A DNA stretch of 64,000 bases from Endomicrobiales bacterium (GTDB taxonomy: Bacteria > Elusimicrobiota > Endomicrobiia > Endomicrobiales > JAFGGC01). This document shows positions 1 to 64,000 of the stretch, piece after piece. Position 1 is the first letter of the stretch. Every line of letters starts with the position of its first letter. The stretch is taken from positions 1 through 64,000 of the forward strand of contig JAFGGC010000026.1 in NCBI GenBank assembly GCA_016930715.1. The letters run 5' to 3'. Both the position numbers and the translations under genes were made by a program. The notes under the pieces were generated by a model. The model was not told the origin of the DNA. It was given only the letters and a program-made list of their open reading frames with translations, and ran no database searches.

Positions 1-857
1 ACGCCCACGGGCCCGGCGCCGGGGCCGCCGCCGCCGTGCGGGGTGGAGAAGGTTTTATGGAGGTTCGTGTGTATGATGTCGAAACCAAAGTCCCCGGGCC
101 TCGCGAAGCCGAGAAGGGCGTTCAAGTTGGCGCCGTCGTAATAGAGGAGCGAGCCGTTGTCGCGGGCCGCCTTCGATATTTCGAGTATCTCCTTCTCGAA
201 GACGCCGAGGGTGTTCGGCACCGTGAGCATTACGGCCGCGACGTCTTTTGAGAGCGCTTGTTTGAGTTTCGAGGCGTCTATCGAACCGTCGGGCCCGGAT
301 TTGAACGGTATTATCTCGAAACCCGCGACGGAGGCCGAAGCGGGGTTCGTGCCGTGGGCCGAATCCGGGACGATGATCTTGGTCCTTTTTTCGTTTTTCG
401 ACCTGAAGTACGCCCTGATGATGAGAAGCGCGGTGAACTCGCCCTGCGCTCCGGCGGCCGGCTGAAGGGTGAACGAGTCCATACCGGTTATCTCGCACAG
501 GCGTGCGGCAAGGTCGTGCATCACTTTCAAGGCGCCCTGTATCGTTTTCTCGTCCTGATAGGGGTGTATTTCGCAGAAACCGGGAAGAGACGCTATTTTT
601 TCGTTTACAGCCGGGTTGTATTTCATCGTGCACGAGCCGAGCGGATAGAAATTGGTGGTCAGGGCGTAGTTGAGCTTGGAAAGCCGCGTGAAATGGCGGA
701 CGAGGTCCGCCTCGGCGACCTCCGGCAGGTTCGGCGCGGTCTTTCTCGTGTACTTTTCAGGCGCGAGGCCGCCGGTTTTTGGGGCCGGGACGTCGGTCTC
801 CGGAAGGGAGTGCCCCTTCTGGCCCTTTTTTGACAGTTCTATCAGAAGTTTTTCCAT
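1..857 (-). CDS. gcvPB: Glycine dehydrogenase (decarboxylating) subunit 2, partial (C-terminus beyond left edge)
   Basis: PLP-binding half of the two-subunit glycine decarboxylase (P-protein), which decarboxylates glycine and passes the aminomethyl group to the lipoyl arm of GcvH. The 285 visible residues start with [13 protein letters not shown], contain [11 protein letters not shown] near residue 75, [21 protein letters not shown] and, close to the window edge, [16 protein letters not shown], whose lysine is the PLP Schiff-base residue. The ATG at 857-855 is the first start in frame; the reading frame is open to base 1, so the C-terminal part lies outside the window. It follows gcvPA by 33 nt, and that gap is filled by a duplicated GATTACACAGATTT word. 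Identification is very secure. Confidence 0.97.
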
Positions 858-866
858 TTTAAAAAT

Positions 867-903
867 GATTACACAGATTTTTTAAGGCGATTACACAGAT
901 TTA
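867..903 (-). repeat. Tandem GATTACACAGATTT words at the gcvPA/gcvPB junction
   Basis: Two direct copies of GATTACACAGATTT (867-880 and 889-902), 8 nt apart, lie exactly between gcvPA and gcvPB; the second contains the gcvPA stop codon (891-893). The same word in a longer inverted arrangement is found upstream of gcvT at 3881-3971. Confidence 0.85.
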
Positions 904-2228
904 AGCGCCTCAACAAGTTTGTCTATGTCTTTTTTGGTCTTTGTCTCCGTCACGCAGAAAAGCAGGCAGTCCTTCATTTCCGGATGGAAATCTCCCAGTT
1001 CGAACGGCCCTATTATGCCGTTTGAAGCAAGCTTCTTCCTTATCTCGGGGATCTTTTTTGTTGTCTTTATGGCGAACTCGTTAAAGAAAGGTTTATCCGG
1101 GAAGACGGGTGTAAACCCGTTGATTTTTGTTATGTTTTCGAACGCGTAACGGCTGTTCTGGATGTTTATTTCGGCGAGCCTTCTGAACCCTTCCGGCCCC
1201 CAGCCTGAAAGATAGACGCAGGCGAAGAGCGCGTTCAGCGCGGCGTTCGTGCATATGTTCGACGTGGCCTTTTCGCGCCGGATGTGTTGTTCTCGGGACT
1301 GGATGGTGAGAACGAAACCTCTCCTGCCTTTGGTGTCGGTGGTCTGGCCGGCTATTCTGCCCGGCATCTTCCAGAGGAACTCCTTTTTGCAGGCCATGAA
1401 CCCGAAAGAGAAACCGCCCAGCCCCTGCCGGTTGCCCAGCACCTGGCCTTCGCCGACCGCTATGTCGGCCCCGGCCTCGCCCGGGGATTTCAGCAGTCCC
1501 AGTGAAATGGGGTTGCAGACAACTATGAGAAGCGCGCCGGAGCTTTTTACGGCATCGGCAACGGCAGAAAGGTCTTCGATTATGCCAAAAAAGTTGGGCG
1601 ATTGTATTATGAAAGCGGCTGTATTTTCATTCAATTTTGCTTTCAGCGATGCCGGGTCAACGGAGCCGGCATTGAGCTCGAAATCTGATATTTCGGTTTC
1701 GGTGCCCTGCAGGTAGGTGGACAAAACCTGCGCGTATTCGGGATGGAGCCCTTTCGAAACGCATATGCGCGTTTTCCCGGTGGTCCTTATGGCCATCAGG
1801 GCGGCCTCGGCTGTAGCGGATGCGCCGTCATACAGGGAGGCGTTCGATACGTCAAGGCCTGTTAACCCGCAGATCATGCTCTGGTACTCGAATATGGTCT
1901 GCAGGGTGCCCTGGCTTGCTTCCGGCTGGTAGGGGGTATAGGCGGTGACGAACTCGGAGCGCCCCGCCAGCTGTGGGACGACAGCGGGGATGAAATGTTC
2001 GTATATTCCGGCTCCGAGGTATGATTTGTTTTGTCCAGTTGAGGTGTTCTTGGAGGCAAGCTGCTCGAATTCGGCGGCAAGCGCCTGCTCGGAAATGCCG
2101 TCAGGTATGTTGAGTTTTTTAATCCTTGATTTTTCAGGTATTTGAGAAAATAGCTCAAGTGATTCTTTAACTCCGATTTTCTTGAGCATTTCTTCTTTTG
2201 ACCGGTCGTTTGAGGGTAAAAAATCCAT
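891..2228 (-). CDS. gcvPA: Glycine dehydrogenase (decarboxylating) subunit 1
   Basis: N-terminal half of the split P-protein, acting as a heterotetramer with GcvPB. At 445 aa it has the family's normal length, and the start MDFLPSNDRSKEEMLKKIGV matches the conserved opening of GcvPA, which supports the ATG at 2228 although no good Shine-Dalgarno precedes it. Conserved blocks include GAGIYEHFIPAVV, TAYTPYQPEASQGTLQ and QSREQHIRREKATSNIC. It lies between gcvH and gcvPB. Its last codons and stop (LKSV-TAA) are read from a copy of the AAATCTGTGTAATC repeat word that recurs just downstream, so the C-terminus seems to be shaped by that repeat. Confidence 0.97.
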   Translation of the reverse strand: MDFLPSNDRSKEEMLKKIGVKESLELFSQIPEKSRIKKLNIPDGISEQALAAEFEQLASKNTSTGQNKSYLGAGIYEHFIPAVVPQLAGRSEFVTAYTPYQPEASQGTLQTIFEYQSMICGLTGLDVSNASLYDGASATAEAALMAIRTTGKTRICVSKGLHPEYAQVLSTYLQGTETEISDFELNAGSVDPASLKAKLNENTAAFIIQSPNFFGIIEDLSAVADAVKSSGALLIVVCNPISLGLLKSPGEAGADIAVGEGQVLGNRQGLGGFSFGFMACKKEFLWKMPGRIAGQTTDTKGRRGFVLTIQSREQHIRREKATSNICTNAALNALFACVYLSGWGPEGFRRLAEINIQNSRYAFENITKINGFTPVFPDKPFFNEFAIKTTKKIPEIRKKLASNGIIGPFELGDFHPEMKDCLLFCVTETKTKKDIDKLVEALKSV

Positions 2229-2274
2229 AGTATACTGACTTAAAGTTATGCTTTAACTTTGTCCTGGCTTATCA

Positions 2275-2310
2275 GGTCATCAGATCCCGGTAGCAACCTT
2301 CGGGATGACC
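2275..2310 (-). repeat. Hairpin between gcvH and gcvPA
   Basis: The minus-strand RNA has GGTCATCCCG near one end and CGGGATCTGATGACC at the other, pairing as GGTCAT/ATGACC and CCCG/CGGG around an 11-nt loop, with an unpaired CTGAT (or its complement) in one arm. It lies 14 nt after the gcvH stop and is not followed by a T-run, so it is not a standard terminator. A smaller dyad, AAAGTTA/TAACTTT, follows at about 2241-2260. It could be an mRNA-processing or stability element in the operon, or another short dispersed repeat. Confidence 0.6.
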
Positions 2311-2324
2311 CCGCCCCGGCGTGG

Positions 2325-2702
2325 TCACTTTAAAAGCTTGGAATACTCTTCCGCGGACAGCAGTTTTTCGTATTCTGAAGGGTTATTGGACTCTATAACG
2401 AAGAAATACCCTTCGTCATACGGCGACTTGTTGACGAGTTCGGGGCTGGACGAGAGCTTGTCGTTGACGTTCACGACCGTGCCGGACACAGGCGCGTATA
2501 TGTCGAAAGCCGATTTGACTGATTCCACGACAGCGCAGGGCTGGCCCTTTGTTACCTTCTTGCCGGAGGCGGGCAGCTCCACGTGGACGACATCCGTGAT
2601 TTCGTGCTGGGCGTGGTCGGTTATGCCGACTTTTATCTTCCAATTCTCGTTTTTGGCCCATTCGTGCGTTTTCGCGTAGCGAAGATCCTTTGGTACGTTC
2701 AT
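2325..2702 (-). CDS. gcvH: Glycine cleavage system H protein
   Basis: Lipoyl carrier that shuttles the aminomethyl intermediate between the P, T and L proteins. The 125-residue protein begins MNVPKDLRYAKTHEWAK and carries the lipoylation motif ESVKSAFDIYAP, with the modified lysine near residue 65; length and fold pattern are those of bacterial GcvH. The ATG at 2702-2700 is preferred over an in-frame start 24 nt upstream because a perfect AGGAGG (2708-2713) sits 5 nt in front of it. It is flanked by two different repeat structures: GGTCAAG words on the gcvT side and a hairpin at 2275-2310 on the gcvPA side. Confidence 0.97.
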   Translation of the reverse strand: MNVPKDLRYAKTHEWAKNENWKIKVGITDHAQHEITDVVHVELPASGKKVTKGQPCAVVESVKSAFDIYAPVSGTVVNVNDKLSSSPELVNKSPYDEGYFFVIESNNPSEYEKLLSAEEYSKLLK

Positions 2703-2707
2703 TGAAA

Positions 2708-2713
2708 CCTCCT
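2708..2713 (-). promoter_or_regulatory. Shine-Dalgarno site of gcvH
   Basis: A perfect AGGAGG on the minus strand, 5 nt before the ATG at 2702. It decides the start against the in-frame upstream codon at 2726, which has no such site and would place the initiation region inside the adjacent GGTCAAG repeat. Confidence 0.85.
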
Positions 2714-2719
2714 GAAAAA

Positions 2720-2793
2720 GGGTCAAGTAGCCAAGGTCAAGGGGCCAGGTATGTCAAAGTCTTCCTTGCTACTTGGTGCTTGACCCTTGACCC
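2720..2793 (-). repeat. Inverted GGTCAAG word repeat between gcvT and gcvH
   Basis: Arm 2720-2747 reads GGGTCAAGTAGCCAAGG and continues GTCAAGGGG on the plus strand. Arm 2767-2793 contains the complementary words (TGCTACTTGG, CTTGACC, CTTGACCC). The two arms are inverted, each made of reiterated 7-8 nt words, with about 20 nt between them. The element fills the gcvT-gcvH gap and enters gcvT: its second arm encodes the last residues QGQGSSTK and the stop codon. It matches no known RNA or protein-binding site that I recognise. Confidence 0.8.
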
Positions 2794-3869
2794 TGTCTTT
2801 TATTGCGTTTATAAAACGGCCTGTCCGTCACGGTGGCCGTTTTGACCTGGCCGTGTATCTCTATGCCGAGCGAGTCGCCCGGCTTGTACTGCGAGCCGGT
2901 GTAGGCGAGCGCGATCCCCTTTTTAAGCGTCGGCGAATAAGTTCCGCTCGTCACTTTTCCCGCCTCTTTGTTGCCGCAAAAGACCCTGCACCCCGTCCTC
3001 GGTATGCCGGAATCCATTATCAAGGCCGTCAGAAAAGTCTTCGGCTTGGCTTGTTTTATCTTTAAAAGCTCGGTCTTGCCTATGAAATCCTTGTCCCAGT
3101 GTATTACCCCCCCGAGCCCGGCCTCTATGGGAGATATCGAGTCGCTTATCTCGTGGCCGTGGAGAGGCATGCAGGCCTCAAGCCGCAGGGTGTCGCGCGC
3201 CCCGAGCCCGCAGGGGCGCACTTTGGCGGCGGCCAGAAGGTCCCAGATTCTTTTGGCCTCATCAACCGACATTATCATCTCGAAACCGTCTTCGCCGGTG
3301 TAGCCGGTCCGCGCGAGCATCGAGAATTTAGGCTTGAAGTACTTGTACTCCGGTTTAATGAATCGGAAGTATCCGACGCTTTTGAGGTCATCCTCGACGA
3401 AGGTTTGCAGGATAAGCTGGGCTTCCGGCCCCTGCAGGGCTATCATGCATACCCCGGGGCTTATGTAGTCTATGGCGAGGTTTTTTGTCTTGTGTTTTTT
3501 CATCCAGGCGAGGTCTTTGGGGGTGTTGCCGGCGTTTATCACTAGGACGAAATCCCTTTCCCTGCGGTATATTATGAGGTCGTCTATGACGCCGCCCTTT
3601 TCATTTAAAAACATCGAGTATTTGGCCTGTCCGGGGATGATGAGCGGTATGTCGGCGAGGGTAAGGCGGTTCAGGAAGTTTTCGGCGTCGGCGCCCGCGA
3701 TAACGACCACGCCCATGTGCGAGGTGTCGAACATCCCGGCGCGCTGGCGCACGGCGTTATGCTCTTCGACGATGGAAGTGTACTGTATCGGCATTTCCCA
3801 CCCGCCGAATTCAACGAAACGGGCTTTCAGCTGCTGGTGTTCGACGTAAAGTGGCGTTCGGTTGGGCAT
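2769..3869 (-). CDS. gcvT: Aminomethyltransferase (glycine cleavage T protein)
   Basis: Transfers the methylene group from the GcvH aminomethyl-lipoyl arm to tetrahydrofolate and releases ammonia. 366 aa, typical length. It opens MPNRTPLYVEHQQLKARF and has the conserved GGWEMPIQY, MFDTSHMG, ALQGPEAQ, TGYTGEDGFE and RDTLRLEACMPLHGHE blocks. The ATG at 3869 is chosen over an overlapping upstream TTG because AGAAGG is suitably spaced before it. It lies downstream of lpdA after a 418-nt gap that holds a promoter, a terminator and two repeat elements. The eight C-terminal residues QGQGSSTK come from a GGTCAAG repeat arm and are unlikely to be functionally conserved. Confidence 0.97.
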   Translation of the reverse strand: MPNRTPLYVEHQQLKARFVEFGGWEMPIQYTSIVEEHNAVRQRAGMFDTSHMGVVVIAGADAENFLNRLTLADIPLIIPGQAKYSMFLNEKGGVIDDLIIYRRERDFVLVINAGNTPKDLAWMKKHKTKNLAIDYISPGVCMIALQGPEAQLILQTFVEDDLKSVGYFRFIKPEYKYFKPKFSMLARTGYTGEDGFEMIMSVDEAKRIWDLLAAAKVRPCGLGARDTLRLEACMPLHGHEISDSISPIEAGLGGVIHWDKDFIGKTELLKIKQAKPKTFLTALIMDSGIPRTGCRVFCGNKEAGKVTSGTYSPTLKKGIALAYTGSQYKPGDSLGIEIHGQVKTATVTDRPFYKRNKRQGQGSSTK

Positions 3870-3880
3870 CAAAACCTTCT

Positions 3881-3971
3881 TGATTACACGGATTCTAAAC
3901 TTTGATTACACAGATTAGGTCTCTTTGTCTTTGTCGTATCCGTGTAATCCTCTATAATCTCTGTGTAATCG
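3881..3971 (-). repeat. Inverted GATTACACGGATT word repeat upstream of gcvT
   Basis: Arm 3881-3917 contains GATTACACGGATT and GATTACACAGATTA in direct order. Arm 3938-3971 contains the reverse complements (ATCCGTGTAATCC and CTGTGTAATC). The arms are separated by about 20 nt. The element ends immediately upstream of the gcvT Shine-Dalgarno and shares its word with the gcvPA/gcvPB junction repeat. Confidence 0.85.
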
Positions 3972-4019
3972 TCGTTATGGGGCATCACGGGTCACGCCAG
4001 GGCGGAACGGCATCTAATG

Positions 4020-4184
4020 AATACCCGCCTTCGCTAAACGCGGTCTTCAATTACCGCGGCTATTCGCCGCTTTGAAACCGCAGCTGCGGCGGGTTATCCG
4101 CAGTTTCCCTTTGTTGGCGACATTCGCCGAAGCGTCTTACGCATTCATCTGCGGGTAAAACCGTGGTATTCTGCGCAGGCGGAT
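4020..4184. repeat. AATCCGCC/GGCGGATT-type palindromic element, copy 1
   Basis: On the plus strand it starts AATACCCGCCTTCGC and ends CTGCGCAGGCGGATA, so the ends are approximate inverted repeats. Inside are several hairpins: GCGGC-TATTC-GCCGC at 4056-4070, CTGCGG/CCGCAG and GGCGA/TCGCC. The CGGCTATTCGCCG core and the GCGCAGGCGG end recur in the pstS-pstC gap, and the end also recurs upstream of the gene at 7860. No coding potential. It is interpreted as a small dispersed, MITE- or REP-like element. Confidence 0.55.
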
Positions 4185-4229
4185 AAAAAAAGCGCACGTT
4201 TTGGGTGTTTCCGTTAAAGACCCGTGCAC
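4185..4229 (-). terminator. Intrinsic terminator after lpdA (possible attenuator of gcvT)
   Basis: The minus-strand RNA forms GTGCACG (4229-4223) paired with CGTGCGC (4198-4192), seven pairs including one G-U, with an inner GGGT/ACCC stem, followed directly by seven U (4191-4185). This is a textbook Rho-independent signal about 60 nt after the lpdA stop. It also lies downstream of a promoter-like sequence at 4282-4310, so it may act either as the lpdA terminator or as an attenuator in the gcvT leader. Confidence 0.75.
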
Positions 4230-4281
4230 TGTCTGGAGTTCCTTCTAAAAACCGCTTACTGTGACGGATGCCTGATGAGAA

Positions 4282-4310
4282 ATTATACTAATTTTTTTTC
4301 GGCAAATCAA
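4282..4310 (-). promoter_or_regulatory. Candidate promoter for the gcvT operon inside the lpdA 3' end
   Basis: The minus strand reads TTGATT (4310-4305), 17 nt, then a perfect TATAAT (4287-4282) that directly follows the lpdA TAG stop. The predicted start is near 4275, giving a leader of about 400 nt before gcvT. Confidence 0.5.
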
Positions 4311-5640
4311 CGCACTTTCCCGCCACGTCCTCGCAGGCGCAGTGAAGCGCCTCCGCGAGGGACGGATGGAAGAATATTTCGCGCGAGATATCGTGGATTT
4401 TAAGCCCGGCCTTCATCGCCACGCAGAGGATCGATATCATATCCTCGGCGTGAGGCCCGATTATGTGGCCGGCCAGTATCTTTCCGGTTGATTTTTCGGC
4501 CGTAATTTTGACGAAACCGGCCCTCTCGCCTTCTATGAAAGCCCTGGAGTTTGCCGTAAAAGGGAACCTGCCTGTCACGAAACTGCCTTCAGCAAGCTTG
4601 TTATCAGGGATGCCGACGCTCGCGCACGGCGGGTCGGTGAACACCACCCTTGGCACGAAATCGTAGTTAATTGTGTTTTTTTGCCCAAGCGCGTTCTCGG
4701 CGGCTGTTATGCCTTCGGCCTGAGCGGTGTATGCAAGGAACCATTTACCAGTTACGTCTCCCGCGGCAAAAATCCCGGGCGTCGTTGTTTCAAGGTATTC
4801 GTTGACGGAGATACCCGTGGTCGTATAGGTTATTTTTGCCGCCCCAAGGTTCAGGCCGCTGATATTTGCTTTCCTTCCCACCGCCACGAGAATCCTATCC
4901 TGGCCTTCCGCGTACGGTTCTATGCCATCGATGCCGGTGTTTATGTGCAGACCCTGTCTTGTGAGTATCTTTTTGAGTTCCTGGGCGATCTCGGTGTCCT
5001 CGTTGGGAAGAATCTGCGGTTCTTTTTCAACAATTGTTATTTCGCTTCCCAGGCGCGAGTAAATCAGCCCGAGTTCAATTCCTATAGCCCCTCCGCCTAT
5101 CACGAGCATCTTTCCCGGGACATCGGAATGAAGAAGGGCGTCGGTCGAGTCAATTACTTTTATGTGATCGATTTCCATCCCAGGGATGCTTTTAGGCGAT
5201 GAGCCGGCGGCGATTATTACCTTGTCGGCCGTTACCTGTTTTTTTGTTCCGTCGGACATTGATATCTCTATGAGTTTTTCGTGCAGGAAAGCGCAGTTGC
5301 CGAAAGCAAGTTCTATGTTGTATCCGGATATGAGGTTCTGCAGGGATTTTGCGAGGAGTTCGGTGTTCTTGGTTTTTTTCTGGAATATGAGGCGCGAGTC
5401 CAGCGATTTGTCTTCGGGTTCGATGCCGAACCAGGAAGCTTTTTTGAGCCTTAACGGAAGCTGTGTGGCTTCCCAGAGGAATTTTGTGGGCACGCATCCG
5501 ATGTTGAGGCAGGTTCCGCCCGGCGAAGCCCGTTCGACGAGAAGGACGGAGCTTCCAAGCTGCGCCGCGCGAACGGCGGCTGAATAGCCGGCCGGCCCGG
5601 CGCCTATGACTATGATGTCAAATTTCTTGTGGTTTTCCAT
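4288..5640 (-). CDS. lpdA: Dihydrolipoyl dehydrogenase (glycine cleavage L protein)
   Basis: FAD enzyme that reoxidises the dihydrolipoyl arm with NAD+. 450 aa from the ATG at 5640. It has the FAD Rossmann motif IGAGPAGYSAA, the redox disulfide in GGTCLNIGCVPTK, the NAD motif VIGGGAIGIELG, and the C-terminal catalytic His-Glu in HPSLAEAL. Position next to gcvT suggests it serves glycine cleavage, although it could also serve other dehydrogenases. Oddity: between LHINTGIDGIEPYAEGQ and DRILVAVGRK the usual strand-rich segment of roughly 25 residues is missing, so the NAD domain looks shortened. The in-frame TTG at 5649 lies too close to the -10 box to be the start. Confidence 0.93.
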   Translation of the reverse strand: MENHKKFDIIVIGAGPAGYSAAVRAAQLGSSVLLVERASPGGTCLNIGCVPTKFLWEATQLPLRLKKASWFGIEPEDKSLDSRLIFQKKTKNTELLAKSLQNLISGYNIELAFGNCAFLHEKLIEISMSDGTKKQVTADKVIIAAGSSPKSIPGMEIDHIKVIDSTDALLHSDVPGKMLVIGGGAIGIELGLIYSRLGSEITIVEKEPQILPNEDTEIAQELKKILTRQGLHINTGIDGIEPYAEGQDRILVAVGRKANISGLNLGAAKITYTTTGISVNEYLETTTPGIFAAGDVTGKWFLAYTAQAEGITAAENALGQKNTINYDFVPRVVFTDPPCASVGIPDNKLAEGSFVTGRFPFTANSRAFIEGERAGFVKITAEKSTGKILAGHIIGPHAEDMISILCVAMKAGLKIHDISREIFFHPSLAEALHCACEDVAGKCVDLPKKN

Positions 5641-5653
5641 TGGATGCAACAGG

Positions 5654-5682
5654 ATTATACCTTTTTGCGAGGATAAAGTAAA
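5654..5682 (-). promoter_or_regulatory. Promoter of lpdA (very short leader)
   Basis: Minus strand: TTTACT (5682-5677), a 17-nt spacer, then a perfect TATAAT (5659-5654). Only 13 nt (CCTGTTGCATCCA) separate the -10 from the ATG at 5640, with no Shine-Dalgarno, so the transcript would be nearly leaderless. Confidence 0.65.
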
Positions 5683-5712
5683 ATGGGCATGTATGTGTCT
5701 GAGGATAGGCTG

Positions 5713-5913
5713 CTATTTCACGTCCTTGAAAGCGTCGCTGGCGAGTTCCCCGCCGATGGCCCAGTTGTCCTTGGGGACGTCGGTTATCACCACCGACACC
5801 GCTTTTTCGGGGCATCCGAGGTGTTTGACCATTGCCTGAGTGATGTCTTTTGACAGGTTCTTCTTTAATTCCCTGTTTCTTCCTTCCCAGATTTCCACTC
5901 TTACAATGGGCAT
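5713..5913 (-). CDS. 4-oxalocrotonate tautomerase family protein
   Basis: Small tautomerase of the 4-OT family; 66 aa, the usual monomer length. The start MPIVRVEIWEGRNRELKK exposes the catalytic N-terminal proline after methionine removal and has an arginine at the conserved position 12 of the precursor. Members ketonise enols or have promiscuous activities; no substrate can be inferred here because no catabolic genes are adjacent. Start supported by GGAG spaced before the ATG at 5913. It is followed, on the same strand, by nothing closer than lpdA, so it may be monocistronic or the last gene of the small cluster running down from 6657. Confidence 0.88.
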   Translation of the reverse strand: MPIVRVEIWEGRNRELKKNLSKDITQAMVKHLGCPEKAVSVVITDVPKDNWAIGGELASDAFKDVK

Positions 5914-5941
5914 GTTTTTCTCCTTTATGAGGTTTTGCGCG

Positions 5942-6250
5942 CTATTTGAGCGACGAGATCAGATTGTAGTAATCCGCTATCGAGCGAATGGAACGGTTCA
6001 TCAGGACTATCAGAAAACAGGTCGCTATTATCACAGCGGCGGTTATCAGTATCTTGTTCCTTTTACTTAGATTTGGATGCCATATCACCAGAGGCAAAGC
6101 CAGAGGCCCGGCGAGCAGAAAAGCGAATACTATGACGGAAGTCCTGAAATACCATTTCTGCCTGGCGGTTTTTACAAGAAGTTCACCGCAAAAGCGGCAT
6201 TTCACCGCCTCGTCCTGAATCTCTTCGGCGCACATCGGGCATTTTTTCAT
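5942..6250 (-). CDS. Small zinc-ribbon membrane protein, function unknown
   Basis: 102 aa from the ATG at 6250. It starts [18 protein letters not shown] and has two CxxC knuckles (CPMC, CRFC) forming a zinc ribbon at residues 4-22, followed by two hydrophobic segments at about 36-56 and 66-83, then a short polar tail. The architecture, a cytoplasmic zinc ribbon on a two-helix membrane anchor, is common among uncharacterised bacterial proteins. The start is fixed by an ATGA overlap with the stop of the preceding gene, so the two are translationally coupled. No catalytic motif is visible and I assign no function. Confidence 0.75.
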
Positions 6251-6657
6251 GCTTTTTCCATCTTTTCGTTGCCGCGTACCCACCTCAGGGCATCGTCTTT
6301 TTTGCGGAATATCATTGTCTTTAACGTTCCGGGCTTGTCGCCGAAAAACTCGGAATACGCCGCGTAAACACGCGCCAGCCCGAACTGCACTATGTCCGGC
6401 ACTATTATCAAGTCAACGGCGCCCTCCGGGCGCTCCTTCCCTAGCGTGTTGACCTGGCCGCCGAGCAGCCTCGCGTGCTCCCCGGTGAAGTTTTTCGGGA
6501 GGTCCATCATTGAAAAATCCCACAGGGTGTACTTCGTGAGCTTTCCGTCGTAGTATTCGTCTATGGCGTCCCGGATGTCCGCGTAGGTCACGTCGCCTTC
6601 GAGCGTGTAGATGGCTATGTCAAATTCCTTGTCGTGAGTCACGCCGATATTTCCCAC
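6247..6657 (-). CDS. Hypothetical protein, possible SpoIIAA/STAS-like fold
   Basis: 136 aa starting from a GTG with GAGGG just upstream. It has alternating strand/helix segments typical of small SpoIIAA- or STAS-like proteins: an N-terminal strand pair ([17 protein letters not shown]), [12 protein letters not shown] in mid-sequence and [20 protein letters not shown] later. This resemblance is by eye only and no phosphorylation or ligand residue can be assigned. It overlaps the zinc-ribbon membrane protein by ATGA, suggesting a joint function. Confidence 0.6.
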
Positions 6658-6761
6658 CGGTCCCTCTCAGGGTTGATTTTCTGTAGGTGTGCGTATTAAT
6701 GGTACATCTTTTGGCGGGCAGGGTCAATAGACGCGTAAAGGGTTCCGGCATAAACGTTGTT

Positions 6762-7598
6762 TCAGCTTCTTTTGAAAAGGAACAGGCGGTAGGATTTGTA
6801 TCTGGAGAAGTTTTCGCCGTTTCTCCGTCCGCTGAAGTACTTGTCGTTCATCCTGTCCATTTTTTTTCTGTACTTCCAGAAGGCGAACTTTGAAAGCACG
6901 GGATGGCGCTCTTTCAGGAAATTGATGATGATATCCCACACGGGTTTCAGCAGGTTCTGCATCATACCGTTGACGAGGTCGAGGTTCGGGGCGGTTTCCC
7001 TTGTTATGTCTATGTCCTTGAGCATTTCAAGTGGATGGGCCTTCGAGGTTTCCCGGAACTTGGCGAGGTTATGGCCTCCGTAAAGAGGGCTTTCGCCGGG
7101 CGCGTCGGTGGCGAAGAAATCGCAGATGAGTACGTGCCCGGAAGGTTTCAGGAAGCGGATGGACTGCCGAAGCGCCTCGTTGACCGGTATGTACTGGAAG
7201 CTTTCGCTGAAGATGACGAGGTCGTATTTCTTGTCCGTGTTCAGGGTTTCGTATTTTGTCTCGTAAATGGCCGATCTCTGCCCCACTTTGGCGCGGGTCG
7301 CCTCGGTGAGAACCGGGCTCGGAGAGACGCAGTCGACCTCGAAGCCCCTGGCTATCAGCTTTGAAGCGAGCTGTCCCGCCCCGCATCCCACGTCGAGTAT
7401 GGTTTTCACGCCCTGCGGTATGTTGGAGATGATGAACTCCGAATGCTTCGCCTGGGCGATCGGTATGTTTGCCGGTTCTACGGCAAGGCCTTCCGGCCAG
7501 AGGCCGTAATGGAGGTCCTCTGCCTTGAAGAGGTACCTGCCGAACAAAAGCCCTATCGCGAGCCCGACGTCCTTTGAACTACATTTGTTTTTAGCCAT
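6762..7598 (-). CDS. Class I SAM-dependent methyltransferase
   Basis: 278 aa. Motif I is DVGCGAGQLA (SAM glycine loop), followed by acidic strand positions, YDLVIFSESFQYI (motif IV region) and FLKPSGHVLICDFF (motif V/VI), as in the Methyltransf_11/25 group. The C-terminal about 100 residues are basic and aromatic and may bind the substrate, which is unknown. The ATG at 7598 is preferred over 7628 because AAAGGA is well spaced before it and a candidate promoter lies just upstream. It stands alone and diverges from the glycosyltransferase gene at 7860, with an inverted repeat between them. Confidence 0.85.
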   Translation of the reverse strand: MAKNKCSSKDVGLAIGLLFGRYLFKAEDLHYGLWPEGLAVEPANIPIAQAKHSEFIISNIPQGVKTILDVGCGAGQLASKLIARGFEVDCVSPSPVLTEATRAKVGQRSAIYETKYETLNTDKKYDLVIFSESFQYIPVNEALRQSIRFLKPSGHVLICDFFATDAPGESPLYGGHNLAKFRETSKAHPLEMLKDIDITRETAPNLDLVNGMMQNLLKPVWDIIINFLKERHPVLSKFAFWKYRKKMDRMNDKYFSGRRNGENFSRYKSYRLFLFKRS

Positions 7599-7630
7599 TT
7601 TTTCCTTTAAACGCTGCGCTTCAAGCATAG

Positions 7631-7661
7631 ATTGTATATCATTTTATCGGAAATCTATCAA
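7631..7661 (-). promoter_or_regulatory. Candidate promoter of the methyltransferase gene
   Basis: Minus strand: TTGATA (7661-7656) and TATACAAT (7638-7631), giving a -10 of TATACA at 17-nt or TACAAT at 19-nt spacing. It faces away from the plus-strand promoter at 7678-7706. Confidence 0.4.
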
Positions 7662-7668
7662 GTGCCGC

Positions 7669-7690
7669 CGCCGGCAATTGAATTCCGGCG
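7669..7690. promoter_or_regulatory. Inverted repeat between divergent promoters
   Basis: CGCCGG-C-AATT-G-AATT-CCGGCG: a dyad with a single unpaired base, centred at 7680 and overlapping the -35 box of the plus-strand promoter. Size and position fit a repressor operator, but no regulator is known for it. Confidence 0.4.
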
Positions 7691-7706
7691 TTTTGTTTAC
7701 TATAAT
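7678..7706 (+). promoter_or_regulatory. Promoter of the GT39-like gene
   Basis: TTGAAT (7678-7683), 17 nt, perfect TATAAT (7701-7706). The predicted start near 7713 gives a leader of about 147 nt that contains the palindromic element at 7787-7853. Confidence 0.55.
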
Positions 7707-7786
7707 GAAGTCCGCAGACATATTCGCAATTAAGAGAGACCGATCTCACAACAACACTTATTATCCTTATGTCTTCCTGCGGACGG

Positions 7787-7853
7787 AATCCGCCGGAGCA
7801 CATGGTAACGTATTCTATGCGCTTGTTTTTGGATAAGCGGGCGCAGGCGGATT
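7787..7853. repeat. AATCCGCC/GGCGGATT palindromic element, copy 2
   Basis: Bounded by AATCCGCC (7787-7794) and its exact reverse complement GGCGGATT (7846-7853). A smaller hairpin GCGGA-CGGAA-TCCGC overlaps the left end. The right end, GCGCAGGCGGATTA, leads straight into the ATG at 7860 and seems to supply its ribosome binding sequence (AGGCGG, 9 nt upstream). Confidence 0.55.
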
Positions 7854-7859
7854 ACTATA

Positions 7860-9392
7860 ATGCAGAAGAAATTCGAGAACGTGTTCTGGGGAGCGCTGGG
7901 CGTCACTTTCGTGATGAAGCTCGTGCTCTCGGCGGCGATACCCATCACGAGCGACGAGGCCTACTTCCAAATCTGGGCGACGCACCTGGATTTCGGCTAC
8001 TACGACCACCCGCCGATGGTTGGCTGGATGCTCTATCTGATAAATTTTCTCGGCGACTACCTCGTTCTTCTGCGGCTGCCCGCCGTGCTTTTTACCTCGC
8101 TCATCGGCCTCGGTATATACCTGGTGATAAAGAGGCTGGACGCGAACAAGGCGGTGCTGATCGGGACATTCTACCTGATATCGCCTTACAACATGCTCAA
8201 CGTCCTCATAAGCACCGACACTCCGGTGATTTTTTTCGTTTTTGTCTCGGTTATAGCATTGTATCTTGCCGAACAGAAAGGCGGCATCCCGTATTACCTC
8301 CTTTCGGGCGTGTTCCTCGGGTGTGCTTTTCTCTCGAAGTACTTTTCAGCGTTTCTTGCGCTTTCATACATTGTATATTTTTTCCTGGGGGTTAAAAGCG
8401 CCAAAAGGTCCGCCGGTTTCCTGCTTCTTTTCGCGGTTTCGGCGCTTTTCCTGGCGGTCAACGTCTGGTGGAACTACACGCACCTTTGGGCGAACGTGAT
8501 GTTCAACGTGTTCAACAGGAACAAGGCCGAAACTTTTTCGCTCGTGAAACCCCTGCTCTTCATCGTTTCCCAGGCCTACCTTGTGACGCCGCCGGTCGTC
8601 TATTACCTGTACAGGAACGCGCGCTTCGAGGCGACCTGGCTCAAGAACACGTGCGAGCGCGTGGAACAGAAGGGGCTGAAGCTTTTCGCCGTCGTGTTCC
8701 TTCTGCCGCTTGCCGTGTTCGCCGTGCTTTCGCTCAAGAAAGTCGTGGGCCTGCACTGGGTACTGGCCTTTTACCCTTTTATGTACATACTTTTGGTGGA
8801 AGTGCTCTCGGAAGAAGAGATGATAAAATCCGTGCGCTTCATGTTCATATTCACCGCGGTGCACTTTTTCCTGATTGGCGCGGTGCTTTCGCTTCCGGTC
8901 GAGGTTTTCAAGAATAACAAGAATTACGACCTCATCGTGATGGGAACCCACCCGAAACAGGTGCTGGCGCGGCTTGAGCCCTACAGGAACGACTACTTGT
9001 TCTCGACCCCGAGCTACTCGGATTCCGCGATACTCAGCTACCATTCCGGCAGGTACTTCTTCGTTTTCGGCGGCGGCTCGCACCACGCCCGGCAGGACGA
9101 CATAATAACGGATTTCCGCGGGATGGATTCCAGGAACATAATGATACTCAAGACGTCCGTTCCGGACGAGGACGATTTCAGGGAAGTTTTTGACAGGGTG
9201 AGGATAGAAAAGTTCAGCGTCAAGGGGGCGGATTATTACGTCGTTCTGGGGGGCGGTTTCAAATACGCGGAGTACAGGCACGCGTATTTGGCCGGGATAC
9301 TGAGAAATTACTACAACATTCCGTACTGGCTTCCGATGCCGAAAAAGGGCTATTTCTTCGACAAATACTTTCCGGACGTGCTTGAGGACTGA
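7860..9392 (+). CDS. GT39/ArnT-like membrane glycosyltransferase
   Basis: 510 aa polytopic inner-membrane protein of the dolichyl-phosphate-mannose mannosyltransferase (GT39) superfamily, which uses polyprenyl-phosphate sugars to glycosylate proteins or lipids on the periplasmic side. The N-terminal catalytic loop has the family motif SDEAYFQIWATHLDFGYYD followed by HPPMVGW (acidic residues near 33 and 46). About ten hydrophobic segments span residues 10-350, and a periplasmic C-terminal domain of about 130 residues follows. The acceptor is unknown. It is the only plus-strand gene in the first 49 kb and has its own promoter. The start codon overlaps the end of a repeat element. Confidence 0.85.
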   Translation: MQKKFENVFWGALGVTFVMKLVLSAAIPITSDEAYFQIWATHLDFGYYDHPPMVGWMLYLINFLGDYLVLLRLPAVLFTSLIGLGIYLVIKRLDANKAVLIGTFYLISPYNMLNVLISTDTPVIFFVFVSVIALYLAEQKGGIPYYLLSGVFLGCAFLSKYFSAFLALSYIVYFFLGVKSAKRSAGFLLLFAVSALFLAVNVWWNYTHLWANVMFNVFNRNKAETFSLVKPLLFIVSQAYLVTPPVVYYLYRNARFEATWLKNTCERVEQKGLKLFAVVFLLPLAVFAVLSLKKVVGLHWVLAFYPFMYILLVEVLSEEEMIKSVRFMFIFTAVHFFLIGAVLSLPVEVFKNNKNYDLIVMGTHPKQVLARLEPYRNDYLFSTPSYSDSAILSYHSGRYFFVFGGGSHHARQDDIITDFRGMDSRNIMILKTSVPDEDDFREVFDRVRIEKFSVKGADYYVVLGGGFKYAEYRHAYLAGILRNYYNIPYWLPMPKKGYFFDKYFPDVLED

Positions 9393-9409
9393 CCTTCACC
9401 CCGGTTTTC

Positions 9410-10309
9410 TCAGCCGGATATCAGGTTGTAGCCCTCTATAACGCTTTCCGAGACCATCTGCACCATGTTCGCGAGCTCGCCGGAGTCGCCCTTCGCAAGG
9501 GCGGCATAGTACTTGTAGCGGTCCTCTATCTTTATGACAGCCGGCGCGAAGTTCCTGGACAGGAGCTGGGCTATGAGGACCAGCCGGCCCACCCTGCCGT
9601 TGCCGTCAAAGAACGGGTGCACCGCTTCGAACTCGTAATGGCAACGGGCGGCGTTCTCGATGACGTCCCCGCCGGTTGTTGAAATATTCTTGATGAGCCT
9701 GCCCATCCTCAAAGGCACTTCCTGGGCCGTCGGGAGCCGCTTTTCGGTGTTCGTGAGGTTGACGTACCCAGTGCGGTATTTACCCGGAAGCTTGTTGTTG
9801 AAACCCCTCATTACCTTTTCGTGGAGGCCCAGGATGAAGTCCTCGGTTATCCTGAAATTCGGTTTCAGGGTGTCTATCAGGTATTCAAGGGCGTTCCTGT
9901 GGTTCACCGCCTCCAGGACCTCAAGGAACTCCTTGCCCCGGACGTTCTTGCCCTCAAAGGCCGCTTTTGTTTCCTGTTTGGTCATCCTGCTTCCTTCGAT
10001 CGCGTTGGAATTATAGGTCATTTCAAGAAGGAATTTTTCCCGCGCCGCGCCGTTTTTCTTCATCACGGAAAGGGGGTCGGGAAGGCCCGCCGCCAGCCTG
10101 TAGATTATGTCACGTATGTCAACGTATTCCTTGAAGAGCTGGTCTATCTCGGCGGACTGCTTCGGCTGGGGCTTGATGCCAAGGTCTAGCCAGCGGTATA
10201 CCGTTTTGTACCCCACCTGCAGCCTGCGGGCGAGCTCAGAGCGGGTAACGCCGGTATTCCGGATTATCTTCTGGAGTTTTTCGGTGTCGGTGAAAGTAAC
10301 TTTTTTCAT
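9410..10309 (-). CDS. Fic domain protein with N-terminal HTH
   Basis: Fic proteins usually transfer AMP from ATP to target-protein hydroxyls. 299 aa from the ATG at 10309. An N-terminal helix-turn-helix (TRSELARRLQVGYKTVYRW) is followed by an inhibitory helix motif SNAIEG (form S/TxxxEG/N, residues about 101-106) and the catalytic HPFFDGNGRVGR near residue 231, complete for activity. The inhibitory motif lies N-terminal to the Fic core, as in class II. The ATG at 10309 has TGAGGG 8 nt upstream; the in-frame ATG at 10330 has none. The promoter upstream carries three copies of a 10-bp site, which suggests autoregulation through the HTH. No antitoxin gene is adjacent. Confidence 0.9.
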   Translation of the reverse strand: MKKVTFTDTEKLQKIIRNTGVTRSELARRLQVGYKTVYRWLDLGIKPQPKQSAEIDQLFKEYVDIRDIIYRLAAGLPDPLSVMKKNGAAREKFLLEMTYNSNAIEGSRMTKQETKAAFEGKNVRGKEFLEVLEAVNHRNALEYLIDTLKPNFRITEDFILGLHEKVMRGFNNKLPGKYRTGYVNLTNTEKRLPTAQEVPLRMGRLIKNISTTGGDVIENAARCHYEFEAVHPFFDGNGRVGRLVLIAQLLSRNFAPAVIKIEDRYKYYAALAKGDSGELANMVQMVSESVIEGYNLISG

Positions 10310-10328
10310 TTTATTGGCCCTCAAAGCC

Positions 10329-10414
10329 ATAGGACATAATTAAACATATAACTATATAAATAATATACCATATGTCCTATTATATGTCAAGTAGTATGAT
10401 AAAATATGTCCTAT
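10329..10414 (-). promoter_or_regulatory. Three TATGTCCTAT operator sites around the fic promoter
   Basis: An exact 10-mer TATGTCCTAT occurs at 10371-10380 and 10405-10414 and, inverted, at 10329-10338. One copy is upstream of the -35 box, one exactly fills part of the -35/-10 spacer and one lies in the leader. A fourth partial copy (TATGTC) overlaps the -35. The geometry fits repression by the HTH domain of the Fic protein. Confidence 0.7.
10362..10390 (-). promoter_or_regulatory. Promoter of the fic gene
   Basis: Minus strand: perfect TTGACA (10390-10385), 17-nt spacer, TATATT (10367-10362). The predicted start is near 10355, giving a leader of about 45 nt to the ATG at 10309. Confidence 0.75.
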
Positions 10415-10490
10415 TGCATTCTGACGCGGGAAGTGGCGGCCGGGGGATGGTTCGGTTGAACCGGGGCCTGTTTGATACGGGTGCGGTGTG

Positions 10491-10925
10491 TCAGATATGG
10501 CTTATTTCTTCGATCAGTTCAACTACCTTCTTTCTGATCGTATCCCTGATATCCCTTGATTTTTCAAGCTGTTCCTCGCGCGTGCCGCGGAGGGCGGCGG
10601 GATCGGGTATGTCCCAGTGGAAGGTCTTTATGACACCCGGAAACATCGGGCATTTCTGGGCGGCGGCCTGGTCGCAGACGGTCACCAGATAGCTGTACCT
10701 CCTGCCTTGCTGGAAAAGGTCCCAGACCGATTTGGTTTTGTTGCCGGAAATGTCTATTCCGGAGTCTTTCATTACTTCCACGGCGTAAGGGTTGAGGGCA
10801 CCGGGTTCGATGCCGGCGCTTTCGGCCTCCATTTTCCCCTTCGAGATGAGGTTGAAAAAGGCCTCGGCCATCTGGGACCTCGCGCTGTTGTGCAGACATA
10901 CGAACAGTACTTTAACTTTGTTCAT
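10491..10925 (-). CDS. arsC: Arsenate reductase (LMW-phosphatase-like, thioredoxin-coupled)
   Basis: Reduces arsenate to arsenite. 144 aa. The P-loop CLHNSAR (C10 to R16) is the CX5R nucleophile loop of the low-molecular-weight phosphatase fold, and C84 and C92 (VTVCDQAAAQKCP) match the two extra cysteines of thioredoxin-type ArsC, so it is a redox reductase and not a tyrosine phosphatase. It is the last gene of the pst operon, 93 nt after phoU. Arsenate enters cells through phosphate transporters, so co-expression makes sense. No ars efflux pump or ArsR is present nearby. Strong Shine-Dalgarno GGGAGG, which adjoins a GC-rich hairpin. Confidence 0.93.
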   Translation of the reverse strand: MNKVKVLFVCLHNSARSQMAEAFFNLISKGKMEAESAGIEPGALNPYAVEVMKDSGIDISGNKTKSVWDLFQQGRRYSYLVTVCDQAAAQKCPMFPGVIKTFHWDIPDPAALRGTREEQLEKSRDIRDTIRKKVVELIEEISHI

Positions 10926-10935
10926 GAGAACCTCC

Positions 10936-10981
10936 CCCCGCCTGCGGCGGGGCCCGCCAAAATCTCAGTGACGGGCGGATT
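10936..10981. repeat. AATCCGCC/GGCGGATT-type element, copy 3, with hairpin at arsC
   Basis: CCCCGCC-TGC-GGCGGGG (10936-10952) is a perfect 7-bp hairpin ending next to the arsC Shine-Dalgarno; GGCGGATT follows at 10974-10981. The ends match the element seen upstream of 7860 and in the pstS-pstC gap. The hairpin could influence access to the arsC ribosome binding site. Confidence 0.45.
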
Positions 10982-11018
10982 ATTGGTTGAATTTCGCGAT
11001 ATTTCCTTCAATACCCGT

Positions 11019-11681
11019 TCAGCCGTTCCTTTCTTCCTGATGGTGCTTTATCACTCTGCCCTCTGTCAGGTACATCACGTCTTCGCAGATGTTCGTGGAA
11101 AGGTCCGCTATGCGCTCCAGGTTTCCTGTTATGCGCAGTACGTGCAGGGCTTGTTCCACAGTCTGAGGGTTCTTGCGCATTATCTCGGTGAGCTCCGCGG
11201 TTATCTTGTCCTTGAAATCGTCCACCAGGTTGTCGCTCTCGCATACCTTGCGCGCCACGGCGGAATTTTCGTTTATGAAGGCGTTTATGCCGTTCGACAG
11301 CATCTTTACAGTAACTTCAGCCATTTTCGGCAGGTCTATGAACGGTTTTATCTGAGGCTTGTCTATCAGAAAAAGCGCGCTTTCAACGATGTTGACCGCG
11401 TGGTCGCCCATCCGCTCGAGGTCGTTGCCCATGCGCAGTATCATAAGGAGCAGTCTGAGGTTCTTCGCCTTGGGCTGGTACTGGGCGATGAGGTTTGTTG
11501 AATGCTCGTCTATCTCTATCTCGTAGGCGTTGGCTTTAGGTTCGTCAGATACTATTATTTCCTTGAGCTTGGACCGGTTCTTTTTGAGAAGCCCGTCAAT
11601 GCTGTCGGAGACCATTTTTTCAACCAGATTGGCGTAGTCTATGAGGTCTTTTTTGAGCGATACGAGTTTTTCTTCAATCAT
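11019..11681 (-). CDS. phoU: Phosphate transport system regulator PhoU
   Basis: Negative modulator that links the PstSCAB transporter to PhoR kinase activity. 220 aa, all-helical with the duplicated PhoU three-helix bundle: first repeat around NDLERMGDHAVNIVE and second around GNLERIADLSTNICEDV, whose E/DxxxD pairs are the metal-binding signature. Starts MIEEKLVSLKKDL from an ATG at 11681 with GGAG upstream. It sits downstream of pstB, separated by 125 nt largely taken up by an inverted word repeat, and upstream of arsC. Confidence 0.96.
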   Translation of the reverse strand: MIEEKLVSLKKDLIDYANLVEKMVSDSIDGLLKKNRSKLKEIIVSDEPKANAYEIEIDEHSTNLIAQYQPKAKNLRLLLMILRMGNDLERMGDHAVNIVESALFLIDKPQIKPFIDLPKMAEVTVKMLSNGINAFINENSAVARKVCESDNLVDDFKDKITAELTEIMRKNPQTVEQALHVLRITGNLERIADLSTNICEDVMYLTEGRVIKHHQEERNG

Positions 11682-11696
11682 TTTAGGCTCCTTTTC

Positions 11697-11802
11697 AGCG
11701 TAGAGCGGATAGCGTTTAGCGTATAGAAGAACAAAAATTATTGATCACAGGTTTTTCTGGCATTGTCTTTTACTATCCGCTATACGCCGCGCGCTATACG
11801 CT
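11697..11802 (-). repeat. Inverted AGCGTATAGCGGATAG word repeat between pstB and phoU
   Basis: Arm 11697-11726 and the reverse complement of arm 11773-11802 are both built from the words AGCGTATAG and GCGGATAGCG. The spacer of 46 nt is AT-rich. The element begins 4 nt after the pstB stop and ends just before the phoU ribosome binding site, so it lies within the operon and lacks a T-run. Confidence 0.8.
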
Positions 11803-11806
11803 ATTC

Positions 11807-12706
11807 TTATCCGAACTTGCCGGACAAATATTCTTCTGTCTGTTTCTGCTTTGGCACGGTGAAGACCTTTTCGGTCTGGCCGAACTCGACGAGCTGGCCG
11901 AGGTACATGAATGCCGTGTAATCGGAAACCCTTGCCGCCTGCTGCATGTTGTGGGTGACTATCACGATAGTATACTCTTTTTTAAGCTCGAGTATCAGCT
12001 CCTCTATCTTTTTCGTGGATATGGGGTCCAGGCTCGCGCAGGGTTCGTCAAAGAGTATGACTTCCGGTTCAACGGCAAGGCAGCGCGCGATGCAGAGGCG
12101 CTGCTGCTGTCCGCCCGAAAGGCCTAGGGCGTTATCGTTGAGCCTGTTTTTTACCTCGTTCCACAGGGCGGCTTTTTCAAGCGATTCAATGACCTTGTGC
12201 CTGATAAAGCCACTGTCCTTCCGTCCGTTTATCTCAAGGCCGTAGGAAATATTTTCGAGTATGGTCTTGGGAAATGGGTTTGGTTTCTGGAAGACCATCC
12301 CTACCCGCCTTCTTATGTCGACGACGTCCACCCCGGGCGCGTTTATGTCTTTTCCGTCGAGGAATATCTTTCCGTCAAGCCTGGAATTCGCAATGAGGTC
12401 GTTCATGCGGTTTAACAGGCGGATAAAGGTGGATTTGCCGCATCCCGAGGGCCCGATTATGGCGGTAACCTTGTTTTCGTGTATGTTCATGTTGACGTTC
12501 GAAAGGGCGCGCGATTTGCCGTAATAGAAGTTGACGTTTTGCGAGTGCATTCTCGCGAGGTTTACACCGTTAGAGACAGCCCCGTTTTTGGCGGAACGGA
12601 ATTGATTGGCTCTATCGTTTGGTCTTGCCGTGGACTCATTCCTGCCGGCATTTCCGTCAGAAGCTTCTTTTATTCCATCTCTAACGGGGCGGATGTCAAT
12701 GTCCAT
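11807..12706 (-). CDS. pstB: Phosphate ABC transporter ATP-binding protein PstB
   Basis: ATPase of the high-affinity phosphate importer. Walker [10 protein letters not shown], signature [13 protein letters not shown], Walker B EVILFDEP and the H-loop [11 protein letters not shown] are all intact. The family start corresponds to [16 protein letters not shown] at residue 53; the first 52 residues are a polar, low-complexity extension ([18 protein letters not shown] and so on). The long start at 12706 is supported by GGAGG 7 nt upstream and by an 11-nt overlap with the pstA stop, whereas M53 has no ribosome binding site. Order pstS-pstC-pstA-pstB-phoU is canonical. Confidence 0.96.
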
Positions 12707-13547
12707 AGATTTTCCTCCGGGACTGCCTTATGTATATTGCTATTGCGGATATTAAAAGGACCAATACCACTAGAAGCAGCGAGCAGCCGTAGGCGATGAC
12801 GGTCTGCTGGTCGGGCTTTGTGCCCTCGGTCATCAGGGCGTATATGTGGTACGGAAGGGCCATCACTTCGGAGAAAACCGAATCCGGATAGCCCCTCATA
12901 TAGAACGTGGCCGCGGTAAAAAGTATCGGGGCTGTTTCTCCCGCCGCCCTGCCGATACCAAGTATCACGCCGGTTAGTATTCCCGGAAGCGCGGTCGGAA
13001 CCACTATCCTCTTGATTGTCTGCCAGTGAGTCGCTCCTATGGCAAGCGATGCCTCCCTCAGGGAATGGGGCACGGCTATCAGGGCTTCCTGCGAAGCCGA
13101 TATTATGGAAGGAAGTATCAGCATAGCCAGAGTCAGGCTTCCCGACAGTATGGAAACGCCGAAACCGAAGAATTTGACGAACACGGTCAGGCCGAAAAGC
13201 CCGAATACAATAGACGGCACGCCGGCCAGGTTGTTTATGCTCATACGGATGATGTTCACTACGGCCCCTTTCGGGCTGTACTCGGTAAGGTATATGGCGC
13301 ACGCGAGGCCGAGAGGCAGTGCGAAAAGCACTGCGCCGATCGTGAGGTAAAAAGTCCCCACTATCGCGGGTGCTACTCCTCCCTGTGTCATGGCCCTTCT
13401 CGGTACTTCGGTGAGGAACTCCCAGCTTATGGCCGGCGCGCCCCTCACCACTATGAAATATATTATGGAACCGAGAAAGAACACGGTTATTATCACGCAC
13501 AGGAACAGCAGGGCGAAGCCCAGTTTTTGTATGTGGTCGTTTCTCAT
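12696..13547 (-). CDS. pstA: Phosphate ABC transporter permease PstA
   Basis: Second transmembrane subunit of the Pst importer. 283 aa, six predicted membrane helices, with the EAA coupling loop [19 protein letters not shown] near residue 165 and the conserved [14 protein letters not shown] that follows. It overlaps pstC by ATGA (13544-13547) and pstB by 11 nt, so the three inner-membrane components are translationally coupled. Confidence 0.96.
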
Positions 13548-14428
13548 CTGTTCAATCCCAGTTTAAGCCGATACTTCCTGCTTATTATCTCGGCTATCAG
13601 GTTTATTACAAGGGTTATTAAAAAAAGCAGCAGCCCTATCGCGAACAAGGCGTTATAGTGCGCGCTTCCCATCACGGCTTCTCCCATTTCGGCGGCTATG
13701 GTGGACGTCATCGGCCTGACAGGAGAGAAGAAAGATTTGGGGATGACCGCGGCCCCTCCCGAAACCATCAAAACCGTCATCGTTTCGCCCACTATCCTGC
13801 TCATACCCAGTATTATGGATGTTGAGATACCGGAGCCGGCGGCGGGTATTACGACTTTTGTAAGCGTCTGCCAGCGGTTGGCGCCCAATGCGAAGGATGC
13901 CTCCTTGAAACTCCTCGGGACAAAACTCAGGGCGTCTTCGGCTATGCTCGAGACCGCCGGTATGGCCATTATGCCCAGAACAAGGCTTGCCGTGAAAGCG
14001 CAGAGCCCCGTTGGTATGTTTAAAAGCCTTTGAATGAACGGGGCCACGATTATCATCCCGAAAAACCCGAAGACTATGGAAGGGATGGCGGCAAGAAGCT
14101 CAACTGTGGGTTTCAGGACAGCTCTTTGTTTTTCTCCGGCAAGCTCGTGAAGGTATAGGGCGGTGCCTATCCCCAGGGGTACGCATATAACCATGGCTCC
14201 AATAGTGACCCAGAAAGACGCCGCAATAAGCGGGAGAATTCCGTAATCGGGTGGTTCGTAGGTCGGATACCAGCTTTCTCCGAAGATGAAGGGAAAGAAA
14301 TCTATATATTTAAGTATCGGTATGCCTTCCTTGAATAGCACTATCACGATGCCCACGAGAAACGCGAGTGACGCAAATGCCGTTATCGTAAATAGCCATT
14401 TATAAATACTTTCCTTTATTTTTCTCAT
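13544..14428 (-). CDS. pstC: Phosphate ABC transporter permease PstC
   Basis: First transmembrane subunit of the Pst importer. 294 aa, six predicted helices, EAA loop KEASFALGANRWQTLTKVV near residue 180 followed by GMSRIVGETMTVLM, and the N-terminal FGESWYPT region typical of PstC. AAAGG lies 6 nt before the ATG. It is separated from pstS by 225 nt containing two hairpins, a gap often seen where the binding protein is made in excess. Confidence 0.96.
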   Translation of the reverse strand: MRKIKESIYKWLFTITAFASLAFLVGIVIVLFKEGIPILKYIDFFPFIFGESWYPTYEPPDYGILPLIAASFWVTIGAMVICVPLGIGTALYLHELAGEKQRAVLKPTVELLAAIPSIVFGFFGMIIVAPFIQRLLNIPTGLCAFTASLVLGIMAIPAVSSIAEDALSFVPRSFKEASFALGANRWQTLTKVVIPAAGSGISTSIILGMSRIVGETMTVLMVSGGAAVIPKSFFSPVRPMTSTIAAEMGEAVMGSAHYNALFAIGLLLFLITLVINLIAEIISRKYRLKLGLNR

Positions 14429-14493
14429 GTTAAACCTTTAGTATAATCGCCCGCCTTTCTATACTGTCGGCCGGGCGGTGTTTAGAAAATTTT

Positions 14494-14527
14494 CCAGAGG
14501 CTGTTAGGAGCTAAAAACAGCCTCTGG
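14494..14527 (-). repeat. Perfect 12-bp hairpin in the pstS-pstC gap
   Basis: CCAGAGGCTGTT (14494-14505) and AACAGCCTCTGG (14516-14527) flank a 10-nt loop. It lies between pstS and pstC in the transcript and is followed by AAAATTTTC rather than a U-run. A role in mRNA stabilisation or partial termination after pstS is inferred. Confidence 0.7.
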
Positions 14528-14542
14528 CCTCTGGCGAGGATG

Positions 14543-14617
14543 TTTACCCGCCTGCGCAATTCGTGCCGGCAATAACCACGGCTATTCGCCGTATTGCCGT
14601 CACAGCTTCGGCGGATT
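14543..14617. repeat. AATCCGCC/GGCGGATT-type palindromic element, copy 4
   Basis: On the minus strand it runs from GGAATCCGCCGAAGC to GCGCAGGCGGGTAAA. The centre (14567-14599) is a hairpin with CGGCAATA/TATTGCCG outer arms and CGGC/GCCG inner arms around TATTC. Centre and right end match copy 1 between lpdA and gcvT; the left end matches copy 2 upstream of 7860. Confidence 0.55.
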
Positions 14618-14653
14618 CCGCTACACATTTGTTTATGGCTGCATCAAGGAGCT

Positions 14654-15478
14654 TCACTTCAAGCCCACGAAACCCTGGTCTTCCGCGAGTCTCTGGCCTT
14701 CGGCGCTCAACACGTAGTCAAGGAAGGCCTTTACTGTACCTTGCGGTTTTCCGTTGGTGTACATGAAAAGGGGCCTTGAATAGGCGTATTTACCCGAAAG
14801 TACTGTCTCTTTTGATGGTATAACGCCTTCAATTTTCAACGCTTTTACCGAACCAGTTATATAACCTAAGCCTACATATCCTATAGCGCCCGGCGTTTTG
14901 CCTACGGTCGAAGCAACCGCCTGGTTGGACGCCTGCATCAGGGCGTCCGCGCGCACTTTCTGATTGTGAAGTGCGAGCTCTCCGAAAGCCTCGAACGTTC
15001 CGCTGGCTGAATCCCTGGAAAGTACCACTATCTTGCCGCTTTGCCCCCCGACTTTCGACCAGTCTGAGATATTGCCGGTGAATATGTCCTTTACCTGCTT
15101 TTTAGACAGGTGGCCGATGGGGTTCGAGGGATGGACTATCACCGCTATGCCGTCCATTGCCACGACGTGGGCCTTGGGCGATATGCCCCTGCCCGCCGCA
15201 TTGGCTAGCTCGGCATCCTTTATGGCCCTTGAGGCGTCGGCTATGTCGCAAGTCCCTTCGATTAAGGACGTAATACCTACTCCGGAACCGCCCCCGCGGA
15301 CCGTAATTTTTGCCGAGGGATCATTATTCATGAATTCTTCGGCGGCTATCTGCGCTATGGGCAGGACAGTCGTCGATCCTTCTATGACGATCGTTTTTTC
15401 CCCTCCGGCAACCGGCCCTGGAAACGTCCCGGCTATCATCAGTATCATGCTTATTGCTGTTACGAGTGTTTTCTTCAT
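14654..15478 (-). CDS. pstS: Phosphate-binding periplasmic protein PstS
   Basis: Periplasmic receptor of the Pst importer. 274 aa with an N-terminal signal peptide (MKKTLVTAISMILMIAGTF, cleavage near residue 25). Ligand-loop motifs are IEGSTTVLPIAQIAAE, GGGSGVGI, SRDSASGT and GAIGYVGLGY; the S/T and SGT residues coordinate phosphate. GGAGAAATC precedes the ATG. Only 48 nt separate it from the porin gene upstream and no promoter is visible in that gap, so it should be co-transcribed from the Pho-box promoter at 16953-17006. Confidence 0.96.
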   Translation of the reverse strand: MKKTLVTAISMILMIAGTFPGPVAGGEKTIVIEGSTTVLPIAQIAAEEFMNNDPSAKITVRGGGSGVGITSLIEGTCDIADASRAIKDAELANAAGRGISPKAHVVAMDGIAVIVHPSNPIGHLSKKQVKDIFTGNISDWSKVGGQSGKIVVLSRDSASGTFEAFGELALHNQKVRADALMQASNQAVASTVGKTPGAIGYVGLGYITGSVKALKIEGVIPSKETVLSGKYAYSRPLFMYTNGKPQGTVKAFLDYVLSAEGQRLAEDQGFVGLK

Positions 15479-15526
15479 ATGATTTCTCCTTTTCGTTTTT
15501 TTTCTTCCGACGGTTTTCTAACGCGT

Positions 15527-16819
15527 TTAGAACTTATACACCACATCGAACTGAACAAGGCTCTTCGGTGTCGTGGTGGTAGCGTTGTTTATCAGGTCCA
15601 TCGAGTAGTAATCGATGCCCAGGCTCGCGGCCTTTGTCAGCCCCATAGTGAGCGCTATTTCGCTGCCGCTTGTGTTAAGCGCTCCGCCGTAGGCGTCCGA
15701 ATCGCCCAGCTTGTTGAGCCAGGAATTGGCTTCAAGGCGTCTCTGGATGTATTTAACCTCCCAGGTGCCGAAGCCGCTGACCTTCGCGTGTCCGAACTTG
15801 GCGCCGTAAGCGCTGCCGCCCGTGTCAGAGGCCGGCGCGGAGTCGCCGTTGGTTACAGAGTCGCCGAAAAGCCCCAGAGTATAGGACCCGACGAGATTAG
15901 CGAACGACAGATCGATGCTCGGGTTTGTGCAGACGTAGTCGAACGCGGGTGTGCCGTAGTATCCGGTGTCCTTGCCGTTGACGTTGAAGGTCTGCATCGC
16001 GACGGCTCCCTTGATCTTGACGTTTTTCGCCGCCTTCCAGGAGAAGCCCGGCTGAGCGATGTAGGCGTCGGCCTGGTTGGCAGTCGAGTTCTTTTCGTTG
16101 AAGACGAGCCAGCTGGCGTTGGCAAAAAAGCTGAAATCGTCGCTCAGGTTTTTTGAGAAGTTCATTGCCACGCCGTCCGGGTTGACGTCGCCGTCCCAAA
16201 GCAGGTCGGTCGTGTTCCAGACGTGCGTTGCGGCTTTCATCTTCCCGGCTGTCAGGGTGACGCTTGAAAAAGGCAGATACTTGAGGTAGGCGTAGTCCAC
16301 CATTAACCTTGCCTTGCCGAAGCCGTTGGAAAGGGTATGGTTGGTCGATGTAGGTTCGGAGTCGATTATGGAATCACCAGATACGTTTCCCGAAACGCTT
16401 GTTCCGGCCGCGGTGCCCGTAACGGATTTGTCGGACAGTTTTTCGCCTCCGGTGGCCAACCCGAAGCCGGCCTGCATTTTCTCAGACATAGCAGATTCAA
16501 AACCCACTCTCAGGCGTATCCTTTGCCTTATTCTTGGATAGGACTTGCTTGCGGTCCAGTCAGCCTGGCTGCGCAGGCGCAGGTCGCCTTTGATGGATAT
16601 TTTCTGTGTCCAGGAGGGGACGTTTAAGGACTTGCCGCTGGCGAGTTCGCTTCTTACTGCTTCTTTGGTTTCCGTCATTATCTGTTGCGCCTCGCCGTAG
16701 GTTATTACTCCTTTTTCGGCGAGCTTTTCGACAAGCATGTCGACTTCTCCGGCCGTGCCAAAAACCGGTATCTGAACCGCGATTGATGCTGCCAAGAACA
16801 ACTTCAATAATTTCTGCAT
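15527..16819 (-). CDS. Putative outer-membrane porin, phosphate-regulated
   Basis: 430 aa. Signal peptide MQKLLKLFLAASIAVQIP ending near residue 23, a helical periplasmic stretch (VDMLVEKLAEKGVITYGEA, residues 26-60) like that of putative-porin families, then alternating amphipathic strands starting ISIKGDLRLRSQADW and ending in FDVVYKF with a terminal Phe, the outer-membrane insertion signal. Position as first gene of the pst operon, behind a Pho box, suggests a phosphate- or polyphosphate-permeable channel analogous in role to PhoE or OprP, without evident sequence similarity to those. GGAGG lies 8 nt upstream of the ATG. Confidence 0.82.
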   Translation of the reverse strand: MQKLLKLFLAASIAVQIPVFGTAGEVDMLVEKLAEKGVITYGEAQQIMTETKEAVRSELASGKSLNVPSWTQKISIKGDLRLRSQADWTASKSYPRIRQRIRLRVGFESAMSEKMQAGFGLATGGEKLSDKSVTGTAAGTSVSGNVSGDSIIDSEPTSTNHTLSNGFGKARLMVDYAYLKYLPFSSVTLTAGKMKAATHVWNTTDLLWDGDVNPDGVAMNFSKNLSDDFSFFANASWLVFNEKNSTANQADAYIAQPGFSWKAAKNVKIKGAVAMQTFNVNGKDTGYYGTPAFDYVCTNPSIDLSFANLVGSYTLGLFGDSVTNGDSAPASDTGGSAYGAKFGHAKVSGFGTWEVKYIQRRLEANSWLNKLGDSDAYGGALNTSGSEIALTMGLTKAASLGIDYYSMDLINNATTTTPKSLVQFDVVYKF

Positions 16820-16952
16820 TGTGTTAACCTCCGTTTAGTTTTTAGTACCTCGCCAGAAAACACGCGTCGTCCTGAACGTCTTGTTCGCCTTTTGGCCTCC
16901 TTTCCCGCTTTTAAGAACGGTTTGATTCACGTTCAATTGCCTTACGCGTGAA

Positions 16953-17006
16953 ATGATAACAAAGGCGCGTTAAGTTCAAATAAAATAATTGTTAATTGTT
17001 TGTTAA
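16953..17006 (-). promoter_or_regulatory. Pho-box promoter of the porin-pst operon
   Basis: Minus strand: TTAACAA at 17006-17000 and again at 16995-16989, then weak TTTATTT at 16984-16978 and TTAACGC at 16973-16967, all at exact 11-bp spacing. TATCAT (-10) follows at 16958-16953, 8 nt after the last repeat, with no recognisable -35. Four TTAACA-like repeats with an 11-bp period are the layout of PhoB/PhoP boxes, and their position replacing the -35 fits activation by the adjacent PhoB. Confidence 0.8.
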
Positions 17007-17035
17007 GGGTTTTGAGGAATGATGCGATGGGTATG

Positions 17036-18757
17036 TCAGGCCGGTAGCTCGACGGTAAAAACCGTTCCGGCGCCCGGAGAGCTTGCAACCCTGATGCTGC
17101 CGCCGTGGAGCTGTACGATATGCTTGACTATGGAGAGGCCGAGGCCGGTCCCGCCGGATTCGCGTGACCTTGACTTGTTGACCACGTAGAACCTTTCGAA
17201 TATCCGGTCGATGTGTTCGGCTGGTATGCCGATCCCCGTGTCCGATACCTCAATGACGGCAGTTCCGTCTTTCTTTTCGGCGCGCAAGGAAACGGTGCCT
17301 TTTTCGGTGTATTTGACGGCGTTGTCCAGAAGATTGATCAAGACTTGTTCGAGCTTGAAAGCGTCGCCCTTGACCGTGAGTGCAGGGTCGACTGAAATAT
17401 TTATTTCAAGGCCGCTTTCCTTTATCCTGTATTCAAGCGCTGCGGCGGCGTTGTCGATGAGGGACTTAACGCTTAAATCTGAAATCTCAAGACCGCCGGA
17501 TGGGCTCTCTAGATTCGAAAGGGTCAAAATGTCCTTTACTATGGAAATGAGGCGGTCGGTGTGCTGGATGATGATACGGCAGTATTGCGCGTGTTTTTTG
17601 TCTGTAACTTCGGCGAGGGTTTCAGCGTAGCCCTTGATTGCCGTGAGTGGCGTGCGTAGTTCGTGCGAAACGTTGGTCACGAGGTCCTTCTTGATAGCTT
17701 CGAGGTTCTTGAGAGTTGTGACGTCCGTGAGTATGAAAACGCATTCGTTCTTCTGCGTTATGTAGGAGGCGCTTGCCACGTAGTTCCTTGATTTTAATGT
17801 GAATTCGTCTGTTGACGATGACTTGCCGCGTATGGCATTTTCTATGAATTCGGAGACGACCCGGTCACGAATGAGCTCCCAGTAATGCCTGCCTTCAGTT
17901 TTATCAACGTTGAAAACTGTGTTAAAACTGGTATTGGAGAGTTTGGCTACGCCGTTCTCGTCAAATACCGCCAGTGATTCGCTCATAGAGCCGAGTATGG
18001 CAAGTATTTCGTTTTTCTGGAGTTCGGTTTCGGCTATCAGCGCCCTCAGGCGTTCTACCATGTTATTGAAGGACAGCGAGAGTTCGTTCATCTCGGACGA
18101 GCCTTCGATCGAAACGTGGAGCTGCAGGTTGCCTTCAGAGACCGATTTGGTGGCAGAGACAAGCTCCGATATCGGCCGTGAAAAGCGCCTGGTCGCGATG
18201 AAAGCGAAAACTATCGCGCCAAGGAAAAGAAATATCGCCAGCTGCAGCATCCTGAGGTTGAATGTGGCAAGGAAGGTTTTTATGTCTTTTAGGTGCGCGC
18301 TCACCCTCAAAAAACCGATGTGACGGCCGTTTGATTTTAGAACCGCCGCGCCGTAAAGAAAATCCTCGTGTGCCGTTGAGCTGAAGCGCATTGAAAAACC
18401 CGTGGTGTTTGTGAGGGCTTCCTGCACTTCTGGACGGCCTATATGGTTCCCCATTCCGGATACCTCGTTCTCCGTGTCCACGAGAACGACGCCCCGGGGG
18501 TCAATTACGGTGAGCCTGTACTTTGACGATCGGGTAAAAGCGGAGCACAAAGTCGTCAATTCCTTTGTCCCGCCGGTTTCGAGGAGAACGGCGGTCTGCG
18601 GGGCAAGGGCGTGAAGGAGGTTTTCAATGGACGCTTTTGACGAGGATATGAAGGCGTTCTTGAGCTCGCGAACGGTGAAGGAATAATAGGCCGAAAGTAT
18701 CAGGATTATCAGGATAGCTTGAGCCGCGAGGATTTTCGTGAATAGCGTTCTTTTCAT
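17036..18757 (-). CDS. phoR: Phosphate regulon sensor histidine kinase PhoR-like
   Basis: 573 aa membrane sensor kinase. TM1 at about 8-26, a periplasmic sensor region to about 168 (longer than in E. coli PhoR), TM2 at about 170-192, HAMP, a PAS domain (SMSESLAVFDENGVAKLSN), HisKA with phosphoacceptor in SHELRTPLTAIKGY (His near 355) and HATPase_c with N (LLDNAVKYTEKG), G1 (SDTGIGIP) and G2 (GGTGLGLSIVKH) boxes. It overlaps phoB by ATGA and lies next to the Pho-regulated operon, which supports the PhoR assignment; a different stimulus cannot be ruled out from sequence alone. Confidence 0.9.
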   Translation of the reverse strand: MKRTLFTKILAAQAILIILILSAYYSFTVRELKNAFISSSKASIENLLHALAPQTAVLLETGGTKELTTLCSAFTRSSKYRLTVIDPRGVVLVDTENEVSGMGNHIGRPEVQEALTNTTGFSMRFSSTAHEDFLYGAAVLKSNGRHIGFLRVSAHLKDIKTFLATFNLRMLQLAIFLFLGAIVFAFIATRRFSRPISELVSATKSVSEGNLQLHVSIEGSSEMNELSLSFNNMVERLRALIAETELQKNEILAILGSMSESLAVFDENGVAKLSNTSFNTVFNVDKTEGRHYWELIRDRVVSEFIENAIRGKSSSTDEFTLKSRNYVASASYITQKNECVFILTDVTTLKNLEAIKKDLVTNVSHELRTPLTAIKGYAETLAEVTDKKHAQYCRIIIQHTDRLISIVKDILTLSNLESPSGGLEISDLSVKSLIDNAAAALEYRIKESGLEINISVDPALTVKGDAFKLEQVLINLLDNAVKYTEKGTVSLRAEKKDGTAVIEVSDTGIGIPAEHIDRIFERFYVVNKSRSRESGGTGLGLSIVKHIVQLHGGSIRVASSPGAGTVFTVELPA

Positions 18758-19434
18758 TCTTCTATTTTATATCCCATGCCGCGCACGTTTTTTATCAGTT
18801 GGCCCGCCTTGCCCAGCTTTTCCCTGAGGTGGTTGATGTGGACGTCTATGGTCCTGTCCACTACTATCTTTTCCTCGCCCCAAAGATAGTCTAATATCTT
18901 TTCCCTGGAAAAGACCCATCCTTTTTTTGAAGCCAGCAGTTCGAGTATCTTGTATTCGGTCGTCGTGAGGTTGGCTTCTTTTCCGTGCGCCCTGACGCTG
19001 AACTTGTCGGGATAGAGGGTCAGAGAGCCGCCTATGGCTATTTTTTTGCCGTCGCTTTTGAATTCGATGCGCCTCAGAACGACCTTCACGCGGGCGACCA
19101 GTTCCTTGGGAGAAAAGGGTTTGGTTACGTAGTCGTCGGCCCCCAGTTCAAGGCCGATTATCTTGTCGGTTTCCTCTGCCCTGGCCGTCAGCATTATTAC
19201 GGGGGTTCTCGAAAGGGACGGGTCTTTCTTGAGCTCCTTGCATATCTCAAGGCCGTCAGCGTCGGGAAGCATTAGGTCGAGTATTATGAGGTCGGGCCTG
19301 TTTTTTGAGGACCACCTAAGGAATCCGGAGGCCGAGGCGAAGGTCTTTGTTTTAAAACCCGCCTTTTTAAGGTGAAGCTCAACAAGCTTCAAGATGTCTT
19401 TTTCGTCTTCTAAGATTGCTATGAGGGCGTTCAT
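18754..19434 (-). CDS. phoB: Response regulator PhoB-like (OmpR family)
   Basis: 226 aa. Receiver domain with the phosphoacceptor Asp in LIILDLMLPDADG (about residue 53), conserved T in VIMLTARAEE and K in DDYVTKPFSPKEL. C-terminal winged helix with TTTEYKILELLASKKGWVF and TIDVHINHLREKLG, where the recognition helix lies. Expected to bind the 11-bp repeats upstream of the porin gene. Only 3 nt separate it from the DUF362 gene upstream, so phoBR is probably expressed as the tail of that operon; no Pho box is seen directly in front of phoB. Confidence 0.92.
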   Translation of the reverse strand: MNALIAILEDEKDILKLVELHLKKAGFKTKTFASASGFLRWSSKNRPDLIILDLMLPDADGLEICKELKKDPSLSRTPVIMLTARAEETDKIIGLELGADDYVTKPFSPKELVARVKVVLRRIEFKSDGKKIAIGGSLTLYPDKFSVRAHGKEANLTTTEYKILELLASKKGWVFSREKILDYLWGEEKIVVDRTIDVHINHLREKLGKAGQLIKNVRGMGYKIEE

Positions 19435-19437
19435 TGT

Positions 19438-20514
19438 TCAGTACTTCCTGAATAGCTGTCCCCATTCGGTTTTCATGAACTCTTTGATGCGCCCGGCGCC
19501 GACTGTAGGGTACCAGAGCAGGTCGTGGTAGACGTTTGACGCGAACGGCGCCCAGACCACCAGGGGCGTGTGCAGAAGCAGCTTTTCGAGGAACTGCAGG
19601 GGGCCGCGCCTCAGCATCTGGTCGCCCCAGATGACGAACGAGCGCTTGGTCTTAAACCCGAAGTTGACGCTGGATATGTCTTCGCCAGCTATTTCGATGT
19701 TTTTGGGGTTCCCAACGCCAAGGCCCGCCTCGTCGCACATCCGGATGTAGGGTATCTCCATCGGGTCAAAGCCCATCATCCTGGCGGCTATCGCATCTAT
19801 GGCCACCGAATCGGCGCCGGCAAGTATGTAGTCCTTGATTTTGGGGATCATCGTCCTGGGGCCCGCGCCGTCGCCGCACACGGTGCCGTCCATCACCGTG
19901 AAAATGCCCGGGTGGAGCTCCTTTTGCATCAGCATCAGGTCGTAGAGCACCTCGTGCATGTACTTGTGCGAATAATGGCGCACTTCCTTTAGCAGGCCGC
20001 CGAAGGAGTTCTTTATCGAGCCGGTCGTGGTGGAGTGGCCGTGGGTCTTGACGGTCGGAAGGTGGAGGACGTTTTTGCCTATGAACATCTTGGGGATGTA
20101 TATACCCTCCGGGAATATGAAATTGAGCTTCAGGAGCTTTGATTTAAAATCATATTTCACCCATTCAACGTCAGGGAGCGCTATGAAGGGTAAGCTGAAT
20201 TTATTGAGTATCGGCATCCATTTGTTGTTGTTAGCGCCCTTTACGGGGTTGGTGACGACCGTCTTGTTCTCGACCGGGAATATTTTTTCCTTATCATACC
20301 CGGAATCGATGAGCGCCTTGAGGGCGCCATCGACCTGCCAGGGTTGCGAGGAACAGGCCGGGAAATATTTTGTCCAGGAGAGGTTCAGTTTTATCAGAAG
20401 GTCCCTTTCCCGCGGGATCGCCTTTTCGAATTCAGCGAGCTTCATAAGCCTGGCGTAATCGGGAAGCACCGTTTCCGGCGCGGTTTTCAAAACAGCTATC
20501 TTAGCGGTTGCCAT
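19438..20514 (-). CDS. DUF362 domain protein
   Basis: 358 aa. Typical DUF362 blocks: RDLLIKLNLSW near the N-terminus, HLPTVKTHGHSTTTGSIKNS in the middle, DGTVCGDGAGPR and GADSVAIDAIAARMMG. DUF362 proteins are uncharacterised; some carry ferredoxin domains, but this one has no CxxCxxC cluster. AGGAGAG lies 8 nt before the ATG. It is between a UbiA-type prenyltransferase gene and phoB, so a role in polyprenyl-phosphate-linked sugar metabolism is possible but only inferred from context. Confidence 0.85.
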   Translation of the reverse strand: MATAKIAVLKTAPETVLPDYARLMKLAEFEKAIPRERDLLIKLNLSWTKYFPACSSQPWQVDGALKALIDSGYDKEKIFPVENKTVVTNPVKGANNNKWMPILNKFSLPFIALPDVEWVKYDFKSKLLKLNFIFPEGIYIPKMFIGKNVLHLPTVKTHGHSTTTGSIKNSFGGLLKEVRHYSHKYMHEVLYDLMLMQKELHPGIFTVMDGTVCGDGAGPRTMIPKIKDYILAGADSVAIDAIAARMMGFDPMEIPYIRMCDEAGLGVGNPKNIEIAGEDISSVNFGFKTKRSFVIWGDQMLRRGPLQFLEKLLLHTPLVVWAPFASNVYHDLLWYPTVGAGRIKEFMKTEWGQLFRKY

Positions 20515-20527
20515 TTAAGAATCTCTC

Positions 20528-21403
20528 CTATCTGTATAATATGAAGCCCGCCGCGGCTGCCCAGAGGATTATGTTTATCAGCAGGGGCATGTCGTTTATC
20601 AGCACCGTCTCGGGGCTTCCGCCGAGTTCCTTCTTGTGTATGAGGTAGAGGTACCTGAATATGCCGTAAAGGACGAAAGGTATGGTCAGTATAAGGTTTT
20701 TGGTGCCGAATTTTTCTACCGTTTCGTCCGAAATGGTGTAGAGTGTATAAGAGACCAGCGTTGACGCAGTGACCACCGATATCATCTGGTCGAGAAGCTC
20801 GGTGCTGTAGTCTTCAAGGACCTTCCTGTGGCCGTGGGCGTCGTCAAGCGTCAGGAGTTCGTGGCGCCTCTTGCTCAGCGCCAGGAACAGCGATATGAGG
20901 ATAGTGCATATCAAGAGCCACGAAGATATCTCGACGCCTATGACCACCGTGCCTGCGATAACCCTGAGCACGAAACCGGCGGCTATGGTGAATATGTCCA
21001 GGATTATGATGTGCTTGAGGACGAACGAGTAGAGCACCTGCAGAACGAAGTAAAATGCCGCAACCGTAAAAAACGGCCTGCCGAGAAGGAATGCCGCGAA
21101 AAAAGAAGCGCCGGCCAGCGAATAAAAAAGTATCCACGCCTTTTTCACGGTGATCTTTCCGGAGGCGACGGGGCGCTTTGATTTAACGGGGTGTTTCCTG
21201 TCGTACTGAAGGTCTAGTATGTCGTTTAAAACGTATACCGAACCGGACAGCAGGCAGAAAACAATGAAGGACCCGATGACCAGAAAAAGCAGGTCGGCGT
21301 AAAAAAGATTCTGCGAGAAAAGTATCCCCGCGAAAATGAAAAGGTTCTTTGTCCATTGTTTCGGCCGCATCGCGTGGAAAGCGTTCAACGTGAAATCGAT
21401 CAT
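20528..21403 (-). CDS. UbiA-family prenyltransferase, decaprenyl-phosphate phosphoribosyltransferase-like
   Basis: 291 aa, about eight to nine membrane helices. The first Asp motif NDILDLQYDRKHPVKSKRP and the second region DDAHGHRKVLEDYSTELLDQ resemble the DPPR synthase branch of UbiA, which moves 5-phosphoribose from PRPP to polyprenyl phosphate, rather than the quinone branch. The product would be a lipid-linked pentose for cell-envelope glycans. The start overlaps the PHP gene stop by ATGA. Assignment to DPPR synthase rests on the KHPxKxxRP and HRKVL signatures; no arabinosyl epimerase is present in the window. Confidence 0.8.
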   Translation of the reverse strand: MIDFTLNAFHAMRPKQWTKNLFIFAGILFSQNLFYADLLFLVIGSFIVFCLLSGSVYVLNDILDLQYDRKHPVKSKRPVASGKITVKKAWILFYSLAGASFFAAFLLGRPFFTVAAFYFVLQVLYSFVLKHIIILDIFTIAAGFVLRVIAGTVVIGVEISSWLLICTILISLFLALSKRRHELLTLDDAHGHRKVLEDYSTELLDQMISVVTASTLVSYTLYTISDETVEKFGTKNLILTIPFVLYGIFRYLYLIHKKELGGSPETVLINDMPLLINIILWAAAAGFILYR

Positions 21404-22278
21404 CGTGGGTCTCTCCTTCTGTGGCTTTCGTGGTATTTTTTCATTTTATCGAGTATGCTGTAGGGTATCTTCACGCTTCCCATCAGGGGTTCGTCCCCCG
21501 CTACCCCGCCGTGACAATCCGAACCGCCTGACCTTAAAAGGCCGTATGCGCTGGCAAGCGAGCTGAAGTGGTCCACCATTGAAGGCGGGTGCTTGGAATG
21601 CCACACTTCTATGCCGGCCAAACCCGACCTTATAAGCGTTTCAAGCAGGTTCTTGTCGCTGTAGTGCGCGTAGAAAGGATGCGCGAGCACGGCTATTCCG
21701 CCGGCGTCGGAAATCAGCTTTATGGCCTCTTCGGGCGACAGGAATTTTTTCGGCACGTATGCAGGTTTGCCGTGCCCGAGGTATTTGAAAAAGGCGTCGT
21801 TTATGGTCCTTACGATACCCTGTTCTATCATTGCGCGGGCGAAATGCAGCCTGCCTATCGAGCCCTTGCCGGCGCCGTCAAAGAATCTCTTCTCGTTCAG
21901 GCCAAGTCCCAGTTTCGAGAGTTTTTCAAGTATCTTGAAAGCGCGTTCGTGCCTCTTCTTGCGGAATTCTTTGAGCGTGGCGTCAAGAACGGGGTTTTTC
22001 CAGTCGATGAAGTACCCGAGAATGTGCATCTCGCTTCTCTGAGTCTGGTTCGTGAGTTCGGTGGACAGCTCCACTCCCGGCACTATTTCGATATCCCTGC
22101 CCCCGGCGTGCTTTATGGCCGGCTCGATGCCGTCGATTATGTCGTGGTCCGTTATGCTTATGGCCGAAAGGCCGACCTTGACCGCGTGGTCGACGGTCTG
22201 TTCCGGCGTGAACGTGCCGTCGGAAAACCTGGTGTGCACGTGAAGATCCACGTATTTTTTTGCGCCTGTTGAGGTCAT
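21400..22278 (-). CDS. PHP-domain phosphoesterase (RNase AM/YciV-like)
   Basis: 292 aa. All PHP metal motifs are visible: DLHVHTRFSDG (I), ITDHDIIDG (II), PGVELST with the following EMHILGY, AHPFYAH and GSDCHGG. Order and spacing match the YciV/TrpH family, whose members act as 5'-3' exoribonuclease or 3',5'-nucleotide bisphosphate phosphatase. It is coupled by ATGA overlaps to both the PIN-PhoH gene upstream and the prenyltransferase gene downstream. Confidence 0.85.
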   Translation of the reverse strand: MTSTGAKKYVDLHVHTRFSDGTFTPEQTVDHAVKVGLSAISITDHDIIDGIEPAIKHAGGRDIEIVPGVELSTELTNQTQRSEMHILGYFIDWKNPVLDATLKEFRKKRHERAFKILEKLSKLGLGLNEKRFFDGAGKGSIGRLHFARAMIEQGIVRTINDAFFKYLGHGKPAYVPKKFLSPEEAIKLISDAGGIAVLAHPFYAHYSDKNLLETLIRSGLAGIEVWHSKHPPSMVDHFSSLASAYGLLRSGGSDCHGGVAGDEPLMGSVKIPYSILDKMKKYHESHRRRDPR

Positions 22279-23573
22279 AAAAATTCAGCGGCAAGCGAAG
22301 CCAGCGTGCTCCTTTCGCTCTTGGTGAAACTGAGGTGGCCGAAGATCTCCTGGCCCTTGAACCTTTCAACCAGGTAAGTGAGGCCGTTCGAGGCAACGTC
22401 AAGATAGGGGTCGTCGATCTGGTAAGGGTCGCCGGTCAATACGATCTTGGTACCGCTGCCGGCCCTTGATATTATGGTTTTTATCTCGTGCGGGGTGAGG
22501 TTCTGAGCGTCGTCTATGATCATATACTGGTTGGGAAGGGATCGGCCTCGGATGTAGGTCAGGGCTTCTATCTCTATCTGTCCGGTCGAGAAAAAATACT
22601 GCACCTTGTCTTCTACCTTTTCGTCGTGGTGGGTCCTGTCTATCAGGAATTCAAGGTTGTCGTAAATGGCCCCCATCCAGGACGTGAGCTTTTCTTCCTT
22701 GGTTCCGGGAAGGAACCCAAGGTCCCTTCCGACCGGGACTATGGGTCGCGCGATGAAAAGCCTCCTGAACTGCCTTTCCTCGACGGTCTTTTGAAGGCCG
22801 CACGCGAGCGAAAGCAGCGTCTTGCCGGCCCCGGGGATGCCTATGAGCGTGACGAGGTTGACGTCGTTGCAAAGGAGGAGCTCGATGGCGAAGCGCTGCT
22901 CTATGTTGAGCGCCTTGAGGCCCCAGGGGTTGGCGTTGAGGTGGAAAAGAGGGATAAGCATCTTTTTTTGAGCGTTGTATTTTGTCAGCGCGCTTTTCGA
23001 GGAACCGTTTTCGTCCCGTAGTATGACTCCTTCGTTCGGATAGAAATCGTTCTTCAGCGTGACTTTTTCCTCCTTGTAGAACTGGTCTATCTTTTCTCCG
23101 GGGACTTTAAGCTCGCGCCATCCCGTGTAGAGCTCTTCGATTTTTACCTTTTCCTTTTCGTAGTCCTGGGCGTCTATTCCGAGAGCCTCGGCCTTTATGC
23201 GAAGGTTTATGTCCTTTGTTATGAAAATTACCTTCTCACCTTTTGACTGAAGGGAAAGCGCGACGCCGAGTATGTGGTGGTCTGCTTTCGGCGTTATGAG
23301 CTCCTTGGGGACCTGGACCTCGTGGTCCAGCATTATTATGATCGTGCCGCCGTTCTTTATTTTAACGCCGGAATGGAGTTTCCCTTTTATCCTCAAAGAG
23401 TCGAGGCGGCGCGATATCAGGCGCGCGCTCCTGCCCCTTTCATCGTTTAGGCGCTTGAAACCGTCAAGTTCCTCTATAACGGTCATCGGCAGGACTACTT
23501 TATTGTCGGCGAAGGAAAATATGGCTTCAGGGTCGTGGAGCAGAACGTTGGTGTCTAAAACGAATGTTTTCAC
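22275..23573 (-). CDS. PIN-PhoH fusion ATPase/ribonuclease
   Basis: 432 aa. The N-terminal PIN domain (VLDTNVLLHDP, VIEELDGFK, ITKDINLRIKA with conserved acidic residues) is joined to a C-terminal PhoH NTPase (GIPGAGKTLLSLACG Walker A near residue 250, YMIIDDAQNLTPHE Walker B). This is the PhoH2/YlaK type, proposed to unwind and cut RNA. The GTG at 23573 has GAGG 8 nt upstream and gives the family-typical beginning MKTFVLDTNVLL; an in-frame GTG 9 nt earlier is possible. The first gene of the run that ends with phoB-phoR, an interesting association given that E. coli phoH is phosphate-starvation induced. Confidence 0.9.
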   Translation of the reverse strand: MKTFVLDTNVLLHDPEAIFSFADNKVVLPMTVIEELDGFKRLNDERGRSARLISRRLDSLRIKGKLHSGVKIKNGGTIIIMLDHEVQVPKELITPKADHHILGVALSLQSKGEKVIFITKDINLRIKAEALGIDAQDYEKEKVKIEELYTGWRELKVPGEKIDQFYKEEKVTLKNDFYPNEGVILRDENGSSKSALTKYNAQKKMLIPLFHLNANPWGLKALNIEQRFAIELLLCNDVNLVTLIGIPGAGKTLLSLACGLQKTVEERQFRRLFIARPIVPVGRDLGFLPGTKEEKLTSWMGAIYDNLEFLIDRTHHDEKVEDKVQYFFSTGQIEIEALTYIRGRSLPNQYMIIDDAQNLTPHEIKTIISRAGSGTKIVLTGDPYQIDDPYLDVASNGLTYLVERFKGQEIFGHLSFTKSERSTLASLAAEFL

Positions 23574-23626
23574 CTTTGGCACCTCATAGAGTAAATTTTA
23601 AAAAGACTGTTCCGGTTGAATGCGGA

Positions 23627-24382
23627 CTAGAAATTAAAGCTCATCAAGATGCCCAGATCGTGAGATTTATTGGTGAGCCCGAAAAGAAGGGCGCAGGTCA
23701 GCTTTCTTTCCGCCGTCATCAAGTATTCAAGCCCCGGTGCGATATAGGCCTCGTTGAAATCCGAGTCCAGCACGTCGTTTCCCCCCGATTTGTCCTTGGC
23801 ATGGCTCATTCCTTTGAATTCACCGAAGAACTTGTAACTCTCGTCGTAGTCGTAACCGGCACCGACGTGGTAATAGAAGATGTTGCCGTGTTGATAATCG
23901 TCCTTGTTCTTTGCGTTGAGGCGGATGCCGAGGCCGAAATATCCCAGCACGTCGGATATTTTTTTCTCGGCGACCCAGTGGACCAGCATGTCCACCGAGC
24001 CGGTGCCGATATTGTTCTTGGAGTCTCCCGTCGGAAGAGAAAAGGCGAACTCTCCGGCAATGCGAGGGAGGCCTTCGGAATTCTCCGTGAAAAGGTATTT
24101 TACTCCGATTAGAAGGTCGCTGGCGCCCCCGTTGCCGTCATACGTGCGAAGGCCCCACCTGCCGGCGGTTTCAAGCCGCGGGCCAACGCCGTAGGCGAAC
24201 TGGAAAGGGACCTCCCAGAATTTTTCGCCCGCCGTGAAAGTCCCCGAGAGCTGATAGGTGTTTTGGGAGAGCACCTTGAGGTCGAGGCCCGGATGCCAGG
24301 GTTCGAGAATGTTGATGCGAGCCGACAGCGGCAGTGACGTGACGGTAAAAATAACGGCGATAACAGCTAAACGTTTCATCAT
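23627..24382 (-). CDS. Outer-membrane beta-barrel protein (transporter/MetA-like family)
   Basis: 251 aa. Signal peptide MMKRLAVIAVIFTVTSLPLS followed by alternating strands with aromatic girdles and a terminal Phe (LGILMSFNF), typical of an outer-membrane barrel. The FAYGVGPRLETAGRWGLR and EFAFSLPTGDSK segments resemble the Phenol_MetA_deg-type barrel family, whose substrates are mostly unknown. The start overlaps the WecA-like gene stop (ATGA), so it is translated with the polysaccharide cluster. The reading frame extends further upstream but only inside the preceding gene. Confidence 0.78.
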   Translation of the reverse strand: MMKRLAVIAVIFTVTSLPLSARINILEPWHPGLDLKVLSQNTYQLSGTFTAGEKFWEVPFQFAYGVGPRLETAGRWGLRTYDGNGGASDLLIGVKYLFTENSEGLPRIAGEFAFSLPTGDSKNNIGTGSVDMLVHWVAEKKISDVLGYFGLGIRLNAKNKDDYQHGNIFYYHVGAGYDYDESYKFFGEFKGMSHAKDKSGGNDVLDSDFNEAYIAPGLEYLMTAERKLTCALLFGLTNKSHDLGILMSFNF

Positions 24383-25548
24383 TGTGTCCTTTCGTTTTTT
24401 GTTTTTTCCTTGCCGGTTTCGTACTCGTGCCTTCCTATTATCATCAGCACGACTATTATCGTAAAAATAAAAACGGACTGAAGTAGCATTATGAGAGAAC
24501 CCCTCGTTCCGGTCGTCCTTATGACCAGGGCCCCAAGCCCGAGGCATATGTTGACCAGGATTATGAAAAATACAGTATTTGTTTCCGAGAACTTCAGGTG
24601 CATCAGGCGGTGGTGGAAGTGGTCGCGCCCGGCGTACTCGAGCCATTCCTTGAAGTTGCGGACGAGCCCCTTTCTTATCCTTGATATCGTGGTGTATATC
24701 ATGTCGAAGATGGGTATGCCGAGTATCAGAAGCGGCGTGGAGAAAGCGACGGTCGCGTTGTTGTTGGCCCAGGTGCCCATCACGGCAAGGCCAGCTATCA
24801 GAAATCCCATGAACGTCGCGCCGGAATCGCCCAGGAACACGCTTGCCCTGTGCCAGTTGTACGGAAGGAACCCCGCGCAGGCGCCTATGAGCGCCATCGT
24901 GAGCCACACGAGGTGCTCCTGCCCGCTCGGCCAGGCAATCAGGAAGAAAAACAGAGATGAAACCGCCACCATGCTCGCGGCGAGGCCGTCTACGCCGTCA
25001 AGGAAGTTAATGGCGTTGGCGAGGCCTATCAGCCAGATTATTGTCAGGGCGCCTTCAATGAAGTTCGCGGCGAACCAGTCGTTGGGAATGAATGTGATGC
25101 ATACCCCGTTAAGGACGACGACGAGCCCCGCGCCGATCTGTATGATAAGCCTCATCGTGGCCGGGAGCGGGCGGATGTCGTCGAGGAGCCCGAGGATGTA
25201 AATGATCGAGCTTCCTACCACCAGGCCCGTCAGCTGCTGCGAGAACTGGAAATTCCTGATGACCGTCATAATGAAGGCTATGAATATGGCAAGGCCTCCG
25301 ATCCTTGGTATGGGAGACTGGTGGATCTTGCGCGCGGAATCCGGGAAGTCGAGTATCCCGAGCCTTCTGGCTATGATTATAGACAAGGGCGTGGCAAGCT
25401 GCGAGATGATGAAAGCCACTATGAAGACGTAGAGCCACCGGATATTTTCCACCCACGCCCAGGTTCCTCCTTTCGGTTGAAGGAGAAGGACTGCCAGAAT
25501 TATCAGTAGGGCCGTATAGGCCTTTTTGACAGACGCACTAAAATTCAT
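24379..25548 (-). CDS. MraY/WecA-family undecaprenyl-phosphate glycosyl-1-phosphate transferase
   Basis: 389 aa integral membrane enzyme that loads the first sugar-1-phosphate onto undecaprenyl phosphate. Family motifs: RKIHQSPIPRIGG (substrate loop), LGLLDDIRPL (DDxx), ANAINFLDGVDGLAA (NxxNxxDGxDG) and VFLGDSGATFMG. About eleven membrane helices. The GRDHFHHRL loop near residue 310 is the HHR-type recognition loop of WecA rather than MraY. It is the likely initiating enzyme of the polysaccharide cluster that lies upstream of it. Overlaps the PIG-L gene by 11 nt. Confidence 0.92.
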   Translation of the reverse strand: MNFSASVKKAYTALLIILAVLLLQPKGGTWAWVENIRWLYVFIVAFIISQLATPLSIIIARRLGILDFPDSARKIHQSPIPRIGGLAIFIAFIMTVIRNFQFSQQLTGLVVGSSIIYILGLLDDIRPLPATMRLIIQIGAGLVVVLNGVCITFIPNDWFAANFIEGALTIIWLIGLANAINFLDGVDGLAASMVAVSSLFFFLIAWPSGQEHLVWLTMALIGACAGFLPYNWHRASVFLGDSGATFMGFLIAGLAVMGTWANNNATVAFSTPLLILGIPIFDMIYTTISRIRKGLVRNFKEWLEYAGRDHFHHRLMHLKFSETNTVFFIILVNICLGLGALVIRTTGTRGSLIMLLQSVFIFTIIVVLMIIGRHEYETGKEKTKNERTQ

Positions 25549-26164
25549 CTATCTTGTCCAATGAAAGCCTCAAAGGCACGAACCCTTCGGCGTATTTCAC
25601 GCGGTTTTGAACGCCGCGGAAAAGAGCCGTCGACTTGGCCGCTTCGAGTATCGAAAGATTCGCTATTCTCGTCGCGAAGACCTGCGATTTGTGCGCCTTG
25701 AGGAGAGATACTTTTTTATCAAGCACCTTGCCGATGTCGACGAAAACGCTTGCGGGCGTGAAATCAAACGTGCTTGGCACTTCGTAAAAAAGCACGTTCT
25801 GCACGTACCTCGCGGCCGTTATCGTTGCCTGGGACACGTTGCGGTGGTCCTGGTGCGTGTCTTTCGGGTGTATGGTGAATATGAGGTCGGGTTTAATCTT
25901 TTTGATGAAAAACTCTATGGTGTTTATGGTTTCCTTCTGGAGAGGGATCTGCGTGTCGGAGAAACGCCCCCAGAAAAGCTTCGCTTTTAGAAGCCTGGCA
26001 GCGTTTTCCTGTTCCTTCTGCCTCCTGTCGGGTTTTCCGCCAAGGTCTCCGCGCGTCATGATAAGGAGACTGATATCGTGCCTGGCCTTCGCGAGCTTGT
26101 AGAGCGTTCCGCCGCATCCGTACTCAAGATCATCCGGGTGTGCACCGATAGCAAGGATCTTCAT
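25538..26164 (-). CDS. PIG-L (LmbE) family deacetylase
   Basis: 208 aa zinc-dependent N-deacetylase. Metal motifs AHPDDLEYGCGG (residues 8-19) and HPKDTHQDH near residue 98 are intact. Family members deacetylate GlcNAc-type sugars, lipid-linked or free. In this cluster a lipid-linked or nucleotide N-acetyl sugar is a plausible substrate, by context. Length is at the short end for the family but complete. Confidence 0.9.
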   Translation of the reverse strand: MKILAIGAHPDDLEYGCGGTLYKLAKARHDISLLIMTRGDLGGKPDRRQKEQENAARLLKAKLFWGRFSDTQIPLQKETINTIEFFIKKIKPDLIFTIHPKDTHQDHRNVSQATITAARYVQNVLFYEVPSTFDFTPASVFVDIGKVLDKKVSLLKAHKSQVFATRIANLSILEAAKSTALFRGVQNRVKYAEGFVPLRLSLDKIDEF

Positions 26165-26174
26165 TTCCGCTCCG

Positions 26175-26975
26175 TTAAAGTGAAAGACTTCTCACCGTTT
26201 CGTTGACAACTTCGTCATCAATATTTTTAGAATTTTTGCCGTAACCTGTCAAGAGCGCGGAATCGCAGAGCTGGTTTATGCGCCTTGGAATGCCTCCCGA
26301 ACGTTCGTGCAGTATGTTAACGGCCGCATCAGTGAAGATCTCCGGCGCTCCTCCGGAAACCTTCAGGCGGTGGTGAATGTACTGCTCGGTCTCCGACCTG
26401 TTGAGCGGTTCGAGGTAGAAGCGCATCGCTATGCGTTGGTTCAGCTGCTTGTTCGTCTCTATCTTGTCCCTGAGCTCGGGCTGGCCGAGTATGAGAAGCG
26501 TCAGCAGGAACCTGTCCTCGAACTGGAAATTGAGCAGCAGGCGTAGTTCTTCGAATATGTTCCTGTCCTCTATGGCGTGGGCTTCGTCAACGACTATCAC
26601 GGTTTTCTTGCCGTCGTTGAGGTTGTTCTGAAGCACTTTCTCGAGGGTCATCAGGACGTCGGCCTTGCGGGTCGGCGGGTCGGTCACGCCGAGGTAATAG
26701 GTTATCATCCTCAGCATTTCGACGTCGTCAAGGCGGGGGTTGGTGATTATGGCGACCTTGTACACGGAGCTTTCAAGCTCCTTCATCAGGGCTCTCGCCA
26801 GAAGGGTCTTGCCGCAGCCGTACACGCCGGTCAGAAGCCCGGCGCCTTTTCTCTCCTTCACGACGTAAAGAAGCCTAGTCAGCCCTTCCTCGTGCTGCGG
26901 AGAGTTGTAAAGAAACTTCGGGTCAGGCGTGTTCTCGAAAGGTTTCTCGCTGAAGTTCCAGTATTTTTCGTACAT
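26175..26975 (-). CDS. ExeA/XrtA-associated-type AAA ATPase
   Basis: 266 aa. N-terminal FSEKPFENTPDPKFLYNS is the hallmark start of ExeA-like ATPases, followed by Walker A TGVYGCGKT, Walker B TVIVVDEAHAI, sensor QPELRDKI and the C-terminal helical segment RSGGIPRRINQLCDSALL. Relatives act with peptidoglycan or secretion systems (GspA/ExeA) or in exopolysaccharide clusters with exosortase. No exosortase gene or peptidoglycan-binding domain is present here, so the EPS-associated type is more likely. Confidence 0.85.
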   Translation of the reverse strand: MYEKYWNFSEKPFENTPDPKFLYNSPQHEEGLTRLLYVVKERKGAGLLTGVYGCGKTLLARALMKELESSVYKVAIITNPRLDDVEMLRMITYYLGVTDPPTRKADVLMTLEKVLQNNLNDGKKTVIVVDEAHAIEDRNIFEELRLLLNFQFEDRFLLTLLILGQPELRDKIETNKQLNQRIAMRFYLEPLNRSETEQYIHHRLKVSGGAPEIFTDAAVNILHERSGGIPRRINQLCDSALLTGYGKNSKNIDDEVVNETVRSLSL

Positions 26976-26977
26976 TG

Positions 26978-27664
26978 TCAGGCGTTCCCCAAGATATTTT
27001 TTGCGCTTTCAGGCCCGCAGTTGAAGACAAGGTCCACGATTGAAAGGTACGGTATGAACTCGCCGAAAAGCTGCGGATACCGCGGGTGGCTGAATTCCTG
27101 AAAAACCACCTTTATGTTGTTCTTTTCGAAAAGCTCCATCTCCATATATTCCCTCCCGCCCGCTCCCGAAAGATAGGTATCGGCTCCCGCCTTGATGCAG
27201 ATGTCCACGATCCTCTGGCTGGAAGTCGAGGATACGCCGAATTCAGAAGCAAAACCGCAGCGGGTCCCGATCTTCAAAAACGATGAAAAATAACCTGTTA
27301 TCTCAAGGGAGACGTCCATCAGTTTTTCCCAGTCCTTGGAAAAGAGGCCGGCAAAGAAGCCTTCGTGGTCCTTGAAAAAAGGGGTGCGGCCGTAGTTGTG
27401 CCTGAGGCTTTGCAGGTGTTCGTTCTCCCAGTTTTCATCCGGATTCGTTCTGACTTCCCTGATCTGCTGGAGGTATGAATCCTTGGTGATGACCGGCACG
27501 GTGAGCCAGTGGGCGCCGTTCGGGGTCTTTATCTTGTTCCTGTTCTGGAATTCGCGTTTTTTGTATTGTACGTCGTCAAGGTACACGAAAAGGTCGCATT
27601 TGGCCATTTTGTGGAAATAGCCCAGCCACGGCATGTACTGCGGCTGGTGCACGCTCAAAATCAT
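26978..27664 (-). CDS. WbqC-like family protein
   Basis: 228 aa. The start MILSVHQPQYMPWLGYFHKM is the defining WbqC signature, with FVYLDDVQYKKREFQNRNKI and YLSGAGGREYM further on. WbqC proteins occur in O-antigen and capsule clusters and are thought to modify sugars or transfer acyl/amino groups, but the exact reaction is not established. It precedes the AAA ATPase gene by 2 nt. Confidence 0.88.
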   Translation of the reverse strand: MILSVHQPQYMPWLGYFHKMAKCDLFVYLDDVQYKKREFQNRNKIKTPNGAHWLTVPVITKDSYLQQIREVRTNPDENWENEHLQSLRHNYGRTPFFKDHEGFFAGLFSKDWEKLMDVSLEITGYFSSFLKIGTRCGFASEFGVSSTSSQRIVDICIKAGADTYLSGAGGREYMEMELFEKNNIKVVFQEFSHPRYPQLFGEFIPYLSIVDLVFNCGPESAKNILGNA

Positions 27665-27695
27665 GGCTTAATTATAGCAGAATTTTCAGGATATT

Positions 27696-29138
27696 TCATC
27701 TTTTGGCAACAAAAACAGGGTTGAAGTACACGAAATTGGGGAATCGCTCCGTCACCACTACCCTGTAGTAGTGGAGGCCTTCCGTAAAGGGTTCGGTATC
27801 TTCGAATACGATCTCGGACGGCAGGGCCGCGTCTATGATCTTGAGGAGCTTACCGTCCCTTATGAAATTTAGCTTCGCGGATTTTATGGTATTTGAAGCC
27901 GAACCGATGTTAACGTATATCCTCGGATTGCCGGAATGCGCGATTGTGGCGCCTGGCAGGGCCGAGTTCTTTCCGCTTTTCACCGAATAGCCCATTACGA
28001 TGAACGTGTCGGAAGCCGAGCGCCTGAGAACGAAGAAACGCCCGGCCTTAAGGGCGGACAATATATCCTCTTTGGTTTTGGCGCCGGCCCAGACCACGTT
28101 CTGTATGTCGTTTATGCTGTCGGATACTTCTCCGTAATCGAGTTCCCCGAAAGCCCACGCTGGTTTCTGCCTTTTTCCAACGCAGTATTCAAGAAGAACC
28201 TCGTCCCAGTATCCGCCGACAGAGCCGCATTTTCCCATTCCTTCCGCGAATACGGCGAAACCGGTGTAGTTGAAGGTTTTAAGCAGGCTTTCGGGGTAGG
28301 GGTTCGTGTCTATCTTTACCGGCCCGATTACTTCTCCCCGCTCCCAGTTCCTCGCCTCTGGATGCGCCCATACGGTTACCGCGCCCCTGGAGTCGGCGTA
28401 GTCAATGAGGTTCTGATAGGGTTTCTCTCCCGTCGGCCCCGAATACTGGTCGAAATGCAGATTCTTGAAAGGGTAGTTATACGCCAGCAGAAGAAGCCCG
28501 CAGGCGATGAGAATAAACCTCAATTTCCTGTAGGGTATGCCTATCAGGATAAGCAGTAAGGGCCAGAGCTTGAGAGCGCTGAATTCGCCGGCATTGAAGT
28601 TGGAGACGAGAGGAAGGTTCTTGTAATCCTCGGGATTCTCAAGGCCAATGACGAGCATGTGTTTGTGCCAGTTGTTCATCGTTAGCGTTTTCTTGGCGGG
28701 GTTCCCCGTCCAATAGTAGAATGGCGCGGACTCCACGCCGGGTATAAGGACGATACCGGGGTACTCTTCCTGCAGTTCGGATATACCGTTGAGGTATTTT
28801 GCCGGACCTTCCGAAAGGACGCTCTTTTTAGAGTACGAAACCTTGGCGAGTTTCCTGAACGGCCAAATACCGTATTCCCATTTCATTATGTCGTGGTCGT
28901 TGAAAACCACCGCGTCTATGCCGTTCTCTTCGGCTTTGGACAAGGTCTTTCGCGCGTCGACTACCTTGTCGCCGCTGTAGGTTGAGTGAACGTGCATGAC
29001 ACATGAATACTGTTCAAGTTTTTCAGAGGCGGCAGAACCGGCTGTTAGAAAAGCCCATATTAAAGCGGAACAGCCAAGGAACCGCGTCAAAACGCCCGGT
29101 TTCAAGAAAGATTCATTTATTTTCGATGAACAATTCAT
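27696..29138 (-). CDS. Secreted or membrane-anchored PHP-domain metallohydrolase
   Basis: 480 aa from the ATG at 29138. A hydrophobic N-terminal segment (about residues 19-36) with AGSAAS looks like a signal peptide, and a second hydrophobic segment lies near 195-225 (LWPLLLILIGIPYRKL). PHP motifs: MHVHSTYSGD, VFNDHDIM, GVESAPFY, WAHPEARNW and the later FGELDYGE. Relatives include CehA/McbA-type and uncharacterised EPS-cluster PHP proteins. The gene begins inside the 3' end of the glycosyltransferase gene; the exact start is uncertain because no clear ribosome binding site is seen. Confidence 0.72.
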   Translation of the reverse strand: MNCSSKINESFLKPGVLTRFLGCSALIWAFLTAGSAASEKLEQYSCVMHVHSTYSGDKVVDARKTLSKAEENGIDAVVFNDHDIMKWEYGIWPFRKLAKVSYSKKSVLSEGPAKYLNGISELQEEYPGIVLIPGVESAPFYYWTGNPAKKTLTMNNWHKHMLVIGLENPEDYKNLPLVSNFNAGEFSALKLWPLLLILIGIPYRKLRFILIACGLLLLAYNYPFKNLHFDQYSGPTGEKPYQNLIDYADSRGAVTVWAHPEARNWERGEVIGPVKIDTNPYPESLLKTFNYTGFAVFAEGMGKCGSVGGYWDEVLLEYCVGKRQKPAWAFGELDYGEVSDSINDIQNVVWAGAKTKEDILSALKAGRFFVLRRSASDTFIVMGYSVKSGKNSALPGATIAHSGNPRIYVNIGSASNTIKSAKLNFIRDGKLLKIIDAALPSEIVFEDTEPFTEGLHYYRVVVTERFPNFVYFNPVFVAKR

Positions 29139-30273
29139 CGTACAGTTTTTCAAGAAGCCCTATCATCCTTTCCGGGCTGAAACGGCAGACGCCTTCGAAT
29201 TTTTCCGTGACGTGGCATTTGCCGGCTTCGCCGAAAGCCCTGCGGAGTACGGCGTCGGCGACGAGTTTCAGGACAGCGTCGGCTATCCTTCCCGGATTTC
29301 CCGGAGGGACGAGAAAGCCCGATCTCCCGTCCAGCACGACGTCGGGTATCCCCTGTACCGAAGACGCCACAACCGGCAGGCCGCTGCCGTGGGCCTCCAC
29401 GAGGGTCTTGCCGAGGCCTTCGTTTAGGGAAGGCTGAACGTATATGTCCATCGCGGACATCAGTTCAGGTACGTCTTTCCTCATTCCGGTGAATATTATC
29501 TTGTCCTGAACGCCGATGTCCCTGGCGGTTTTGACAAGCACCTGGCGCTCGGTGCCGTCGCCCACGATAAGGAACATCACCTCCTGGCGCGTGCCTTCTA
29601 TTATCAATGGCGCGGCCTTGACGAGATTTATTACGCCCTTGACCGGGTCAAGCCTTGAAACGGTTCCGACCAGCACGGTATCGCGCCCGATGCCGAGGGT
29701 GTCACGCGCCTGGTTCCTTTTTGAGCGGCCCTGGTCCGGGATTTCCACGCCGCAGTGTATAACGCGCCATTGCTTTGGGGTGCCGACCCCGAATGCGATT
29801 GATTCCTTCATCTCGCCTTCGGTGAGAGCGACGAGCCTCGTTGTTATCAGCGCGGTCATTCTTTCAAGCAGAACGAACAGGGCCGCCTTCAACCGACCGA
29901 ATTCGTAACCGTAAAAAACGTGACCGTGGGGCGTGTGGACGATGTTTTTTATTCCGGCCAGAAAAGCCGCCCACCTTCCTATGAATCCCGCTTTTGAAGA
30001 ATTGGTGTGAACTATATCCGGTTTGAGTGTTTTAAGGATCCTGTATATGTCGTACACGGCTTTTACGTCATACAGCGGCGATATTCTGCGGACGAGCGTG
30101 GGAACGTGGATATTTTTGAAAGTTATGTCGTATGGGTGCGAAAGCGTCGAACCGTAAACAAGTATCGGTTCGAATTTCGCGGGATCGAGCCGTTCGCAGA
30201 CCAGTATAGTGTTTTCGGCCGAGCCGCCTTTTTCCAGCCTTGTGATGATTTGGGCAATTTTAATTTTCGGCAT
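29113..30273 (-). CDS. Glycosyltransferase family 4 protein
   Basis: 386 aa GT-B fold. N-terminal RLEKGGSAENTILVCE acceptor loop, HTNSSKAGFIGRWAA and VHTPHGHVFYG; C-terminal donor half with VSRLDPVKGVINLVKA, and the EX7E motif in PSLNEGLGKTLVEAHGSG. GT4 retaining transferase acting on a lipid-linked glycan at the cytoplasmic face; sugar unknown. It overlaps the upstream GT gene by 14 nt and the PHP gene by 26 nt. Confidence 0.92.
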   Translation of the reverse strand: MPKIKIAQIITRLEKGGSAENTILVCERLDPAKFEPILVYGSTLSHPYDITFKNIHVPTLVRRISPLYDVKAVYDIYRILKTLKPDIVHTNSSKAGFIGRWAAFLAGIKNIVHTPHGHVFYGYEFGRLKAALFVLLERMTALITTRLVALTEGEMKESIAFGVGTPKQWRVIHCGVEIPDQGRSKRNQARDTLGIGRDTVLVGTVSRLDPVKGVINLVKAAPLIIEGTRQEVMFLIVGDGTERQVLVKTARDIGVQDKIIFTGMRKDVPELMSAMDIYVQPSLNEGLGKTLVEAHGSGLPVVASSVQGIPDVVLDGRSGFLVPPGNPGRIADAVLKLVADAVLRRAFGEAGKCHVTEKFEGVCRFSPERMIGLLEKLYDELFIENK

Positions 30274-31492
30274 ATTCCTTGATGAAAAATTCCGAAACCT
30301 TCTCGAACATGACCTCGCGCGAAAAGTTCTTTAAAACGAATTCCCTCGCCGAATTTCTCAGCGATGACACGAGAGCCGGGTCGGCCAAAAGCTGGGATAT
30401 CTTTGAATGTATGGGTTCGTGGCCGGTCCCGTCAATTATGAGCCTTTTGTCGAACTGCGAGAGTATTTCGCTTGTCGCGCCGGCGGGAGTACCAGCGACA
30501 GGCGTTCCGCAGGCCAAAGCTTCCAGCGTAACGAGGCCGAAACCTTCGAGTTCAAGCGTCGGAAGGACGAAGAGATCGGCCGATTCGTAATATGAAGCCA
30601 GAAGATCCTCTTTTATGTATCCCGGGAAGACCACCGATCCTGAGATGCCGAGCTCGACCGATTTCTCCTTGAGCCGGCCGAGAAGCGGGCCCGCCCCGCC
30701 CACGACAAGAAGCGCGTCAGAGCGCTCCTGAAGAAGTTGCTTAAAGGCGATGAGCAGGTTTTCCACCCCCATCCTGGGCACGAGCCTTCTTATCGTTAGT
30801 ATTACGGTTCTTTTTTCCGGCAGGCCGGTTCTCCTTCTTGCCGCAGTCATTCCTCCCGAAGGTTTGAACCTTTCCGTGTCGACCGAAGCCGGTATTTTCA
30901 CGATGCGTTCCTTGTCTATGGCGTGCATTCTTGTCAGGAGCTCCGCCATGAACGAGCTCAAGACTACGATTTTCGATGCCTTTTGAAGGGCGAATTTTTC
31001 AATAAGATTTCTTGCCTGTATGTTTATGAGGTGCCACGGCCATGCGAAAATGTCTGATTTCTTCAGTATCTTGTGGCAGCGGTATTCGAGCTCCCAGGGG
31101 GCCTGGAAAGAATGTACCCGCGGACATCCGTCGGTTTCCGGAACGAACCTTGCCGCCGCGGCGGGTAAGGGGTGATGGAGATTGATAACGTCGGGCTTGA
31201 ATTCCGCGCAGGCGTTTTTGAGCGTTCTCAAACATATAACGATGTCCTTGATGAGAAAAGTCAGCGGATCCGAGGCGTTGTTAACGTACGTGTATACTTT
31301 CACGCCCGGTATCTCTTTTTCGGAGGGTATCCTGCCTCCAGGGTTCCTGAAAAAAATCGCCACGTTATGGCCTTTCTTGATAAGGCCCGAGGCGTAGTCG
31401 AGGAAGACGGCCCCGGCGCCGCCGTAGAAATCAAGCGTGAGGGAGTCTATCGCCATAAGTATGTTCAGGTTCTTTTTTGCGTTTTTATCCAT
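30260..31492 (-). CDS. Glycosyltransferase family 4 protein
   Basis: 410 aa. YGGAGAVFLDYASGLIKKG, INLHHPLPAAAARF and a donor domain with IRRLVPRMGVENLLIAFKQL, then LPTLELEGFGLVTLEALACG (EX7E) and GTPAGATSEI. Standard GT4 architecture. The start lies 8 nt inside the ATP-grasp gene. Probably one of several transferases that build the repeat unit; donor and linkage cannot be read from the sequence. Confidence 0.92.
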   Translation of the reverse strand: MDKNAKKNLNILMAIDSLTLDFYGGAGAVFLDYASGLIKKGHNVAIFFRNPGGRIPSEKEIPGVKVYTYVNNASDPLTFLIKDIVICLRTLKNACAEFKPDVINLHHPLPAAAARFVPETDGCPRVHSFQAPWELEYRCHKILKKSDIFAWPWHLINIQARNLIEKFALQKASKIVVLSSFMAELLTRMHAIDKERIVKIPASVDTERFKPSGGMTAARRRTGLPEKRTVILTIRRLVPRMGVENLLIAFKQLLQERSDALLVVGGAGPLLGRLKEKSVELGISGSVVFPGYIKEDLLASYYESADLFVLPTLELEGFGLVTLEALACGTPVAGTPAGATSEILSQFDKRLIIDGTGHEPIHSKISQLLADPALVSSLRNSAREFVLKNFSREVMFEKVSEFFIKEYAEN

Positions 31493-32681
31493 TAGAGTTT
31501 TTCCCCGGTGACGCCGGTTTGATAAAAAACAGAAGCCGTGAAAACGCCTTGAGAAGATAGGTTAGGCCGGGCCCGGCGTCCGAAAAGCTGATTATCCCGT
31601 CCCTGACCCTGAAATCAAAGAGGTCAATCAAGAAGCCGAAGAAGTACCTGAAAAAACGCTTTCCGTTCAAAACGGAAGCGGCTGCGGCCTGGACGTCGTT
31701 GAAAAGGAACCTGAGCTTCACGTTTTCCTTGAATTTCAGTACTGGTTCAATTTTCTCGCCGGCCGCTAGCTTGTACCACAGGTACGGAAAATCTATTCCG
31801 GAAAACACGGCGAGAGGCGCTGAACCCCATATCCTCGGGTTTATCTCCATGAATTTCGGGTCGTTGTCGCGGGAGTCGTACTTGAATTCCGCCATTGCAA
31901 TGCCGTACCAGTTGAGCTTTTTGAGAAGCTTTGTTCCGTACTCTATGAGTTTTTCGTCCCGGAGGCTCCTGCAGAACGTGCTGGGTCCGCCGTCAAGAGG
32001 GTATTCCCTGACCCTCCTGTGAGTGAAAAGGACTTTCGGTTCGCCGTCGGAACCGAACATCGTGAAAAAGCCGCATCCGTCTCCTTCGAGGAATTCCTGA
32101 ACGATCGGACGGGACTGGAGCGAATGGAGGTATTTGTATTTAATTAAGAATTCCTTTTTTGAGCGGGCTATGGCGTGTCTCTGGCCCGGCGCGAGTTCGA
32201 GCTCGTCCCTGACCTTTATGAATACGGGATAAGGCAACCCTTCAGACAATTTTTCAATGTCGTTTTCATTCGATATGTTGTAGGTACTGGGGCAGGGAAT
32301 GCCCGCTTCGGCGGCCGCCCTGAGGGCCGAGCCGGTATCGTTGGCCCTCATTAGGGTGTTGTAATCCGCGACGGCGACGCGGGTCAATTTCCTGAAAGCC
32401 TCGAGGTTCTTTGAAACGGTTTTCAGCGAGAACATCGTTATAGGGAATATCGCGTCGTGTTCGCTTGCGAGCTCCAGCAATTTTTGAAGGTAAGCGTCAG
32501 GATCTTTTACCGGATCCGGGACCAGCACCCGTCTTTTTGGGTATTTTGAAGCGAAACCGAGGTTCGAGTACTGGTCGATACGGGATTCGGTTGCCGTTAT
32601 GTCCATCCCCCTGGCGCCGAGGGAGCGGATAACATACAAGGACGTGCGTTGGGCGGCGTCAGTAATAAGTACTCTCGGCAT
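31485..32681 (-). CDS. ATP-grasp family carboxylate-amine ligase
   Basis: 398 aa. N-terminal Rossmann-like VLITDAAQRTSLYVIRSLG, central ATP-grasp fold with YPVFIKVRDELELAPG (ATP lysine), PIVQEFLEGDGCG and a C-terminal metal loop KFMEINPRIWGSAPLAV (E and N coordinate Mg). Such enzymes link a carboxylate to an amine through an acyl phosphate and occur in polysaccharide clusters where they attach amino acids to uronic or amino sugars. Substrate unknown. Confidence 0.88.
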   Translation of the reverse strand: MPRVLITDAAQRTSLYVIRSLGARGMDITATESRIDQYSNLGFASKYPKRRVLVPDPVKDPDAYLQKLLELASEHDAIFPITMFSLKTVSKNLEAFRKLTRVAVADYNTLMRANDTGSALRAAAEAGIPCPSTYNISNENDIEKLSEGLPYPVFIKVRDELELAPGQRHAIARSKKEFLIKYKYLHSLQSRPIVQEFLEGDGCGFFTMFGSDGEPKVLFTHRRVREYPLDGGPSTFCRSLRDEKLIEYGTKLLKKLNWYGIAMAEFKYDSRDNDPKFMEINPRIWGSAPLAVFSGIDFPYLWYKLAAGEKIEPVLKFKENVKLRFLFNDVQAAAASVLNGKRFFRYFFGFLIDLFDFRVRDGIISFSDAGPGLTYLLKAFSRLLFFIKPASPGKNSNG

Positions 32682-32683
32682 TA

Positions 32684-33790
32684 TCAGTCTCCCAGAATCG
32701 CCTTGCGAAGGCTGTCGTAGAGCCGGTCGCGGGTATAAAGCATGGACCTTTGAAGCCCGCGCTTGATAAGGTCGTTTCTTTGGGTTTCGTTTTCAATAAC
32801 CGTTTGGATTTTTTCGGCTATATCGTTCGGGTTTTTCGGATCGAAGTAAAGGCAGGCATCGCCGAGTACTTCCGGCATGCAGGACGCGTTAGAGCTTGCC
32901 ACGGGGCATCCGCAGGCCATAGCTTCGAGCGGAGGTATGCCGAAACCTTCGTACAATGACGGGAACGCGAACAGCGACGCGGCCGAGAACAGCCCCGGCA
33001 GGTCTGCGTTGTCAACGTAACCCAGCAACTTGACCGTGCCGCGTATTTCGCCGGGAAGGTCAATTTCTTCCGTTCCAGCCAGCACGAGCCCGTATTCGGA
33101 CCTCATTTTCTCCGGAAGGAGCGAATATGCCCTTAGAAGCGCGTTAAGGTTCTTGTGCGGCAAGGAATTCCCGACGTAAAGTACGAACCCCTTTGTTCTT
33201 ATCCCGTGTTTTTGACGGATAGTTGAGATGCCGGATTCCGTTGTCCTGCCAAACCCGTGAGGAATGCAGGGATAGACCACCGAAATCCTTTTCTCTTCCA
33301 CCTTGAAGGCCTCGATTATGTCTTTCTTGCTGTTTTCCGACACAGTGACAATTGCGTCGGAAGCCGATATGTAGGCGTCCATCAGGAAACCCCTGTAAAC
33401 GAGGGATTTGAAACTGTTCTTCATCGGTTCCACTTTCAGGGGTATCAGGTCGTGTATTGAAATTACCTTCCTCATCGAGCCTGCCACAGGGATCTTGGGA
33501 TACGGAGAAAAAAGTATGTCTATCCCGCTTTTTAACGACATATGGAGGAGCGACATCTGGTCGAAAAAGACACGCGGGCCTTCTCCTGTTTTAATGAGTT
33601 CGCAATCGAGCCCTTTCGGAAGGATGGTGTCGTTGTTACCGAAAAGGAGCAGGTCAAGACCGCCGCCGGAGGCCGACCTCTGCTGGTTTTCGAGCAGGAA
33701 ATTGAGAAGAACGCTGCCGATCCCGGTTGACTTGCCCGAGAATTGACGCGCGTCTATGCCGACCCTTGGTTTGCTAGGTTTTTGTCGCAT
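32684..33790 (-). CDS. Glycosyltransferase family 4 protein
   Basis: 368 aa. [19 protein letters not shown] at the N-terminus and [10 protein letters not shown], then [32 protein letters not shown] and [20 protein letters not shown] (EX7E), the pattern of WbaZ/MtfB-like mannosyl or rhamnosyl transferases. The N-terminal GIG loop and PHKNL donor motif are shared with the GT at 38997, so the two may be paralogues with different linkages. Overlaps the bifunctional gene upstream by 17 nt. Confidence 0.92.
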
Positions 33791-35651
33791 ATATTTTTAT
33801 GGCGCTCGTTATGTTGACCCTGAACAGGGCGTAAAAAACGCCCGCTAAAGCGTCGAGAAACACCTTGCCCGCGGAAACCTGACCGTAGTCGGGGACCGCT
33901 TTGATTACTTTAAACCCTGATTTCTCGAGCGCGAATCTGAGGGATTTTTCGCAGTAATAAAAAAGGTGCAGTTCCCTGTCTTTCGGGTCGAACAGGTGGG
34001 GAGCCCTGCCCTTGATGATCCTGTAAGCTGCGTTGTAGACATAGCTGTTAAGGTTGGGCACCGCGACGACGAAAGTACCCCCTTTTTTGAGGATTCTTGA
34101 GATTTCGGAGATAGTAGGCATCGGGTCGTGCAGGTGCTCAAGGACGTGCCACAGCGTGACCACGTCGAACTCGCCGCTCCCGTAATTCGCGTCCTGAAGC
34201 CTGCCGCAAAAAATATCGATCCCGTGGTGATTTTTCGCCACGTCGCACGCGGCAGAAGAAATCTCGGTTCCGCTGACGTCGAATCCCTCGTTCCTGGCCA
34301 GTTGGAGGAAATGGCCGGTTCCCGCTCCTATGTCGAGCAGTCTGCCGGGGTTTATGGTTCCTTTTAGTTCGTTCAGGCGTTTCTTCCATAACGCGTGCCT
34401 TGTCGAGAGCTGTTCCGCTTCCCATTCCTTGTAATAGTCCTGGTCGTAATGCGCGCCAGCGTTTATGTCCGGCAACGGGTTCACGAACGAAACGGAACAG
34501 TGCCTGCAACGAAGTATTTCGTAAGGAAGCGATGCGCCTTTCTCAGCGACAAATGAAGTGTTGGAGCAAACGGGGCAGTTTTCGCGCAAAAAAGGTCCAT
34601 ATATTTTTTCGACTTTTTCGGCCGTTTTTTCCGCCGAAAAACGTTTTTCAGCGTCTTTCCTGGCTTCGGCGGCGAGTTTTTCGGCAAGCCCCTGGTTGTC
34701 AAGAATCCTGAGGCACGCGTCCGCGATCGCCTCGGGATCGGCCGGTTTGACCGAGAGCCCATTTTTTTCGTTGATAATTATGTCATCCTGCCCGCCTCCG
34801 GATGCAACCACCACGGGCTTGGCGCTGGCCATTGCCTCAATTATGGTTCTTCCGAACGGCTCTCCTTCGGAAGTCGGGTGTACTACAATATCCGTCGATG
34901 CGAGAAGTGTCTCAGGATCCTTCCTGAAACCCAGCAGCATGAAACGGTTCTCAAGGGCGAGGTCCCTTATCTGTTTCTCAAGCTTCATTTTTTGTTCATC
35001 GGTCCCGGGGCCTGCTATGTAGAAGTACAGGTCCTTTCCGGTGCGCTCCAGCATTTTCCCGGCGGCGGCGACGAAATACCTGTGGCCTTTCCACGGGTCG
35101 AGCCGTCCTATGGCGCCTATTAGCCTGGCGTTTTCGGGTATTCCGAGTTCGGTCCGTATCCTGGTGCCGTCAGTATTGGGTGAGAAGAGCTCGGTATCGG
35201 TCCCGTTGTGTACTACTATTGTTTTGTCGCTTCTTTTAAATTTGTTCTTCACGGCTTCCGATATGGCCACGACCCTGCCTGCCAGCGCGTATATGGCGTT
35301 GTCCTTGAAAAACACGGGTTTCAAGACGCGGACATGCCAGATGAAAGGTATTTTAAGTATTTTAGCCGCAAGGGCTCCCCTGAAAGCGTAATATGTGGTG
35401 GACGAATTACAGTGTATGATCTCGGGGGCGAATTCCTTTATTTTCCTGAAAAGTTCTTCCGGCTCCGCCACTGCGGACGTTATGCCGTTTTGCCGCAGCG
35501 TGCCGAGATACGAACATTCATTCGAGACGAACACGCGGGGTTCGAACCGGGAGCGGTCAAGGTTCTTGAGCAGAAGAAGAAGGCTCATCTGCCCGCCACC
35601 GGGAGGATCAAGAGGTGTGTCAAGATAGAGTATCTTAAATTTTCTTTGCAT
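33774..35651 (-). CDS. Fused glycosyltransferase 4 / SAM methyltransferase
   Basis: 625 aa, two enzymes in one chain. Residues 1 to about 355 are a GT4 transferase (DPPGGGQMSLLLLLKNL, HCNSSTTYYAFRGALAA, IGRLDPWKGHRYFVAAA, HPTSEGEPFGRTIIEAMAS). A zinc-ribbon-like segment with CPVC and CRHC follows at about 360-392, then a methyltransferase with LLDIGAGTGHFLQLA (SAM loop), VVTLWHVLEHLHDP and ILKKGGTFVVAVPN. The CxxC-MT arrangement is the same as in the free-standing methyltransferase immediately upstream. The fusion suggests that transfer and methylation of the same residue, possibly chain capping, are coupled. No frameshift sign is seen at the join. Confidence 0.9.
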   Translation of the reverse strand: MQRKFKILYLDTPLDPPGGGQMSLLLLLKNLDRSRFEPRVFVSNECSYLGTLRQNGITSAVAEPEELFRKIKEFAPEIIHCNSSTTYYAFRGALAAKILKIPFIWHVRVLKPVFFKDNAIYALAGRVVAISEAVKNKFKRSDKTIVVHNGTDTELFSPNTDGTRIRTELGIPENARLIGAIGRLDPWKGHRYFVAAAGKMLERTGKDLYFYIAGPGTDEQKMKLEKQIRDLALENRFMLLGFRKDPETLLASTDIVVHPTSEGEPFGRTIIEAMASAKPVVVASGGGQDDIIINEKNGLSVKPADPEAIADACLRILDNQGLAEKLAAEARKDAEKRFSAEKTAEKVEKIYGPFLRENCPVCSNTSFVAEKGASLPYEILRCRHCSVSFVNPLPDINAGAHYDQDYYKEWEAEQLSTRHALWKKRLNELKGTINPGRLLDIGAGTGHFLQLARNEGFDVSGTEISSAACDVAKNHHGIDIFCGRLQDANYGSGEFDVVTLWHVLEHLHDPMPTISEISRILKKGGTFVVAVPNLNSYVYNAAYRIIKGRAPHLFDPKDRELHLFYYCEKSLRFALEKSGFKVIKAVPDYGQVSAGKVFLDALAGVFYALFRVNITSAIKIYATKT

Positions 35652-36516
35652 ATACCTTGATGCGGTTTTGCATTCCTATCAATATTGAAACGAAATAAAG
35701 CGTTCCGTAAACGATACCCCAGAAAAATCTTTGCAGCGGGTTCCTCTTTCTGAACGTTTCATTCATAAAAAAACGAAACGGCATCATTGTTTTTTCGAAT
35801 CTTAACGGTTCCCATCGATATGCCTTAAGGAACCTGTCGAGTGCTTTCTGTGAAAATCCAAGACGATGCCCCCCTGGATGTTCGTGGAAAATGCCTTTCA
35901 CGAATTTTTTGAGTTTTCCCCGGCTTAAGCGGTAGGTCATATAAGAAAGTTTTCTGAATAAACTGCCTTCGAACGGGACTTCTATCGTCAGCAATGAGCC
36001 CGGTTTTGCGAGTTTCGTTACCTTTTCAAGGGATTGCGCCGGATATTGCAGGTGTTCAAGTATGTCGAACATCGTGATGACGTCAAATGAACCTGCCGGA
36101 AGCTCAAGGCCGCTGAGCAGCGAGTGGACAATGTTGAGGTTTTCACGGTTTTTGGCTATTGCGGCGACGTCTCCTACCGCTTCCACGCCGGTTGCCCGGA
36201 AACCCTTTTTGCCGGCTTCCGAGATCAGATAACCGTAACTGCAGCCCAAGTCCAGCCAATTACCCGAATCTCTTCCCGAGATTTCAATGATGTTTTCTAT
36301 TTCTCTTTTCCAAATTTGCCGGAGGTAATTATCCTGCTTTTCGAAAAAATCCTTTCCCCAGTAGTAACCGCTGTTTTCGATGAGCTTTTCTTCGTACAGG
36401 TTTTCCACCCACCTGAAATCGCAATCACGGCAGTAACGGACGGTATACGTGCCAAGGATGAAATCCGGTTTGCCTTCCTTAGAGCAAATCGGGCACGAAA
36501 TCATTTTGTTCTGCAT
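35635..36516 (-). CDS. SAM methyltransferase with N-terminal zinc ribbon
   Basis: 293 aa. N-terminal CPIC and CRDC knuckles (residues about 9-35) form a zinc ribbon, then WLDLGCSYGYLISEAGKKGF (SAM loop), VITMFDILEHLQYP and LLTIEVPFEG. This is the class seen in sugar C- or O-methyltransferases of surface polysaccharide clusters. It overlaps the fused gene by 17 nt and shares its zinc ribbon-MT architecture, so one probably arose from the other. Confidence 0.88.
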   Translation of the reverse strand: MQNKMISCPICSKEGKPDFILGTYTVRYCRDCDFRWVENLYEEKLIENSGYYWGKDFFEKQDNYLRQIWKREIENIIEISGRDSGNWLDLGCSYGYLISEAGKKGFRATGVEAVGDVAAIAKNRENLNIVHSLLSGLELPAGSFDVITMFDILEHLQYPAQSLEKVTKLAKPGSLLTIEVPFEGSLFRKLSYMTYRLSRGKLKKFVKGIFHEHPGGHRLGFSQKALDRFLKAYRWEPLRFEKTMMPFRFFMNETFRKRNPLQRFFWGIVYGTLYFVSILIGMQNRIKVYAKKI

Positions 36517-36529
36517 GTGGCTCCCCGTG

Positions 36530-37597
36530 TTAAGTTCCGTTCCGGGAAAGATAATCAGAAAGCGTTCCTGCCACCTTTTCCGGAAGGAAATTATGGATAT
36601 AAAGACTGTGCCCGTTTTCGGCTATTTCCGCCGAGACAACGGGGTTGTCCTTGAGAAAAACGATCTTTTCGGCTATGGACTTAGAATCGGCAGCTCTGGA
36701 GAAAAGCACGTTCTTTTTATCAGTGAAAATCTCCTTCATTGCGGCGGTCTCGGAGGTAACGAGGGGCTTTTTCATCGCTATCGCCTGGTACGCCTTGTGA
36801 GGCACGACTCTTTGCGTTTTGGGCGTGTCGCCGAATATGCCAAGGCACGCGTCAGCAAGGCCAATCTCCCTTACAAGGTCGGTTTCATTCGTAAAACTTA
36901 TGAAAGAAACGTTCTTGAGGTCAAGCTCCCTGGCGAGCTCTATAATTCGGGCGTATGTCTGACCGGAACCGATGAGGTTGAAATGAATGTCAGACCTCGC
37001 TCTCAATATTTCGGCGGCCCCTATTATGTATTCCACACCGTGCAGCGGTATGAATGTCCCCCAGTATAGCGCAGTGAATCTGTCGTTATCAGGCTTTGCT
37101 TTTGAGGGGCTGAATATATCATTGTCTGCGCCGGCGCGTACCAGCATAAATTTACCATCCGGAATCTTGAACAGTTCCCTGAAATATTCTATATGCGCCT
37201 CAGTGTCGAGAAGGACGGCGTCGGGCAGCGCGCATCCGATTTTTTCAGAGACATAAAGCTTCAGGGCCTTCATGCTTTTCTGCCGCACGGTTTTCCTGTC
37301 ATAAACGAAAGAATCATACAACGAAAAAAACGCGTCCAATATCAAACGCTTCTTCCATAGTTTTGCCAGAAGCCAAGCCAGCGGGACGTTCGCAAATCCG
37401 GCCTCGCCCACGATGATCGCGTTGAAGTCCTTTTTTATGCCAAGCCAGCCGGCAAGAAGCTTAATTGATGTTCTAAAAAAGCCGGTGTAATCGCGCTTTA
37501 GTTCGGAAACCTCGTGCCCAAGCCTTGAAAGGCCCTTTCTGATTATCCTGTTTCTGAGGTAATTGCCGTCATACGTTCCGAAATATAGTATTTTCAT
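36530..37597 (-). CDS. Glycosyltransferase (GT-B fold, GT4-like)
   Basis: 355 aa. Begins MKILYFGTYDGNYLRNRIIR, a start seen in many EPS glycosyltransferases. The donor half contains ALYWGTFIPLHGVEYIIGAA and SGQTYARIIELARELD. The EX7E motif is atypical: the corresponding region reads VVPHKAYQAIAMKKPLVTSE, with alanine/lysine at acidic positions, as in the Glyco_trans_1-type subfamily. Donor unknown. Overlaps the methyltransferase upstream by 4 nt. Confidence 0.85.
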   Translation of the reverse strand: MKILYFGTYDGNYLRNRIIRKGLSRLGHEVSELKRDYTGFFRTSIKLLAGWLGIKKDFNAIIVGEAGFANVPLAWLLAKLWKKRLILDAFFSLYDSFVYDRKTVRQKSMKALKLYVSEKIGCALPDAVLLDTEAHIEYFRELFKIPDGKFMLVRAGADNDIFSPSKAKPDNDRFTALYWGTFIPLHGVEYIIGAAEILRARSDIHFNLIGSGQTYARIIELARELDLKNVSFISFTNETDLVREIGLADACLGIFGDTPKTQRVVPHKAYQAIAMKKPLVTSETAAMKEIFTDKKNVLFSRAADSKSIAEKIVFLKDNPVVSAEIAENGHSLYIHNFLPEKVAGTLSDYLSRNGT

Positions 37598-38307
37598 TTG
37601 GCCGCTTTCATTGGTTTTTTGGCGATAAGAACGAAATATCTCGGCTCAAGATTCCTGACGGGCTTTACTGACGGGTCGGTTTTCTCGTCGGGCTTGAAGA
37701 CCTTGTTGTACAGGTACCTGATGTACTTGTTGCGTATTAGCGGTCTTTGCCGCTGGCCGTAGTAGCTGCCGGGGTCCACCTCAAAACCGGCATTCGTGAG
37801 CTCCCGCGAAAGCTCTTCGCAGGTGAATTCGCGCAGGTGATGACGGTTATATGGCTTTCCTTCCAAAGATCTAAGGCCGGAAGAAGTAACCATCCTGTTC
37901 GGAGAGGATACAACCAGCAGGCCGCCCTGAACGGCGGATTCGAAAATACTATGTAGGGCTTTTTTATAGTCCGGGACGTGCTCGATGGTCTCAAAACTGA
38001 CTATTACATCGTACTTGTTTTCAGAGCCAATTGCGCAAATATCCCCCAAGGCAAAATTCACGCAGGGATGGCGGTATTTGTCCTTTGCGTATTCAATATT
38101 TGCGGGGTTTATGTCCATACCGTCCACACTGGAGGCGCCGTATTCGGCTATCATCTTTGACCCGTAGCCGGTGCCGCAGGCGATATCGAGTACTTTTTTC
38201 CCTTTCACGATATCGCGCACGAAACTGTAACGGCTAAGATGATCCTCTTCTATCCGCTTAGGGGTTTTCCCAAGCAAGAAATACTCGCCCGTGAATTCAA
38301 TGTCCAT
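37594..38307 (-). CDS. Class I SAM-dependent methyltransferase
   Basis: 237 aa. DIACGTGYGSKMIAEYG is the SAM loop, followed by VDGMDINPANIEYAKDKY, DVIVSFETIEHV and GGLLVVSSPNR; Methyltransf_11/23 type. No extra domain. Starts immediately after the next methyltransferase upstream (adjacent bases), and its 3' end overlaps the glycosyltransferase gene by ATGA. Together these suggest sequential addition of methyl groups to the glycan. Confidence 0.88.
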   Translation of the reverse strand: MDIEFTGEYFLLGKTPKRIEEDHLSRYSFVRDIVKGKKVLDIACGTGYGSKMIAEYGASSVDGMDINPANIEYAKDKYRHPCVNFALGDICAIGSENKYDVIVSFETIEHVPDYKKALHSIFESAVQGGLLVVSSPNRMVTSSGLRSLEGKPYNRHHLREFTCEELSRELTNAGFEVDPGSYYGQRQRPLIRNKYIRYLYNKVFKPDEKTDPSVKPVRNLEPRYFVLIAKKPMKAAK

Positions 38308-39018
38308 TTATGGTTGCTCCTTGGAGTTCTTGAGAACCGCAACGATTGAAGAAGCGAAAAGTCCGGGCATAAGTTCAGAAAGGATGGGTATGCCGTCGGC
38401 TACTTCTATTGATACTATTTCGTAGCCAATGTTTTTGGCCCAGTCGCGAAAATCCCTGAGGGTCCAAAATCTAACGTGCTCGGAAGGATGCCAGTTCCAC
38501 TGTACCGGAAACCTTCCAAGAAGAAAAAGACGCAGCCTGTAGGGAAGGTAACCGGTGTTCGGAAAAGACAGAAGAACCGCTTTGTTGAACCTGTTCTTTA
38601 TTGATGAGAGAATATTCTCCGGAAGGGTGATGTGCTCGATAACCTCGGATAGGATTATAAAATCGTAATTCCTTGAAAGGCAGAAATCCGGTTTAGTCAG
38701 GTCAGCAGTCTGGCAGTGTATGCCTTTCTTCTCAGCTTTTTGAACTGCGTTTTCAGATATGTCATAACCGTCATAGACCAACAGTTTTTTTGCCCCCGAA
38801 AGGTATTTCAGGAGCCTTCCGTCGCCGCATCCAAGATCAGCGACGGAGGAGCCATCCTGCAGGTAACTGGCAAAAATGCCGTAACGCTTGGGAATACCGT
38901 CGTCAAGCCGAAGGTCCCAATAGCTTTCGTAAGTGATAGGAGGACTAACCATTTTAGGGGTATGAAAGATTTTTTTGAAGAACGATTTAATTATAATTAA
39001 TATTGTTTTAATAGACAT
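38308..39018 (-). CDS. Class I SAM-dependent methyltransferase
   Basis: 236 aa. SSVADLGCGDGRLLKYLSG (SAM loop), YDFIILSEVIEHITLPE and the SFPNTGYLPYRLRLFLLGRF segment with WHPSEHVRFWTLRDF, a pattern of methyltransferases that act on methionine-biosynthesis-like (MetW) or sugar substrates. GGAGG lies 7 nt before the ATG. It overlaps the glycosyltransferase gene upstream by 22 nt. Confidence 0.86.
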   Translation of the reverse strand: MSIKTILIIIKSFFKKIFHTPKMVSPPITYESYWDLRLDDGIPKRYGIFASYLQDGSSVADLGCGDGRLLKYLSGAKKLLVYDGYDISENAVQKAEKKGIHCQTADLTKPDFCLSRNYDFIILSEVIEHITLPENILSSIKNRFNKAVLLSFPNTGYLPYRLRLFLLGRFPVQWNWHPSEHVRFWTLRDFRDWAKNIGYEIVSIEVADGIPILSELMPGLFASSIVAVLKNSKEQP

Positions 39019-40145
39019 TTATAGACCTCCAATGTTTCTCTGGCGCATTTTTCCCATGAAAATTCTTTTGATTTCCTTAAGCTTTTGTCCGACATCGTGT
39101 TTCTGAGTGCTGTGTCATTCAGAACACGATTCATCGCTTCGGCAATCTGTTCCGTATTGTCTGGTTCAACTAGTATTCCGGCATCTCCGGCTACTTCAGG
39201 CAGAGAAGAAACGTTTGATGTAATTACAGGGAGACCGCAAGACATTGCCTCAAGAACAGGAAGTCCGAAACCTTCATATTTTGAAACATAGACAAATAAA
39301 TCTGCGGCATTATAAATAAATGGCAGTGAATCATCATCAATGTAACCAGTTACGATGATGTCTTTTTGCATAGAACAATTGGCGATATGGTCGAGTATAA
39401 ATTTCTTCTTTTTTCCAACTAGTACTAGTTTGTGAGGTACCTTATAATGTATTTTGAGATATTTAAAAGCCGATATTAATGTTTTTAGATTTTTATTAGC
39501 ACCCATTGTGCCAGTATAAAGAACAAACGGTTGTGGAACTCCGAGCGCAGTTAACACCGGACTATTAGACGGTTTTTGGGCATATTTTGTGAATTTTGCA
39601 TCAGCACCGCAGTAAGTCACAGTTATCTTTTCTTCCGGCACCTTAAGGATATCTATTATGTCCTTTTTGGAATTTTGTGAAATCGTTATTATATGTGAAG
39701 ATCTCTTTACCGCCTTTTCAATGGTTGATTTAAATAACGGTACCCTTTTAGGGTCCTGTTCGGGGTATTTATATAAAGTTAAGTCAAAGAGGGTAGTGAT
39801 AACTGGTATTTTACGGTCAAAGGAAGCTCTGTAGCCCAAGGAATGCACTAAATTTGTTTTCCCGCACAGGTTTTCGATTGGGATTAGCGAGGGCAATATT
39901 TCCCAAAAAAAGTCAAGAATGAACCAAGGGATGTTTATAGTACGAAATTCAGCGTTATTCATAGTCTTCCAGATATCATGTTTAGCTCTGAAAAGCTCCT
40001 TTTTTGCGCTTGTGGCAGTGAAAAAGAGAAGCAGATATTCGTTAACCCTGTCGATTGTAAGCAGGCTATTAATAAGCTGCCTTGTATATCTGGCTCCGCC
40101 TGTCTCAATGTTAAGGAGTTGCGATGCGTCAAGGGCGATTCTCAT
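38997..40145 (-). CDS. Glycosyltransferase family 4 protein
   Basis: 382 aa. MRIALDASQLLNIETGGARY, then VITTLFDLTLYKYPEQDP, TISQNSKKDIIDIL, VLYTGTMGANKNLKTLISAF and VYVSKYEGFGLPVLEAMSCG (EX7E). The same architecture as the GT at 32684, but the codons are clearly more AT-rich than those of the genes from 17 to 38 kb. A 67-nt AT-rich gap with no clear ribosome binding site separates it from the methyltransferase gene upstream. Confidence 0.92.
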   Translation of the reverse strand: MRIALDASQLLNIETGGARYTRQLINSLLTIDRVNEYLLLFFTATSAKKELFRAKHDIWKTMNNAEFRTINIPWFILDFFWEILPSLIPIENLCGKTNLVHSLGYRASFDRKIPVITTLFDLTLYKYPEQDPKRVPLFKSTIEKAVKRSSHIITISQNSKKDIIDILKVPEEKITVTYCGADAKFTKYAQKPSNSPVLTALGVPQPFVLYTGTMGANKNLKTLISAFKYLKIHYKVPHKLVLVGKKKKFILDHIANCSMQKDIIVTGYIDDDSLPFIYNAADLFVYVSKYEGFGLPVLEAMSCGLPVITSNVSSLPEVAGDAGILVEPDNTEQIAEAMNRVLNDTALRNTMSDKSLRKSKEFSWEKCARETLEVYKCLLKQY

Positions 40146-40212
40146 AAAAGTAAATTGTTTTTCTACGCAATAAAATCAGGCATTATTCGTAAATATGACA
40201 ATGTGATTATTT

Positions 40213-40944
40213 TTATTCTTTAACTGCAACAACCATAACAAGGCCATTCGGCCGGTTTCTTTCATCCAATCCAACCATATCAGCCTCGTCCTTCGTGCAT
40301 GGATACCAATTGTTGTTGGCTTTGCGGAAATATTCAATCTTTTCCAGACGAAAACCCTTCAGGATGAAGTTTAGGGATTCAGAATCATATACGCGATAAG
40401 ACTGATTTTCAAACTTCTTTCCATAATGAGTCGTTAAGAGAAGTTTACCTCCGGGCTTGAGCACGCGTCTAAATTCAATCATTGCCTGATAATCTGCGGA
40501 GTCTTTGGGATCACCATAAAATCCAAGACCAACGTGTTCGATAACAGATATGTTTATTACCCTATCAAAAAAATTGTCCTCAAAATCCATATGACATATA
40601 TCAGATTGAACGAAAGTGAAATTGGGATGCGTCAATTCATACTTGTTGAAATCCACTCCCCATACACGAAAACCCAACGAGGCAAGCTGAAGCCCGACCG
40701 GGTTCCAACAGCATCCGGCATCCAATATGTTTCCCTTATCCAGCTTTAAATTCATAAAAACAAAGGGATATTCTACTAGGCGGGGCGACATGTAGGGTTT
40801 GTAACGGAAGAGATGTCTGGAGAGCGCCATCGGAATATGATACATTAACCTCCTGCCGTAAGGGATAATCCTAAAAAACAAGCCGATAATCAAATTCTTA
40901 GGTTCGTAAAAATATTCTACTAAGGCAGCGATCTTTGGGCGCAT
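40213..40944 (-). CDS. Class I SAM-dependent methyltransferase
   Basis: 243 aa. ILDAGCCWNPVGLQLASLGF (SAM loop variant with CC), VWGVDFNKYELTHPN, VINISVIEHVGLGFYGDP and LKPGGKLLLTTHYGKKF. The N-terminal about 65 residues are hydrophobic/basic and may be a membrane-association segment. GGAGG for this gene is inside the last codons of the flippase, so the two are translationally coupled. Base composition is AT-rich like its neighbours. Confidence 0.85.
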   Translation of the reverse strand: MRPKIAALVEYFYEPKNLIIGLFFRIIPYGRRLMYHIPMALSRHLFRYKPYMSPRLVEYPFVFMNLKLDKGNILDAGCCWNPVGLQLASLGFRVWGVDFNKYELTHPNFTFVQSDICHMDFEDNFFDRVINISVIEHVGLGFYGDPKDSADYQAMIEFRRVLKPGGKLLLTTHYGKKFENQSYRVYDSESLNFILKGFRLEKIEYFRKANNNWYPCTKDEADMVGLDERNRPNGLVMVVAVKE

Positions 40945-40945
40945 G

Positions 40946-42385
40946 TTATATGGCCCTCCTTTTAAAGAATATATTGATGAATGTCTTATACTCGTAAATT
41001 GTAAAAGTTTTTAAAGCTACCAGGGAAGCGCAATAGACAATAAAACCCGCAAAGAAACGCAAGAAAAGGTTATGGCCTGTTAGCAATTTCAATACAACAA
41101 CCATAAGTACGGTTGCTGCGATGGGTTTAAAGAGTGATAAATTCAGTTTCAAGGGAGTTATTTTCATGTGAACCACAAGGCAGCAACACGTAAGAATAAA
41201 AAAATTCGTTACTGAACGTCCAACGGCAGCCCCCGTATGTCCGAAATAGACGATTAATGGAACAGCCGCGAGAAAGGTTATTAGTACTGCAGCCCAGTTT
41301 ATTCTAGCTATAAACCTTTGAGATCTTGCGCTTTGCATTACAGTAACGAAAAATGATCCTAAGAATTGAAAAGCGAAGGCGACAAAAATAAAAGCCATGG
41401 TTTTTGAGGCGGGCAGGTATTGATTACCATATATAAATGTTACTATCTGTTGCGAAAGGATTATGCCCCCCGCAGTAAACGGAAGAAGAAATACGATGCT
41501 GAACCAAAAGATCTTGTTAACATAATGCCTGAATGTTTCAACAGGCTTCTCGTTAAGCATCGAAAAGAAAGGATAAAGGACTTTATTTATGTTTGATATT
41601 ATAAAAAGCATACCTGTAAATATTGTTAGGACAACACCATAGTATCCTGTTTCCGCAGGACCTTTAAGCCATCGTAAAAATAGAATATCTGTGTTGGCAA
41701 AAATAACGCCAGCTAAAGCAGCGAGCATATAATGGTGGCTTTCGTGTATTATTGAATAATTGGGGGAAGGCAGAGGCCATTTAAGAGGTACTATTGATTT
41801 TGTAAGTTTCAGGAAACTGATTAGAAAAAGCAGATAAATCGATATACAGTATACCGCGTTTGTAGATTGAATATTCAGTAATCCAATAAAGTAAAGAGTT
41901 GTTATTAGTATCAGTACAAAAAATGCAAAAAAGAATTCCCACAATGCAGAAAAGAAGAAATACCCGTGAGCATTAAAGAAAGAATCAAATACCATGAAAT
42001 ATGATCTGCCCGAGGCATAAATTGCGCTGGCTATTATTATAAGTTTGTTATAGATAGCAATATGTAAAGTCAGAATAAGAATAACAATTGATATCACTAT
42101 AAACGCATAAATAATAGTCTTGAGCGTTAAAATCTGTTTGAGCCAATTTGAGGAATCATCCTTTTTCCTGGCAACTTCGCCTATTACATACGGAGACATT
42201 CCGAAATCACTTAAGATTACTAGGATATTTGATAAAGATATAAAAACAGTGAATTGTCCAAATTGAGTTTGCCCAATATGACGGGCTATTATTGCTGATG
42301 TTATGATTGCAAGAAGTCGTGATATTACAGTAGATATATTAAGATAGACGGTATTTTTTACTATTGATTTTAGCGCAGTGCTCAT
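40946..42385 (-). CDS. Wzx-type polysaccharide flippase
   Basis: 479 aa with about fourteen hydrophobic helices and no catalytic motif. Opening SIVKNTVYLNISTVISRLLA plus RHIGQTQFGQFTVFISLSNI is the MVF/PST signature of lipid-linked oligosaccharide exporters. Expected to flip the undecaprenyl-linked repeat unit to the periplasm. Markedly AT-rich, as is common for wzx genes and also consistent with recent acquisition. Located directly after ugd. Confidence 0.9.
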   Translation of the reverse strand: MSTALKSIVKNTVYLNISTVISRLLAIITSAIIARHIGQTQFGQFTVFISLSNILVILSDFGMSPYVIGEVARKKDDSSNWLKQILTLKTIIYAFIVISIVILILTLHIAIYNKLIIIASAIYASGRSYFMVFDSFFNAHGYFFFSALWEFFFAFFVLILITTLYFIGLLNIQSTNAVYCISIYLLFLISFLKLTKSIVPLKWPLPSPNYSIIHESHHYMLAALAGVIFANTDILFLRWLKGPAETGYYGVVLTIFTGMLFIISNINKVLYPFFSMLNEKPVETFRHYVNKIFWFSIVFLLPFTAGGIILSQQIVTFIYGNQYLPASKTMAFIFVAFAFQFLGSFFVTVMQSARSQRFIARINWAAVLITFLAAVPLIVYFGHTGAAVGRSVTNFFILTCCCLVVHMKITPLKLNLSLFKPIAATVLMVVVLKLLTGHNLFLRFFAGFIVYCASLVALKTFTIYEYKTFINIFFKRRAI

Positions 42386-42394
42386 AAGAATGTT

Positions 42395-43705
42395 TTAGAA
42401 AATACTGTTTTCCCAGCCGCCGATGGCCCTGTATACAAAACCCAACGATTTAATGGTTTTAGGGTCAAGCAAATTGCGGCCATCAATAATTGTAGGCGAT
42501 TTCATGAGTTTCTTTATCATTTTGTAATCAAGCCTCTTGAAAGCGTCCCATTCGGTCACGACCGCAAGGCAGTCCGCGTTCTTTACCGCGTCATAGGCGT
42601 CCCTGGCGTAGTAAACCGAAGGCATTGTCTCTTTCGCCCTTTTCATTGCAACGGGGTCATAGGCCCTGACCTTGGCGCCTTGTTCAACAAGCATTTTGAT
42701 GATGTCAATGGAGGGCGCGGAGCGCATGTCGTCGGTATCGGGCTTGAACGAAAGCCCGAGGACCGCAATGGTCTTGTCCTTTAGTATCCAAATGTTATCC
42801 TCTATTTTCTTTACGAACGAATGCTTCTGCGACTCGTTTATCTCTTTTACGACCTCGAGAAGCTTAAAATCATAACCAAGTTTTTTCGATATCCAAAGGA
42901 AACCGCTTAAATCCTTCGGAAAACACGACCCTCCGAAACCAATGCCTGCGTTAAGGAAGGCCTTGCCTATGCGCTTGTCAAGGCCCATGCCTTCGGCAAC
43001 CTTGACTATGTTTGCTCCGGACTTTTCGCAGATATTCGCCACTGCATTTATAAAAGATATTTTGAGCGCAAGAAAAGAGTTCGATGCGTGTTTTATTATT
43101 TCCGCGCTCTTTATGTCCGTCACGAGTACCGGCGCCTTGATGGTCGAATATATTTCCTTGAGCATTTTTTCGGCTTTTGGAGAATTCACCCCGATAACGA
43201 TTCTGTCCGGATGGAAGGTGTCATCCAGCGCTGAGCCTTCCCTAAGGAATTCGGGATTAGACGCTATGTCAAAAGGGACGTTTTTTTTCAGGTTCCTTTT
43301 TATGGTCAGCTCGACACGCTCGGCTGTTTCTACGGGTACGGTGGATTTATCTACGATCAGCTTGTAAGACGTCATATTCTGGGCTATTTCCCTGGCAACC
43401 GCCTCGACGTAATAGAGGTCCACCGAACCGTCCGGTTTCGGAGGCGTGTTGACGGCAATGAAAATAATCTCGGAAGCCTTTGTCGGGCCCGCGAGGTCGG
43501 TTGAAAACGACAAACGTTTGCTGCGCGTGTTCTTGCGTATCAACGCTTCAAGGCCCGGCTCGTAAATAGGGACCTGCCCTTTTTTAAGAAGCTCGATTTT
43601 TGATTTGTTGTTGTCAACGCAGACTACTTTGTGGCCCAGCTCTGCCAGGCAGGTGCCGGTCACAAGACCCACGTAACCGCTTCCGACAATAGCTATTTTT
43701 CTCAT
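42395..43705 (-). CDS. UDP-glucose/GDP-mannose 6-dehydrogenase
   Basis: 436 aa, typical of UDP-glucose 6-dehydrogenase (Ugd/TuaD); GDP-mannose dehydrogenase is possible. NAD Rossmann motif IVGSGYVGLVTGTCLAELGH at the N-terminus, central NPEFLREGSALDD and the catalytic cysteine in GFGGSCFPKDLSGF (near residue 260), and the C-terminal VLGLSFKPDTDDMRSAPS. Supplies UDP-glucuronate or a related uronic acid donor. It is the first gene of the 20-kb polysaccharide transcription unit, behind a clear promoter. Confidence 0.93.
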   Translation of the reverse strand: MRKIAIVGSGYVGLVTGTCLAELGHKVVCVDNNKSKIELLKKGQVPIYEPGLEALIRKNTRSKRLSFSTDLAGPTKASEIIFIAVNTPPKPDGSVDLYYVEAVAREIAQNMTSYKLIVDKSTVPVETAERVELTIKRNLKKNVPFDIASNPEFLREGSALDDTFHPDRIVIGVNSPKAEKMLKEIYSTIKAPVLVTDIKSAEIIKHASNSFLALKISFINAVANICEKSGANIVKVAEGMGLDKRIGKAFLNAGIGFGGSCFPKDLSGFLWISKKLGYDFKLLEVVKEINESQKHSFVKKIEDNIWILKDKTIAVLGLSFKPDTDDMRSAPSIDIIKMLVEQGAKVRAYDPVAMKRAKETMPSVYYARDAYDAVKNADCLAVVTEWDAFKRLDYKMIKKLMKSPTIIDGRNLLDPKTIKSLGFVYRAIGGWENSIF

Positions 43706-43741
43706 CGTTTCCCTCTTTTCATCGGTTGATTAAATAAAAAT

Positions 43742-43770
43742 ATTATAGAAAATACGGCATTAATTGACAA
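43742..43770 (-). promoter_or_regulatory. Promoter of the ugd-led polysaccharide operon
   Basis: Minus strand: TTGTCA (43770-43765), 17-nt spacer, perfect TATAAT (43747-43742). The predicted start is near 43735, about 30 nt before the ATG at 43705, with GAGGGAAAC as ribosome binding site. It lies in the gap right after the O-antigen ligase gene, so the cluster has at least two transcription starts. Confidence 0.75.
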
Positions 43771-43792
43771 TCAGGTTCTTTCGAGCGCTGCA

Positions 43793-45193
43793 TCAAGCAA
43801 GAGCGTTTTGGCTTGCGGTATTGTCCTCCGTGCCCTGCTGCGATAGTACACCAACTACTATGGCCGTAAGAAACCAGAAAGGCTCCATAATCCTTATGAT
43901 CACGAACGTGTTGACCGCTAAAGACTGGACCAAAAGACCTATGACACTTGCCATCAACCCGAGTGAGAGTCCCTTGGTCAGCCAGTCGTCGGATTCCTTG
44001 TGTAGCCTGAAGGCGTTTTTCCCTATTGACCAGATCAGCCACAGGAAAGCCATCGTCCCGAGAAGGCCGATCTCGCCTAAAAAAAGCGGTATCTGAGCGT
44101 CGACTATCCCCACGCCCGTTATGCCAAAACCGGTAAAGGGTTCTTTGGGAAGCCATTCGGTATAGGTTTTTTTCCAGCTCAAAACGCGCAGCCTTCCCGA
44201 AGAGCCTTTCTTGAAAGCAGCAGTGGCGAACTCCGATCCGTATTGCTCTCTGAATTCCAGTTGTTCCTCGAATTTCTGAACGACCTTGTCCACTTGTCTG
44301 GGGAACAGCACCGGAGAAAGCAGGAGCCCGATTCCGAGAATCAGTCCGAGGTTCACTCTGTTGCGCTTGGCAAACAATAATATCGCCGCGCAGAGCGGAA
44401 TGAAGCCCAAGAACGAAGACCTTGAGAAAGTATATAAGAATATGGGCAGGACGAATACGAAGCTTCCTATGAACAGAAAACGCAGCTGCTGGCTGGGCGC
44501 GTAGACGAAAAGCGATAACAGTACCGCTATCACTATAAGCATGTAACCGCCGAGCGAAGCGGGTTCCCCGCCCGTGCCGCTCACCGGGTTGATGTCAAAA
44601 GGGGCGTAGAGCCTGTCGACCCTTCCGATGAGGAAGTAACCGTGCAGGCAGACAAGTATCATCGTTATGAAACACGCGATGAGCAGCTTTCTTACCTGGT
44701 CCCGGTCCCTCACTATATTGGCCGTCATTATGTAGAGAAAGAAGTATTCGATGTATTTAAGGACGTAGAAAGAGGATTTTACCGGCGAAACGTATCCCTG
44801 CAGGATGCCTTTAACCGTGAAGACGACGCATATGACAGTGAAAAGAGATATCTGAAGATTTATCGGGGTTTTTCTGAAAAGCCCTATGTCTTTTTTTATC
44901 GCCATGTTGGCGAACCAGACAAGGAAAAGCGTTACTATCAGGAAATCGTCTATCCTGACCGCGACGACCCTTCCGGGAAGATTGGCAAGCTGCACTTCGG
45001 GCGACAAAAGCATCGAAAAAGCGAGGATTATTATGCCGTAGAAAGGGCTCATGAACGCCAGTATCGCGAACAGTATCGCCCCGGTAACCGCTATCTGGGT
45101 GGTGATTTTGATTTTCGTGATTATGAGGCCCATAAGGACCCCAAGAAGTAGCAGCAGGGAGTATATGAGAGTTCTTACCAGGGTGAGTTCCAT
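43793..45193 (-). CDS. O-antigen ligase / polymerase family protein
   Basis: 466 aa, about eleven membrane helices and a larger periplasmic loop with GSSGRLRVLSWKKTYTEWL followed by PFTGFGITGVGI, which is the Wzy_C/RfaL region shared by O-antigen ligases and Wzy polymerases. Either repeat-unit polymerisation (Wzy) or ligation to lipid (WaaL) is possible; because the neighbours are Wzc and Wza, polymerase is the more likely role. It ends 23 nt before the ugd promoter. Confidence 0.85.
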   Translation of the reverse strand: MELTLVRTLIYSLLLLLGVLMGLIITKIKITTQIAVTGAILFAILAFMSPFYGIIILAFSMLLSPEVQLANLPGRVVAVRIDDFLIVTLFLVWFANMAIKKDIGLFRKTPINLQISLFTVICVVFTVKGILQGYVSPVKSSFYVLKYIEYFFLYIMTANIVRDRDQVRKLLIACFITMILVCLHGYFLIGRVDRLYAPFDINPVSGTGGEPASLGGYMLIVIAVLLSLFVYAPSQQLRFLFIGSFVFVLPIFLYTFSRSSFLGFIPLCAAILLFAKRNRVNLGLILGIGLLLSPVLFPRQVDKVVQKFEEQLEFREQYGSEFATAAFKKGSSGRLRVLSWKKTYTEWLPKEPFTGFGITGVGIVDAQIPLFLGEIGLLGTMAFLWLIWSIGKNAFRLHKESDDWLTKGLSLGLMASVIGLLVQSLAVNTFVIIRIMEPFWFLTAIVVGVLSQQGTEDNTASQNALA

Positions 45194-45233
45194 TTTGAAG
45201 GTTTAGGGAACTAAGGTGCGGCTTCTTTGTTAA

Positions 45234-47141
45234 TCAGGTCTTGCTTTCCTTTTCCTTGCCGTCGCGCGAATAATACTTGTAGGAGTAATAGTAGCTGTAG
45301 CCGTACCCGTAATAGTTGCCCATATCGGAAGTCTTCACGTTGTTGAGCACTACTCCCAAAACCGGCATTCTCACGTTCGTGAGCTGGTCCTTGGCCCGCT
45401 TGAGGGCACGGCGGGCCATCCTGCCGACCTGATAGACGATGATGGTACCTGTGGCGTAAGCGCTTGTAACCATAGGGTCGGCGAAAAGCAGGACGGGAGG
45501 GCTGTCTATTATCACGAGCTCATACTGCTCCGTTATTTCCTTCATTATTGATTTGAACTGGGCCGAATTGAGCACCTCAAGAGGATTCTGCAATGACGGG
45601 CCGGAAGTGATGATGCTGAGGTTCTCGATGCCCGGAGAGCGGAGCACTTGTTCGGTCCCTATCCCGCCCATCAGGAAGTCCGTTGTGGTCTTGACTATCT
45701 CCTTGAGAGATTTGTTGTTCAGCACGCTGTCGGCAAGCCCGGGCGTGCGCGTGATGCCGAAAAGCATGTGCAGGGTAGGCCTGCGCAGGTCGGCCTCCAT
45801 CAGGAGCGTCTTTATGCCGGACTGGGCGGCAGTAAGAGCGAAATTGCTCGCGGTGAGGGTTTTCCCTTCTCCTATGCCCGCGCTCGTGATGGCTAATATT
45901 TTTGCTTTGCCCGACGCTTCCTTTGAAAACGCGAATTTAAGATTGGTCAGCATCGTGTGGTAAGATTCAACGAAAGGGGCCTTTGCCTCGTGGAAAAAAG
46001 TAAGGCGGGACCTCATTGTGTTAACGCGCTGGTCCCTCGACTGACGTCCCCTGATCACAGGGATGGCTCTAGCTTCCGTCTCGACGTGCGGAATTATGCC
46101 GAGGACGGGAAGCTCGAGGTATTTTTCCACGTCCTCTATCGTGCCGATTGACGTGTCAAGGTTCTCTATGACGAGCGCGAGGACAAATCCGACAAATATC
46201 CCTAAAAACAGACCGAGCGACATATTCATCGTTTTGTTGGGTTTTATAGGATAAGTCGGCTCTAAGGCGGGCGTCACGATGAAAGCGGACTGAACGCGGT
46301 CGGCTTCCGATATCTGTGCTTCCTTGAACCGTTTGGCAAGCAGCGTGTACAGTTCTTCGTTTATTTTAACTTCCCTCGAAAGCCTCGCATATTCTAGTTC
46401 CTCGGCCGGCAGCTGCCTCATTTCATTCTCTATGTTTTCCGTCTGTTGCCGTATTTTCTGTATTTCGGGGTGTTGTTCCGTGTATTTCTTCAGGAGCTCG
46501 CTTTTTTTGTTCTCGAGGTCCATCAGGCGCTGGGATAGGAAGCCTCCGATACCCTTTGCCCCGCTCTGTTCGGTGTATTTGCGGAGCTTGTCCTCGCTTT
46601 TCTTGAGCTTCATCTCGGCGTCGCTGACCTGTATTTCGATGAATTCCCTGAGTTCCCTCGCCCTGCGGGACCGGTCCTCGATGCCCTTCTGGATGTATAC
46701 TTCGGCCATCGTGTTGGCAAGCTTCGCCGTTTCCGATGGGTCGGAAGAGATGGCGAATATGTTTATAAGGTTGGTGTCGCCGACACGTTCGGCGTTAATC
46801 TTTCCCTGTATGCCGGATACAATTCCCTGCCTTTCGCCTTCCGAGGACGAGGACGATACGAGCCCAAGTTTTTTAGCGGCAAGTTCGGCCACGACGGCGC
46901 TTTTTATGATTTTTACCTCCGTGTTCATCGCGGTGTAGACGTCGAACATCTCCGTTGCCACGCCAGGTATCGCGAGGTTCGGCTCCACCTTGACTGTGGC
47001 CATGGCCTGGTATATCTGCGTCTGCAGGTTGGTGAATATTATTACGGAGCCGAGAACGGCTATCAGCGTGAAAAAGATAATCCATCTTCTTCTTTTTATG
47101 ATTCGCCAGTAATCCTGTATGCTCAGTTCATATTGCGCCAT
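45234..47141 (-). CDS. Wzc-like polysaccharide chain-length regulator and tyrosine autokinase
   Basis: 635 aa. N-terminal Wzz domain between two membrane helices (residues about 17-37 and 305-325) with a long periplasmic coiled coil (EMKLKKSEDKLRKYTEQSG and the LKKYTEQHPEIQ region). The cytoplasmic BY-kinase domain has Walker A TSAGIGEGKTLTASNFA, Walker A' LLMEADLRRPT and Walker B LVIIDSPPVLLF. The C-terminal tail has the tyrosine cluster YGYGYSYYYSYKYYS, the site of autophosphorylation. AGGGG precedes the ATG at 47141. Works with the Wza-like exporter encoded just upstream to control polymer length and export. Confidence 0.93.
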   Translation of the reverse strand: MAQYELSIQDYWRIIKRRRWIIFFTLIAVLGSVIIFTNLQTQIYQAMATVKVEPNLAIPGVATEMFDVYTAMNTEVKIIKSAVVAELAAKKLGLVSSSSSEGERQGIVSGIQGKINAERVGDTNLINIFAISSDPSETAKLANTMAEVYIQKGIEDRSRRARELREFIEIQVSDAEMKLKKSEDKLRKYTEQSGAKGIGGFLSQRLMDLENKKSELLKKYTEQHPEIQKIRQQTENIENEMRQLPAEELEYARLSREVKINEELYTLLAKRFKEAQISEADRVQSAFIVTPALEPTYPIKPNKTMNMSLGLFLGIFVGFVLALVIENLDTSIGTIEDVEKYLELPVLGIIPHVETEARAIPVIRGRQSRDQRVNTMRSRLTFFHEAKAPFVESYHTMLTNLKFAFSKEASGKAKILAITSAGIGEGKTLTASNFALTAAQSGIKTLLMEADLRRPTLHMLFGITRTPGLADSVLNNKSLKEIVKTTTDFLMGGIGTEQVLRSPGIENLSIITSGPSLQNPLEVLNSAQFKSIMKEITEQYELVIIDSPPVLLFADPMVTSAYATGTIIVYQVGRMARRALKRAKDQLTNVRMPVLGVVLNNVKTSDMGNYYGYGYSYYYSYKYYSRDGKEKESKT

Positions 47142-47168
47142 AATACCCCTGAAAAAACTTCAAACTAC

Positions 47169-47233
47169 AATCTCGAATTTCGAAAAGTATCTTCCGGCAT
47201 ATTGACAATTCGAAATTGCATTTTCGAAATTGG
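47169..47233 (-). repeat. Inverted TTTCGAAATT word repeat between the Wza-like and Wzc-like genes
   Basis: Arm 47169-47188 (CAATCTCGAATTTCGAAAAG) and arm 47204-47233 (ACAATTCGAAATTGC, then ATTTTCGAAATTGG) share the TTTCGAAATT/AATTTCGAAA word in opposite orientations. The element fills most of the 98-nt gap between the two coupled export genes; it begins 6 nt past the Wza-like stop and has no T-run. Confidence 0.75.
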
Positions 47234-47239
47234 TTCTAA

Positions 47240-48823
47240 CTATATTCCTCCCCTTATCACCAGTATCAGCGATATGAGCGTCAGCCACGGGAGGATATTC
47301 GAAATGAACCAGCCGGCCGAAGCGATGCTCTTCTTGGGCACGAATATGGTATCGCCCGGCTGAAGCTCGACGTCGTTTTGTTTTCCCTGCAATATTTTTT
47401 TCAGGTTAACCTTCATCACTTTCTGTTCATTGCCTTCGGTCTTTCGTATTATGGAAACCTTTTTCAGCGATGCCGTGTCGGTAAAACCCCCCGCTATTGA
47501 TACGAGCTCAAGGAGTTTGATGCCGGGCCTGTGGTCGTAATAACCCGGGTGCCCGACATCACCCAGCAGGGCGATTTTCGGAGAGCCTTTCTGTACCTCG
47601 ATTATGTCGCCGGGCTCAAGAAGAAAGTCCTTTGAAAAATCCCCGGTGCTGACTATTTCTTCAACGTTCACGGTATGGATCTGACGTTTAGTAGGCGGCC
47701 CCCTGTACACCTTTACTTCCCTGCGGTTCGCGTTCGAACTGAAGCCGCCGATCGAAGATATGAACTCCATCAACCTCTGGTTTTCCTTGTACGGGTATGC
47801 GCCCACCGCCTTGACCTCGCCGGTTATGAACACCTGTCTTCGCGAGAACTGTTTTATAGTTACCGTCACTTGCGGATTGGATATGAATTGCCCGAGTCTT
47901 TCGGACATTTCGGTTTCGAGGGCTTTCACGGTTAGCCCCTTTGCCTGCAGAGAGCCTATCAGCGGGAAAGATATGTTGCCGTCGGGCTGTACTATGACCT
48001 CCCGGGACAATTCCTCAGCCGGATAGATTATTATACCCAGCACGTCCCCTATTTCTATCTGGTAGACGGCTTTAACGGAATCGGCGGCGGACGCCGTGAC
48101 AGTTGAAACCGCGACCTGTTCCGAAGCTGTGCTGACGGTTACCTCTATTATTTCATCCGGACTTTGTTTTTCGGCGGATATTATCCAGAAATTATCCTCC
48201 CTTTTTACCCTGTACGGGGTGTTTTCCCTGAGTTCGGCCGTCGTCCTCACTATGTACGGAGGTTCATCGTCGAACTGTTCCGTTGTCACGTTTGCGAACA
48301 TTCCTTCATTGGGAGATATATCCCGCCCGATGTCGGATACCGTGCTTTTTGCGCCGTAGAAATCAACGACTATTTTAGCGGGTTTTTCAGGGTCGGCGTC
48401 TTTCATAAGGAAGTAATTTGACCTCTCGACGCCTGACGTCATCACGAGGACCCTTGATTCGCCCGGGGTTTCCGTTATAAGGATTTTTTCGACTCTGCCG
48501 ATAGCTTCCGCGGCGGGCGTTGTTTTAGTCTGTTTGGCGGCCGGAGGCCGGACGGAGCTGACCGCGGGCTTGTTTATGGCTTCGAGTTCTCTGTTGAGCG
48601 GGGCGAGGTTCACGCCGGAGTCCTTGTATTTGTTCGATATCCTGTTGAGTATGTAATACTTGTCGTTGGTGTTCAGGTCTTTCTGTTTGGACACTCTTTG
48701 GTAGTATTTGATGTCATTCTGAAGGGTTTCGGAGGTAAGCCGTTCAGAGTACGCCCTCGGGACGGCTAAAAAAAATAGAAGTGCAAGAACGGTAAAAAAT
48801 ATATTATTCCGTTTTATTATCAT
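47240..48823 (-). CDS. Wza-like polysaccharide export protein with AMIN domain
   Basis: 527 aa. Signal peptide MIIKRNNIFFTVLALLFFLA to about residue 27. An AMIN-like domain at about 105-210 (RVLVMTSGVERSNYFLM, PAKIVVDFYGAKS), then the poly_export domain (YQIEIGDVLGIIIYP, VQPDGNISFPLIGSLQAKG) and two SLBB domains (FITGEVKAVGAYPYKE; LGDVGHPGYYDHRPG). It ends in a membrane helix (WFISNILPWLTLISLILVI), the usual Wza position. No lipobox cysteine is seen, unlike classical Wza. The AMIN domain, usually found in cell-wall amidases and secretins, may anchor the exporter to peptidoglycan. Confidence 0.88.
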   Translation of the reverse strand: MIIKRNNIFFTVLALLFFLAVPRAYSERLTSETLQNDIKYYQRVSKQKDLNTNDKYYILNRISNKYKDSGVNLAPLNRELEAINKPAVSSVRPPAAKQTKTTPAAEAIGRVEKILITETPGESRVLVMTSGVERSNYFLMKDADPEKPAKIVVDFYGAKSTVSDIGRDISPNEGMFANVTTEQFDDEPPYIVRTTAELRENTPYRVKREDNFWIISAEKQSPDEIIEVTVSTASEQVAVSTVTASAADSVKAVYQIEIGDVLGIIIYPAEELSREVIVQPDGNISFPLIGSLQAKGLTVKALETEMSERLGQFISNPQVTVTIKQFSRRQVFITGEVKAVGAYPYKENQRLMEFISSIGGFSSNANRREVKVYRGPPTKRQIHTVNVEEIVSTGDFSKDFLLEPGDIIEVQKGSPKIALLGDVGHPGYYDHRPGIKLLELVSIAGGFTDTASLKKVSIIRKTEGNEQKVMKVNLKKILQGKQNDVELQPGDTIFVPKKSIASAGWFISNILPWLTLISLILVIRGGI

Positions 48824-49325
48824 CTGTCAGAGGTTTGACGCTCAAGAATGAGTTCGGAAAGCCCCTGCCGACATTGCAGACCTTCGGGTTGTTCGGGTCG
48901 CGTATGGGTTTCCCGTTGACCACGTAGTTGTAGGCGTAGTCTCCCGGCGCTATGTTGAGGGTTACTTCCCATTTATGGTTCTGGCCTTTTTTCATTGCCT
49001 TGGGGACCCATTCGGTGAAATCCCCTATTATCTGAACCTTGTTGACTTTTGAGTTCCTGTACGTGAATTTTATGTTCCTTGCTGAAGATTTTTCGTCCGC
49101 TCCCTTATTTATGGTTACGACGAGCTGGTCTGAGGCTTTTGTATCATTGGCGGTGTTGGCCGCGGGAAGTTTGACGGTTTCAGCGGTCTGTTCCTGGCGG
49201 GTTTTGGCAGTCGGAGATAACGGTTTGTTATTTAGCGTGTCATAGCGGTAGAGTATTAGACCGAAGGCGAAGACTATCACGACGGCATCGAGGATCAGAA
49301 GCGATATCAGGTTTTTTCTGTTCAT
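48804..49325 (-). CDS. Membrane-anchored protein with CBM48-like domain
   Basis: 173 aa. One N-terminal membrane helix (LISLLILDAVVIVFAFGLIL), a 50-residue linker, then an E-set/CBM48-like fold: IKFTYRNSKVNKVQIIGDFT, EWVPKAMKKGQNHKWEVTLN and GDYAYNYVVNGKPIRDP. Such domains bind alpha-glucans in branching enzymes and AMPK/isoamylase relatives. No enzymatic part is present. It lies between the coiled-coil gene and the Wza-like gene, overlapping both, so it is probably an accessory of the export complex that contacts the polymer or a periplasmic glycan. Confidence 0.8.
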   Translation of the reverse strand: MNRKNLISLLILDAVVIVFAFGLILYRYDTLNNKPLSPTAKTRQEQTAETVKLPAANTANDTKASDQLVVTINKGADEKSSARNIKFTYRNSKVNKVQIIGDFTEWVPKAMKKGQNHKWEVTLNIAPGDYAYNYVVNGKPIRDPNNPKVCNVGRGFPNSFLSVKPLTDDNKTE

Positions 49326-49798
49326 TTATTGCTATCCGAAAGGAGAATGAGGAGCTTGTGTATGCCTTCTATCTTTGCTTCTATAGCCGCGAGCTTTTCG
49401 ATGTCCGAGTGAGCGGTTCCGGCCGGAGCGGCTGGCGCCGAATCGAGTTTAGTTTCGAGCCGCTTGGCGAGCCTTTCGAGATCTGCCGGGCCAACAAGGG
49501 CGGGGATGGTTTTATCAAAAGGCCCCTGTTCTTTAAGTTTTTTTTCGATATTGTCGATCTTGAAAAGGATTTCGTTTATCTGGCTTGACAGTTCCTGAAG
49601 CCTTGCTTCGATCAGGCCGTCCGACGCGTGGGGCGGGGCTTGCGCCTGCGGTTCGTCAAAAACATAATCTTCCTGGGAAAGCTGGCCGGATGTGAGGGAT
49701 TTGATTATCCATATAAGTATGCCGAGGGCGACCAGGAGTACTATGCCCGCGGACAACAGTATCACGTCCTGAAAAAAAAGCGTTAAAAATCTATCCAT
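49322..49798 (-). CDS. Membrane protein with coiled coil, function unknown
   Basis: 158 aa. A membrane helix at about 13-33 (LLSAGIVLLVALGILIWIIK), then a predicted cytoplasmic stretch with two heptad-rich segments (LIEARLQELSSQINEILF, DIEKLAAIEAKIEGIHKLL) separated by a proline-alanine linker. It overlaps the CBM48-like gene by ATGA and is the first gene of the export unit, next to a near-leaderless promoter. I recognise no named family. Confidence 0.75.
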   Translation of the reverse strand: MDRFLTLFFQDVILLSAGIVLLVALGILIWIIKSLTSGQLSQEDYVFDEPQAQAPPHASDGLIEARLQELSSQINEILFKIDNIEKKLKEQGPFDKTIPALVGPADLERLAKRLETKLDSAPAAPAGTAHSDIEKLAAIEAKIEGIHKLLILLSDSNK

Positions 49799-49810
49799 TT
49801 TTCAAAAACA

Positions 49811-49839
49811 AGTATATCTGAAAAAAATTGATTTGTCAA
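49811..49839 (-). promoter_or_regulatory. Promoter of the coiled-coil/CBM48/Wza operon (near-leaderless)
   Basis: Minus strand: perfect TTGACA (49839-49834), 17-nt spacer, TATACT (49816-49811). Only 12 nt separate it from the ATG at 49798, without a Shine-Dalgarno. It overlaps the divergent plus-strand promoter at 49828-49856. Confidence 0.7.
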
Positions 49840-49856
49840 GAAAAAATATGTAAAAT
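49828..49856 (+). promoter_or_regulatory. Promoter of the ABC exporter genes (near-leaderless)
   Basis: TTGATT (49828-49833), 17 nt, TAAAAT (49851-49856). The ATG at 49870 follows 13 nt later with no Shine-Dalgarno. The two back-to-back promoters share their -35 region. Confidence 0.6.
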
Positions 49857-49869
49857 CATATGCAAATAT

Positions 49870-50529
49870 ATGGATATTTCCATCAACGGGCTCAACAAGG
49901 GCTTCCATACGGCAGGATCAAGGAAAAAGGTCCTTACGGATCTTCATCTGGAATTGAAAAATCCGTGCATTTTTGCGCTGATGGGCCCCAACGGGTCCGG
50001 AAAGACCACCCTCCTCAAGATTCTTGCCACCCTCATACTGCCCGATTCGGGCGAAGTAAGGTTTAACGGCAAGGACCTCGTCAAAGACGGAGCCTTTATA
50101 AGGAAGATCGCAGGCTTCGTGATGGACGCCGAGCATAGCTTCTATCAAATGCTGACGCTTGAAGAAAACCTGAAGTTTTTCGGAGGGCTCCGCGGAGTCT
50201 CGGGTTCCGACTGCGAACGGAGGACGCGCGAACTCGCCGATGATTTCGGTATAGGCGGATTTTTGGGCGAGAAAGCGGCGCATTGCTCTTCTGGGACCAT
50301 GCAGAAAGCGGCCTTCGTGAGGGCGCTTCTGCACGAACCGTCGGTGCTGCTGGTGGACGAATTCGAAAAAAGCCTGGACGAGGATTCGCAATCGCGCATA
50401 ACACGCAGGCTTAAAAACCTGAAGGAAACAAAGGGAACGACGGCATTGTGCGTCACGCACGACAGGCGGTGGGCCAAAGACCACGCCGACGCGGCAGGAA
50501 CGATCGCGGGAGGGCGGATAGAAAAATGA
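49870..50529 (+). CDS. ABC transporter ATP-binding protein
   Basis: 219 aa. Walker A GPNGSGKTT, Walker B VLLVDEF with catalytic Glu, D-loop SLDED and H-loop CVTHD are intact. The signature motif is divergent: HCSSGTMQKAA in place of LSGGQ. Drives the permease that follows (ATGA overlap at 50526-50529). Exports an unknown substrate; the location between EPS export and surface-protein genes suggests an envelope component. The start at 49870 is preferred to the upstream in-frame start because the promoter leaves no room for that one. Confidence 0.85.
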   Translation: MDISINGLNKGFHTAGSRKKVLTDLHLELKNPCIFALMGPNGSGKTTLLKILATLILPDSGEVRFNGKDLVKDGAFIRKIAGFVMDAEHSFYQMLTLEENLKFFGGLRGVSGSDCERRTRELADDFGIGGFLGEKAAHCSSGTMQKAAFVRALLHEPSVLLVDEFEKSLDEDSQSRITRRLKNLKETKGTTALCVTHDRRWAKDHADAAGTIAGGRIEK

Positions 50530-51290
50530 ACCTTCTCTTGGCGTTCTTGTTCAGGGACCTGGCAGTCGAAAAAAGCTACCGGTTCAACCTCTTCGTCAAG
50601 CTTCTCGCCATATTCTCGCAGGTGGCGATATTCTATTTTCTGTCGAGGTATATCGAAAAGCCGGAGTATTTCGCTTTCGTTCTCGTGGGGCTTGTTTTCA
50701 GCTCATTCTTCCAGTTCTGGCTCAATGTTTTCGCAGAAAATATCAGGCAGGAGCAGTTCTGGGGCACGCTCGAGGCGCTTTTTTCGGCGCCTGCGGAACA
50801 CGTATACGTGATACTGTCGTCCTCGTTCGGAAAATTCGTGTTCAATATAATAGGCATGGCCACGTACGTGGTTCTAGGAGCGGTTGTGTTCGGAATGGTT
50901 TTCAGGCTCAATGCCGCGCTTTTTCTGCTCATCCTGCTGTTGAACGTAGCGGCGTTCGCGGGCTTGGGCCTTGTTTCCGCGGGTTTCATTACTTATTTCA
51001 AAAGGGGCGATCCGGCAAGCTGGTTTGTCGCGTTGTTGGTCGACCTCTTGAGCGGGGTGTATTTCCCCGTTTCAGTGTTCCCGGAAAAAATCCGAAGGGT
51101 ATCCGAATTCCTCCCCACTACGGCGGCGCTCGATATATGGAGAAACAGCCTTCTCGGCACCGGCAGAGTCGGTTTTGGGGATGTGGCATTGCAGGCGTTG
51201 TGGGGCGCGCTGCTGATGGCGGCGGGATTGGTTTCGATAAACGCGGCCATAAGAGGCGTCAAGAAAAAAGGCGACCTGGGCAATTATTGA
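50526..51290 (+). CDS. ABC-2 type transporter permease
   Basis: 254 aa, six predicted membrane helices beginning FLFRDLAVEKSYRFNLF, with FVLVGLVFSSFFQFWLN and the C-terminal ABC-2 region PTTAALDIWRNSLLGTG (conserved P-x-T/L-Y-type turn). ATGA overlap with the ATPase gene fixes the start. Type-2 ABC exporters of this size move polysaccharides, lipids or drugs. Confidence 0.85.
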   Translation: MNLLLAFLFRDLAVEKSYRFNLFVKLLAIFSQVAIFYFLSRYIEKPEYFAFVLVGLVFSSFFQFWLNVFAENIRQEQFWGTLEALFSAPAEHVYVILSSSFGKFVFNIIGMATYVVLGAVVFGMVFRLNAALFLLILLLNVAAFAGLGLVSAGFITYFKRGDPASWFVALLVDLLSGVYFPVSVFPEKIRRVSEFLPTTAALDIWRNSLLGTGRVGFGDVALQALWGALLMAAGLVSINAAIRGVKKKGDLGNY

Positions 51291-51315
51291 GGTTTAATGG
51301 AAAGTGCCTTTGAGT

Positions 51316-52158
51316 TTAGTTTGAAAACAGGAGTTTGACGGGCGCGGAAGCGATTTTAACGGAAACCAGGAGTGGCCTAAGCATCCTGAAAAAAATGAGC
51401 GCCGACCTGTTTTTGATGTTGTACCTTGATATGAGGAATTCGTCGGTCGGGAAAAGACTTGAGAGCAAATAAGCGGTCTTTTTCCTGAACGGCAGGAACC
51501 AAAAGCGCATCAAGTGTCCTTTTGATGAAAATGCCGCCCGCCGCACGACTTTTCCGAAAATACCGCACCCTTCTTCAGTGCCGGAATAAATTTCGTAAGC
51601 CGAATGGATGCCGTACTTCCTGAGTATCTCGCGCACCTCGCCGCGGGCGAGGTGTTCCTTCCATTTGTTCTCCAGAAGGCGCAGGTCGTCCTTCCATTTT
51701 TCTTCTTCCATCGAGTGGTGTATGCAGGCGTGGGCGATCAAGTGCGCGTACATCTGAAGCGGGGGCAGGTGGTGCATCCCAGGAAGGCCTTCGACCGGGT
51801 GTCCCAGGCTCTGTTCGAACAGTTCCTCGTTCTCCCGTGCCGAAAGGTACCAGAGGTTGTCGGTTATGTCGATGTGGGCGATTCTTGAACTGGAAAAAAA
51901 GGAACAGGGTTCGCCCGGGCAGGGCCCGTAACCTTCTTCAAGAAGCGTTTGTCTCAAGGTCTCGACGTCTTTTCTTTTCACTAGGATGTCGATGTCTATC
52001 ATCTCGCGGGTCCGGGAGTACTCCGGAAAAAGGGCGATAAGGGCGGCTCCCTTTAGGAGTACCGTCCGTATACCTTTCGAACGCAGTGTTTCCGCCAATT
52101 CGGTTAACTGCGAAAAAATACGAATGTTGTCCGACAGGACGGAACCGGCGTTTTTCAT
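51316..52158 (-). CDS. Nucleotidyltransferase family 5-like protein (NTP_transf_5)
   Basis: 280 aa. LRSKGIRTVLLKGAALIALF and REMIDIDILVKRKDVETLRQ are the GS/acidic hallmarks of the uncharacterised nucleotidyltransferase family; HLIAHACIHHSM in the middle is a conserved helix. Usually found near serine-kinase (HPr-like) or lasso-peptide and surface-glycan genes. The last about 70 residues are basic and hydrophobic. Starts 1 nt after the PorV stop. Confidence 0.75.
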   Translation of the reverse strand: MKNAGSVLSDNIRIFSQLTELAETLRSKGIRTVLLKGAALIALFPEYSRTREMIDIDILVKRKDVETLRQTLLEEGYGPCPGEPCSFFSSSRIAHIDITDNLWYLSARENEELFEQSLGHPVEGLPGMHHLPPLQMYAHLIAHACIHHSMEEEKWKDDLRLLENKWKEHLARGEVREILRKYGIHSAYEIYSGTEEGCGIFGKVVRRAAFSSKGHLMRFWFLPFRKKTAYLLSSLFPTDEFLISRYNIKNRSALIFFRMLRPLLVSVKIASAPVKLLFSN

Positions 52159-52159
52159 T

Positions 52160-53692
52160 CTATTTGACCTCTATTGAAAAGGGCCCGAATATATCGAGAT
52201 AGAATATGAAATAGTCGTGTTTTTCGTCGTACTCGTCCATCTTCTTGTGTTTAATTTCGTTGCCTTCAAAAGTTTTAACGGAAAACTCTCCCAGGTCTTT
52301 CGGAATCCTGACCTTCACCGCGCATTTCATAAGAGGATACGGAAAGCTCGTCCTTATCACGATGTTCCTGTAGACCTTCCCTTGGCCGGTCTGTTCGCCT
52401 ATCTCGAAAACCTGGTCCGACGGATTCGCCCTGACGCTCCCCTGCAGGTAAGCGACGGTGCTTTCGGAAGATTTTCCGGCTACGGAATAAAGGGAACGCG
52501 TGGCGGAGGCCTGCCTTCTGGTGACGGAGGTCTTGAGCGAATAGAACGTGAAATCTTCGGGAGCGGGCGGAAGCGCCTTTTTCTCCGGCTCGGCAGGAAG
52601 CGCCGGCGGCGCGGGTATTGCCGTTGTCTCGGGTTCCGGAAGTTTTTCGTCTGCTTTTTCAGGAAGCCTGGCAGATACCTTCTTTTTATCGGAAAAGAGT
52701 ATCGAAAGTGACATCCTATGCGAATCGCCGAGCACGCTGTAGGGTACGAATGCGTAATCCAGCCTGACGTTGGTTTCGCCGGCCTTGAAGTTGAAGCCGA
52801 GGCCTGCCGAAAGGCCGTGCAGGTCGCCGAGTTCAAGCCCGTTCAGGCGGTACCTGTATCCGGCCCTTATTGAAAGAAGCTCGACCGGGAAGTATTCCCA
52901 CCCGGATGAAATGAAAAGGTAATTGTCTACCGGCTGGTTGAGGTCGAACGTGGTGGTTAGCCTGTCCGTGATCCTGTAGGCAGCCGCGAGTTTCACGTTC
53001 ATCGGCAAGGGGTAGCCCTTTTCCCTGAATTTTATTTCGGTTCCCACGTGCTGGAACGCCAGGCCCAACGAAAGCGGGCTCGTATCGAAGCTATACAGCG
53101 CGCCGGCATCTACCGCAACCCCGGAGGCGCTTTCGGTATCGATCGTCTGCTGTATGTATTTTAAACTGCCGCCGAGAGACAGGTTTTTGTTGATGAAACG
53201 CGCGTACGACAGGTGCGCCGCAGTGTCGTAGGCCTTGAAATATCCTTCTATGGAAGTAAGGGGTTCGTAGGGGTCGGCCTCGTTCAGGCCCGAGCGCCTT
53301 TCAATGTCCTCCGGCGTGTAGAGGCCGTAGGCCGCTATCGCGGCGTATCCCTTGAATACGGGGAAGGCATAGCCGGCGAAGTCGTGCTTGATGTTCTCGA
53401 AAGACTCGTTATGCGTGACGCTGAGCTCTTTTTGTTCGAGCCGGGCCAGGCCCGCGGGGTTCCAGTACAGGGCGGACGCGTCGTCGGCAAGCGCTCCGAA
53501 AGCCGAACCCATAGCCACGGCCCTCGAGCCTATCCCGTATTTTAAAAACGTCGCGGAGGTCGTGCCGGCCTTGGGATGGATCTGGACCTCGCCGAAAAGG
53601 CAGTAAACAGTGAACAGTGAATAGTAAATAGTAAAAACAAAAGTAATTACTATACGGAAGGTCGAAGATGAGTATAAAGGTACTGTTCGCAT
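52160..53692 (-). CDS. PorV/PorQ-like outer-membrane protein with C-terminal extension
   Basis: 510 aa. The signal peptide (h-region about 13-34) is followed by a PorV-type barrel: GTTSATFLKYGIGSRAVAMG, ADDASALYWNPAGLARL and further strand pairs up to about residue 330. A proline/alanine/glutamate-rich linker (about 340-385) leads to a C-terminal beta domain ending GPFSIEVK. PorV is the type IX secretion shuttle barrel in Bacteroidetes; many related barrels occur in other diderm phyla without T9SS, so function is open. Residues 19-32 of the signal peptide are encoded by a repeat arm (see the repeat at 53599-53737). Confidence 0.8.
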   Translation of the reverse strand: MRTVPLYSSSTFRIVITFVFTIYYSLFTVYCLFGEVQIHPKAGTTSATFLKYGIGSRAVAMGSAFGALADDASALYWNPAGLARLEQKELSVTHNESFENIKHDFAGYAFPVFKGYAAIAAYGLYTPEDIERRSGLNEADPYEPLTSIEGYFKAYDTAAHLSYARFINKNLSLGGSLKYIQQTIDTESASGVAVDAGALYSFDTSPLSLGLAFQHVGTEIKFREKGYPLPMNVKLAAAYRITDRLTTTFDLNQPVDNYLFISSGWEYFPVELLSIRAGYRYRLNGLELGDLHGLSAGLGFNFKAGETNVRLDYAFVPYSVLGDSHRMSLSILFSDKKKVSARLPEKADEKLPEPETTAIPAPPALPAEPEKKALPPAPEDFTFYSLKTSVTRRQASATRSLYSVAGKSSESTVAYLQGSVRANPSDQVFEIGEQTGQGKVYRNIVIRTSFPYPLMKCAVKVRIPKDLGEFSVKTFEGNEIKHKKMDEYDEKHDYFIFYLDIFGPFSIEVK

Positions 53693-53737
53693 GGTAATCC
53701 GCCTTTTTTTACTACTGACTCATTACTGTCTACTGCC
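53599..53737 (-). repeat. Inverted CAGTGAACAGTGAATAG word repeat spanning the PorV start
   Basis: Arm 53599-53638 has words GGCAGTAAACAGTG, AACAGTGAATAG, TAAATAGTAAAAAC; arm 53706-53737 has the inverted words (TTTTTACTACTGAC, TTACTGTCTACTGCC). About 67 nt lie between, including the PorV start codon. The right arm starts right after the stop codon of the PQQ-propeller gene (53738-53740), and the left arm is inside the PorV signal peptide. The loop also contains AATCCGCC (53696-53703), the border of the other element family. Confidence 0.8.
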
Positions 53738-56293
53738 TCAATGTATTATAGCTGTTTTTTTCTTTATGGTGACGTCCCGCGAATCCGACCTGGCGTTCAC
53801 TACGAAAATGTAGACGCCGCTTGCTATGCTGGATATGTCCCATTCGGCTTCGGAAACGATGCCGGCCGGGCATTCTGTTTTTTCGATGTGGGTTATGAGC
53901 TCTCCCGCGACGTTGTACACGTCGATTTTCACGTCGGCCTTGGCGCCGAGATAGTACTTAAAATATACAATATCGCCTTTCGCCGGGTTGGGGTACGAAT
54001 ACACCGAATCGGACGTCAATAGTTCTTCTTTGCCCGGAACGTACTGCATCACGCGATAGAGCGAGAAGTGCGGTATCCTTGCCCAGACCCTGCTGTTTTC
54101 AGTGTTCGGGTCGGAAGTGTTGACTATCCTCCAGGAGTTTCTGGACTCATCCCACCAGTATATCCTGAGGTTTTCGCGTATAATGTCGGGGAGCTCGTTT
54201 TCCCTGTACGGTATCTTGATTATTGCGGGTTTGAGAAAGACCGTGCCCGCGGGTGTCACGCCGAATTCGCGCACGACGGTAGTCGCTTCGGCGCTCTGCG
54301 GTATGCCAGTGTTGGAGTAGGAAGTTGGTATCCTTATGCCTACCCTGACGGGGCTTGTGACGCTTCCGGGTTCTATCACGACCTCGGTGACGAGCCCGTC
54401 TTTTTCCAGAGTAACGGTGCCGCCTTCCTCCGGTGTTATTATAACGCCGTCGACCATCGAAAAAGCGCAGGCGGAGTTCGAGTTCAGGGATTCGTTTATG
54501 TCGTCGCGGGCCCTGAGGATGAAATAGAAAGTGGTTTCGGCGGGGCAGTCCGAATCGGCGTATGTGTTTACTCCGTTTGCCACTTGAGCGAGGAGAGAAT
54601 ACCCTCCCGACCAGGTGCTCTTGTAAATATTGTAGCCGCGGACGTCGTTCGATCCGGCCCCGTCATCGGTCGAAAGCGTCCAGGAAAGCGTTATGCTGCC
54701 TCCGGCGTCAAAAGGCGTGTCGGCGGCCGCCAGTGTAGCGGGAGCGGCCGGCGAGTTGTTCATCGAAAACACGTTCACGGCCCTGGCCGAAGATCCGTCG
54801 AGAGGCGTGAGGCGGAGCGAGTAAGTTCCGTCCGGATAGCCGGCGATGTCCCAGGAGGCGAGATCTTCGGACGAGGGATCCTGCGCCGACGTTATGACCT
54901 CAGTCCAGCTTGAAGGATTCCCGCCCGGCCCGTATTCTATCTTATAGCCGGGTTGTGAGAAACCGGAAACGGCGCCTTTGATCAGTATTGAATCGGTCTG
55001 GCTGTCGTAAACATCCGGCGAGGACAGGTAAAGTTTCTTGTAGGCGTCGAACGCCCACAAATATCCGTCGTACGTGCCGACGAATAACTTTCCGTTTGAC
55101 ACGGCGCAGGTAGCAACGATGCCGTACGAAGGGTTTGAGGAATCGCACAGAAAATAACCCGTCGGCGACGAAGTGAGACTGCCGGTGGCCGGTTCGATGA
55201 ACTGCAGTGTTCCCCCGGAGGTGCTCAGGCAGTAGAGCCTGCCGTCGCCCGATCCGATGTAGAGCACGTGGTTGGCCAGCGACGGAGATGATACGACGCC
55301 CGAAGGGTGAGGGGTTCCAATTGTCACGCTGGAAACGGAGACGGTATCCATAGATGCCGACACGAGAGGAAATGACATCAGAATTATATCGGTAGAATAG
55401 TTCCCTCCTCCGAGATCGGTCCTGTATGAGGTCGCCACGAAAACACCGTCGTCGCCGACGGCGACGGAGGACACGCTCGCGGAATCGTTGTCGAATTCGG
55501 CTGAGCGCCAGACTATATTGCCGTTAAGCGGGTTGAGGCAGAACAGGCGCCTTTCGTCCCCGCCTGAAACGGCGTAAACATAGTCATCGGAAACCGCGAA
55601 GGTCGCGTAGTTTATCCCGCCGCTGGTGGGACGCGACCAGAGAATCGTGCCCGCCGAAAGGTCAAAGCAATGAAATTGTCCGTCGTTGGTGCCGAAGAAC
55701 ATCAGGTTGTCCTTGACGGCCGGCGAAGAGAACCCGAACTGGCTGACGTTCGCGGCCGTTTCAAGGACTCCGGTCGCTGCGTCTATGCGGTACAGTTTTC
55801 TGACCGGGCTGCCGCTCAGGAAGTAAAGCTTCCCCGAATACAGGACCGGAGACGAACAGTCAGTCGAACCCGTGTGGGTCCGCCAGAGGATGTCGCCCGT
55901 CAGTCTGTTAAAAGCGTAGAAATAACCGTCCCTTGATGGGATGTACACCGCGTCCGACGTCACGCAGGGCGTGGCGTCGATCCAGCCGTCGGTCGAATAG
56001 TCCCATAAGAGTTCTCCGGTAGCGGCGTCCCAGGCGTGAAGCGAACCGTCGCGCCCTCCGCAGTACACGACGCCCTGGTACACGACCGGAGATGAAATGA
56101 ATTCACCCTGTAACTGAAAATTCCACAGCGGCGTCAGCTTCGGCGAGGCCTCTTCGACAATCTGTCCCGTGCGGGTGGCGTTGACCCGGAACAGGGGCGA
56201 TGACGCAGAATGAATATGCGTTGCCGACAGTAAAAACACGGCGGTACACGCAATGATGTTCTTCACCGCAGTTTTGATAAAACGCTCGTTCAT
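53738..56293 (-). CDS. Secreted PQQ-propeller/Fn3 protein with FlgD-like sorting tail
   Basis: 851 aa. Signal peptide to about residue 30. PQQ-like propeller repeats up to about 410 (ISSPVVYQGVVYCGGRDGSL, LHAWDAATGELLWDYST and similar), a fibronectin type III domain near 525-620 (GSITLSWTLSTDDG), a beta domain at about 625-740 (IITPEEGGTVTLEKDGL) and a C-terminal FlgD/T9SS-like tail (YSYPNPAKGDIVYFKY, IDVYNVAGELITHIEK). A surface- or matrix-associated protein that probably binds other proteins or glycans. 21 nt separate it from the giant protein upstream, with which it shares the propeller module. Confidence 0.85.
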   Translation of the reverse strand: MNERFIKTAVKNIIACTAVFLLSATHIHSASSPLFRVNATRTGQIVEEASPKLTPLWNFQLQGEFISSPVVYQGVVYCGGRDGSLHAWDAATGELLWDYSTDGWIDATPCVTSDAVYIPSRDGYFYAFNRLTGDILWRTHTGSTDCSSPVLYSGKLYFLSGSPVRKLYRIDAATGVLETAANVSQFGFSSPAVKDNLMFFGTNDGQFHCFDLSAGTILWSRPTSGGINYATFAVSDDYVYAVSGGDERRLFCLNPLNGNIVWRSAEFDNDSASVSSVAVGDDGVFVATSYRTDLGGGNYSTDIILMSFPLVSASMDTVSVSSVTIGTPHPSGVVSSPSLANHVLYIGSGDGRLYCLSTSGGTLQFIEPATGSLTSSPTGYFLCDSSNPSYGIVATCAVSNGKLFVGTYDGYLWAFDAYKKLYLSSPDVYDSQTDSILIKGAVSGFSQPGYKIEYGPGGNPSSWTEVITSAQDPSSEDLASWDIAGYPDGTYSLRLTPLDGSSARAVNVFSMNNSPAAPATLAAADTPFDAGGSITLSWTLSTDDGAGSNDVRGYNIYKSTWSGGYSLLAQVANGVNTYADSDCPAETTFYFILRARDDINESLNSNSACAFSMVDGVIITPEEGGTVTLEKDGLVTEVVIEPGSVTSPVRVGIRIPTSYSNTGIPQSAEATTVVREFGVTPAGTVFLKPAIIKIPYRENELPDIIRENLRIYWWDESRNSWRIVNTSDPNTENSRVWARIPHFSLYRVMQYVPGKEELLTSDSVYSYPNPAKGDIVYFKYYLGAKADVKIDVYNVAGELITHIEKTECPAGIVSEAEWDISSIASGVYIFVVNARSDSRDVTIKKKTAIIH

Positions 56294-56314
56294 ATCAATA
56301 TCTCCGCTTTAAGT

Positions 56315-59300
56315 TTATGGCCATACCTTGATGCAATGCAGTCTTCCGTCGTTAGACGTGAAATATATGTAGTCTTCGCCGTCGTGGTGCGCCGGCCATC
56401 CGCCGTATGCTGGATACCCTCCGTCATAGATTATGTTCGAACGTATCTCGCCGCCGGTCACTATCGGGAAATTGGGAAGCATAGTACCGTCGACGGAGCT
56501 CAGACCGTACAGGAGCCCGTCGTCGCTTCCTATGTACACGTCGTTGTTGTATCCCGTGACAGGCGCGCTGCGCACCGCGCCGCCCGTTTTGAACGACCAT
56601 ATGAGCGTGCCGCTGGTAGCGTCTATCTTGTAAAAATAGCCGTTGTCGGCGCCGAAATAGACGGAGTTATCCGAATACTCGTAGAAAGGAGAGGACCTTA
56701 TCGGCGCTCCGGCGTTGAAATCGTTCCAGGACGAGGGTTTTGACGTGAGGTTTGAGCCGGTCCTGCAGCGGAAGAAGCCCGAATCGTCCCCGAAATAGAT
56801 GTCGTGCGTGTTCCTCGTGGAGTTGTTGTATCCCGCGAGTATGAAAGGCGATGTCCTGATGGCGGACGCCGTTGTAGTGGAAGCCGTGATGCTGCCGTTG
56901 TCGCCGTTGTTTATCCTGTAGAAACTACCGTTGAGGGTGCCGAACCATATGCCGTTCTCGTTCATCTGGCTGACTTCGTCTATGACGGGGGTGCCGTACG
57001 GGGCGCCGTCGATACCGGGGTTCGAGTTCCAGCCGGGGTAGTGAGTGCCGTTGCCGACTATCTTGTAGAACCTGCCGTTCTGCGTTCCGACGTACAGGTA
57101 GGGAGTGCCCGTATAGGCGTAAACCGCAAGGTTTGAACTGATGCCGGAATCGAGTTGCATTGAACCTCCCCAGACGTTGTCGGCGTACGAGACATTGTCC
57201 TGCAGTTTATACAATTCACCGGTATCGGTGGCGGCGTACACGTAGGTGTACCAAGTTGTTTCTTCGAGGCCCGCCTCCCATATCGAATTAATCTCGCCGC
57301 CGGTCGTGAATTGCCATCTCTGTGAACCGTCGTTGTTGAAGGCGTGCAGTTTGTTGTCCGGAGTTCCGACGAAATTGGCGTCTCCGGCATAGCTGAGCTG
57401 TATGGTGCTTCTGAAATTCTGCCCGGCGCTCGCGACATCGACGGGATAGATGGTATCAGTAGGCACGGGAGCAGGCTGGATTATGGTCGGGGTCGAAGAT
57501 ATCACTTCCGTTCCGGACGCGGAGGGCTGTTCGGCGTCGGAAGCCGCCTCCCGCCAGAACGTGTCATCGCCAGGCGTTAGCTTGGCTTTATACGTGTTGG
57601 GAGAAGCCGAGGAAGCGTCTTCCGCCATCAGTCCGGCGACGAAATATGTCCTGGAAAACTGCGGGATGATAGTCGCAAGAGACGCGTCGGGTTCGGTGAC
57701 ATTCAAGGAAAGGGTGCCGTTTGCGTCGAGTACTATCTGTTCGCCGGACACGTGGGCCACGCTCGCGGTGTCGATGAACGACTGGTAAGTCCCCTGCGTC
57801 CCGTAAGTCGGGTTGTCGGTGAAAACGTATATATCGTCGAAAAGCGCCTGTATCTGCGCTGAATTGAGAGGCGTGTCGGCGGAATCCGTGAAACGGACGT
57901 CCAACCGCGTGAACTCTATGTTGTTGGAGCCGGACGGCGAAAGGTTCGAAAGCGCGCATTTCAATATGCCTATCATTACGCCTTCGTTTGCGAAGGTCAC
58001 GCCGGACGGCGAGGCGGTAGAGGAATGGACGGTCGCGTCGTACGTGACCGAATCGAGTATGCTCTGGGGCGCGGCGCCGGAGGAATTGTCTGAATTCAGG
58101 TATATCCTGTATATGGCGCCGTCGGCAAGCCCGTAGCCGTCAATGTCGTTTTCGGACGCGAAAACGTGCGCGGTCGTCTGGGACGAAAGGCCGGACAGGT
58201 CGACTCCGAGGTCGCTGAGCCTGTAGACGTGAGGAGACTTGGGATCTGCGGTCCCGCCCGTTCGAACGAACAAGACCGTGTCGTTTGTGCCGGCAGAAGA
58301 ATCGCTTCCGAGTGAAATGGTAAGATTTGACCTTCTGGGCATGACCGAACCCGCAGTGGGATACGACAGCGTGTTCGAAGCGGCCGGGGTCGGATTGTTG
58401 TTTCTCCCGCCGAAGCTTGCGGCGGAAAACACGTTGAAATCCAGCGAATTGTTGTCGGTGTCCTGTCCTTCTGACGGGTAACGGCCGATGGTGTTAGGCG
58501 AGGAAACGTTGCCCGTGGCCGCGAGACTGTAGACTATGGACGCGGCCGAATAGGACAGGTAATTGGTGTAGCTGGAGCTCCTCCAGGTGACCCTGTTCAC
58601 GACCTGTCCCGCCGAGTTTTCAAGAACGAGGTAATCCGCGAGCGGGCTCAGGCCGGAGGTTCCGAAACAGGCCGTCCAGGTCTTCGAAAGGTCGTCGGAT
58701 GACGATGTCCCTATACCGTTGAATGAATACGGGTAAAGCTTTCTTGAAAACACGAAAGAAATACCGTTTGAGTTACGCAGGTACCATCCCGACAGGGTGC
58801 GTGTTGATGACGAATTGTTGTACAGTTCGATGAACTGCGGTGAAGCGGAATAATAAACCTCGTTTATCTTGACCGCTTCGGTGGTTATGGCGTTGGCATA
58901 GCCCTGAGTGGGCGTCGGGTCAACCTCGAAGAAATTGGCGTTGCCGTCGGATATCCTCGAGAGGCTGTTCCCGGAAGAATGAACCGGCCACTGGACGGCG
59001 TCAAGTGTCCTTCCGAGCAGGTCGACAAGTTTTACGTGGTGGGACAGATCAGAGTTCAGGGTGAGGTTGGGTATCGTATAGAACGAACCGGAAGAAATAG
59101 TGAGTCCGGGGTCTCCCGTCCACAACGTCGTTTCGGTCCCCGGCGCTCCTATTGTTCCCTGGTTGTAGCGCAGGGTCATTCCTTCGAGACTGTAGGTGGT
59201 CGGCAGGTTGTTGTATAGCTCGACCCAGTCCGAGCCCGCGCCCGCCGATGCCAGTATTTCGTTTATGAACACGTTTTCGGAACGCGGTTTTACGCCTTGT

Positions 59301-62300
59301 GAAGTATAGGCCAGTGAAGGCGATGTGTTGCCCGCTTTGTCCAGGACTCTTACCGCGAAATAGTAGGTGGTGTCGGCGTTCAGACCCGTCAAGGTCACGT
59401 ATTCCGCAAATTGCGGCGCCGCGAACGGCTTCATCGAAGAGTAAGTGCTCGCGCCGTTGAAGAGCGTGTCCGAAGCGATCGGATATGTGGCGTACTTTAT
59501 AACGTATGACCCTTGAGTGTTGGTGACAAGTATCCCGTCATCTCCCGGTGCAGTCCAGGAAAGGTCTATCGTCCCCCTGAAAGGCCCTTTGGCCGCGGCG
59601 AAACTTCCGAGGTTCGCGGGCGGCTGGGTGTCTTTGAGAATCTTGAAGAAATCCGTATATGTGCGGGTCGAACCGGCGATGTCCCAGACGCGCAGGCTTA
59701 TGTAGTTAGTTCCGTGGGCAAGAAGGTCGTAGCTGATTTCCCAAGACGGTGAATTGACGGATGAATTGTTGTACAGCGACAACGGAACGTTGGTCCAGCC
59801 GATCTTTACGTCCCCGGTCATTCCGGAGCCGGTGAAAGCGGTGTATTGCGCGTTGTGAAGGTTCGAAAGCGGGGCGGCCTGGTCCTGAAAATCAATGTCA
59901 TATGCCTTGGAAGCGCTGAGCCACTGCTGGTCGGCGCCGGGCTCGTTGTTTACGGCGCTCGGGAGCTCGGTGTCTTTCCAGACCTGAAATGCGTCGTATT
60001 CCGTCCTGAAATTCCCCGCGCCGTCGTAAACGCGCACTGTTATATAGTTATTTTGTCCCCTGTTCAGGACGTTCCACGTCGTGCCGGCGAAGGGCCAGTC
60101 CGAAGAATAGATGTTCGTGTTTATCCCGGACAGTTCGGGTAAAAGGTCCTCGTAGTTCTTCAAAGGGCTGCCGCCCAGCGAAGGAGCCGTATACACAGCG
60201 GTCCTTACCTGGGATAGACCAGAACCACCGGCGTCATTGAAATAGACCTTGTAATTGCCGCTGTTGTTCCTCCAGTAAACCTGTTCCGTCTTCTGGTTGT
60301 TGGTAATTGTCGGTATGTCCTTGTCGTAAATGTCAAGAGTGATATGCGCGGGGCGCCACGGGTGGTTAGTGTTCGCGGACCAGGCGGAAACCTGAGCTGT
60401 AATTGCGTTTCCCCCAGCCCATTCGGTTCCGGTCCAATTCCTGGTCCTCAAGCTGCCGTCAATGTCTATTCCCATAAGCAGAAGGTTGTTCGTGTTGGGG
60501 TCGGGAATAAGTTCAAGGTAGTTTACGTCGTCGGACCAGGTGTAGCCGTTGTCGGTTCCGTAGGCGGTCCAGCCGGAGCCGGATGTCCACGTGGTCCAGT
60601 TGAAATACAGCGTGCTCGCGGTGACGATCCCGGCCGCGACGCATCTGCCGCTGTCTTTTTCCCAGGCGATATCGGCACACCGGGCCGCGTTGGTTTCGGT
60701 GGCCGTCGTAGGCTCATAGTTGTTCTGGCCCGTGGCCGTGGTACCTGAACCGCTGGGCCACGCGGAGCCGTCCCAGACGGAAAGGTTCCAATTCGTGCTG
60801 CCGTCCACGCTTGAAAGGCCTATTCGGTTCGAGCTCGGGTCAGCGGCAAGGGAAATCCAATTCGCAGTAGCCCCGATGTTAGGCCCCGCGAAACCGCTCG
60901 GGTCAGTTGAAGCGGAAAGCCAGGCAGCAGCGGTGGATGACCACAGGTCATAGCGCGTATAAGGGGATGCCGTGCCGTTGCCCCAGAGAATCATAGCCCT
61001 GCCCGAAAGACTTTCCCAAGCGATGTCGAAGCATTCTTCGGTCGCGATCGCCGCCGACGTGGTAACGGTCCTCGTGCTGTGTGAGATCCATCCGGAAGCG
61101 CCGTTCCAGACGGCGGCGAATATGTCGGAATTCGCGTCAAGAACGCCAAGCATTATGACGTCGGAGCCGGGTTGCGGCTTCAGGGTTATCCAGTAAGCGG
61201 CGCCGGTGAGGTTTCCGAGCTTCAGGTTTCCGCTTCCCACGAAGGCGTCGGCCGTGGAGCTCCAGACCCTGTACGAGACGTATCCAGACGAACCGTCAAA
61301 ATAGGCGACGAGGGCCCTTCCGGAATTCTGTTCGTAAGCTATGTCGAAGTTCCTGTAGGCGCTGTACATCGAGCCCTGTGACGAATTCATTCTTCCGAGG
61401 TCCGTCCAGGACGAGATGGTGTTTCCGTACTGGTCCTTCCCGTTCCATACCTGCAGGTACAGGTTTCCGTCGGGAGTGCTAGTGCCGTCATAGCTCAAGA
61501 TACCGAGCAGTTTCTGGTATCTCAAGGCGTTGCAGGATCTAATCTTCGTGTATCTGATGTTCGGCGAAGCGTAGAGTCCGTTTTCAGGCGCGTTCCACAA
61601 CGCGCCGTTCCACGTCCTTATCCGAGGATTGGCAAACGCCCCTTCGCCGTACGCTATCAGGCCTTCGGCGGGCCCCGGCGGAGCGGGCATAGCGGAAACG
61701 GTATTTGATATTACCGAATAATTGTACGCCTCATCGCGCACTTTAATGGCAAAGTAATATGTCGGACCGTACGCAAGGCTCTGGATTATGGCGCTTTCAT
61801 TGGAACCGGAAGACAGAGGAGCGGAGGTCTGGACGGTGGTTGCCTTTACAAAATCAGAATCGCTCAGTATATTGCTTGTCGAATATTTGAGCAAATATGC
61901 CGAAGCGGTCCCCGTATGCCCGTCGTCGCCGACGGCTGACCAATAGAGCTTTATTTCGCCTGGAAAATCACCGGCTTGAGCCGAAAGAGTAGTGACTTTT
62001 GCGGGCGCCACGCGCGCCGCCCAGGCGCTGGATGTCGAACTGAGGGCGCCGTAATTGGAGGCCTTATCAATGGCGACAATGCCCACGTAATATGTCGTGC
62101 CCTCATCTAACCCCGTCAATGAACGGCCGGTTTCGGTGACCGACGGCTGCGCGGGTTGCCAGGGATGGTAAAAAGTCGTACCGTTCGAAAGAAAGCCTTC
62201 GTAGCTCGAGAACCCTGTCTGGGAGTATTTTACGAGATATGAAGGCACTCTCCTTGTAACGGGGTCGCTCAGCGCGTCGTCCGCCGGCGCGGTCCAAGAC

Positions 62301-64000
62301 AAGGTTATTTCGCCCGACAATGAACCAGTGGCGGCGTTCAGGTCGGTTATTCCCGCCGGAGGTACGGTGTCCTTGAGTATCCTGAACAAATCGGCGAGTC
62401 CGCTTATGTTGGCGAGTCCGTCTTCAGATCTCAATGATATGTAGTTGGTGCCGGGAAGAAGGAGGTCGAACGAAGGTTCCCAGTTGTCGGAATAAAGGGA
62501 CGTAGGCGGCGTGGTGTCCAATATGGTAGTCCACGGACTGGATTGCGAACCACCAAATCCGGGCTCAGTGTAGGCGGTAAACGAGGATACCTTGACACCG
62601 ACGCCGGTATCCGAAAAATCGACGTTGACGTTCGCGGACGTATTCTGCCAGGAAGGAGCGGCCGGCTGATAACTGGCTATTTGCGGTGCGGCAGTGTCCT
62701 TCTTGACGTGAAAAGCGAAATACTCGCCGGATGCCGAGTTTCCGGCAAGGTCGAAAACCCTCGTGAAAACGAAATTGTATCCGTTCTGCATCTGGCCGAA
62801 AACTGAATTCAGGCTCCAGGGCAGTTCATAGTATGTAGTCGAGTTTGTTTTGTCATAGTCGATTATGTCCTGCCAGGCCGTTAAAGGCGAGCCGGACGCC
62901 TCGCCGGCGCCGGAAGTGGAAGGATAGACTATGTACTGCGCGTAATCGAGCCCCGAGCCATTGTGTTCCGGTATGTCGAAGAAATCGACGTCGTATGTCG
63001 TAGAACCGTCGGCCTTCCAGATGTCGTCGCCGGCCTGGTTGACGGTTATGACAGGCACGGTAGTGTCCGTGGTGACGCAGTAGGACGAGGAATAAAGCGA
63101 GTAGTTGCCGGCGCGGTCGACCGAACGGACCTTCCAGAAATACCTGTACTGTATCAGCGGGTCTATGCGGGCGCTGGTGAGGGCGGTCGTGGAACTGACG
63201 TGCGTCTGGACGAAGAGCTCGTCCGTCGATATCAAAAGGATGTACTTGTGGGTTCCGGCCGGACCGGAATCGTCGGACGAGCTCCAGCTGAAAGTTATAT
63301 CGGTTGAATTTGTCCTCGTATCGTCCGCCGGGGTTGTCAGGGAAGGCGTCTGGGGCGCGGACGTGTCTATAATCAGGCTGAAGCTGGAGGAAAAGACGCC
63401 GAAATTCCCGGCGTTGTCGCGCGAACGGAGCTTCCAGTAGAATATGCCTTCGTTGTATGATGTCGCGAAGGACGTGAGAGCCGTGGTCGAACTGGCGTAC
63501 ACCGACCCGAAATCGGGCGAGGTTGAAACAAGCAATTCATAATCCTGTATTCCCGAAGGAAAGTCGGAAGAAACGTCCCAGTTCAGAGACAGCGAAAGCT
63601 GGTTCGTGGCCGATCCGTTGAGAGGCGACGTGTGAACCGGAGCCGGAGGTCCGTCGATATCGATGATTATCGATCGGGTCGTGCTCGGGACGCTGTAATT
63701 GCCCGCCCTGTCCAGCGCGAAGACGCGCCAGTAGTACGAGTCGGTAACGGCGCTTATGGTTATTGAAGGTATAGCGCTGGTTGAGGAGTACCTTACGGTG
63801 TCGAAGCCTTGGGACGTTGAAAGCTCTATCAGGTAATTTTCCAGACCCGCGGGCCCGCTGTCTATGACCGTCGACCAGCTGAAGGTTATGTTCTGATAGT
63901 TGGTCGTCAGCTCGTCAAGTGGCTGCGACAGCGAAGGTGAAGGCGGTGCCGTCGTGTCGGCGCAAAAAGCGTATGTCTGGGACCAATCCGAGGAATTTGA
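56315..64000 (-). CDS. Giant secreted adhesin-like protein, partial (N-terminus beyond right edge)
   Basis: At least 2561 residues; the frame is open to base 64000, so the beginning lies outside. From the right edge: tandem Fn3/Ig-like repeats with opening DTTAPPSPSLSQPLDE and closing YYWRVFALDRAGNYS, repeated in the next units (FYWKLRSRDNAGNFG, YRYFWKVRSVDRAGNYS). A central region has WNGALW/WNGKDQYG motifs like a propeller or lectin. Two lamin-tail domains at about 58.6-59.3 kb (VFINEILASAGAGSDWVELY; VKINEVYYSASPQFIELY). The C-terminal about 370 residues are a PQQ-like propeller (VGTPDNKLHAFNNDGSQRW) ending RLHCIKVWP. Probably surface-exposed, in adhesion or matrix. Confidence 0.85.
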   Translation of the reverse strand, partial: SNSSDWSQTYAFCADTTAPPSPSLSQPLDELTTNYQNITFSWSTVIDSGPAGLENYLIELSTSQGFDTVRYSSTSAIPSITISAVTDSYYWRVFALDRAGNYSVPSTTRSIIIDIDGPPAPVHTSPLNGSATNQLSLSLNWDVSSDFPSGIQDYELLVSTSPDFGSVYASSTTALTSFATSYNEGIFYWKLRSRDNAGNFGVFSSSFSLIIDTSAPQTPSLTTPADDTRTNSTDITFSWSSSDDSGPAGTHKYILLISTDELFVQTHVSSTTALTSARIDPLIQYRYFWKVRSVDRAGNYSLYSSSYCVTTDTTVPVITVNQAGDDIWKADGSTTYDVDFFDIPEHNGSGLDYAQYIVYPSTSGAGEASGSPLTAWQDIIDYDKTNSTTYYELPWSLNSVFGQMQNGYNFVFTRVFDLAGNSASGEYFAFHVKKDTAAPQIASYQPAAPSWQNTSANVNVDFSDTGVGVKVSSFTAYTEPGFGGSQSSPWTTILDTTPPTSLYSDNWEPSFDLLLPGTNYISLRSEDGLANISGLADLFRILKDTVPPAGITDLNAATGSLSGEITLSWTAPADDALSDPVTRRVPSYLVKYSQTGFSSYEGFLSNGTTFYHPWQPAQPSVTETGRSLTGLDEGTTYYVGIVAIDKASNYGALSSTSSAWAARVAPAKVTTLSAQAGDFPGEIKLYWSAVGDDGHTGTASAYLLKYSTSNILSDSDFVKATTVQTSAPLSSGSNESAIIQSLAYGPTYYFAIKVRDEAYNYSVISNTVSAMPAPPGPAEGLIAYGEGAFANPRIRTWNGALWNAPENGLYASPNIRYTKIRSCNALRYQKLLGILSYDGTSTPDGNLYLQVWNGKDQYGNTISSWTDLGRMNSSQGSMYSAYRNFDIAYEQNSGRALVAYFDGSSGYVSYRVWSSTADAFVGSGNLKLGNLTGAAYWITLKPQPGSDVIMLGVLDANSDIFAAVWNGASGWISHSTRTVTTSAAIATEECFDIAWESLSGRAMILWGNGTASPYTRYDLWSSTAAAWLSASTDPSGFAGPNIGATANWISLAADPSSNRIGLSSVDGSTNWNLSVWDGSAWPSGSGTTATGQNNYEPTTATETNAARCADIAWEKDSGRCVAAGIVTASTLYFNWTTWTSGSGWTAYGTDNGYTWSDDVNYLELIPDPNTNNLLLMGIDIDGSLRTRNWTGTEWAGGNAITAQVSAWSANTNHPWRPAHITLDIYDKDIPTITNNQKTEQVYWRNNSGNYKVYFNDAGGSGLSQVRTAVYTAPSLGGSPLKNYEDLLPELSGINTNIYSSDWPFAGTTWNVLNRGQNNYITVRVYDGAGNFRTEYDAFQVWKDTELPSAVNNEPGADQQWLSASKAYDIDFQDQAAPLSNLHNAQYTAFTGSGMTGDVKIGWTNVPLSLYNNSSVNSPSWEISYDLLAHGTNYISLRVWDIAGSTRTYTDFFKILKDTQPPANLGSFAAAKGPFRGTIDLSWTAPGDDGILVTNTQGSYVIKYATYPIASDTLFNGASTYSSMKPFAAPQFAEYVTLTGLNADTTYYFAVRVLDKAGNTSPSLAYTSQGVKPRSENVFINEILASAGAGSDWVELYNNLPTTYSLEGMTLRYNQGTIGAPGTETTLWTGDPGLTISSGSFYTIPNLTLNSDLSHHVKLVDLLGRTLDAVQWPVHSSGNSLSRISDGNANFFEVDPTPTQGYANAITTEAVKINEVYYSASPQFIELYNNSSSTRTLSGWYLRNSNGISFVFSRKLYPYSFNGIGTSSSDDLSKTWTACFGTSGLSPLADYLVLENSAGQVVNRVTWRSSSYTNYLSYSAASIVYSLAATGNVSSPNTIGRYPSEGQDTDNNSLDFNVFSAASFGGRNNNPTPAASNTLSYPTAGSVMPRRSNLTISLGSDSSAGTNDTVLFVRTGGTADPKSPHVYRLSDLGVDLSGLSSQTTAHVFASENDIDGYGLADGAIYRIYLNSDNSSGAAPQSILDSVTYDATVHSSTASPSGVTFANEGVMIGILKCALSNLSPSGSNNIEFTRLDVRFTDSADTPLNSAQIQALFDDIYVFTDNPTYGTQGTYQSFIDTASVAHVSGEQIVLDANGTLSLNVTEPDASLATIIPQFSRTYFVAGLMAEDASSASPNTYKAKLTPGDDTFWREAASDAEQPSASGTEVISSTPTIIQPAPVPTDTIYPVDVASAGQNFRSTIQLSYAGDANFVGTPDNKLHAFNNDGSQRWQFTTGGEINSIWEAGLEETTWYTYVYAATDTGELYKLQDNVSYADNVWGGSMQLDSGISSNLAVYAYTGTPYLYVGTQNGRFYKIVGNGTHYPGWNSNPGIDGAPYGTPVIDEVSQMNENGIWFGTLNGSFYRINNGDNGSITASTTTASAIRTSPFILAGYNNSTRNTHDIYFGDDSGFFRCRTGSNLTSKPSSWNDFNAGAPIRSSPFYEYSDNSVYFGADNGYFYKIDATSGTLIWSFKTGGAVRSAPVTGYNNDVYIGSDDGLLYGLSSVDGTMLPNFPIVTGGEIRSNIIYDGGYPAYGGWPAHHDGEDYIYFTSNDGRLHCIKVWP

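Follow-up and report, generated by a model that had tools for sequence, protein, structure and literature searches.

Several gene borders in a 64-kb stretch of DNA from an uncultured Endomicrobiales bacterium are occupied by short words reiterated with small variations, and the question raised by this locus – referred to here as the window, and comprising the opening 64 kb of a contig of 69 kb in a draft genome of 2.3 Mb – is whether such differing words belong to one kind of element, and how that element comes to lie where it does. Heptameric intergenic repeats have so far been reported word by word, with no agreed origin and with replication slippage as the default explanation. The original prediction for the window was that five unrelated word families follow a single placement rule, pointing to an undescribed class of intergenic repeat and to a common generating or targeting process at gene borders. 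The data reported here tie many words into one architecture, and identify gaps between ribosomal-protein genes in which the element may be missing, in place, or swapped between sister species, so that its origin becomes directly testable by strain comparison.

Repeats at gene borders in the window

All six of the noted sites are present in the sequence, at the predicted positions or within a few bases of them (Table 1), and the reiterated words at these gene borders are confirmed as belonging to a class that extends genome-wide. The inverted-arm architecture proposed for them is seen at five of the six sites, the exception being 867-901, where there is a direct pair only. Their proposed location in gaps likewise stands with one exception: the 53598-53738 hairpin is not wholly intergenic if the upstream ATG of the next gene is used, since its right-hand arm then falls within the stretch predicted to code for that gene's signal peptide, and one arm would specify the hydrophobic segment of this peptide. 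Genes here and below are our own simple calls rather than published annotation.

Table 1. Repeat sites of the window and the genes that flank them.
Element	Position	Setting	Remarks
Direct pair of GATTACACAGATT; half-element without inverted arm	867..901 (copies 867-879, 889-901)	Junction of two glycine dehydrogenase subunit genes, both - strand	Stop codon of gene 891-2228 inside second copy
Hairpin, word GGTCAAG	2718..2798	Between gcvT (2769-3872, -) and gcvH (2325-2702, -)	Arm contains the gcvT-frame stop codon; RBS CAGGAGG after hairpin
Hairpin, two GATTACACRGATT words per arm	3882..3971	Just upstream of gcvT	Fold z = -4.6
Hairpin, word AGCGNNT, 4 units per arm	11697..11802	Between ABC-transporter ATPase gene, probably pstB (11807-12706, -), and phoU (11019-11681, -)	
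Hairpin, word AATTTCG/TTCGAAATT	47162..47230	Gap between two - strand genes: polysaccharide-export gene (47240-48823, -) and chain-length determinant/tyrosine kinase gene (45234-47141, -)	
Hairpin, word CAGTGAA/TAGTAAA	53598..53738	Secreted PQQ/Por-tail protein gene (53738-56293, -) and outer-membrane protein gene (52160-53692, -)	Fold z = -4.8

A genome-wide architecture with a period of seven

The proposal of one architecture written in many words holds beyond chance, both genome-wide and in related genomes. Statistics for the genome to which the window belongs rest on 883 kb of its 2.3 Mb; within this, 436 kb were scanned for degenerate arrays with periods of 3 to 24, using dinucleotide shuffles as a control. 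Period 7 is the sole strongly enriched period, ∼15-fold above the shuffles, with 35 arrays at a threshold of 11 (2 and 2 in two shuffles), 22 at a threshold of 13 (1 and 0), and 12 at a threshold of 15 (0 and 0). The genomes G001, G002, G004 and G006 show the enrichment too, G012 and G014, which are more AT-rich, show it weakly, and it is absent from G003 and from E. coli; no such hairpins were found within 100 kb of E. coli K-12. The placement and periodicity statistics stay the same when masked sequence is left out, namely a 2.7-kb contig of G001 that consists of N. Words of 6, 8 and 9 nt also occur, in ribosomal operon gaps, and the GATTACACAGATT family has 13-nt words every 21-22 nt, a longer repeat with the same layout.

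The arrays are typically paired and their words dispersed. An inverted partner of the same word lies within 170 nt for 58% of 57 arrays in the window's genome, compared with 8% when the flanks searched are those of other arrays and 4% for partners in the same orientation. There are 61 matches to GATTACACNGAT in 883 kb where ∼0.3 are expected, and 57 matches to AGCGNNT in the same genome with none for the reversed control pattern. All 17 of the two-strand clusters of GATTACAC are convergent, with the + copy followed by the - copy.

Hairpin anatomy and polarity

The class is made up of imperfect hairpins of 70-130 nt, the arms of which consist of a reiterated, usually 7-nt word. A set of 124 collected from eight genomes has a median span of 88 nt, with arms of 31 nt, loops of 26 nt, and an arm complementarity of 79%. 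Each unit contains five paired and two mismatched positions: across all words, mismatches recur at lags of 7 (0.36) and 14 (0.37) compared with 0.18-0.28 at other lags, and predicted folds alternate 5 bp with 2x2 internal loops, most clearly in the rpsS-rplV hairpin of G092 and the rplV-rpsC hairpin of G213. The median z-score of the RNA folds is -5.3 (n=61 elements).

This organization is well illustrated by the AGCG family, in which the unit is TAGCG followed by two variable letters, and 51 of 53 neighbouring arm pairs read inward, that is, are convergent. The preferred pattern is TA-GA-TT for the left arm and TA-TA/TT-GA for the right when it is read inward, such that the variable letters oppose each other as mismatches. 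Agreement at the variable positions is 0.397 within elements and 0.475 when arms are exchanged between elements (P = 0.005), and adjacent units share a variable pair in 0.11 of cases compared with 0.23 at random. Snap-back copying of arms is ruled out for this family by the lower agreement within than between elements.

The hairpins are also polar. The inward strand is purine-rich (0.64), and stop codons are richer on it in 98 elements versus 13, whereas other inverted repeats divide 519:519; this polarity is common to the genomes studied, with G092 providing a small, undecided sample. Stop codons in all frames were considered as a selected design and rejected, since heptamers drawn at random with an equal composition contain more of them than the inward arms do (0.55 vs 0.33) and composition therefore suffices.

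The number of words is large: 24 elements of G000 yield 13 consensus words, 34 of G002 yield 21, and 21 of G071 yield 17. In the second bacterial family, represented by G071, G092, G213 and G229, a common apical AAGGAACTCCTT-like core is found between arms made of different words; the core TAAGGAA is found in 10 of 55 loops, accompanied by several different arm words, compared with 0.2 in shuffles. Loops from the order to which the window belongs are enriched in AAAGTC (11 of 85) and show an AAAG...CTTT-like pattern in 11% versus 1% in shuffles, 25 of these 85 loops being masked N and uninformative. The word families had been described as unrelated, and their words do differ, but they have in common the convergent arms, the purine-rich inward strand and, in part, a core.

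Placement between genes

Among 121 placed hairpins, 110 lie in co-directional gaps, six in convergent and three in divergent gaps, and two inside genes, the median distance being 8 nt from the preceding stop codon and 22 nt from the start that follows. The random-gap control that had been proposed for such structures was run, and a position near both a stop and a start is found for 35% of the heptad hairpins but for 7% of the remaining inverted repeats in these genomes (P = 4e-11). Targeting of gene borders is not supported in the form proposed. The co-directional share of elements outside genes (92%) is close to that of all gaps of at least 40 nt (89%), and much of the placement can thus be survivorship in packed operons; in roomy gaps, however, the quarter next to the stop codon holds 61% versus 39%, a modest preference (P = 0.015).

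Distribution among genomes and at orthologous gaps

By its gcvPA protein, the bacterium has Endomicrobium-like Elusimicrobiota as nearest named relatives, at 54-57% identity; its order-mates G001-G006 have 57-65% identity in gcvPA, and none of the relatives returned is of the same family. Neighbouring families (G001, G002, G006) carry this architecture too, mostly with other words, as does another family of the phylum, and its density is 3-20 copies per 100 kb. Four genomes of the order have 57, 45, 143 and 11 AGCG matches, and most of the 295 genomes sampled across the phylum lack any. Dispersed copies alignable over their full length are seen for two G002 families, with interiors conserved at 5-6 loci, and for an 80-nt G229 element that matches many loci in G071 and G207, with partial copies; most words align in their arms only, and where spacers are unalignable, as for many words, the copies of a word need not all descend from one ancestor. 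Single inverted-arm cases were found at control loci from other phyla, in a Clostridiaceae MAG (L079), Clostridium frigidicarnis (L068) and a Chloroflexi MAG (L105), but generality beyond the Elusimicrobiota is only suggestive, since period 7 does not stand out clearly from the other periods in this mostly AT-rich set of control loci.

The S10 operon of family f16 shows gaps both with and without hairpins. The rplV-rpsC gap is 1-27 nt long and hairpin-free in genera g45 and g51, and 78-92 nt long in all eight genomes of genera g71, g39 and g43, where it is filled by a hairpin that begins at the stop codon. The words at this position are TAGCGTA in G213 and G229, TAGCGAA/TAGTGAA in G221 and G222, the AGTGTAG type in G071, and CAGTGAC in G058, G092 and G207. 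A tree built on rpsS, rplV and rpsC places G071 and G207 as sisters (support 89) with G092 next, yet the rplV-rpsC hairpin is common to G207 and G092 and differs in G071, and the rpsS-rplV hairpin (word TAGCGAA), spacer included, is common to G071 and G092. Because this sharing conflicts with the tree, at least one whole hairpin has been replaced in place in each gap. Unless replaced, hairpins are stable over ∼9% divergence, the left arm of the rplV-rpsC hairpin being identical between G213 and G229.

Same-word, different-word and empty states stand side by side in other ribosomal operon gaps as well. G071 and G092, which are of the same genus, provide a further occupied/empty pair, and one candidate target-site duplication only was found, TAAGAG/TAAAGAG in G071 relative to the empty site in G092. 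Within the order of the window's bacterium, the rplV-rpsC gap of G002 is 77 nt with a hairpin of word CAGACCA, and that of G006, a member of the same family, is a plain 20 nt; two lineages that lie far apart in the phylum have thus each acquired a hairpin in this gap independently. The gcv operon carries different words or none across G000, G001, G002, G003, G004 and G006.

Search for a linked enzyme

The observation that no transposase or reverse transcriptase in the window could explain the hairpins holds locally, and the genome carries four Y1 transposases and one reverse transcriptase elsewhere. The proposed check for a linked enzyme, such as a RAYT or a reverse transcriptase, was run on this genome and found nothing linked to the heptad hairpins. 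They are missing from the flanks of the Y1 transposase genes, and a RAYT link was rejected, the repeats that do flank these genes being of other kinds; at least one of the genes adjoins REP-like repeats ending in GTAG. The reverse transcriptase gene is on contig C1, with one array adjacent, and its product may be a group II intron protein. A GxxExxY-like frame, named by eye, between two GATTACAC half-arms (C28:79133-79640) was examined as a candidate autonomous element and discarded, as it bears no mark of a mobility gene.

Origin of the hairpins

With architecture, polarity, placement, dispersal, gain or loss, and replacement documented as above, the best explanation, and in our judgement a probable one, is that the hairpins are many small families of non-autonomous inverted-repeat elements of 70-130 nt that are dispersed and replaced whole. 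Each arm is ∼30 nt of an imperfectly repeated word, usually of 7 nt, in which five positions pair and two are kept mismatched, and the elements would be co-transcribed with the operon and fold into an interrupted stem. Dispersed, partly alignable copies together with occupied and empty orthologous sites suggest that copies are spread by an enzyme. They would survive almost only between co-directional genes and directly behind stop codons, presumably because an imperfect hairpin with a stop-rich inward strand does little harm there. From time to time the whole hairpin at a gap is replaced, so that orthologous gaps of sister species come to carry different words. Counting against this explanation are the lack of a linked enzyme and of a reliable target-site duplication, the persistence of some orthologous hairpins, the occurrence of periods other than 7, and the Xanthomonas repeats discussed below, most of which stayed in place between two species. 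The predicted common generating or targeting process gains support in part, from the shared architecture and polarity and the word swaps at ribosomal gaps; no linked enzyme was found, and the co-directional share is near background. If mobile, these elements constitute a very abundant class inside essential operons, at ∼20 per 100 kb at most, extrapolating to hundreds per genome.

Replication slippage would make heptanucleotide simple-sequence repeats in place, with words arising locally and drifting. Period 7 is indeed given as the commonest class of 5-11 nt bacterial repeats where Mrazek 2007 is cited (PMC4679880, PMC4692102), and arrays of drifting words exist, for example in G000 at C2:12513-12570. 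Yet identical words occur at tens of unlinked loci, arms are almost invariably convergent, which slippage does not bring about, and a whole word can change at one gap between sister species while another gap keeps its word. The AGCG comparisons of arms and of adjacent units also argue against slippage, in that neighbouring units differ more than expected by chance; it is already disfavoured, and we regard it as very doubtful. We find it quite improbable, too, that ordinary known types – REP/REPIN, MITE and terminator – form a mixture that is merely alike. Such a mixture would fit the Y1 transposases, including the one or more beside GTAG-ending repeats, and the interior of one G002 family, enclosed by heptad arms, is REPIN-like (GGTGTCCCGCTTTGCGGGAC ... 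TCCCGCTTTGCGGGATACC). But heptad words do not flank the Y1 genes, no GTAG-tagged short palindrome was apparent by eye in the listed elements, and the window and five loci gave no Rfam match at the gathering score. Intrinsic-terminator form, with a T-run (T5) after the stem, is seen in only 3 of 110 elements, which excludes terminators as the general case. A common 7-nt periodicity, polarity and word swapping are not predicted by families of fixed sequence, and the polarity and core common across words speak against a chance mixture.

The hairpins might instead be selected RNA structures, each gap needing some hairpin and the word drifting while the arms match, with roles in mRNA processing, insulation, translational coupling, or the joining of a split ribosome-binding site. 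The retention of the rplV-rpsC hairpin in eight of eight genomes of three genera despite word changes is consistent with this. Many hairpins sit between the stop codon and the Shine-Dalgarno sequence, and at rplV-rpsC of G213, G229, G221 and G222 the sole Shine-Dalgarno sequence precedes the hairpin and is placed as in relatives that lack one, with none following, so that folding would bring it and the start codon together. As a general function, however, the split site was rejected, for it holds in single cases only: in 63 close cases a Shine-Dalgarno motif follows the hairpin in 32 (51%, with a background of 59%), and the lack of one after the hairpin does not predict one before it (P = 0.29). 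The genera g45 and g51 are hairpin-free in the same operon, and the variable positions avoid pairing and do not covary; we consider selected structures improbable. A broader reading is that there is one hairpin superfamily over several phyla, with the STRR, GGGAATC and TAACTGA repeats discussed below as members, in which a dedicated process fixes the frame – length, polarity, apical core and 5+2 stem – and rewrites the arm word as a unit. This is a possibility that we put forward tentatively and think rather unlikely.

Comparison with known repeats

As dispersed and probably non-autonomous elements, the hairpins invite comparison with several known systems. REP/REPIN sequences and their RAYT (Y1) enzymes provide a parallel in being short, dispersed, extragenic and palindromic, but their palindrome is fixed, they carry a GTAG-type tag and they have a linked RAYT; none of these traits was found for the heptad hairpins. 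The MITE-like ERIC, BOX and Correia/NEMIS elements are similarly ∼100 nt with inverted ends, intergenic, often transcribed, and without a gene of their own; each of these, however, is one sequence family, whereas the arms of the heptad hairpins are word arrays in which the word varies. The short tandemly repeated repetitive (STRR) heptamers of heterocystous cyanobacteria resemble the hairpins in having several words per genome and an intergenic location, and differ in being described as tandem arrays; Vioque reportedly noted, in 1997, STRR heptamers inside the RNase P RNA gene. The hairpins have the traits of the heptameric kind in that degenerate 7-nt units stand out above other periods and are intergenic, between aligned genes and near stops; they depart from it in the many words per genome listed above, in place of one or a few fixed ones.

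The closest counterparts are the heptameric repeats of Xanthomonas, GGGAATC (GGGNATC), and Nostoc, GGGGA(C/T)T (Rehm et al. 2015, PMC4692102). Both have a degenerate 7-nt unit, mostly about four units, between aligned genes, and the Xanthomonas repeats include 70-75 convergent inverted pairs per genome, with a purine-rich inward strand, stop-codon overlap, and the same placement and polarity (PMC4692102). To call the hairpins an undescribed class is therefore too strong, as heptameric intergenic repeats near stops and in convergent pairs are already published. The Xanthomonas repeats are transcribed, vary in length and sequence between species at the same gap, are mostly kept in place between two species, and are not linked to mobile elements (PMC4692102). 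Unlike the words described here, most of which are without G-runs, there is one word per genome, which is G-rich and has been discussed as a G-quadruplex, and multi-word families, a 5+2 interrupted stem, a common core or whole-word replacement are not reported for them (PMC4692102). Published arrays from Beggiatoaceae and cyanobacteria consist of a single word, and TAACTGA direct repeats are described for Beggiatoaceae, cyanobacteria and Bacteroidetes (MacGregor 2015, PMC4679880). These too have a 7-nt unit, are intergenic, adjoin stop and start codons, place stops in all frames, and are distributed patchily among distant groups; in contrast to the hairpins, they consist of one word, with a single inverted repeat among 170 sets, and form direct arrays upstream of starts (PMC4679880).

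Repeats accompanying the heptamer hairpins

The window holds two further inverted repeats. One, in the gap between the glycine-cleavage genes gcvH and gcvPA, is GC-rich and differs from a heptamer hairpin; the other is large and imperfect (43-nt arms, 74%), lies in the gap before a gene whose end is at 10330, and bears no relation to the heptamer words.

Within coding sequence of the same genome, a single Ig-like repeat protein gene (locus L027) holds four heptamer arrays of different words, each close to the homologous position in successive domains, with no change in length and with words that vary from domain to domain. A single reading frame elsewhere, roughly 9150 codons long, contains two heptamer arrays.

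Coordinates of the repeats and array-bearing genes
Feature	Location	Coordinates	Sequence
gcvH-gcvPA inverted repeat	window, - strand	2240-2330	GGTCATCCCGAAGGTTGCTACCGGGATCTGATGACC
Imperfect inverted repeat	window	10323-10420	around AGGACATA...TATGTCCTA
Ig-like gene	own genome, C1	42772-43443	
Long reading frame	own genome, C28	98730-126185	
L322 short repeats	G229 C141	14111-14150, 979-1023, 13801-13854	
Repeats at Y1 gene	own genome, C30	87307-87450	GGAATTAGGGACGTAG / ATGGGACGTAGTTAG

In the second Elusimicrobiota family, additional short repeats of locus L322, one of which directly adjoins a heptamer hairpin, recur across dozens of loci of the genomes G213, G071, G092 and G207.

Resemblance to REP and REPIN sequences

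In G001, of the window's own order, two AGCG hairpins (L198 and L211) carry the GC-rich, REP-like CCGCGCCTGCCGGCGGGCAGGG at an identical point within their left arms. A dispersed family in G002 (C1a and C2; L142-L146, L297-L314) has AAAATGC heptamer arms bordering a REPIN-resembling interior of GGTGTCC...GGATACC hairpins. The repeats immediately upstream of a Y1 transposase gene on contig C30 of the window's genome are REP-like and end in GTAG.

Follow-up and report, generated by a model that had tools for sequence, protein, structure and literature searches.

Tandem heptamers are known from cyanobacteria as the STRR heptanucleotides. The repeats GGGAATC and GGGGA(C/T)T of Xanthomonas and Nostoc consist of heterogeneous dispersed 7-nt units with fixed and variable positions; the GGGAATC repeats often form two convergent, i.e. 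inverted, arrays (70 cases in Xcc and 75 in Xac) and are situated nearer to the upstream gene (mean 28 nt) than to the next one (160 nt), as described in the corresponding study (PMC4692102). The study also reports that heptamers exceed expectation among long bacterial simple repeats, for which there is no agreed explanation, that simple repeats are suppressed in the middle of genes and enriched near gene termini, and that bacterial heptamer slippage has been suggested to be related to the polymerase footprint (PMC4692102). A second type with the word TAACTGA occurs in Beggiatoaceae, Cyanobacteria and Bacteroidetes. These heptamers overlap ORF ends and stop codons, arrays are found at protein peripheries, 7-nt indels occur between two close Cyanothece strains and several heptamers are mixed in Microcystis; TAACTGA itself is one word, mostly in direct repeats just upstream of start codons, and the main genome contains only one indirect repeat (PMC4679880). 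Finally, the Rickettsia palindromic elements represent families of about 150 bp with a conserved peptide, small repeats that sit in frame inside unrelated genes (PMC10969869).

The element at the gcvT-gcvH junction described here is real and belongs to the known heptameric-repeat kind (Xanthomonas/Nostoc, TAACTGA, STRR), but its setting is unusual. Like the Xanthomonas/Nostoc repeats, the repeats of this genome are heterogeneous heptamers in inverted pairs near upstream gene ends. However, the former use one G-rich vocabulary and are 89-93% intergenic in xanthomonads (PMC4692102), whereas several vocabularies are found in one genome here and all nine loci of the vocabulary under study, gcvT-gcvH included, touch coding sequence. 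G-quadruplex-capable units are the Xanthomonas/Nostoc case; here only some words carry GGG. The overlap of ORF ends and stops is shared with TAACTGA, which differs by its single word and mostly direct repeats, and tandem heptamers are shared with STRR, though the cyanobacterial arrays in our named loci are longer and more regular. Since Microcystis mixes several heptamers, many vocabularies in one genome are not new. The in-frame occupation of genes by Rickettsia palindromic elements is matched here by arrays in ValRS, PurL and a radical-SAM protein, but those elements have a conserved peptide, whereas only period and words are shared here, with no fixed-length conserved sequence. Unusual are relatives of other families with period-7 arrays of different words at the ValRS, radical-SAM and gcvT-gcvH sites; our literature search, with most subscription journals outside its coverage, found neither a report of heptamer arrays from Elusimicrobiota nor one of such a same-site, different-word pattern.

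In the window, i.e. the whole stretch of 64,000 nt that was analysed, gcvT encoding the glycine cleavage T protein (2769-3869, minus strand) is followed downstream by gcvH (2325-2702, minus strand), and most of the 66-bp gap between them is filled by the heptamer element. Read directly from the sequence, it comprises two inverted arms of degenerate 7-nt words (AGGGTCA, AGTAGCA, AGGGGCA) at 2719-2794. The left arm (2719-2749, plus strand) carries the four degenerate heptamers AGGGTCA (2719-2725), AGTAGCC (2726-2732), AAGGTCA (2733-2739) and AGGGGCC (2740-2746). A centre at 2750-2759, which reads TATGTCAAAG on the plus strand and AAAGTCTT with the following bases, separates it from the right arm (2760-2794, minus strand, read from 2794 to 2760), in which the five heptamers AGGGTCA, AGGGTCA, AGCACCA, AGTAGCA and AGGAAGA are arranged as AGGGTCAAGGGTCAAGCACCA at 2774-2794, AGTAGCA at 2767-2773 and AGGAAGA at 2760-2766. 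The GcvT tail codons RQGQGSSTK plus the TAG stop occupy 2769-2798 on the minus strand; every tail codon except the first two lies wholly within the array, where the word AGTAGCA provides the TAG that ends the gene. On the other side, the element ends 5 nt away from the gcvH ribosome-binding site (2708-2713, minus strand, complement of AGGAGG). The initial annotation, in which the word length of 7 was absent, had described reiterated GGTCAAG-type words in opposite orientation, a second arm giving the GcvT tail and stop, and a repeat-filled gap halting before the gcvH ribosome-binding site; the repeat-built gcvT end and gap are confirmed in all these points.

The arms are inverted in vocabulary, and their exact word order is not mirrored. 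Over 25 nt their complementarity is 72%, the two arms being 21 nt apart, and they include perfect blocks of 9 and 8 nt. Among 200 random window flank pairs, none matched the right arm in inverted orientation as well as its real flank does. The word GGTCAAG occurs 15 times in the 64 kb (6.3 expected), four of these within the element. A loose heptamer pattern permitting 2 mismatches gave 7 matches in the whole window against 4.0 expected, which is not significant, as 11 of 100 shuffles reach 7. In Rfam 15, no match at the gathering score was obtained for the window.

It had also been proposed that the element replaced the original GcvT terminus and that this required precise tolerance at the junction. 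Neither idea holds. Replacement is rejected on the complete C-terminal barrel domain (the match covers Pfam profile positions 4-80 of 80 and reaches residue 354 of the 366), on the conserved ..PFYKR, which is present, and on the variable tail lengths of other GcvT proteins. The alignment with relatives that had been suggested indeed shows variation behind PFY, namely 2-12 residues in 29 relatives (28 with 2-8 and one with 12) and 3-13 residues in the 46 named genomes that were parsed among the best 80 GcvT matches, 34 of these 80 loci being unparsed; the GcvT studied here has 13. Because the domain is complete and the tail length variable, the array lengthens a variable tail and the terminus was not replaced, and because the tail varies among relatives, precise tolerance at the junction is unnecessary. 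GcvT matches were found in 45 of 59 genomes, own included; the nearest named genomes among the best 80 matches are Endomicrobium and Endomicrobia with 49-50% GcvT identity, and neither the 59 relatives nor 340 genomes of the phylum included another genome of the same family. The repeat-made tail is an ordinary consequence that recurs at two other genes. For annotation, this means that the final residues of GcvT, ribosomal protein L15 and an AcpS-like protein in this genome are repeat and no protein signal.

Heptads at the gcvT stop were registered in 2 of 77 parsed loci, own included, a count that does not register the Nitrospira MAG locus L141, which shows heptads at its gcvT end. In this MAG of an unrelated phylum the heptamers begin right behind the conserved GcvT end (about 4083-4117). 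A different palindromic stretch, CCCCGTTAGAGAG..CTCTAACGGGG, forms an in-frame insert of roughly 40 amino acids in the GcvT of G001 (L267, about 1580-1710).

Period 7 is specific. With a scan window of 28 nt and at least 70% self-match, 400 kb of the genome gave 7 matches at period 7, representing several vocabularies, and one Markov-2 shuffle gave 0; of the remaining periods between 4 and 22, multiples of 3 gave 1-6 and all others 0-1 each. Two period-7 matches fall into the 64-kb window, and further arrays of the genome use CGCTATA, ATTGCGG, GGTAAA and CACTATT. Around GcvT of 77 named loci (500 kb, with L074-L076 outside the named group), period 7 yielded 11 arrays, nine of them in cyanobacteria, compared to 12, 5, 9, 11 and 11 for periods 6, 9, 14 (twice 7), 15 and 21 and 1-4 for the rest. 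Furthermore, 23 arrays were sampled from the studied genome (9, window included), G002 (5), G004 (3) and G014 (6), with none in the stretches of G003, G006 and G012; the stretches were not picked for arrays, except for the window and the gcvT stretches of relatives, which start from this locus. An inverted partner was detected for 10 of the 23 at p<=0.02, a direct partner for none. Twelve have a gene 3' end no more than 25 nt away (5.7% of random positions do so), two near a 5' end, one inside a gene (60% of random positions) and eight elsewhere; this count leaves aside G006 and G012 and rests on genes called by ORF and codon usage, which misses ORFs that extend beyond a stretch, as in the case of L160:4520.

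Dispersed heptamer copies, heterogeneous 7-nt units with fixed positions, are present across the genome. The initial annotation had recommended a genome-wide search for the arm and regarded the lack of any other copy as refutation. No second exact copy was found by the DNA search, so that the objection is valid for exact copies only; degenerate copies do exist. Three-unit arrays of AGNNNCA with at most 1 mismatch gave 24 matches compared to 19 in a backward-read control, and the pattern without mismatch gave 9 in both. The nine exact control matches lie at five places, at least four of which are heptamer arrays of other words (ACTCCGA, ACATTGA); since the control matches are thus largely heptamer arrays themselves, the backward control is not neutral, and the pattern count alone proves nothing. 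Accepted by their words, 19 of the 24 matches fall at nine loci of shared vocabulary, gcvT-gcvH included, on contigs C6 (two), C22, C23, C29, C30, C39 and C43 (two), and the five others (two on C2, C22:184072, one on C24 and C30:11235) were left out. A similarity search recovers those on C29, C23, C6 and C43. The pattern GGTCAAG-N0-12-GGTCAAG matched five times, at the gcvT-gcvH element and at three C24 places that were excluded by sequence.

The initial annotation had asked whether the arm ends other genes too, and arrays of these words are indeed found at the ends of further genes and inside some. The AcpS-like gene ends in an array (..AVAIISRGK, ACPS domain complete) and so does the gene for ribosomal protein L15 (..TERTGSSSK), in both cases with the TAG from an AGTAGC word, and the stop of L17 overlaps an array start. 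Arrays are internal to ValRS (two), PurL (one) and the radical-SAM protein (one), each with an open frame throughout. On C23 the array is located just before a BatD domain and, by our reading, probably within a signal peptide. PurL carries in addition a two-armed unit of other words (GATAGCG/CGCTATA), and the segment with this insert comprises 51 residues, compared to 15-20 in 14 relatives and 37 in G002. The radical-SAM segment has 29 residues against 29-33 in 14 relatives; without net insertion, this site looks rewritten rather than inserted. The solved ValRS 1gax lacks 9 and 11 residues at the two array sites. In PurL 3viu, most of the second PurL stretch is missing, and the first falls into an unaligned part.

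The same places are occupied by other words in relatives. The gcvT-gcvH gap of G002 holds a two-armed unit of AGGTNTA words into which the GcvT tail runs, and in G006, of the same family as G002, a repeat of the word ATCTGCG was seen there by eye, which does not have period 7. ValRS site 2 reads AGGGGCAAGGGTCAGGGGTCAGG in the studied genome compared to AATCTCAAATCTCAGATTTCAAATCTC in G004, and the radical-SAM segment reads AGGGTCAAGGGGCAAGGGGCA in the studied genome compared to GTGCAAATTGCAAAATGCAAATTGC in G002. A stricter scan of 44 relative proteins (ValRS, PurL, radical-SAM; the partial L241 left out and the G012 ValRS unaligned) detected three period-7 arrays, two at the sites of the studied genome and one elsewhere in the PurL of G002, and no array in any relative at the three other internal sites; periods 5 and 13 gave 3 further matches, none at these sites. 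As the sites make up a few percent of the columns, by rough arithmetic a coincidence of two out of three would arise by chance about once in a hundred. The shared sites are variable segments, and tolerance alone could bring independent arrays together there. The words are common to G001 and G002 as well: among 340 genomes of the phylum, GGGKCAAGTAGCAAGG is present in three, one of which is the studied genome. In these two, several units of the own and related vocabulary (L250, L252-L255) lie, by our reading, between an upstream stop and a downstream start. It is conceivable, if rather doubtful, that array position and period are inherited while the words turn over, the current vocabulary of a lineage overwriting old arrays. 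If true, this would mean concerted evolution of short repeats inside essential genes and an active genome-wide copying of 7-nt words.

Collectively, we favour the view that the element is a dispersed 7-nt simple-sequence repeat in hairpin form, which probably spreads and rewrites by 7-nt slippage and copying and survives where it is tolerated. Arrays would lengthen and shorten in 7-nt steps through polymerase slippage, copying between arms and between arrays, by template switching or conversion in the hairpin, might spread the current words of a lineage, and selection would purge all arrays other than those near stop codons or within variable segments. At gcvT, an array may have run into the variable tail, and its own AGTAGCA word would have given the stop, a situation also encountered in the AcpS-like gene and in that for L15. 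A dedicated function at the gcvT-gcvH locus is unnecessary for this explanation, although the mRNA hairpin might influence gcvH expression. Against the explanation counts that word order differs from copy to copy, which copying alone would not yield, that the radical-SAM site has no net insertion and that the heptamer pattern does not clearly outnumber its backward control. With several vocabularies that often form inverted pairs and are located at gene ends as well as within the reading frames of ValRS and PurL, such a genome is a natural system in which insertion, slippage and rewriting in place could be told apart. It also shows how protein tails and variable segments can acquire residues.

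A mobile miniature element of the Rickettsia-palindromic-element type, i.e. whole units of about 80-100 nt inserted, also in frame, by unknown machinery, would account for the in-frame two-armed PurL insert, for the longer segment at ValRS site 2 and for the two-armed units between an upstream stop codon and a downstream start in G001 and G002. Such units should look alike over their length, but no full-length conserved sequence was found, word order and number vary among the 16 collected units, and the 13 of 23 arrays without inverted partner at p<=0.02 argue in the same direction. A common centre could be seen in AAGTC/GACTT, which is central in 7 of the 16 two-armed elements; however, 22 of 300 shuffles also contain a 5-mer with a count of 7, so that over all 5-mers this centre is not clearly above chance, only suggestive and not established as a defining motif. 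We regard insertion of this kind as a possibility of clearly lower rank than slippage and copying.

Selection of a functional RNA hairpin between gcvT and gcvH, acting as processing site, stabiliser or attenuator and kept in place while its sequence drifts, appears improbable. The same junction in G002 has a two-armed heptamer hairpin of other words and that in G006 another word repeat, several units fold into long stems, and five T follow the stem at gcvT-gcvH. But the folding of the element (-32.5 kcal/mol, z -2.0) is only moderately better than that of shuffles, 8 of 200 being as good, L250, L253 and L254 have no T run after the unit, identical words occur inside enzyme reading frames, and just the 2 of 77 loci mentioned above have heptads at the gcvT stop. 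No terminator-like site was detected on the minus strand of 2200-4100 by a scan of loops of 3-8 nt. An intrinsic terminator was rejected on the missing minus-strand match at the site and on a T run not common to L250, L253 and L254. In the units at G002 gcvT and G002 gcvH, in L030 and in the PurL unit, the stem consists of short paired blocks with an interruption about every 7 nt. Other units have longer stems without such breaks, and for the second window array a poor fold was obtained within the boundaries chosen. Arms of one vocabulary would show compensatory changes whether or not the hairpin is selected.

Mobilisation of a REP/REPIN-like element by a RAYT (Y1) transposase is very improbable. 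Y1_Tnp matches do occur in seven of 20 genomes, namely the studied one (4 matches), G001, G002, G004, G006, G007 and G016, but heptads accompany only 2 of the 20 Y1 loci examined (of 49 matches), where about 1.5 are predicted from background density, and none of the 4 in the own genome, and G014 has 6 arrays in 80 kb yet no Y1_Tnp match. This mobilisation was rejected because the Y1 flanks are without heptads beyond background. Within the Y1_Tnp loci L273, L274, L281 and L282, palindromes of the form ATGGTTGGG(8 or 6 nt)CCCAACCAT were observed. Chance similarity of low-complexity sequence, suggested by the short words and by a loose pattern that is not significant in the window and equals the backward control in the genome, has next to no likelihood and is rejected by the period scan against the shuffle and the inverted-partner test, with the specific words recurring at nine loci and the control matches being largely heptamer arrays.

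Other repeats were encountered in the same material. The window contains a second heptamer element of ACAGTGA/ATAGTAA words at 53594-53646, with an inverted partner at 53710-53737 (TACTACTGACTC..CTACTGCC) about 65 nt on. Repeats of the word GATTACACRGATT, spaced by 21-22 nt, occur upstream of gcvT as two direct pairs that face one another (3880-3973) and near the glycine dehydrogenase genes as one direct pair (857-900). In G014, long near-perfect AGGAGCA arrays adjoin CCCTCACCCTACCCTCTCCC / GGGGCGAGGG palindromes, giving composite repeats at three places (L256, L257, L258). Heptamer arrays of the AAGTTRTAAGTT type were seen in G004 (L185, L186, L187); in L186 and L187 a CATACCAGCGGAAGCTGGTAT palindrome closely follows the array, and in L185 a related stretch precedes it.

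What the first reader, a model, noticed from the sequence alone, without database searches (positions are those of the whole stretch)
10329..10414. Fic protein promoter with three TATGTCCTAT operators: likely self-repression via the Fic HTH
Seen: an exact 10-mer occurs three times in 86 nt, one copy inside the spacer of a TTGACA-17-TATATT promoter, one upstream and one, inverted, in the leader. The protein carries an N-terminal HTH. Known: Fic proteins can be paired with antitoxins; here there is none, so transcriptional self-control by the toxin-like protein itself is the simplest reading and an uncommon one.
Basis: partly seen in the sequence, partly recalled or inferred. Interest (0 to 1): 0.6.

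Follow-up and report, generated by a model that had tools for sequence, protein, structure and literature searches.

The report
Fic enzyme that represses itself
A bacterial Fic enzyme carries its own DNA-binding head and almost certainly switches off its own gene by sitting on paired DNA sites in its promoter; across about 50 relatives the DNA sites change in step with one amino acid of that head, which points to the enzyme itself as the binder.

Summary
The three TATGTCCTAT copies are half-sites of an 18-bp dyad, consensus ATAGGACAT|ATGTCCTAT. In the window three dyads are centred at 10337.5, 10371.5 and 10405.5, exactly 34 bp apart. The middle one overlaps a TTGACA-17-TATATT promoter of a fic gene (likely start 10309, minus strand).

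Orthologs (33-65% identical) in the window's phylum, Omnitrophota and the Saganbacteria phylum keep the operator over the extended -10; most keep a second dyad 33-36 bp downstream. No neighbouring gene is conserved.

The decisive result is covariation. Among all variable positions of the protein, residue 35, at the start of the predicted HTH recognition helix, best predicts the operator triplet (z 9.5, next 5.7). Lys goes with GGACAT, Arg mostly with TGACAT, neutral residues mostly with T(A/T)ACAT. So the Fic protein's own HTH is very probably the binder and the gene autorepressed.

Corrections: the protein has the class II inhibitory motif SNAIEG, so its antitoxin is built in; and Fic self-repression has a precedent (Yersinia CccR, C-terminal HTH). 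Two relatives have a catalytically dead Fic domain under purifying selection yet keep HTH and operators. No binding experiment has been done.

The parts
9410..10309 (-). fic gene, 299 aa: N-terminal HTH plus class II Fic domain
   Evidence: Pfam Fic E 2.8e-19 and weak HTH hits; AF2 mean pLDDT 92.8; ortholog starts agree
10124..10288 (-). codons 8-62, HTH domain of four predicted helices; recognition helix codons 34-42 (10184-10210); Lys35 at 10205-10207
   Evidence: AF2 secondary structure; residue 35 is the best predictor of operator bases
9992..10009 (-). SNAIEG, class II inhibitory motif (residues 101-106)
   Evidence: sequence; conserved in nearly all orthologs
9584..9619 (-). HPFFDGNGRVGR, Fic catalytic motif (residues 231-242)
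   Evidence: sequence; conserved in all intact orthologs
10385..10390 (-). -35 hexamer TTGACA
10362..10367 (-). -10 hexamer TATATT, extended (TGG before it)
   Evidence: the extended -10 is conserved in orthologs
10363..10380 (.). operator O1, dyad ATAGGACAT|ATGGTATAT (minus strand), centre 10371.5, over promoter spacer and -10
   Evidence: conserved in nearly all orthologs
10329..10346 (.). operator O2, one strong half-site (ATAGGACAT on the plus strand), centre 10337.5, in the leader
   Evidence: second dyad 33-36 bp downstream of O1 in most orthologs
10397..10414 (.). operator O0, one strong half-site, centre 10405.5, upstream of -35
   Evidence: sequence; similar upstream half-site in L010, L044, L045, L094

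Best explanation
This is a single-gene, self-repressing Fic module. The N-terminal HTH of the class II Fic protein binds, probably as a dimer, to an 18-bp dyad (ATAGGACAT|ATGTCCTAT) that covers the spacer and -10 of its own promoter (O1), and to further dyads one step of 33-36 bp away (O2 in the leader; in this genome also O0 upstream). Occupancy blocks RNA polymerase and keeps the level of the Fic enzyme low; the enzyme is also held in check by its built-in inhibitory helix. Lys35 at the start of the recognition helix reads the GG of each half-site. Shown by sequence: operators, spacing, conservation, uniqueness, covariation. Inferred: direct binding, dimer state, repression rather than activation, AMPylation activity and its target.
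For: Operator conserved over the -10 upstream of orthologs that are 33-65% identical, in several phyla. CATATG core in 49 of 52 upstream regions versus 1.7% of random windows in the same loci, 10% of shuffles and 0 of 27 other Fic genes. Exact operator only at fic in the five genomes that have it, with two copies in the genome with two fic copies. Blind screen: residue 35 of the recognition helix best predicts the operator triplet, z 9.5 versus 5.7 for the next. At matched divergence of 65-75% identity, pairs with the same residue share the triplet in 143 of 176, pairs with different residues in 19 of 129. No conserved neighbour. CccR precedent.
Against: No binding or expression data. The strict tree-corrected independent-pairs test has only 4 supported pairs (about 3 agree, 0 oppose), not significant on its own. 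O0 and O2 in the window are only half-dyads. Four of 33 Lys rows deviate (L089, L095, L121, L133), although L089 has GGACAT in its second dyad; L119 and L131 also fit loosely.
Confidence: 0.87

Rival explanations
1. An unrelated regulator elsewhere in each genome binds the operator; the Fic HTH has another role.
For: Binding not tested; the HTH scores below Pfam curated cut-offs in the window protein.
Against: Operator bases track the Fic protein's own recognition-helix residue, the operator occurs only at fic, and the pair is conserved in distant phyla with no shared neighbour.
Confidence: 0.06
2. The Fic protein binds the sites but activates, or switches between activation and repression.
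For: O0 lies upstream of -35 in a few genomes, a place where activators can sit.
Against: O1, the one site kept nearly everywhere, lies over spacer and -10; many orthologs show no clear O0; the -35 and extended -10 are close to consensus in most, so little activation is needed.
Confidence: 0.06
3. Chance repeats in an AT-rich intergenic region.
For: The bare 10-mer is not rare genome-wide (8 copies; 21 for the backward control).
Against: Conservation across orthologs and the rates against shuffles and random windows.
Confidence: 0.01

Closest known systems
CccR, Yersinia pseudotuberculosis (PMC9755527)
   Same: Class II Fic protein with an HTH on the same chain that represses its own gene through a palindrome near the -35; no separate antitoxin described for this control.
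   Different: HTH at the C-terminus, 26-bp spacer between boxes, T6SS effector; here the HTH is N-terminal, the dyad is compact and lies over the -10, with repeats every 33-36 bp.
CbFic2, Coxiella burnetii (PMC10628234) and SoFic
   Same: Fic with HTH; DNA binding of CbFic2 stimulates (de)AMPylation and dimerisation.
   Different: C-terminal winged HTH and N-terminal DUF4172; no specific operator shown for CbFic2, DNA binding not shown for SoFic.
Phd-Doc and FicTA type toxin-antitoxin operons
   Same: Promoter repression by the module itself.
   Different: There the repressor is or includes a separate antitoxin; here toxin-like enzyme, inhibitor motif and repressor are one chain.
Metazoan FICD/HYPE and bacterial class II Fic structures (4u04, 4x2e, 3cuc)
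   Same: Fic domain with N-terminal inhibitory helix.
   Different: FICD has TPR repeats and a membrane anchor; no N-terminal HTH in these.

Membership tests
Class II Fic proteins | HPFx[D/E]GNGRxxR catalytic motif | tested here: met
   HPFFDGNGRVGR at residues 231-242; Pfam PF02661 E 2.8e-19
Class II Fic proteins | inhibitory motif [S/T]xxxE[G/N] N-terminal to the Fic motif on the same chain | tested here: met
   SNAIEG at residues 101-106, in predicted helix 87-104 and the turn after it
Class II Fic proteins | AMPylation activity released by mutating the inhibitory Glu | not testable with these tools
   needs biochemistry
Fic-HTH autorepressors (CccR type) | HTH on the Fic chain | tested here: met
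   AF2 helices 8-19, 23-29, 34-42, 49-62; weak Pfam HTH hits, above cut-off in the homolog L122
Fic-HTH autorepressors (CccR type) | C-terminal HTH with the CccR domain order | tested here: not met
   HTH is N-terminal; works like CccR but is not a CccR ortholog
Fic-HTH autorepressors (CccR type) | palindromic operator at own promoter bound by the Fic HTH | tested here: inconclusive
   operator and covariation shown by sequence; binding not measured
Two-gene Fic toxin-antitoxin systems (class I, FicTA / VbhTA) | separate antitoxin gene carrying the inhibitory motif | tested here: not met
   motif is on the Fic chain; no conserved neighbour gene (ORFs of 50 aa or more; smaller ones not tested)

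The most novel reading that the evidence does not exclude
A widespread family of orphan Fic enzymes in candidate phyla evolved, independently of CccR, a one-protein circuit in which operator binding, self-inhibition and AMPylation are coupled: the DNA-bound dimer is the silent enzyme form, and release from DNA both raises expression and frees the catalytic site; some lineages have dropped catalysis and kept the circuit as a pure repressor.
Probability: 0.25. Interest if true: 0.8.

Novelty: new variant of a known kind. Interest (0 to 1): 0.6.

Why it matters
Most bacterial class II Fic proteins have no known regulation or target. A family whose DNA specificity can largely be read from one recognition-helix residue makes self-repression directly testable with swap mutants, and the natural operator variants supply ready-made pairs. 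It also indicates that Fic self-repression, so far demonstrated for CccR with a C-terminal HTH, occurs with an N-terminal HTH in uncultured phyla, and that the repressor role can outlive the catalytic one.

Tried and rejected
A regulon: the exact 10-mer and the 16-bp operator with up to 3 mismatches were searched in own and related genomes; outside fic only chance-level hits. Conserved neighbour or antitoxin: none. Viral carriers: no Fic relative in viral contigs; two exact operator matches there (L081, L082) lie at unrelated genes and fit chance. Plasmids: among listed records only Fic-core similarity at or below 40% identity. A second site pair in L009 at 3234/3279 lies inside a gene and is chance. 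The tree-corrected independent-pairs test gave the right direction but too few pairs. A first, noisier automatic operator calling was replaced by a rule that fixes O1 by core and -10 only; both put residue 35 first.

Full report
Observation. The exact 10-mer TATGTCCTAT is present three times at the stated places, and the TTGACA-17-TATATT promoter on the minus strand is the best consensus match in the region, with an extended -10. The fic gene runs on the minus strand and most likely starts at ATG 10309, behind GAGGG, rather than at 10330; many orthologs begin at the equivalent codon. The bare 10-mer is not special genome-wide (8 copies, backward control 21), but the longer operator TAGGACATATGGTATA is unique in the genome.

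What the sites are. Aligned on their centres the three copies are half-sites of an 18-bp dyad, ATAGGACAT|ATGTCCTAT. In the window the dyad centres lie at 10337.5 (O2, leader), 10371.5 (O1, over the spacer and -10) and 10405.5 (O0, upstream), exactly 34 bp apart. O1 has one perfect half and one half shared with the -10 element; O0 and O2 have one good half each.

Relatives. Full-length orthologs were found in the same order (G001 twice, G007), more distantly in the same phylum (G066), in Omnitrophota MAGs (34 of 384 genomes sampled across the phylum, 36 of 384 in a class draw that overlaps it) and in the Saganbacteria phylum (7 of 74). A matching dyad lies over the extended -10 upstream of nearly all of them; in L105 and L116 the rule picked a strong dyad at another place. 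The core CATATG occurs within 136 bp upstream in 49 of 52 loci, versus 1.7% of random windows of the same loci, 10% of dinucleotide shuffles and 0 of 27 other Fic genes. Distances between dyads peak at 35 bp (22 pairs at 35; 33 pairs at 33-36). In the five genomes that hold the exact operator (G000, G001, G007, G342, G343) it occurs only at fic, twice in G001, which has two fic copies. L009's gene lies at a contig edge, so its upstream region is missing. No neighbouring protein family is shared by more than 5 loci, so the gene appears as an orphan with its own operators.

Who binds. The protein has an N-terminal HTH (AF2 helices 8-19, 23-29, 34-42, 49-62, mean pLDDT 92.8). Calling the operator by a rule that ignores the left triplet, I tested every variable protein position as a predictor of that triplet. 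Residue 35, at the start of the recognition helix, is first with z 9.5; the next positions, 21 and 24, are also in the HTH (an earlier noisier calling gave the same winner). Lys35 goes with GGA in 29 of 33, Arg with TGA in 4 and GGA in 2 of 7, and neutral residues (M, V, N, Q, L) with TAA, TTA, TCA or TAT in 11 of 11. G in the second triplet position thus follows a positively charged residue, which is chemically sensible. Relatedness alone does not explain it: at 65-75% Fic-domain identity, pairs with the same residue 35 share the triplet in 143 of 176, pairs that differ in 19 of 129; at 75% and above 16 of 19 versus 0 of 4 (pairs are not independent of each other). A strict independent-pairs test on the Fic-domain tree has only 4 supported pairs, with about 3 agreeing and none opposing, so that test alone is not significant. 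The simplest reading is that the Fic protein's own HTH reads the operator.

Mechanism. O1 overlaps spacer and -10, so binding should block RNA polymerase: negative autoregulation (inferred). Two Omnitrophota genomes (G709, G567; L122, L123) carry a homolog with the same HTH motif and operators (ATAGGACATTTGTTATAAT and TTAGGACAGATGTCCTAT) whose catalytic motif reads LRPFCGANGRAAR and whose inhibitory motif reads SGALSG. dN/dS between the two is about 0.15 (0.035/0.233), so the apparently dead enzyme is maintained, which argues that the repressor role is separable. G709 shows no other Fic domain; G567 has two others of a different kind. Closest structures are FICD and bacterial class II Fic proteins. 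PADLOC models of the candidate defence group PDC-S04 and of SoFic match the Fic core; a defence role is possible but untested.

Known background. Kinch et al. 2009 noted fusions of fic with HTH domains and suggested they may regulate fic (PMC2686095). CccR of Yersinia, a class II Fic with C-terminal HTH, represses its own gene through a palindrome near the -35 (PMC9755527). CbFic2 shows that DNA binding can change Fic activity (PMC10628234). I found no paper on an N-terminal-HTH Fic family of this kind, within an open-access library only. Verdict: real, a new variant of a known kind, with unusually direct sequence evidence for who binds.

Noticed in passing
L122:814-1677, L123:687-1550: Homologs with intact HTH and operators but a dead Fic motif (LRPFCGANGRAAR) and lost inhibitory Glu; dN/dS about 0.15, so a maintained pseudo-enzyme.
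   Followed up: partly
G000:C37:190946-190955 (L047:947-956): Single half-site ATAGGACATA 4 nt before the ATG of an ORF that looks like an AbiEii-type nucleotidyltransferase (recognised by eye only); probably chance, but it is another toxin-like gene.
   Followed up: no
L081:3338-3354 (viral contig): Exact operator ATAGGACATATGGTATA in a short gap between two phage genes that look like terminase and portal genes, with TTGACA nearby; probably chance but promoter-like.
   Followed up: partly
L095, L133 upstream regions: Two close relatives with Lys35 but Trp at residue 38 (YKT[IL]WRW) use a different site, TGGCAT / ATGCCATATATG, so residue 38 may be a second specificity position.
   Followed up: partly
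G000:C3:13994-14245, G000:C10:13416-13676: Two further Fic-domain genes in the window's genome, not of this HTH family.
   Followed up: no
window:10491-10925: Low-molecular-weight phosphatase / arsenate-reductase-like gene (Pfam LMWPc) upstream on the same strand, next to a run of genes that look like a phosphate-transport (phoU, pstBAC, pstS) cluster by sequence.
   Followed up: no
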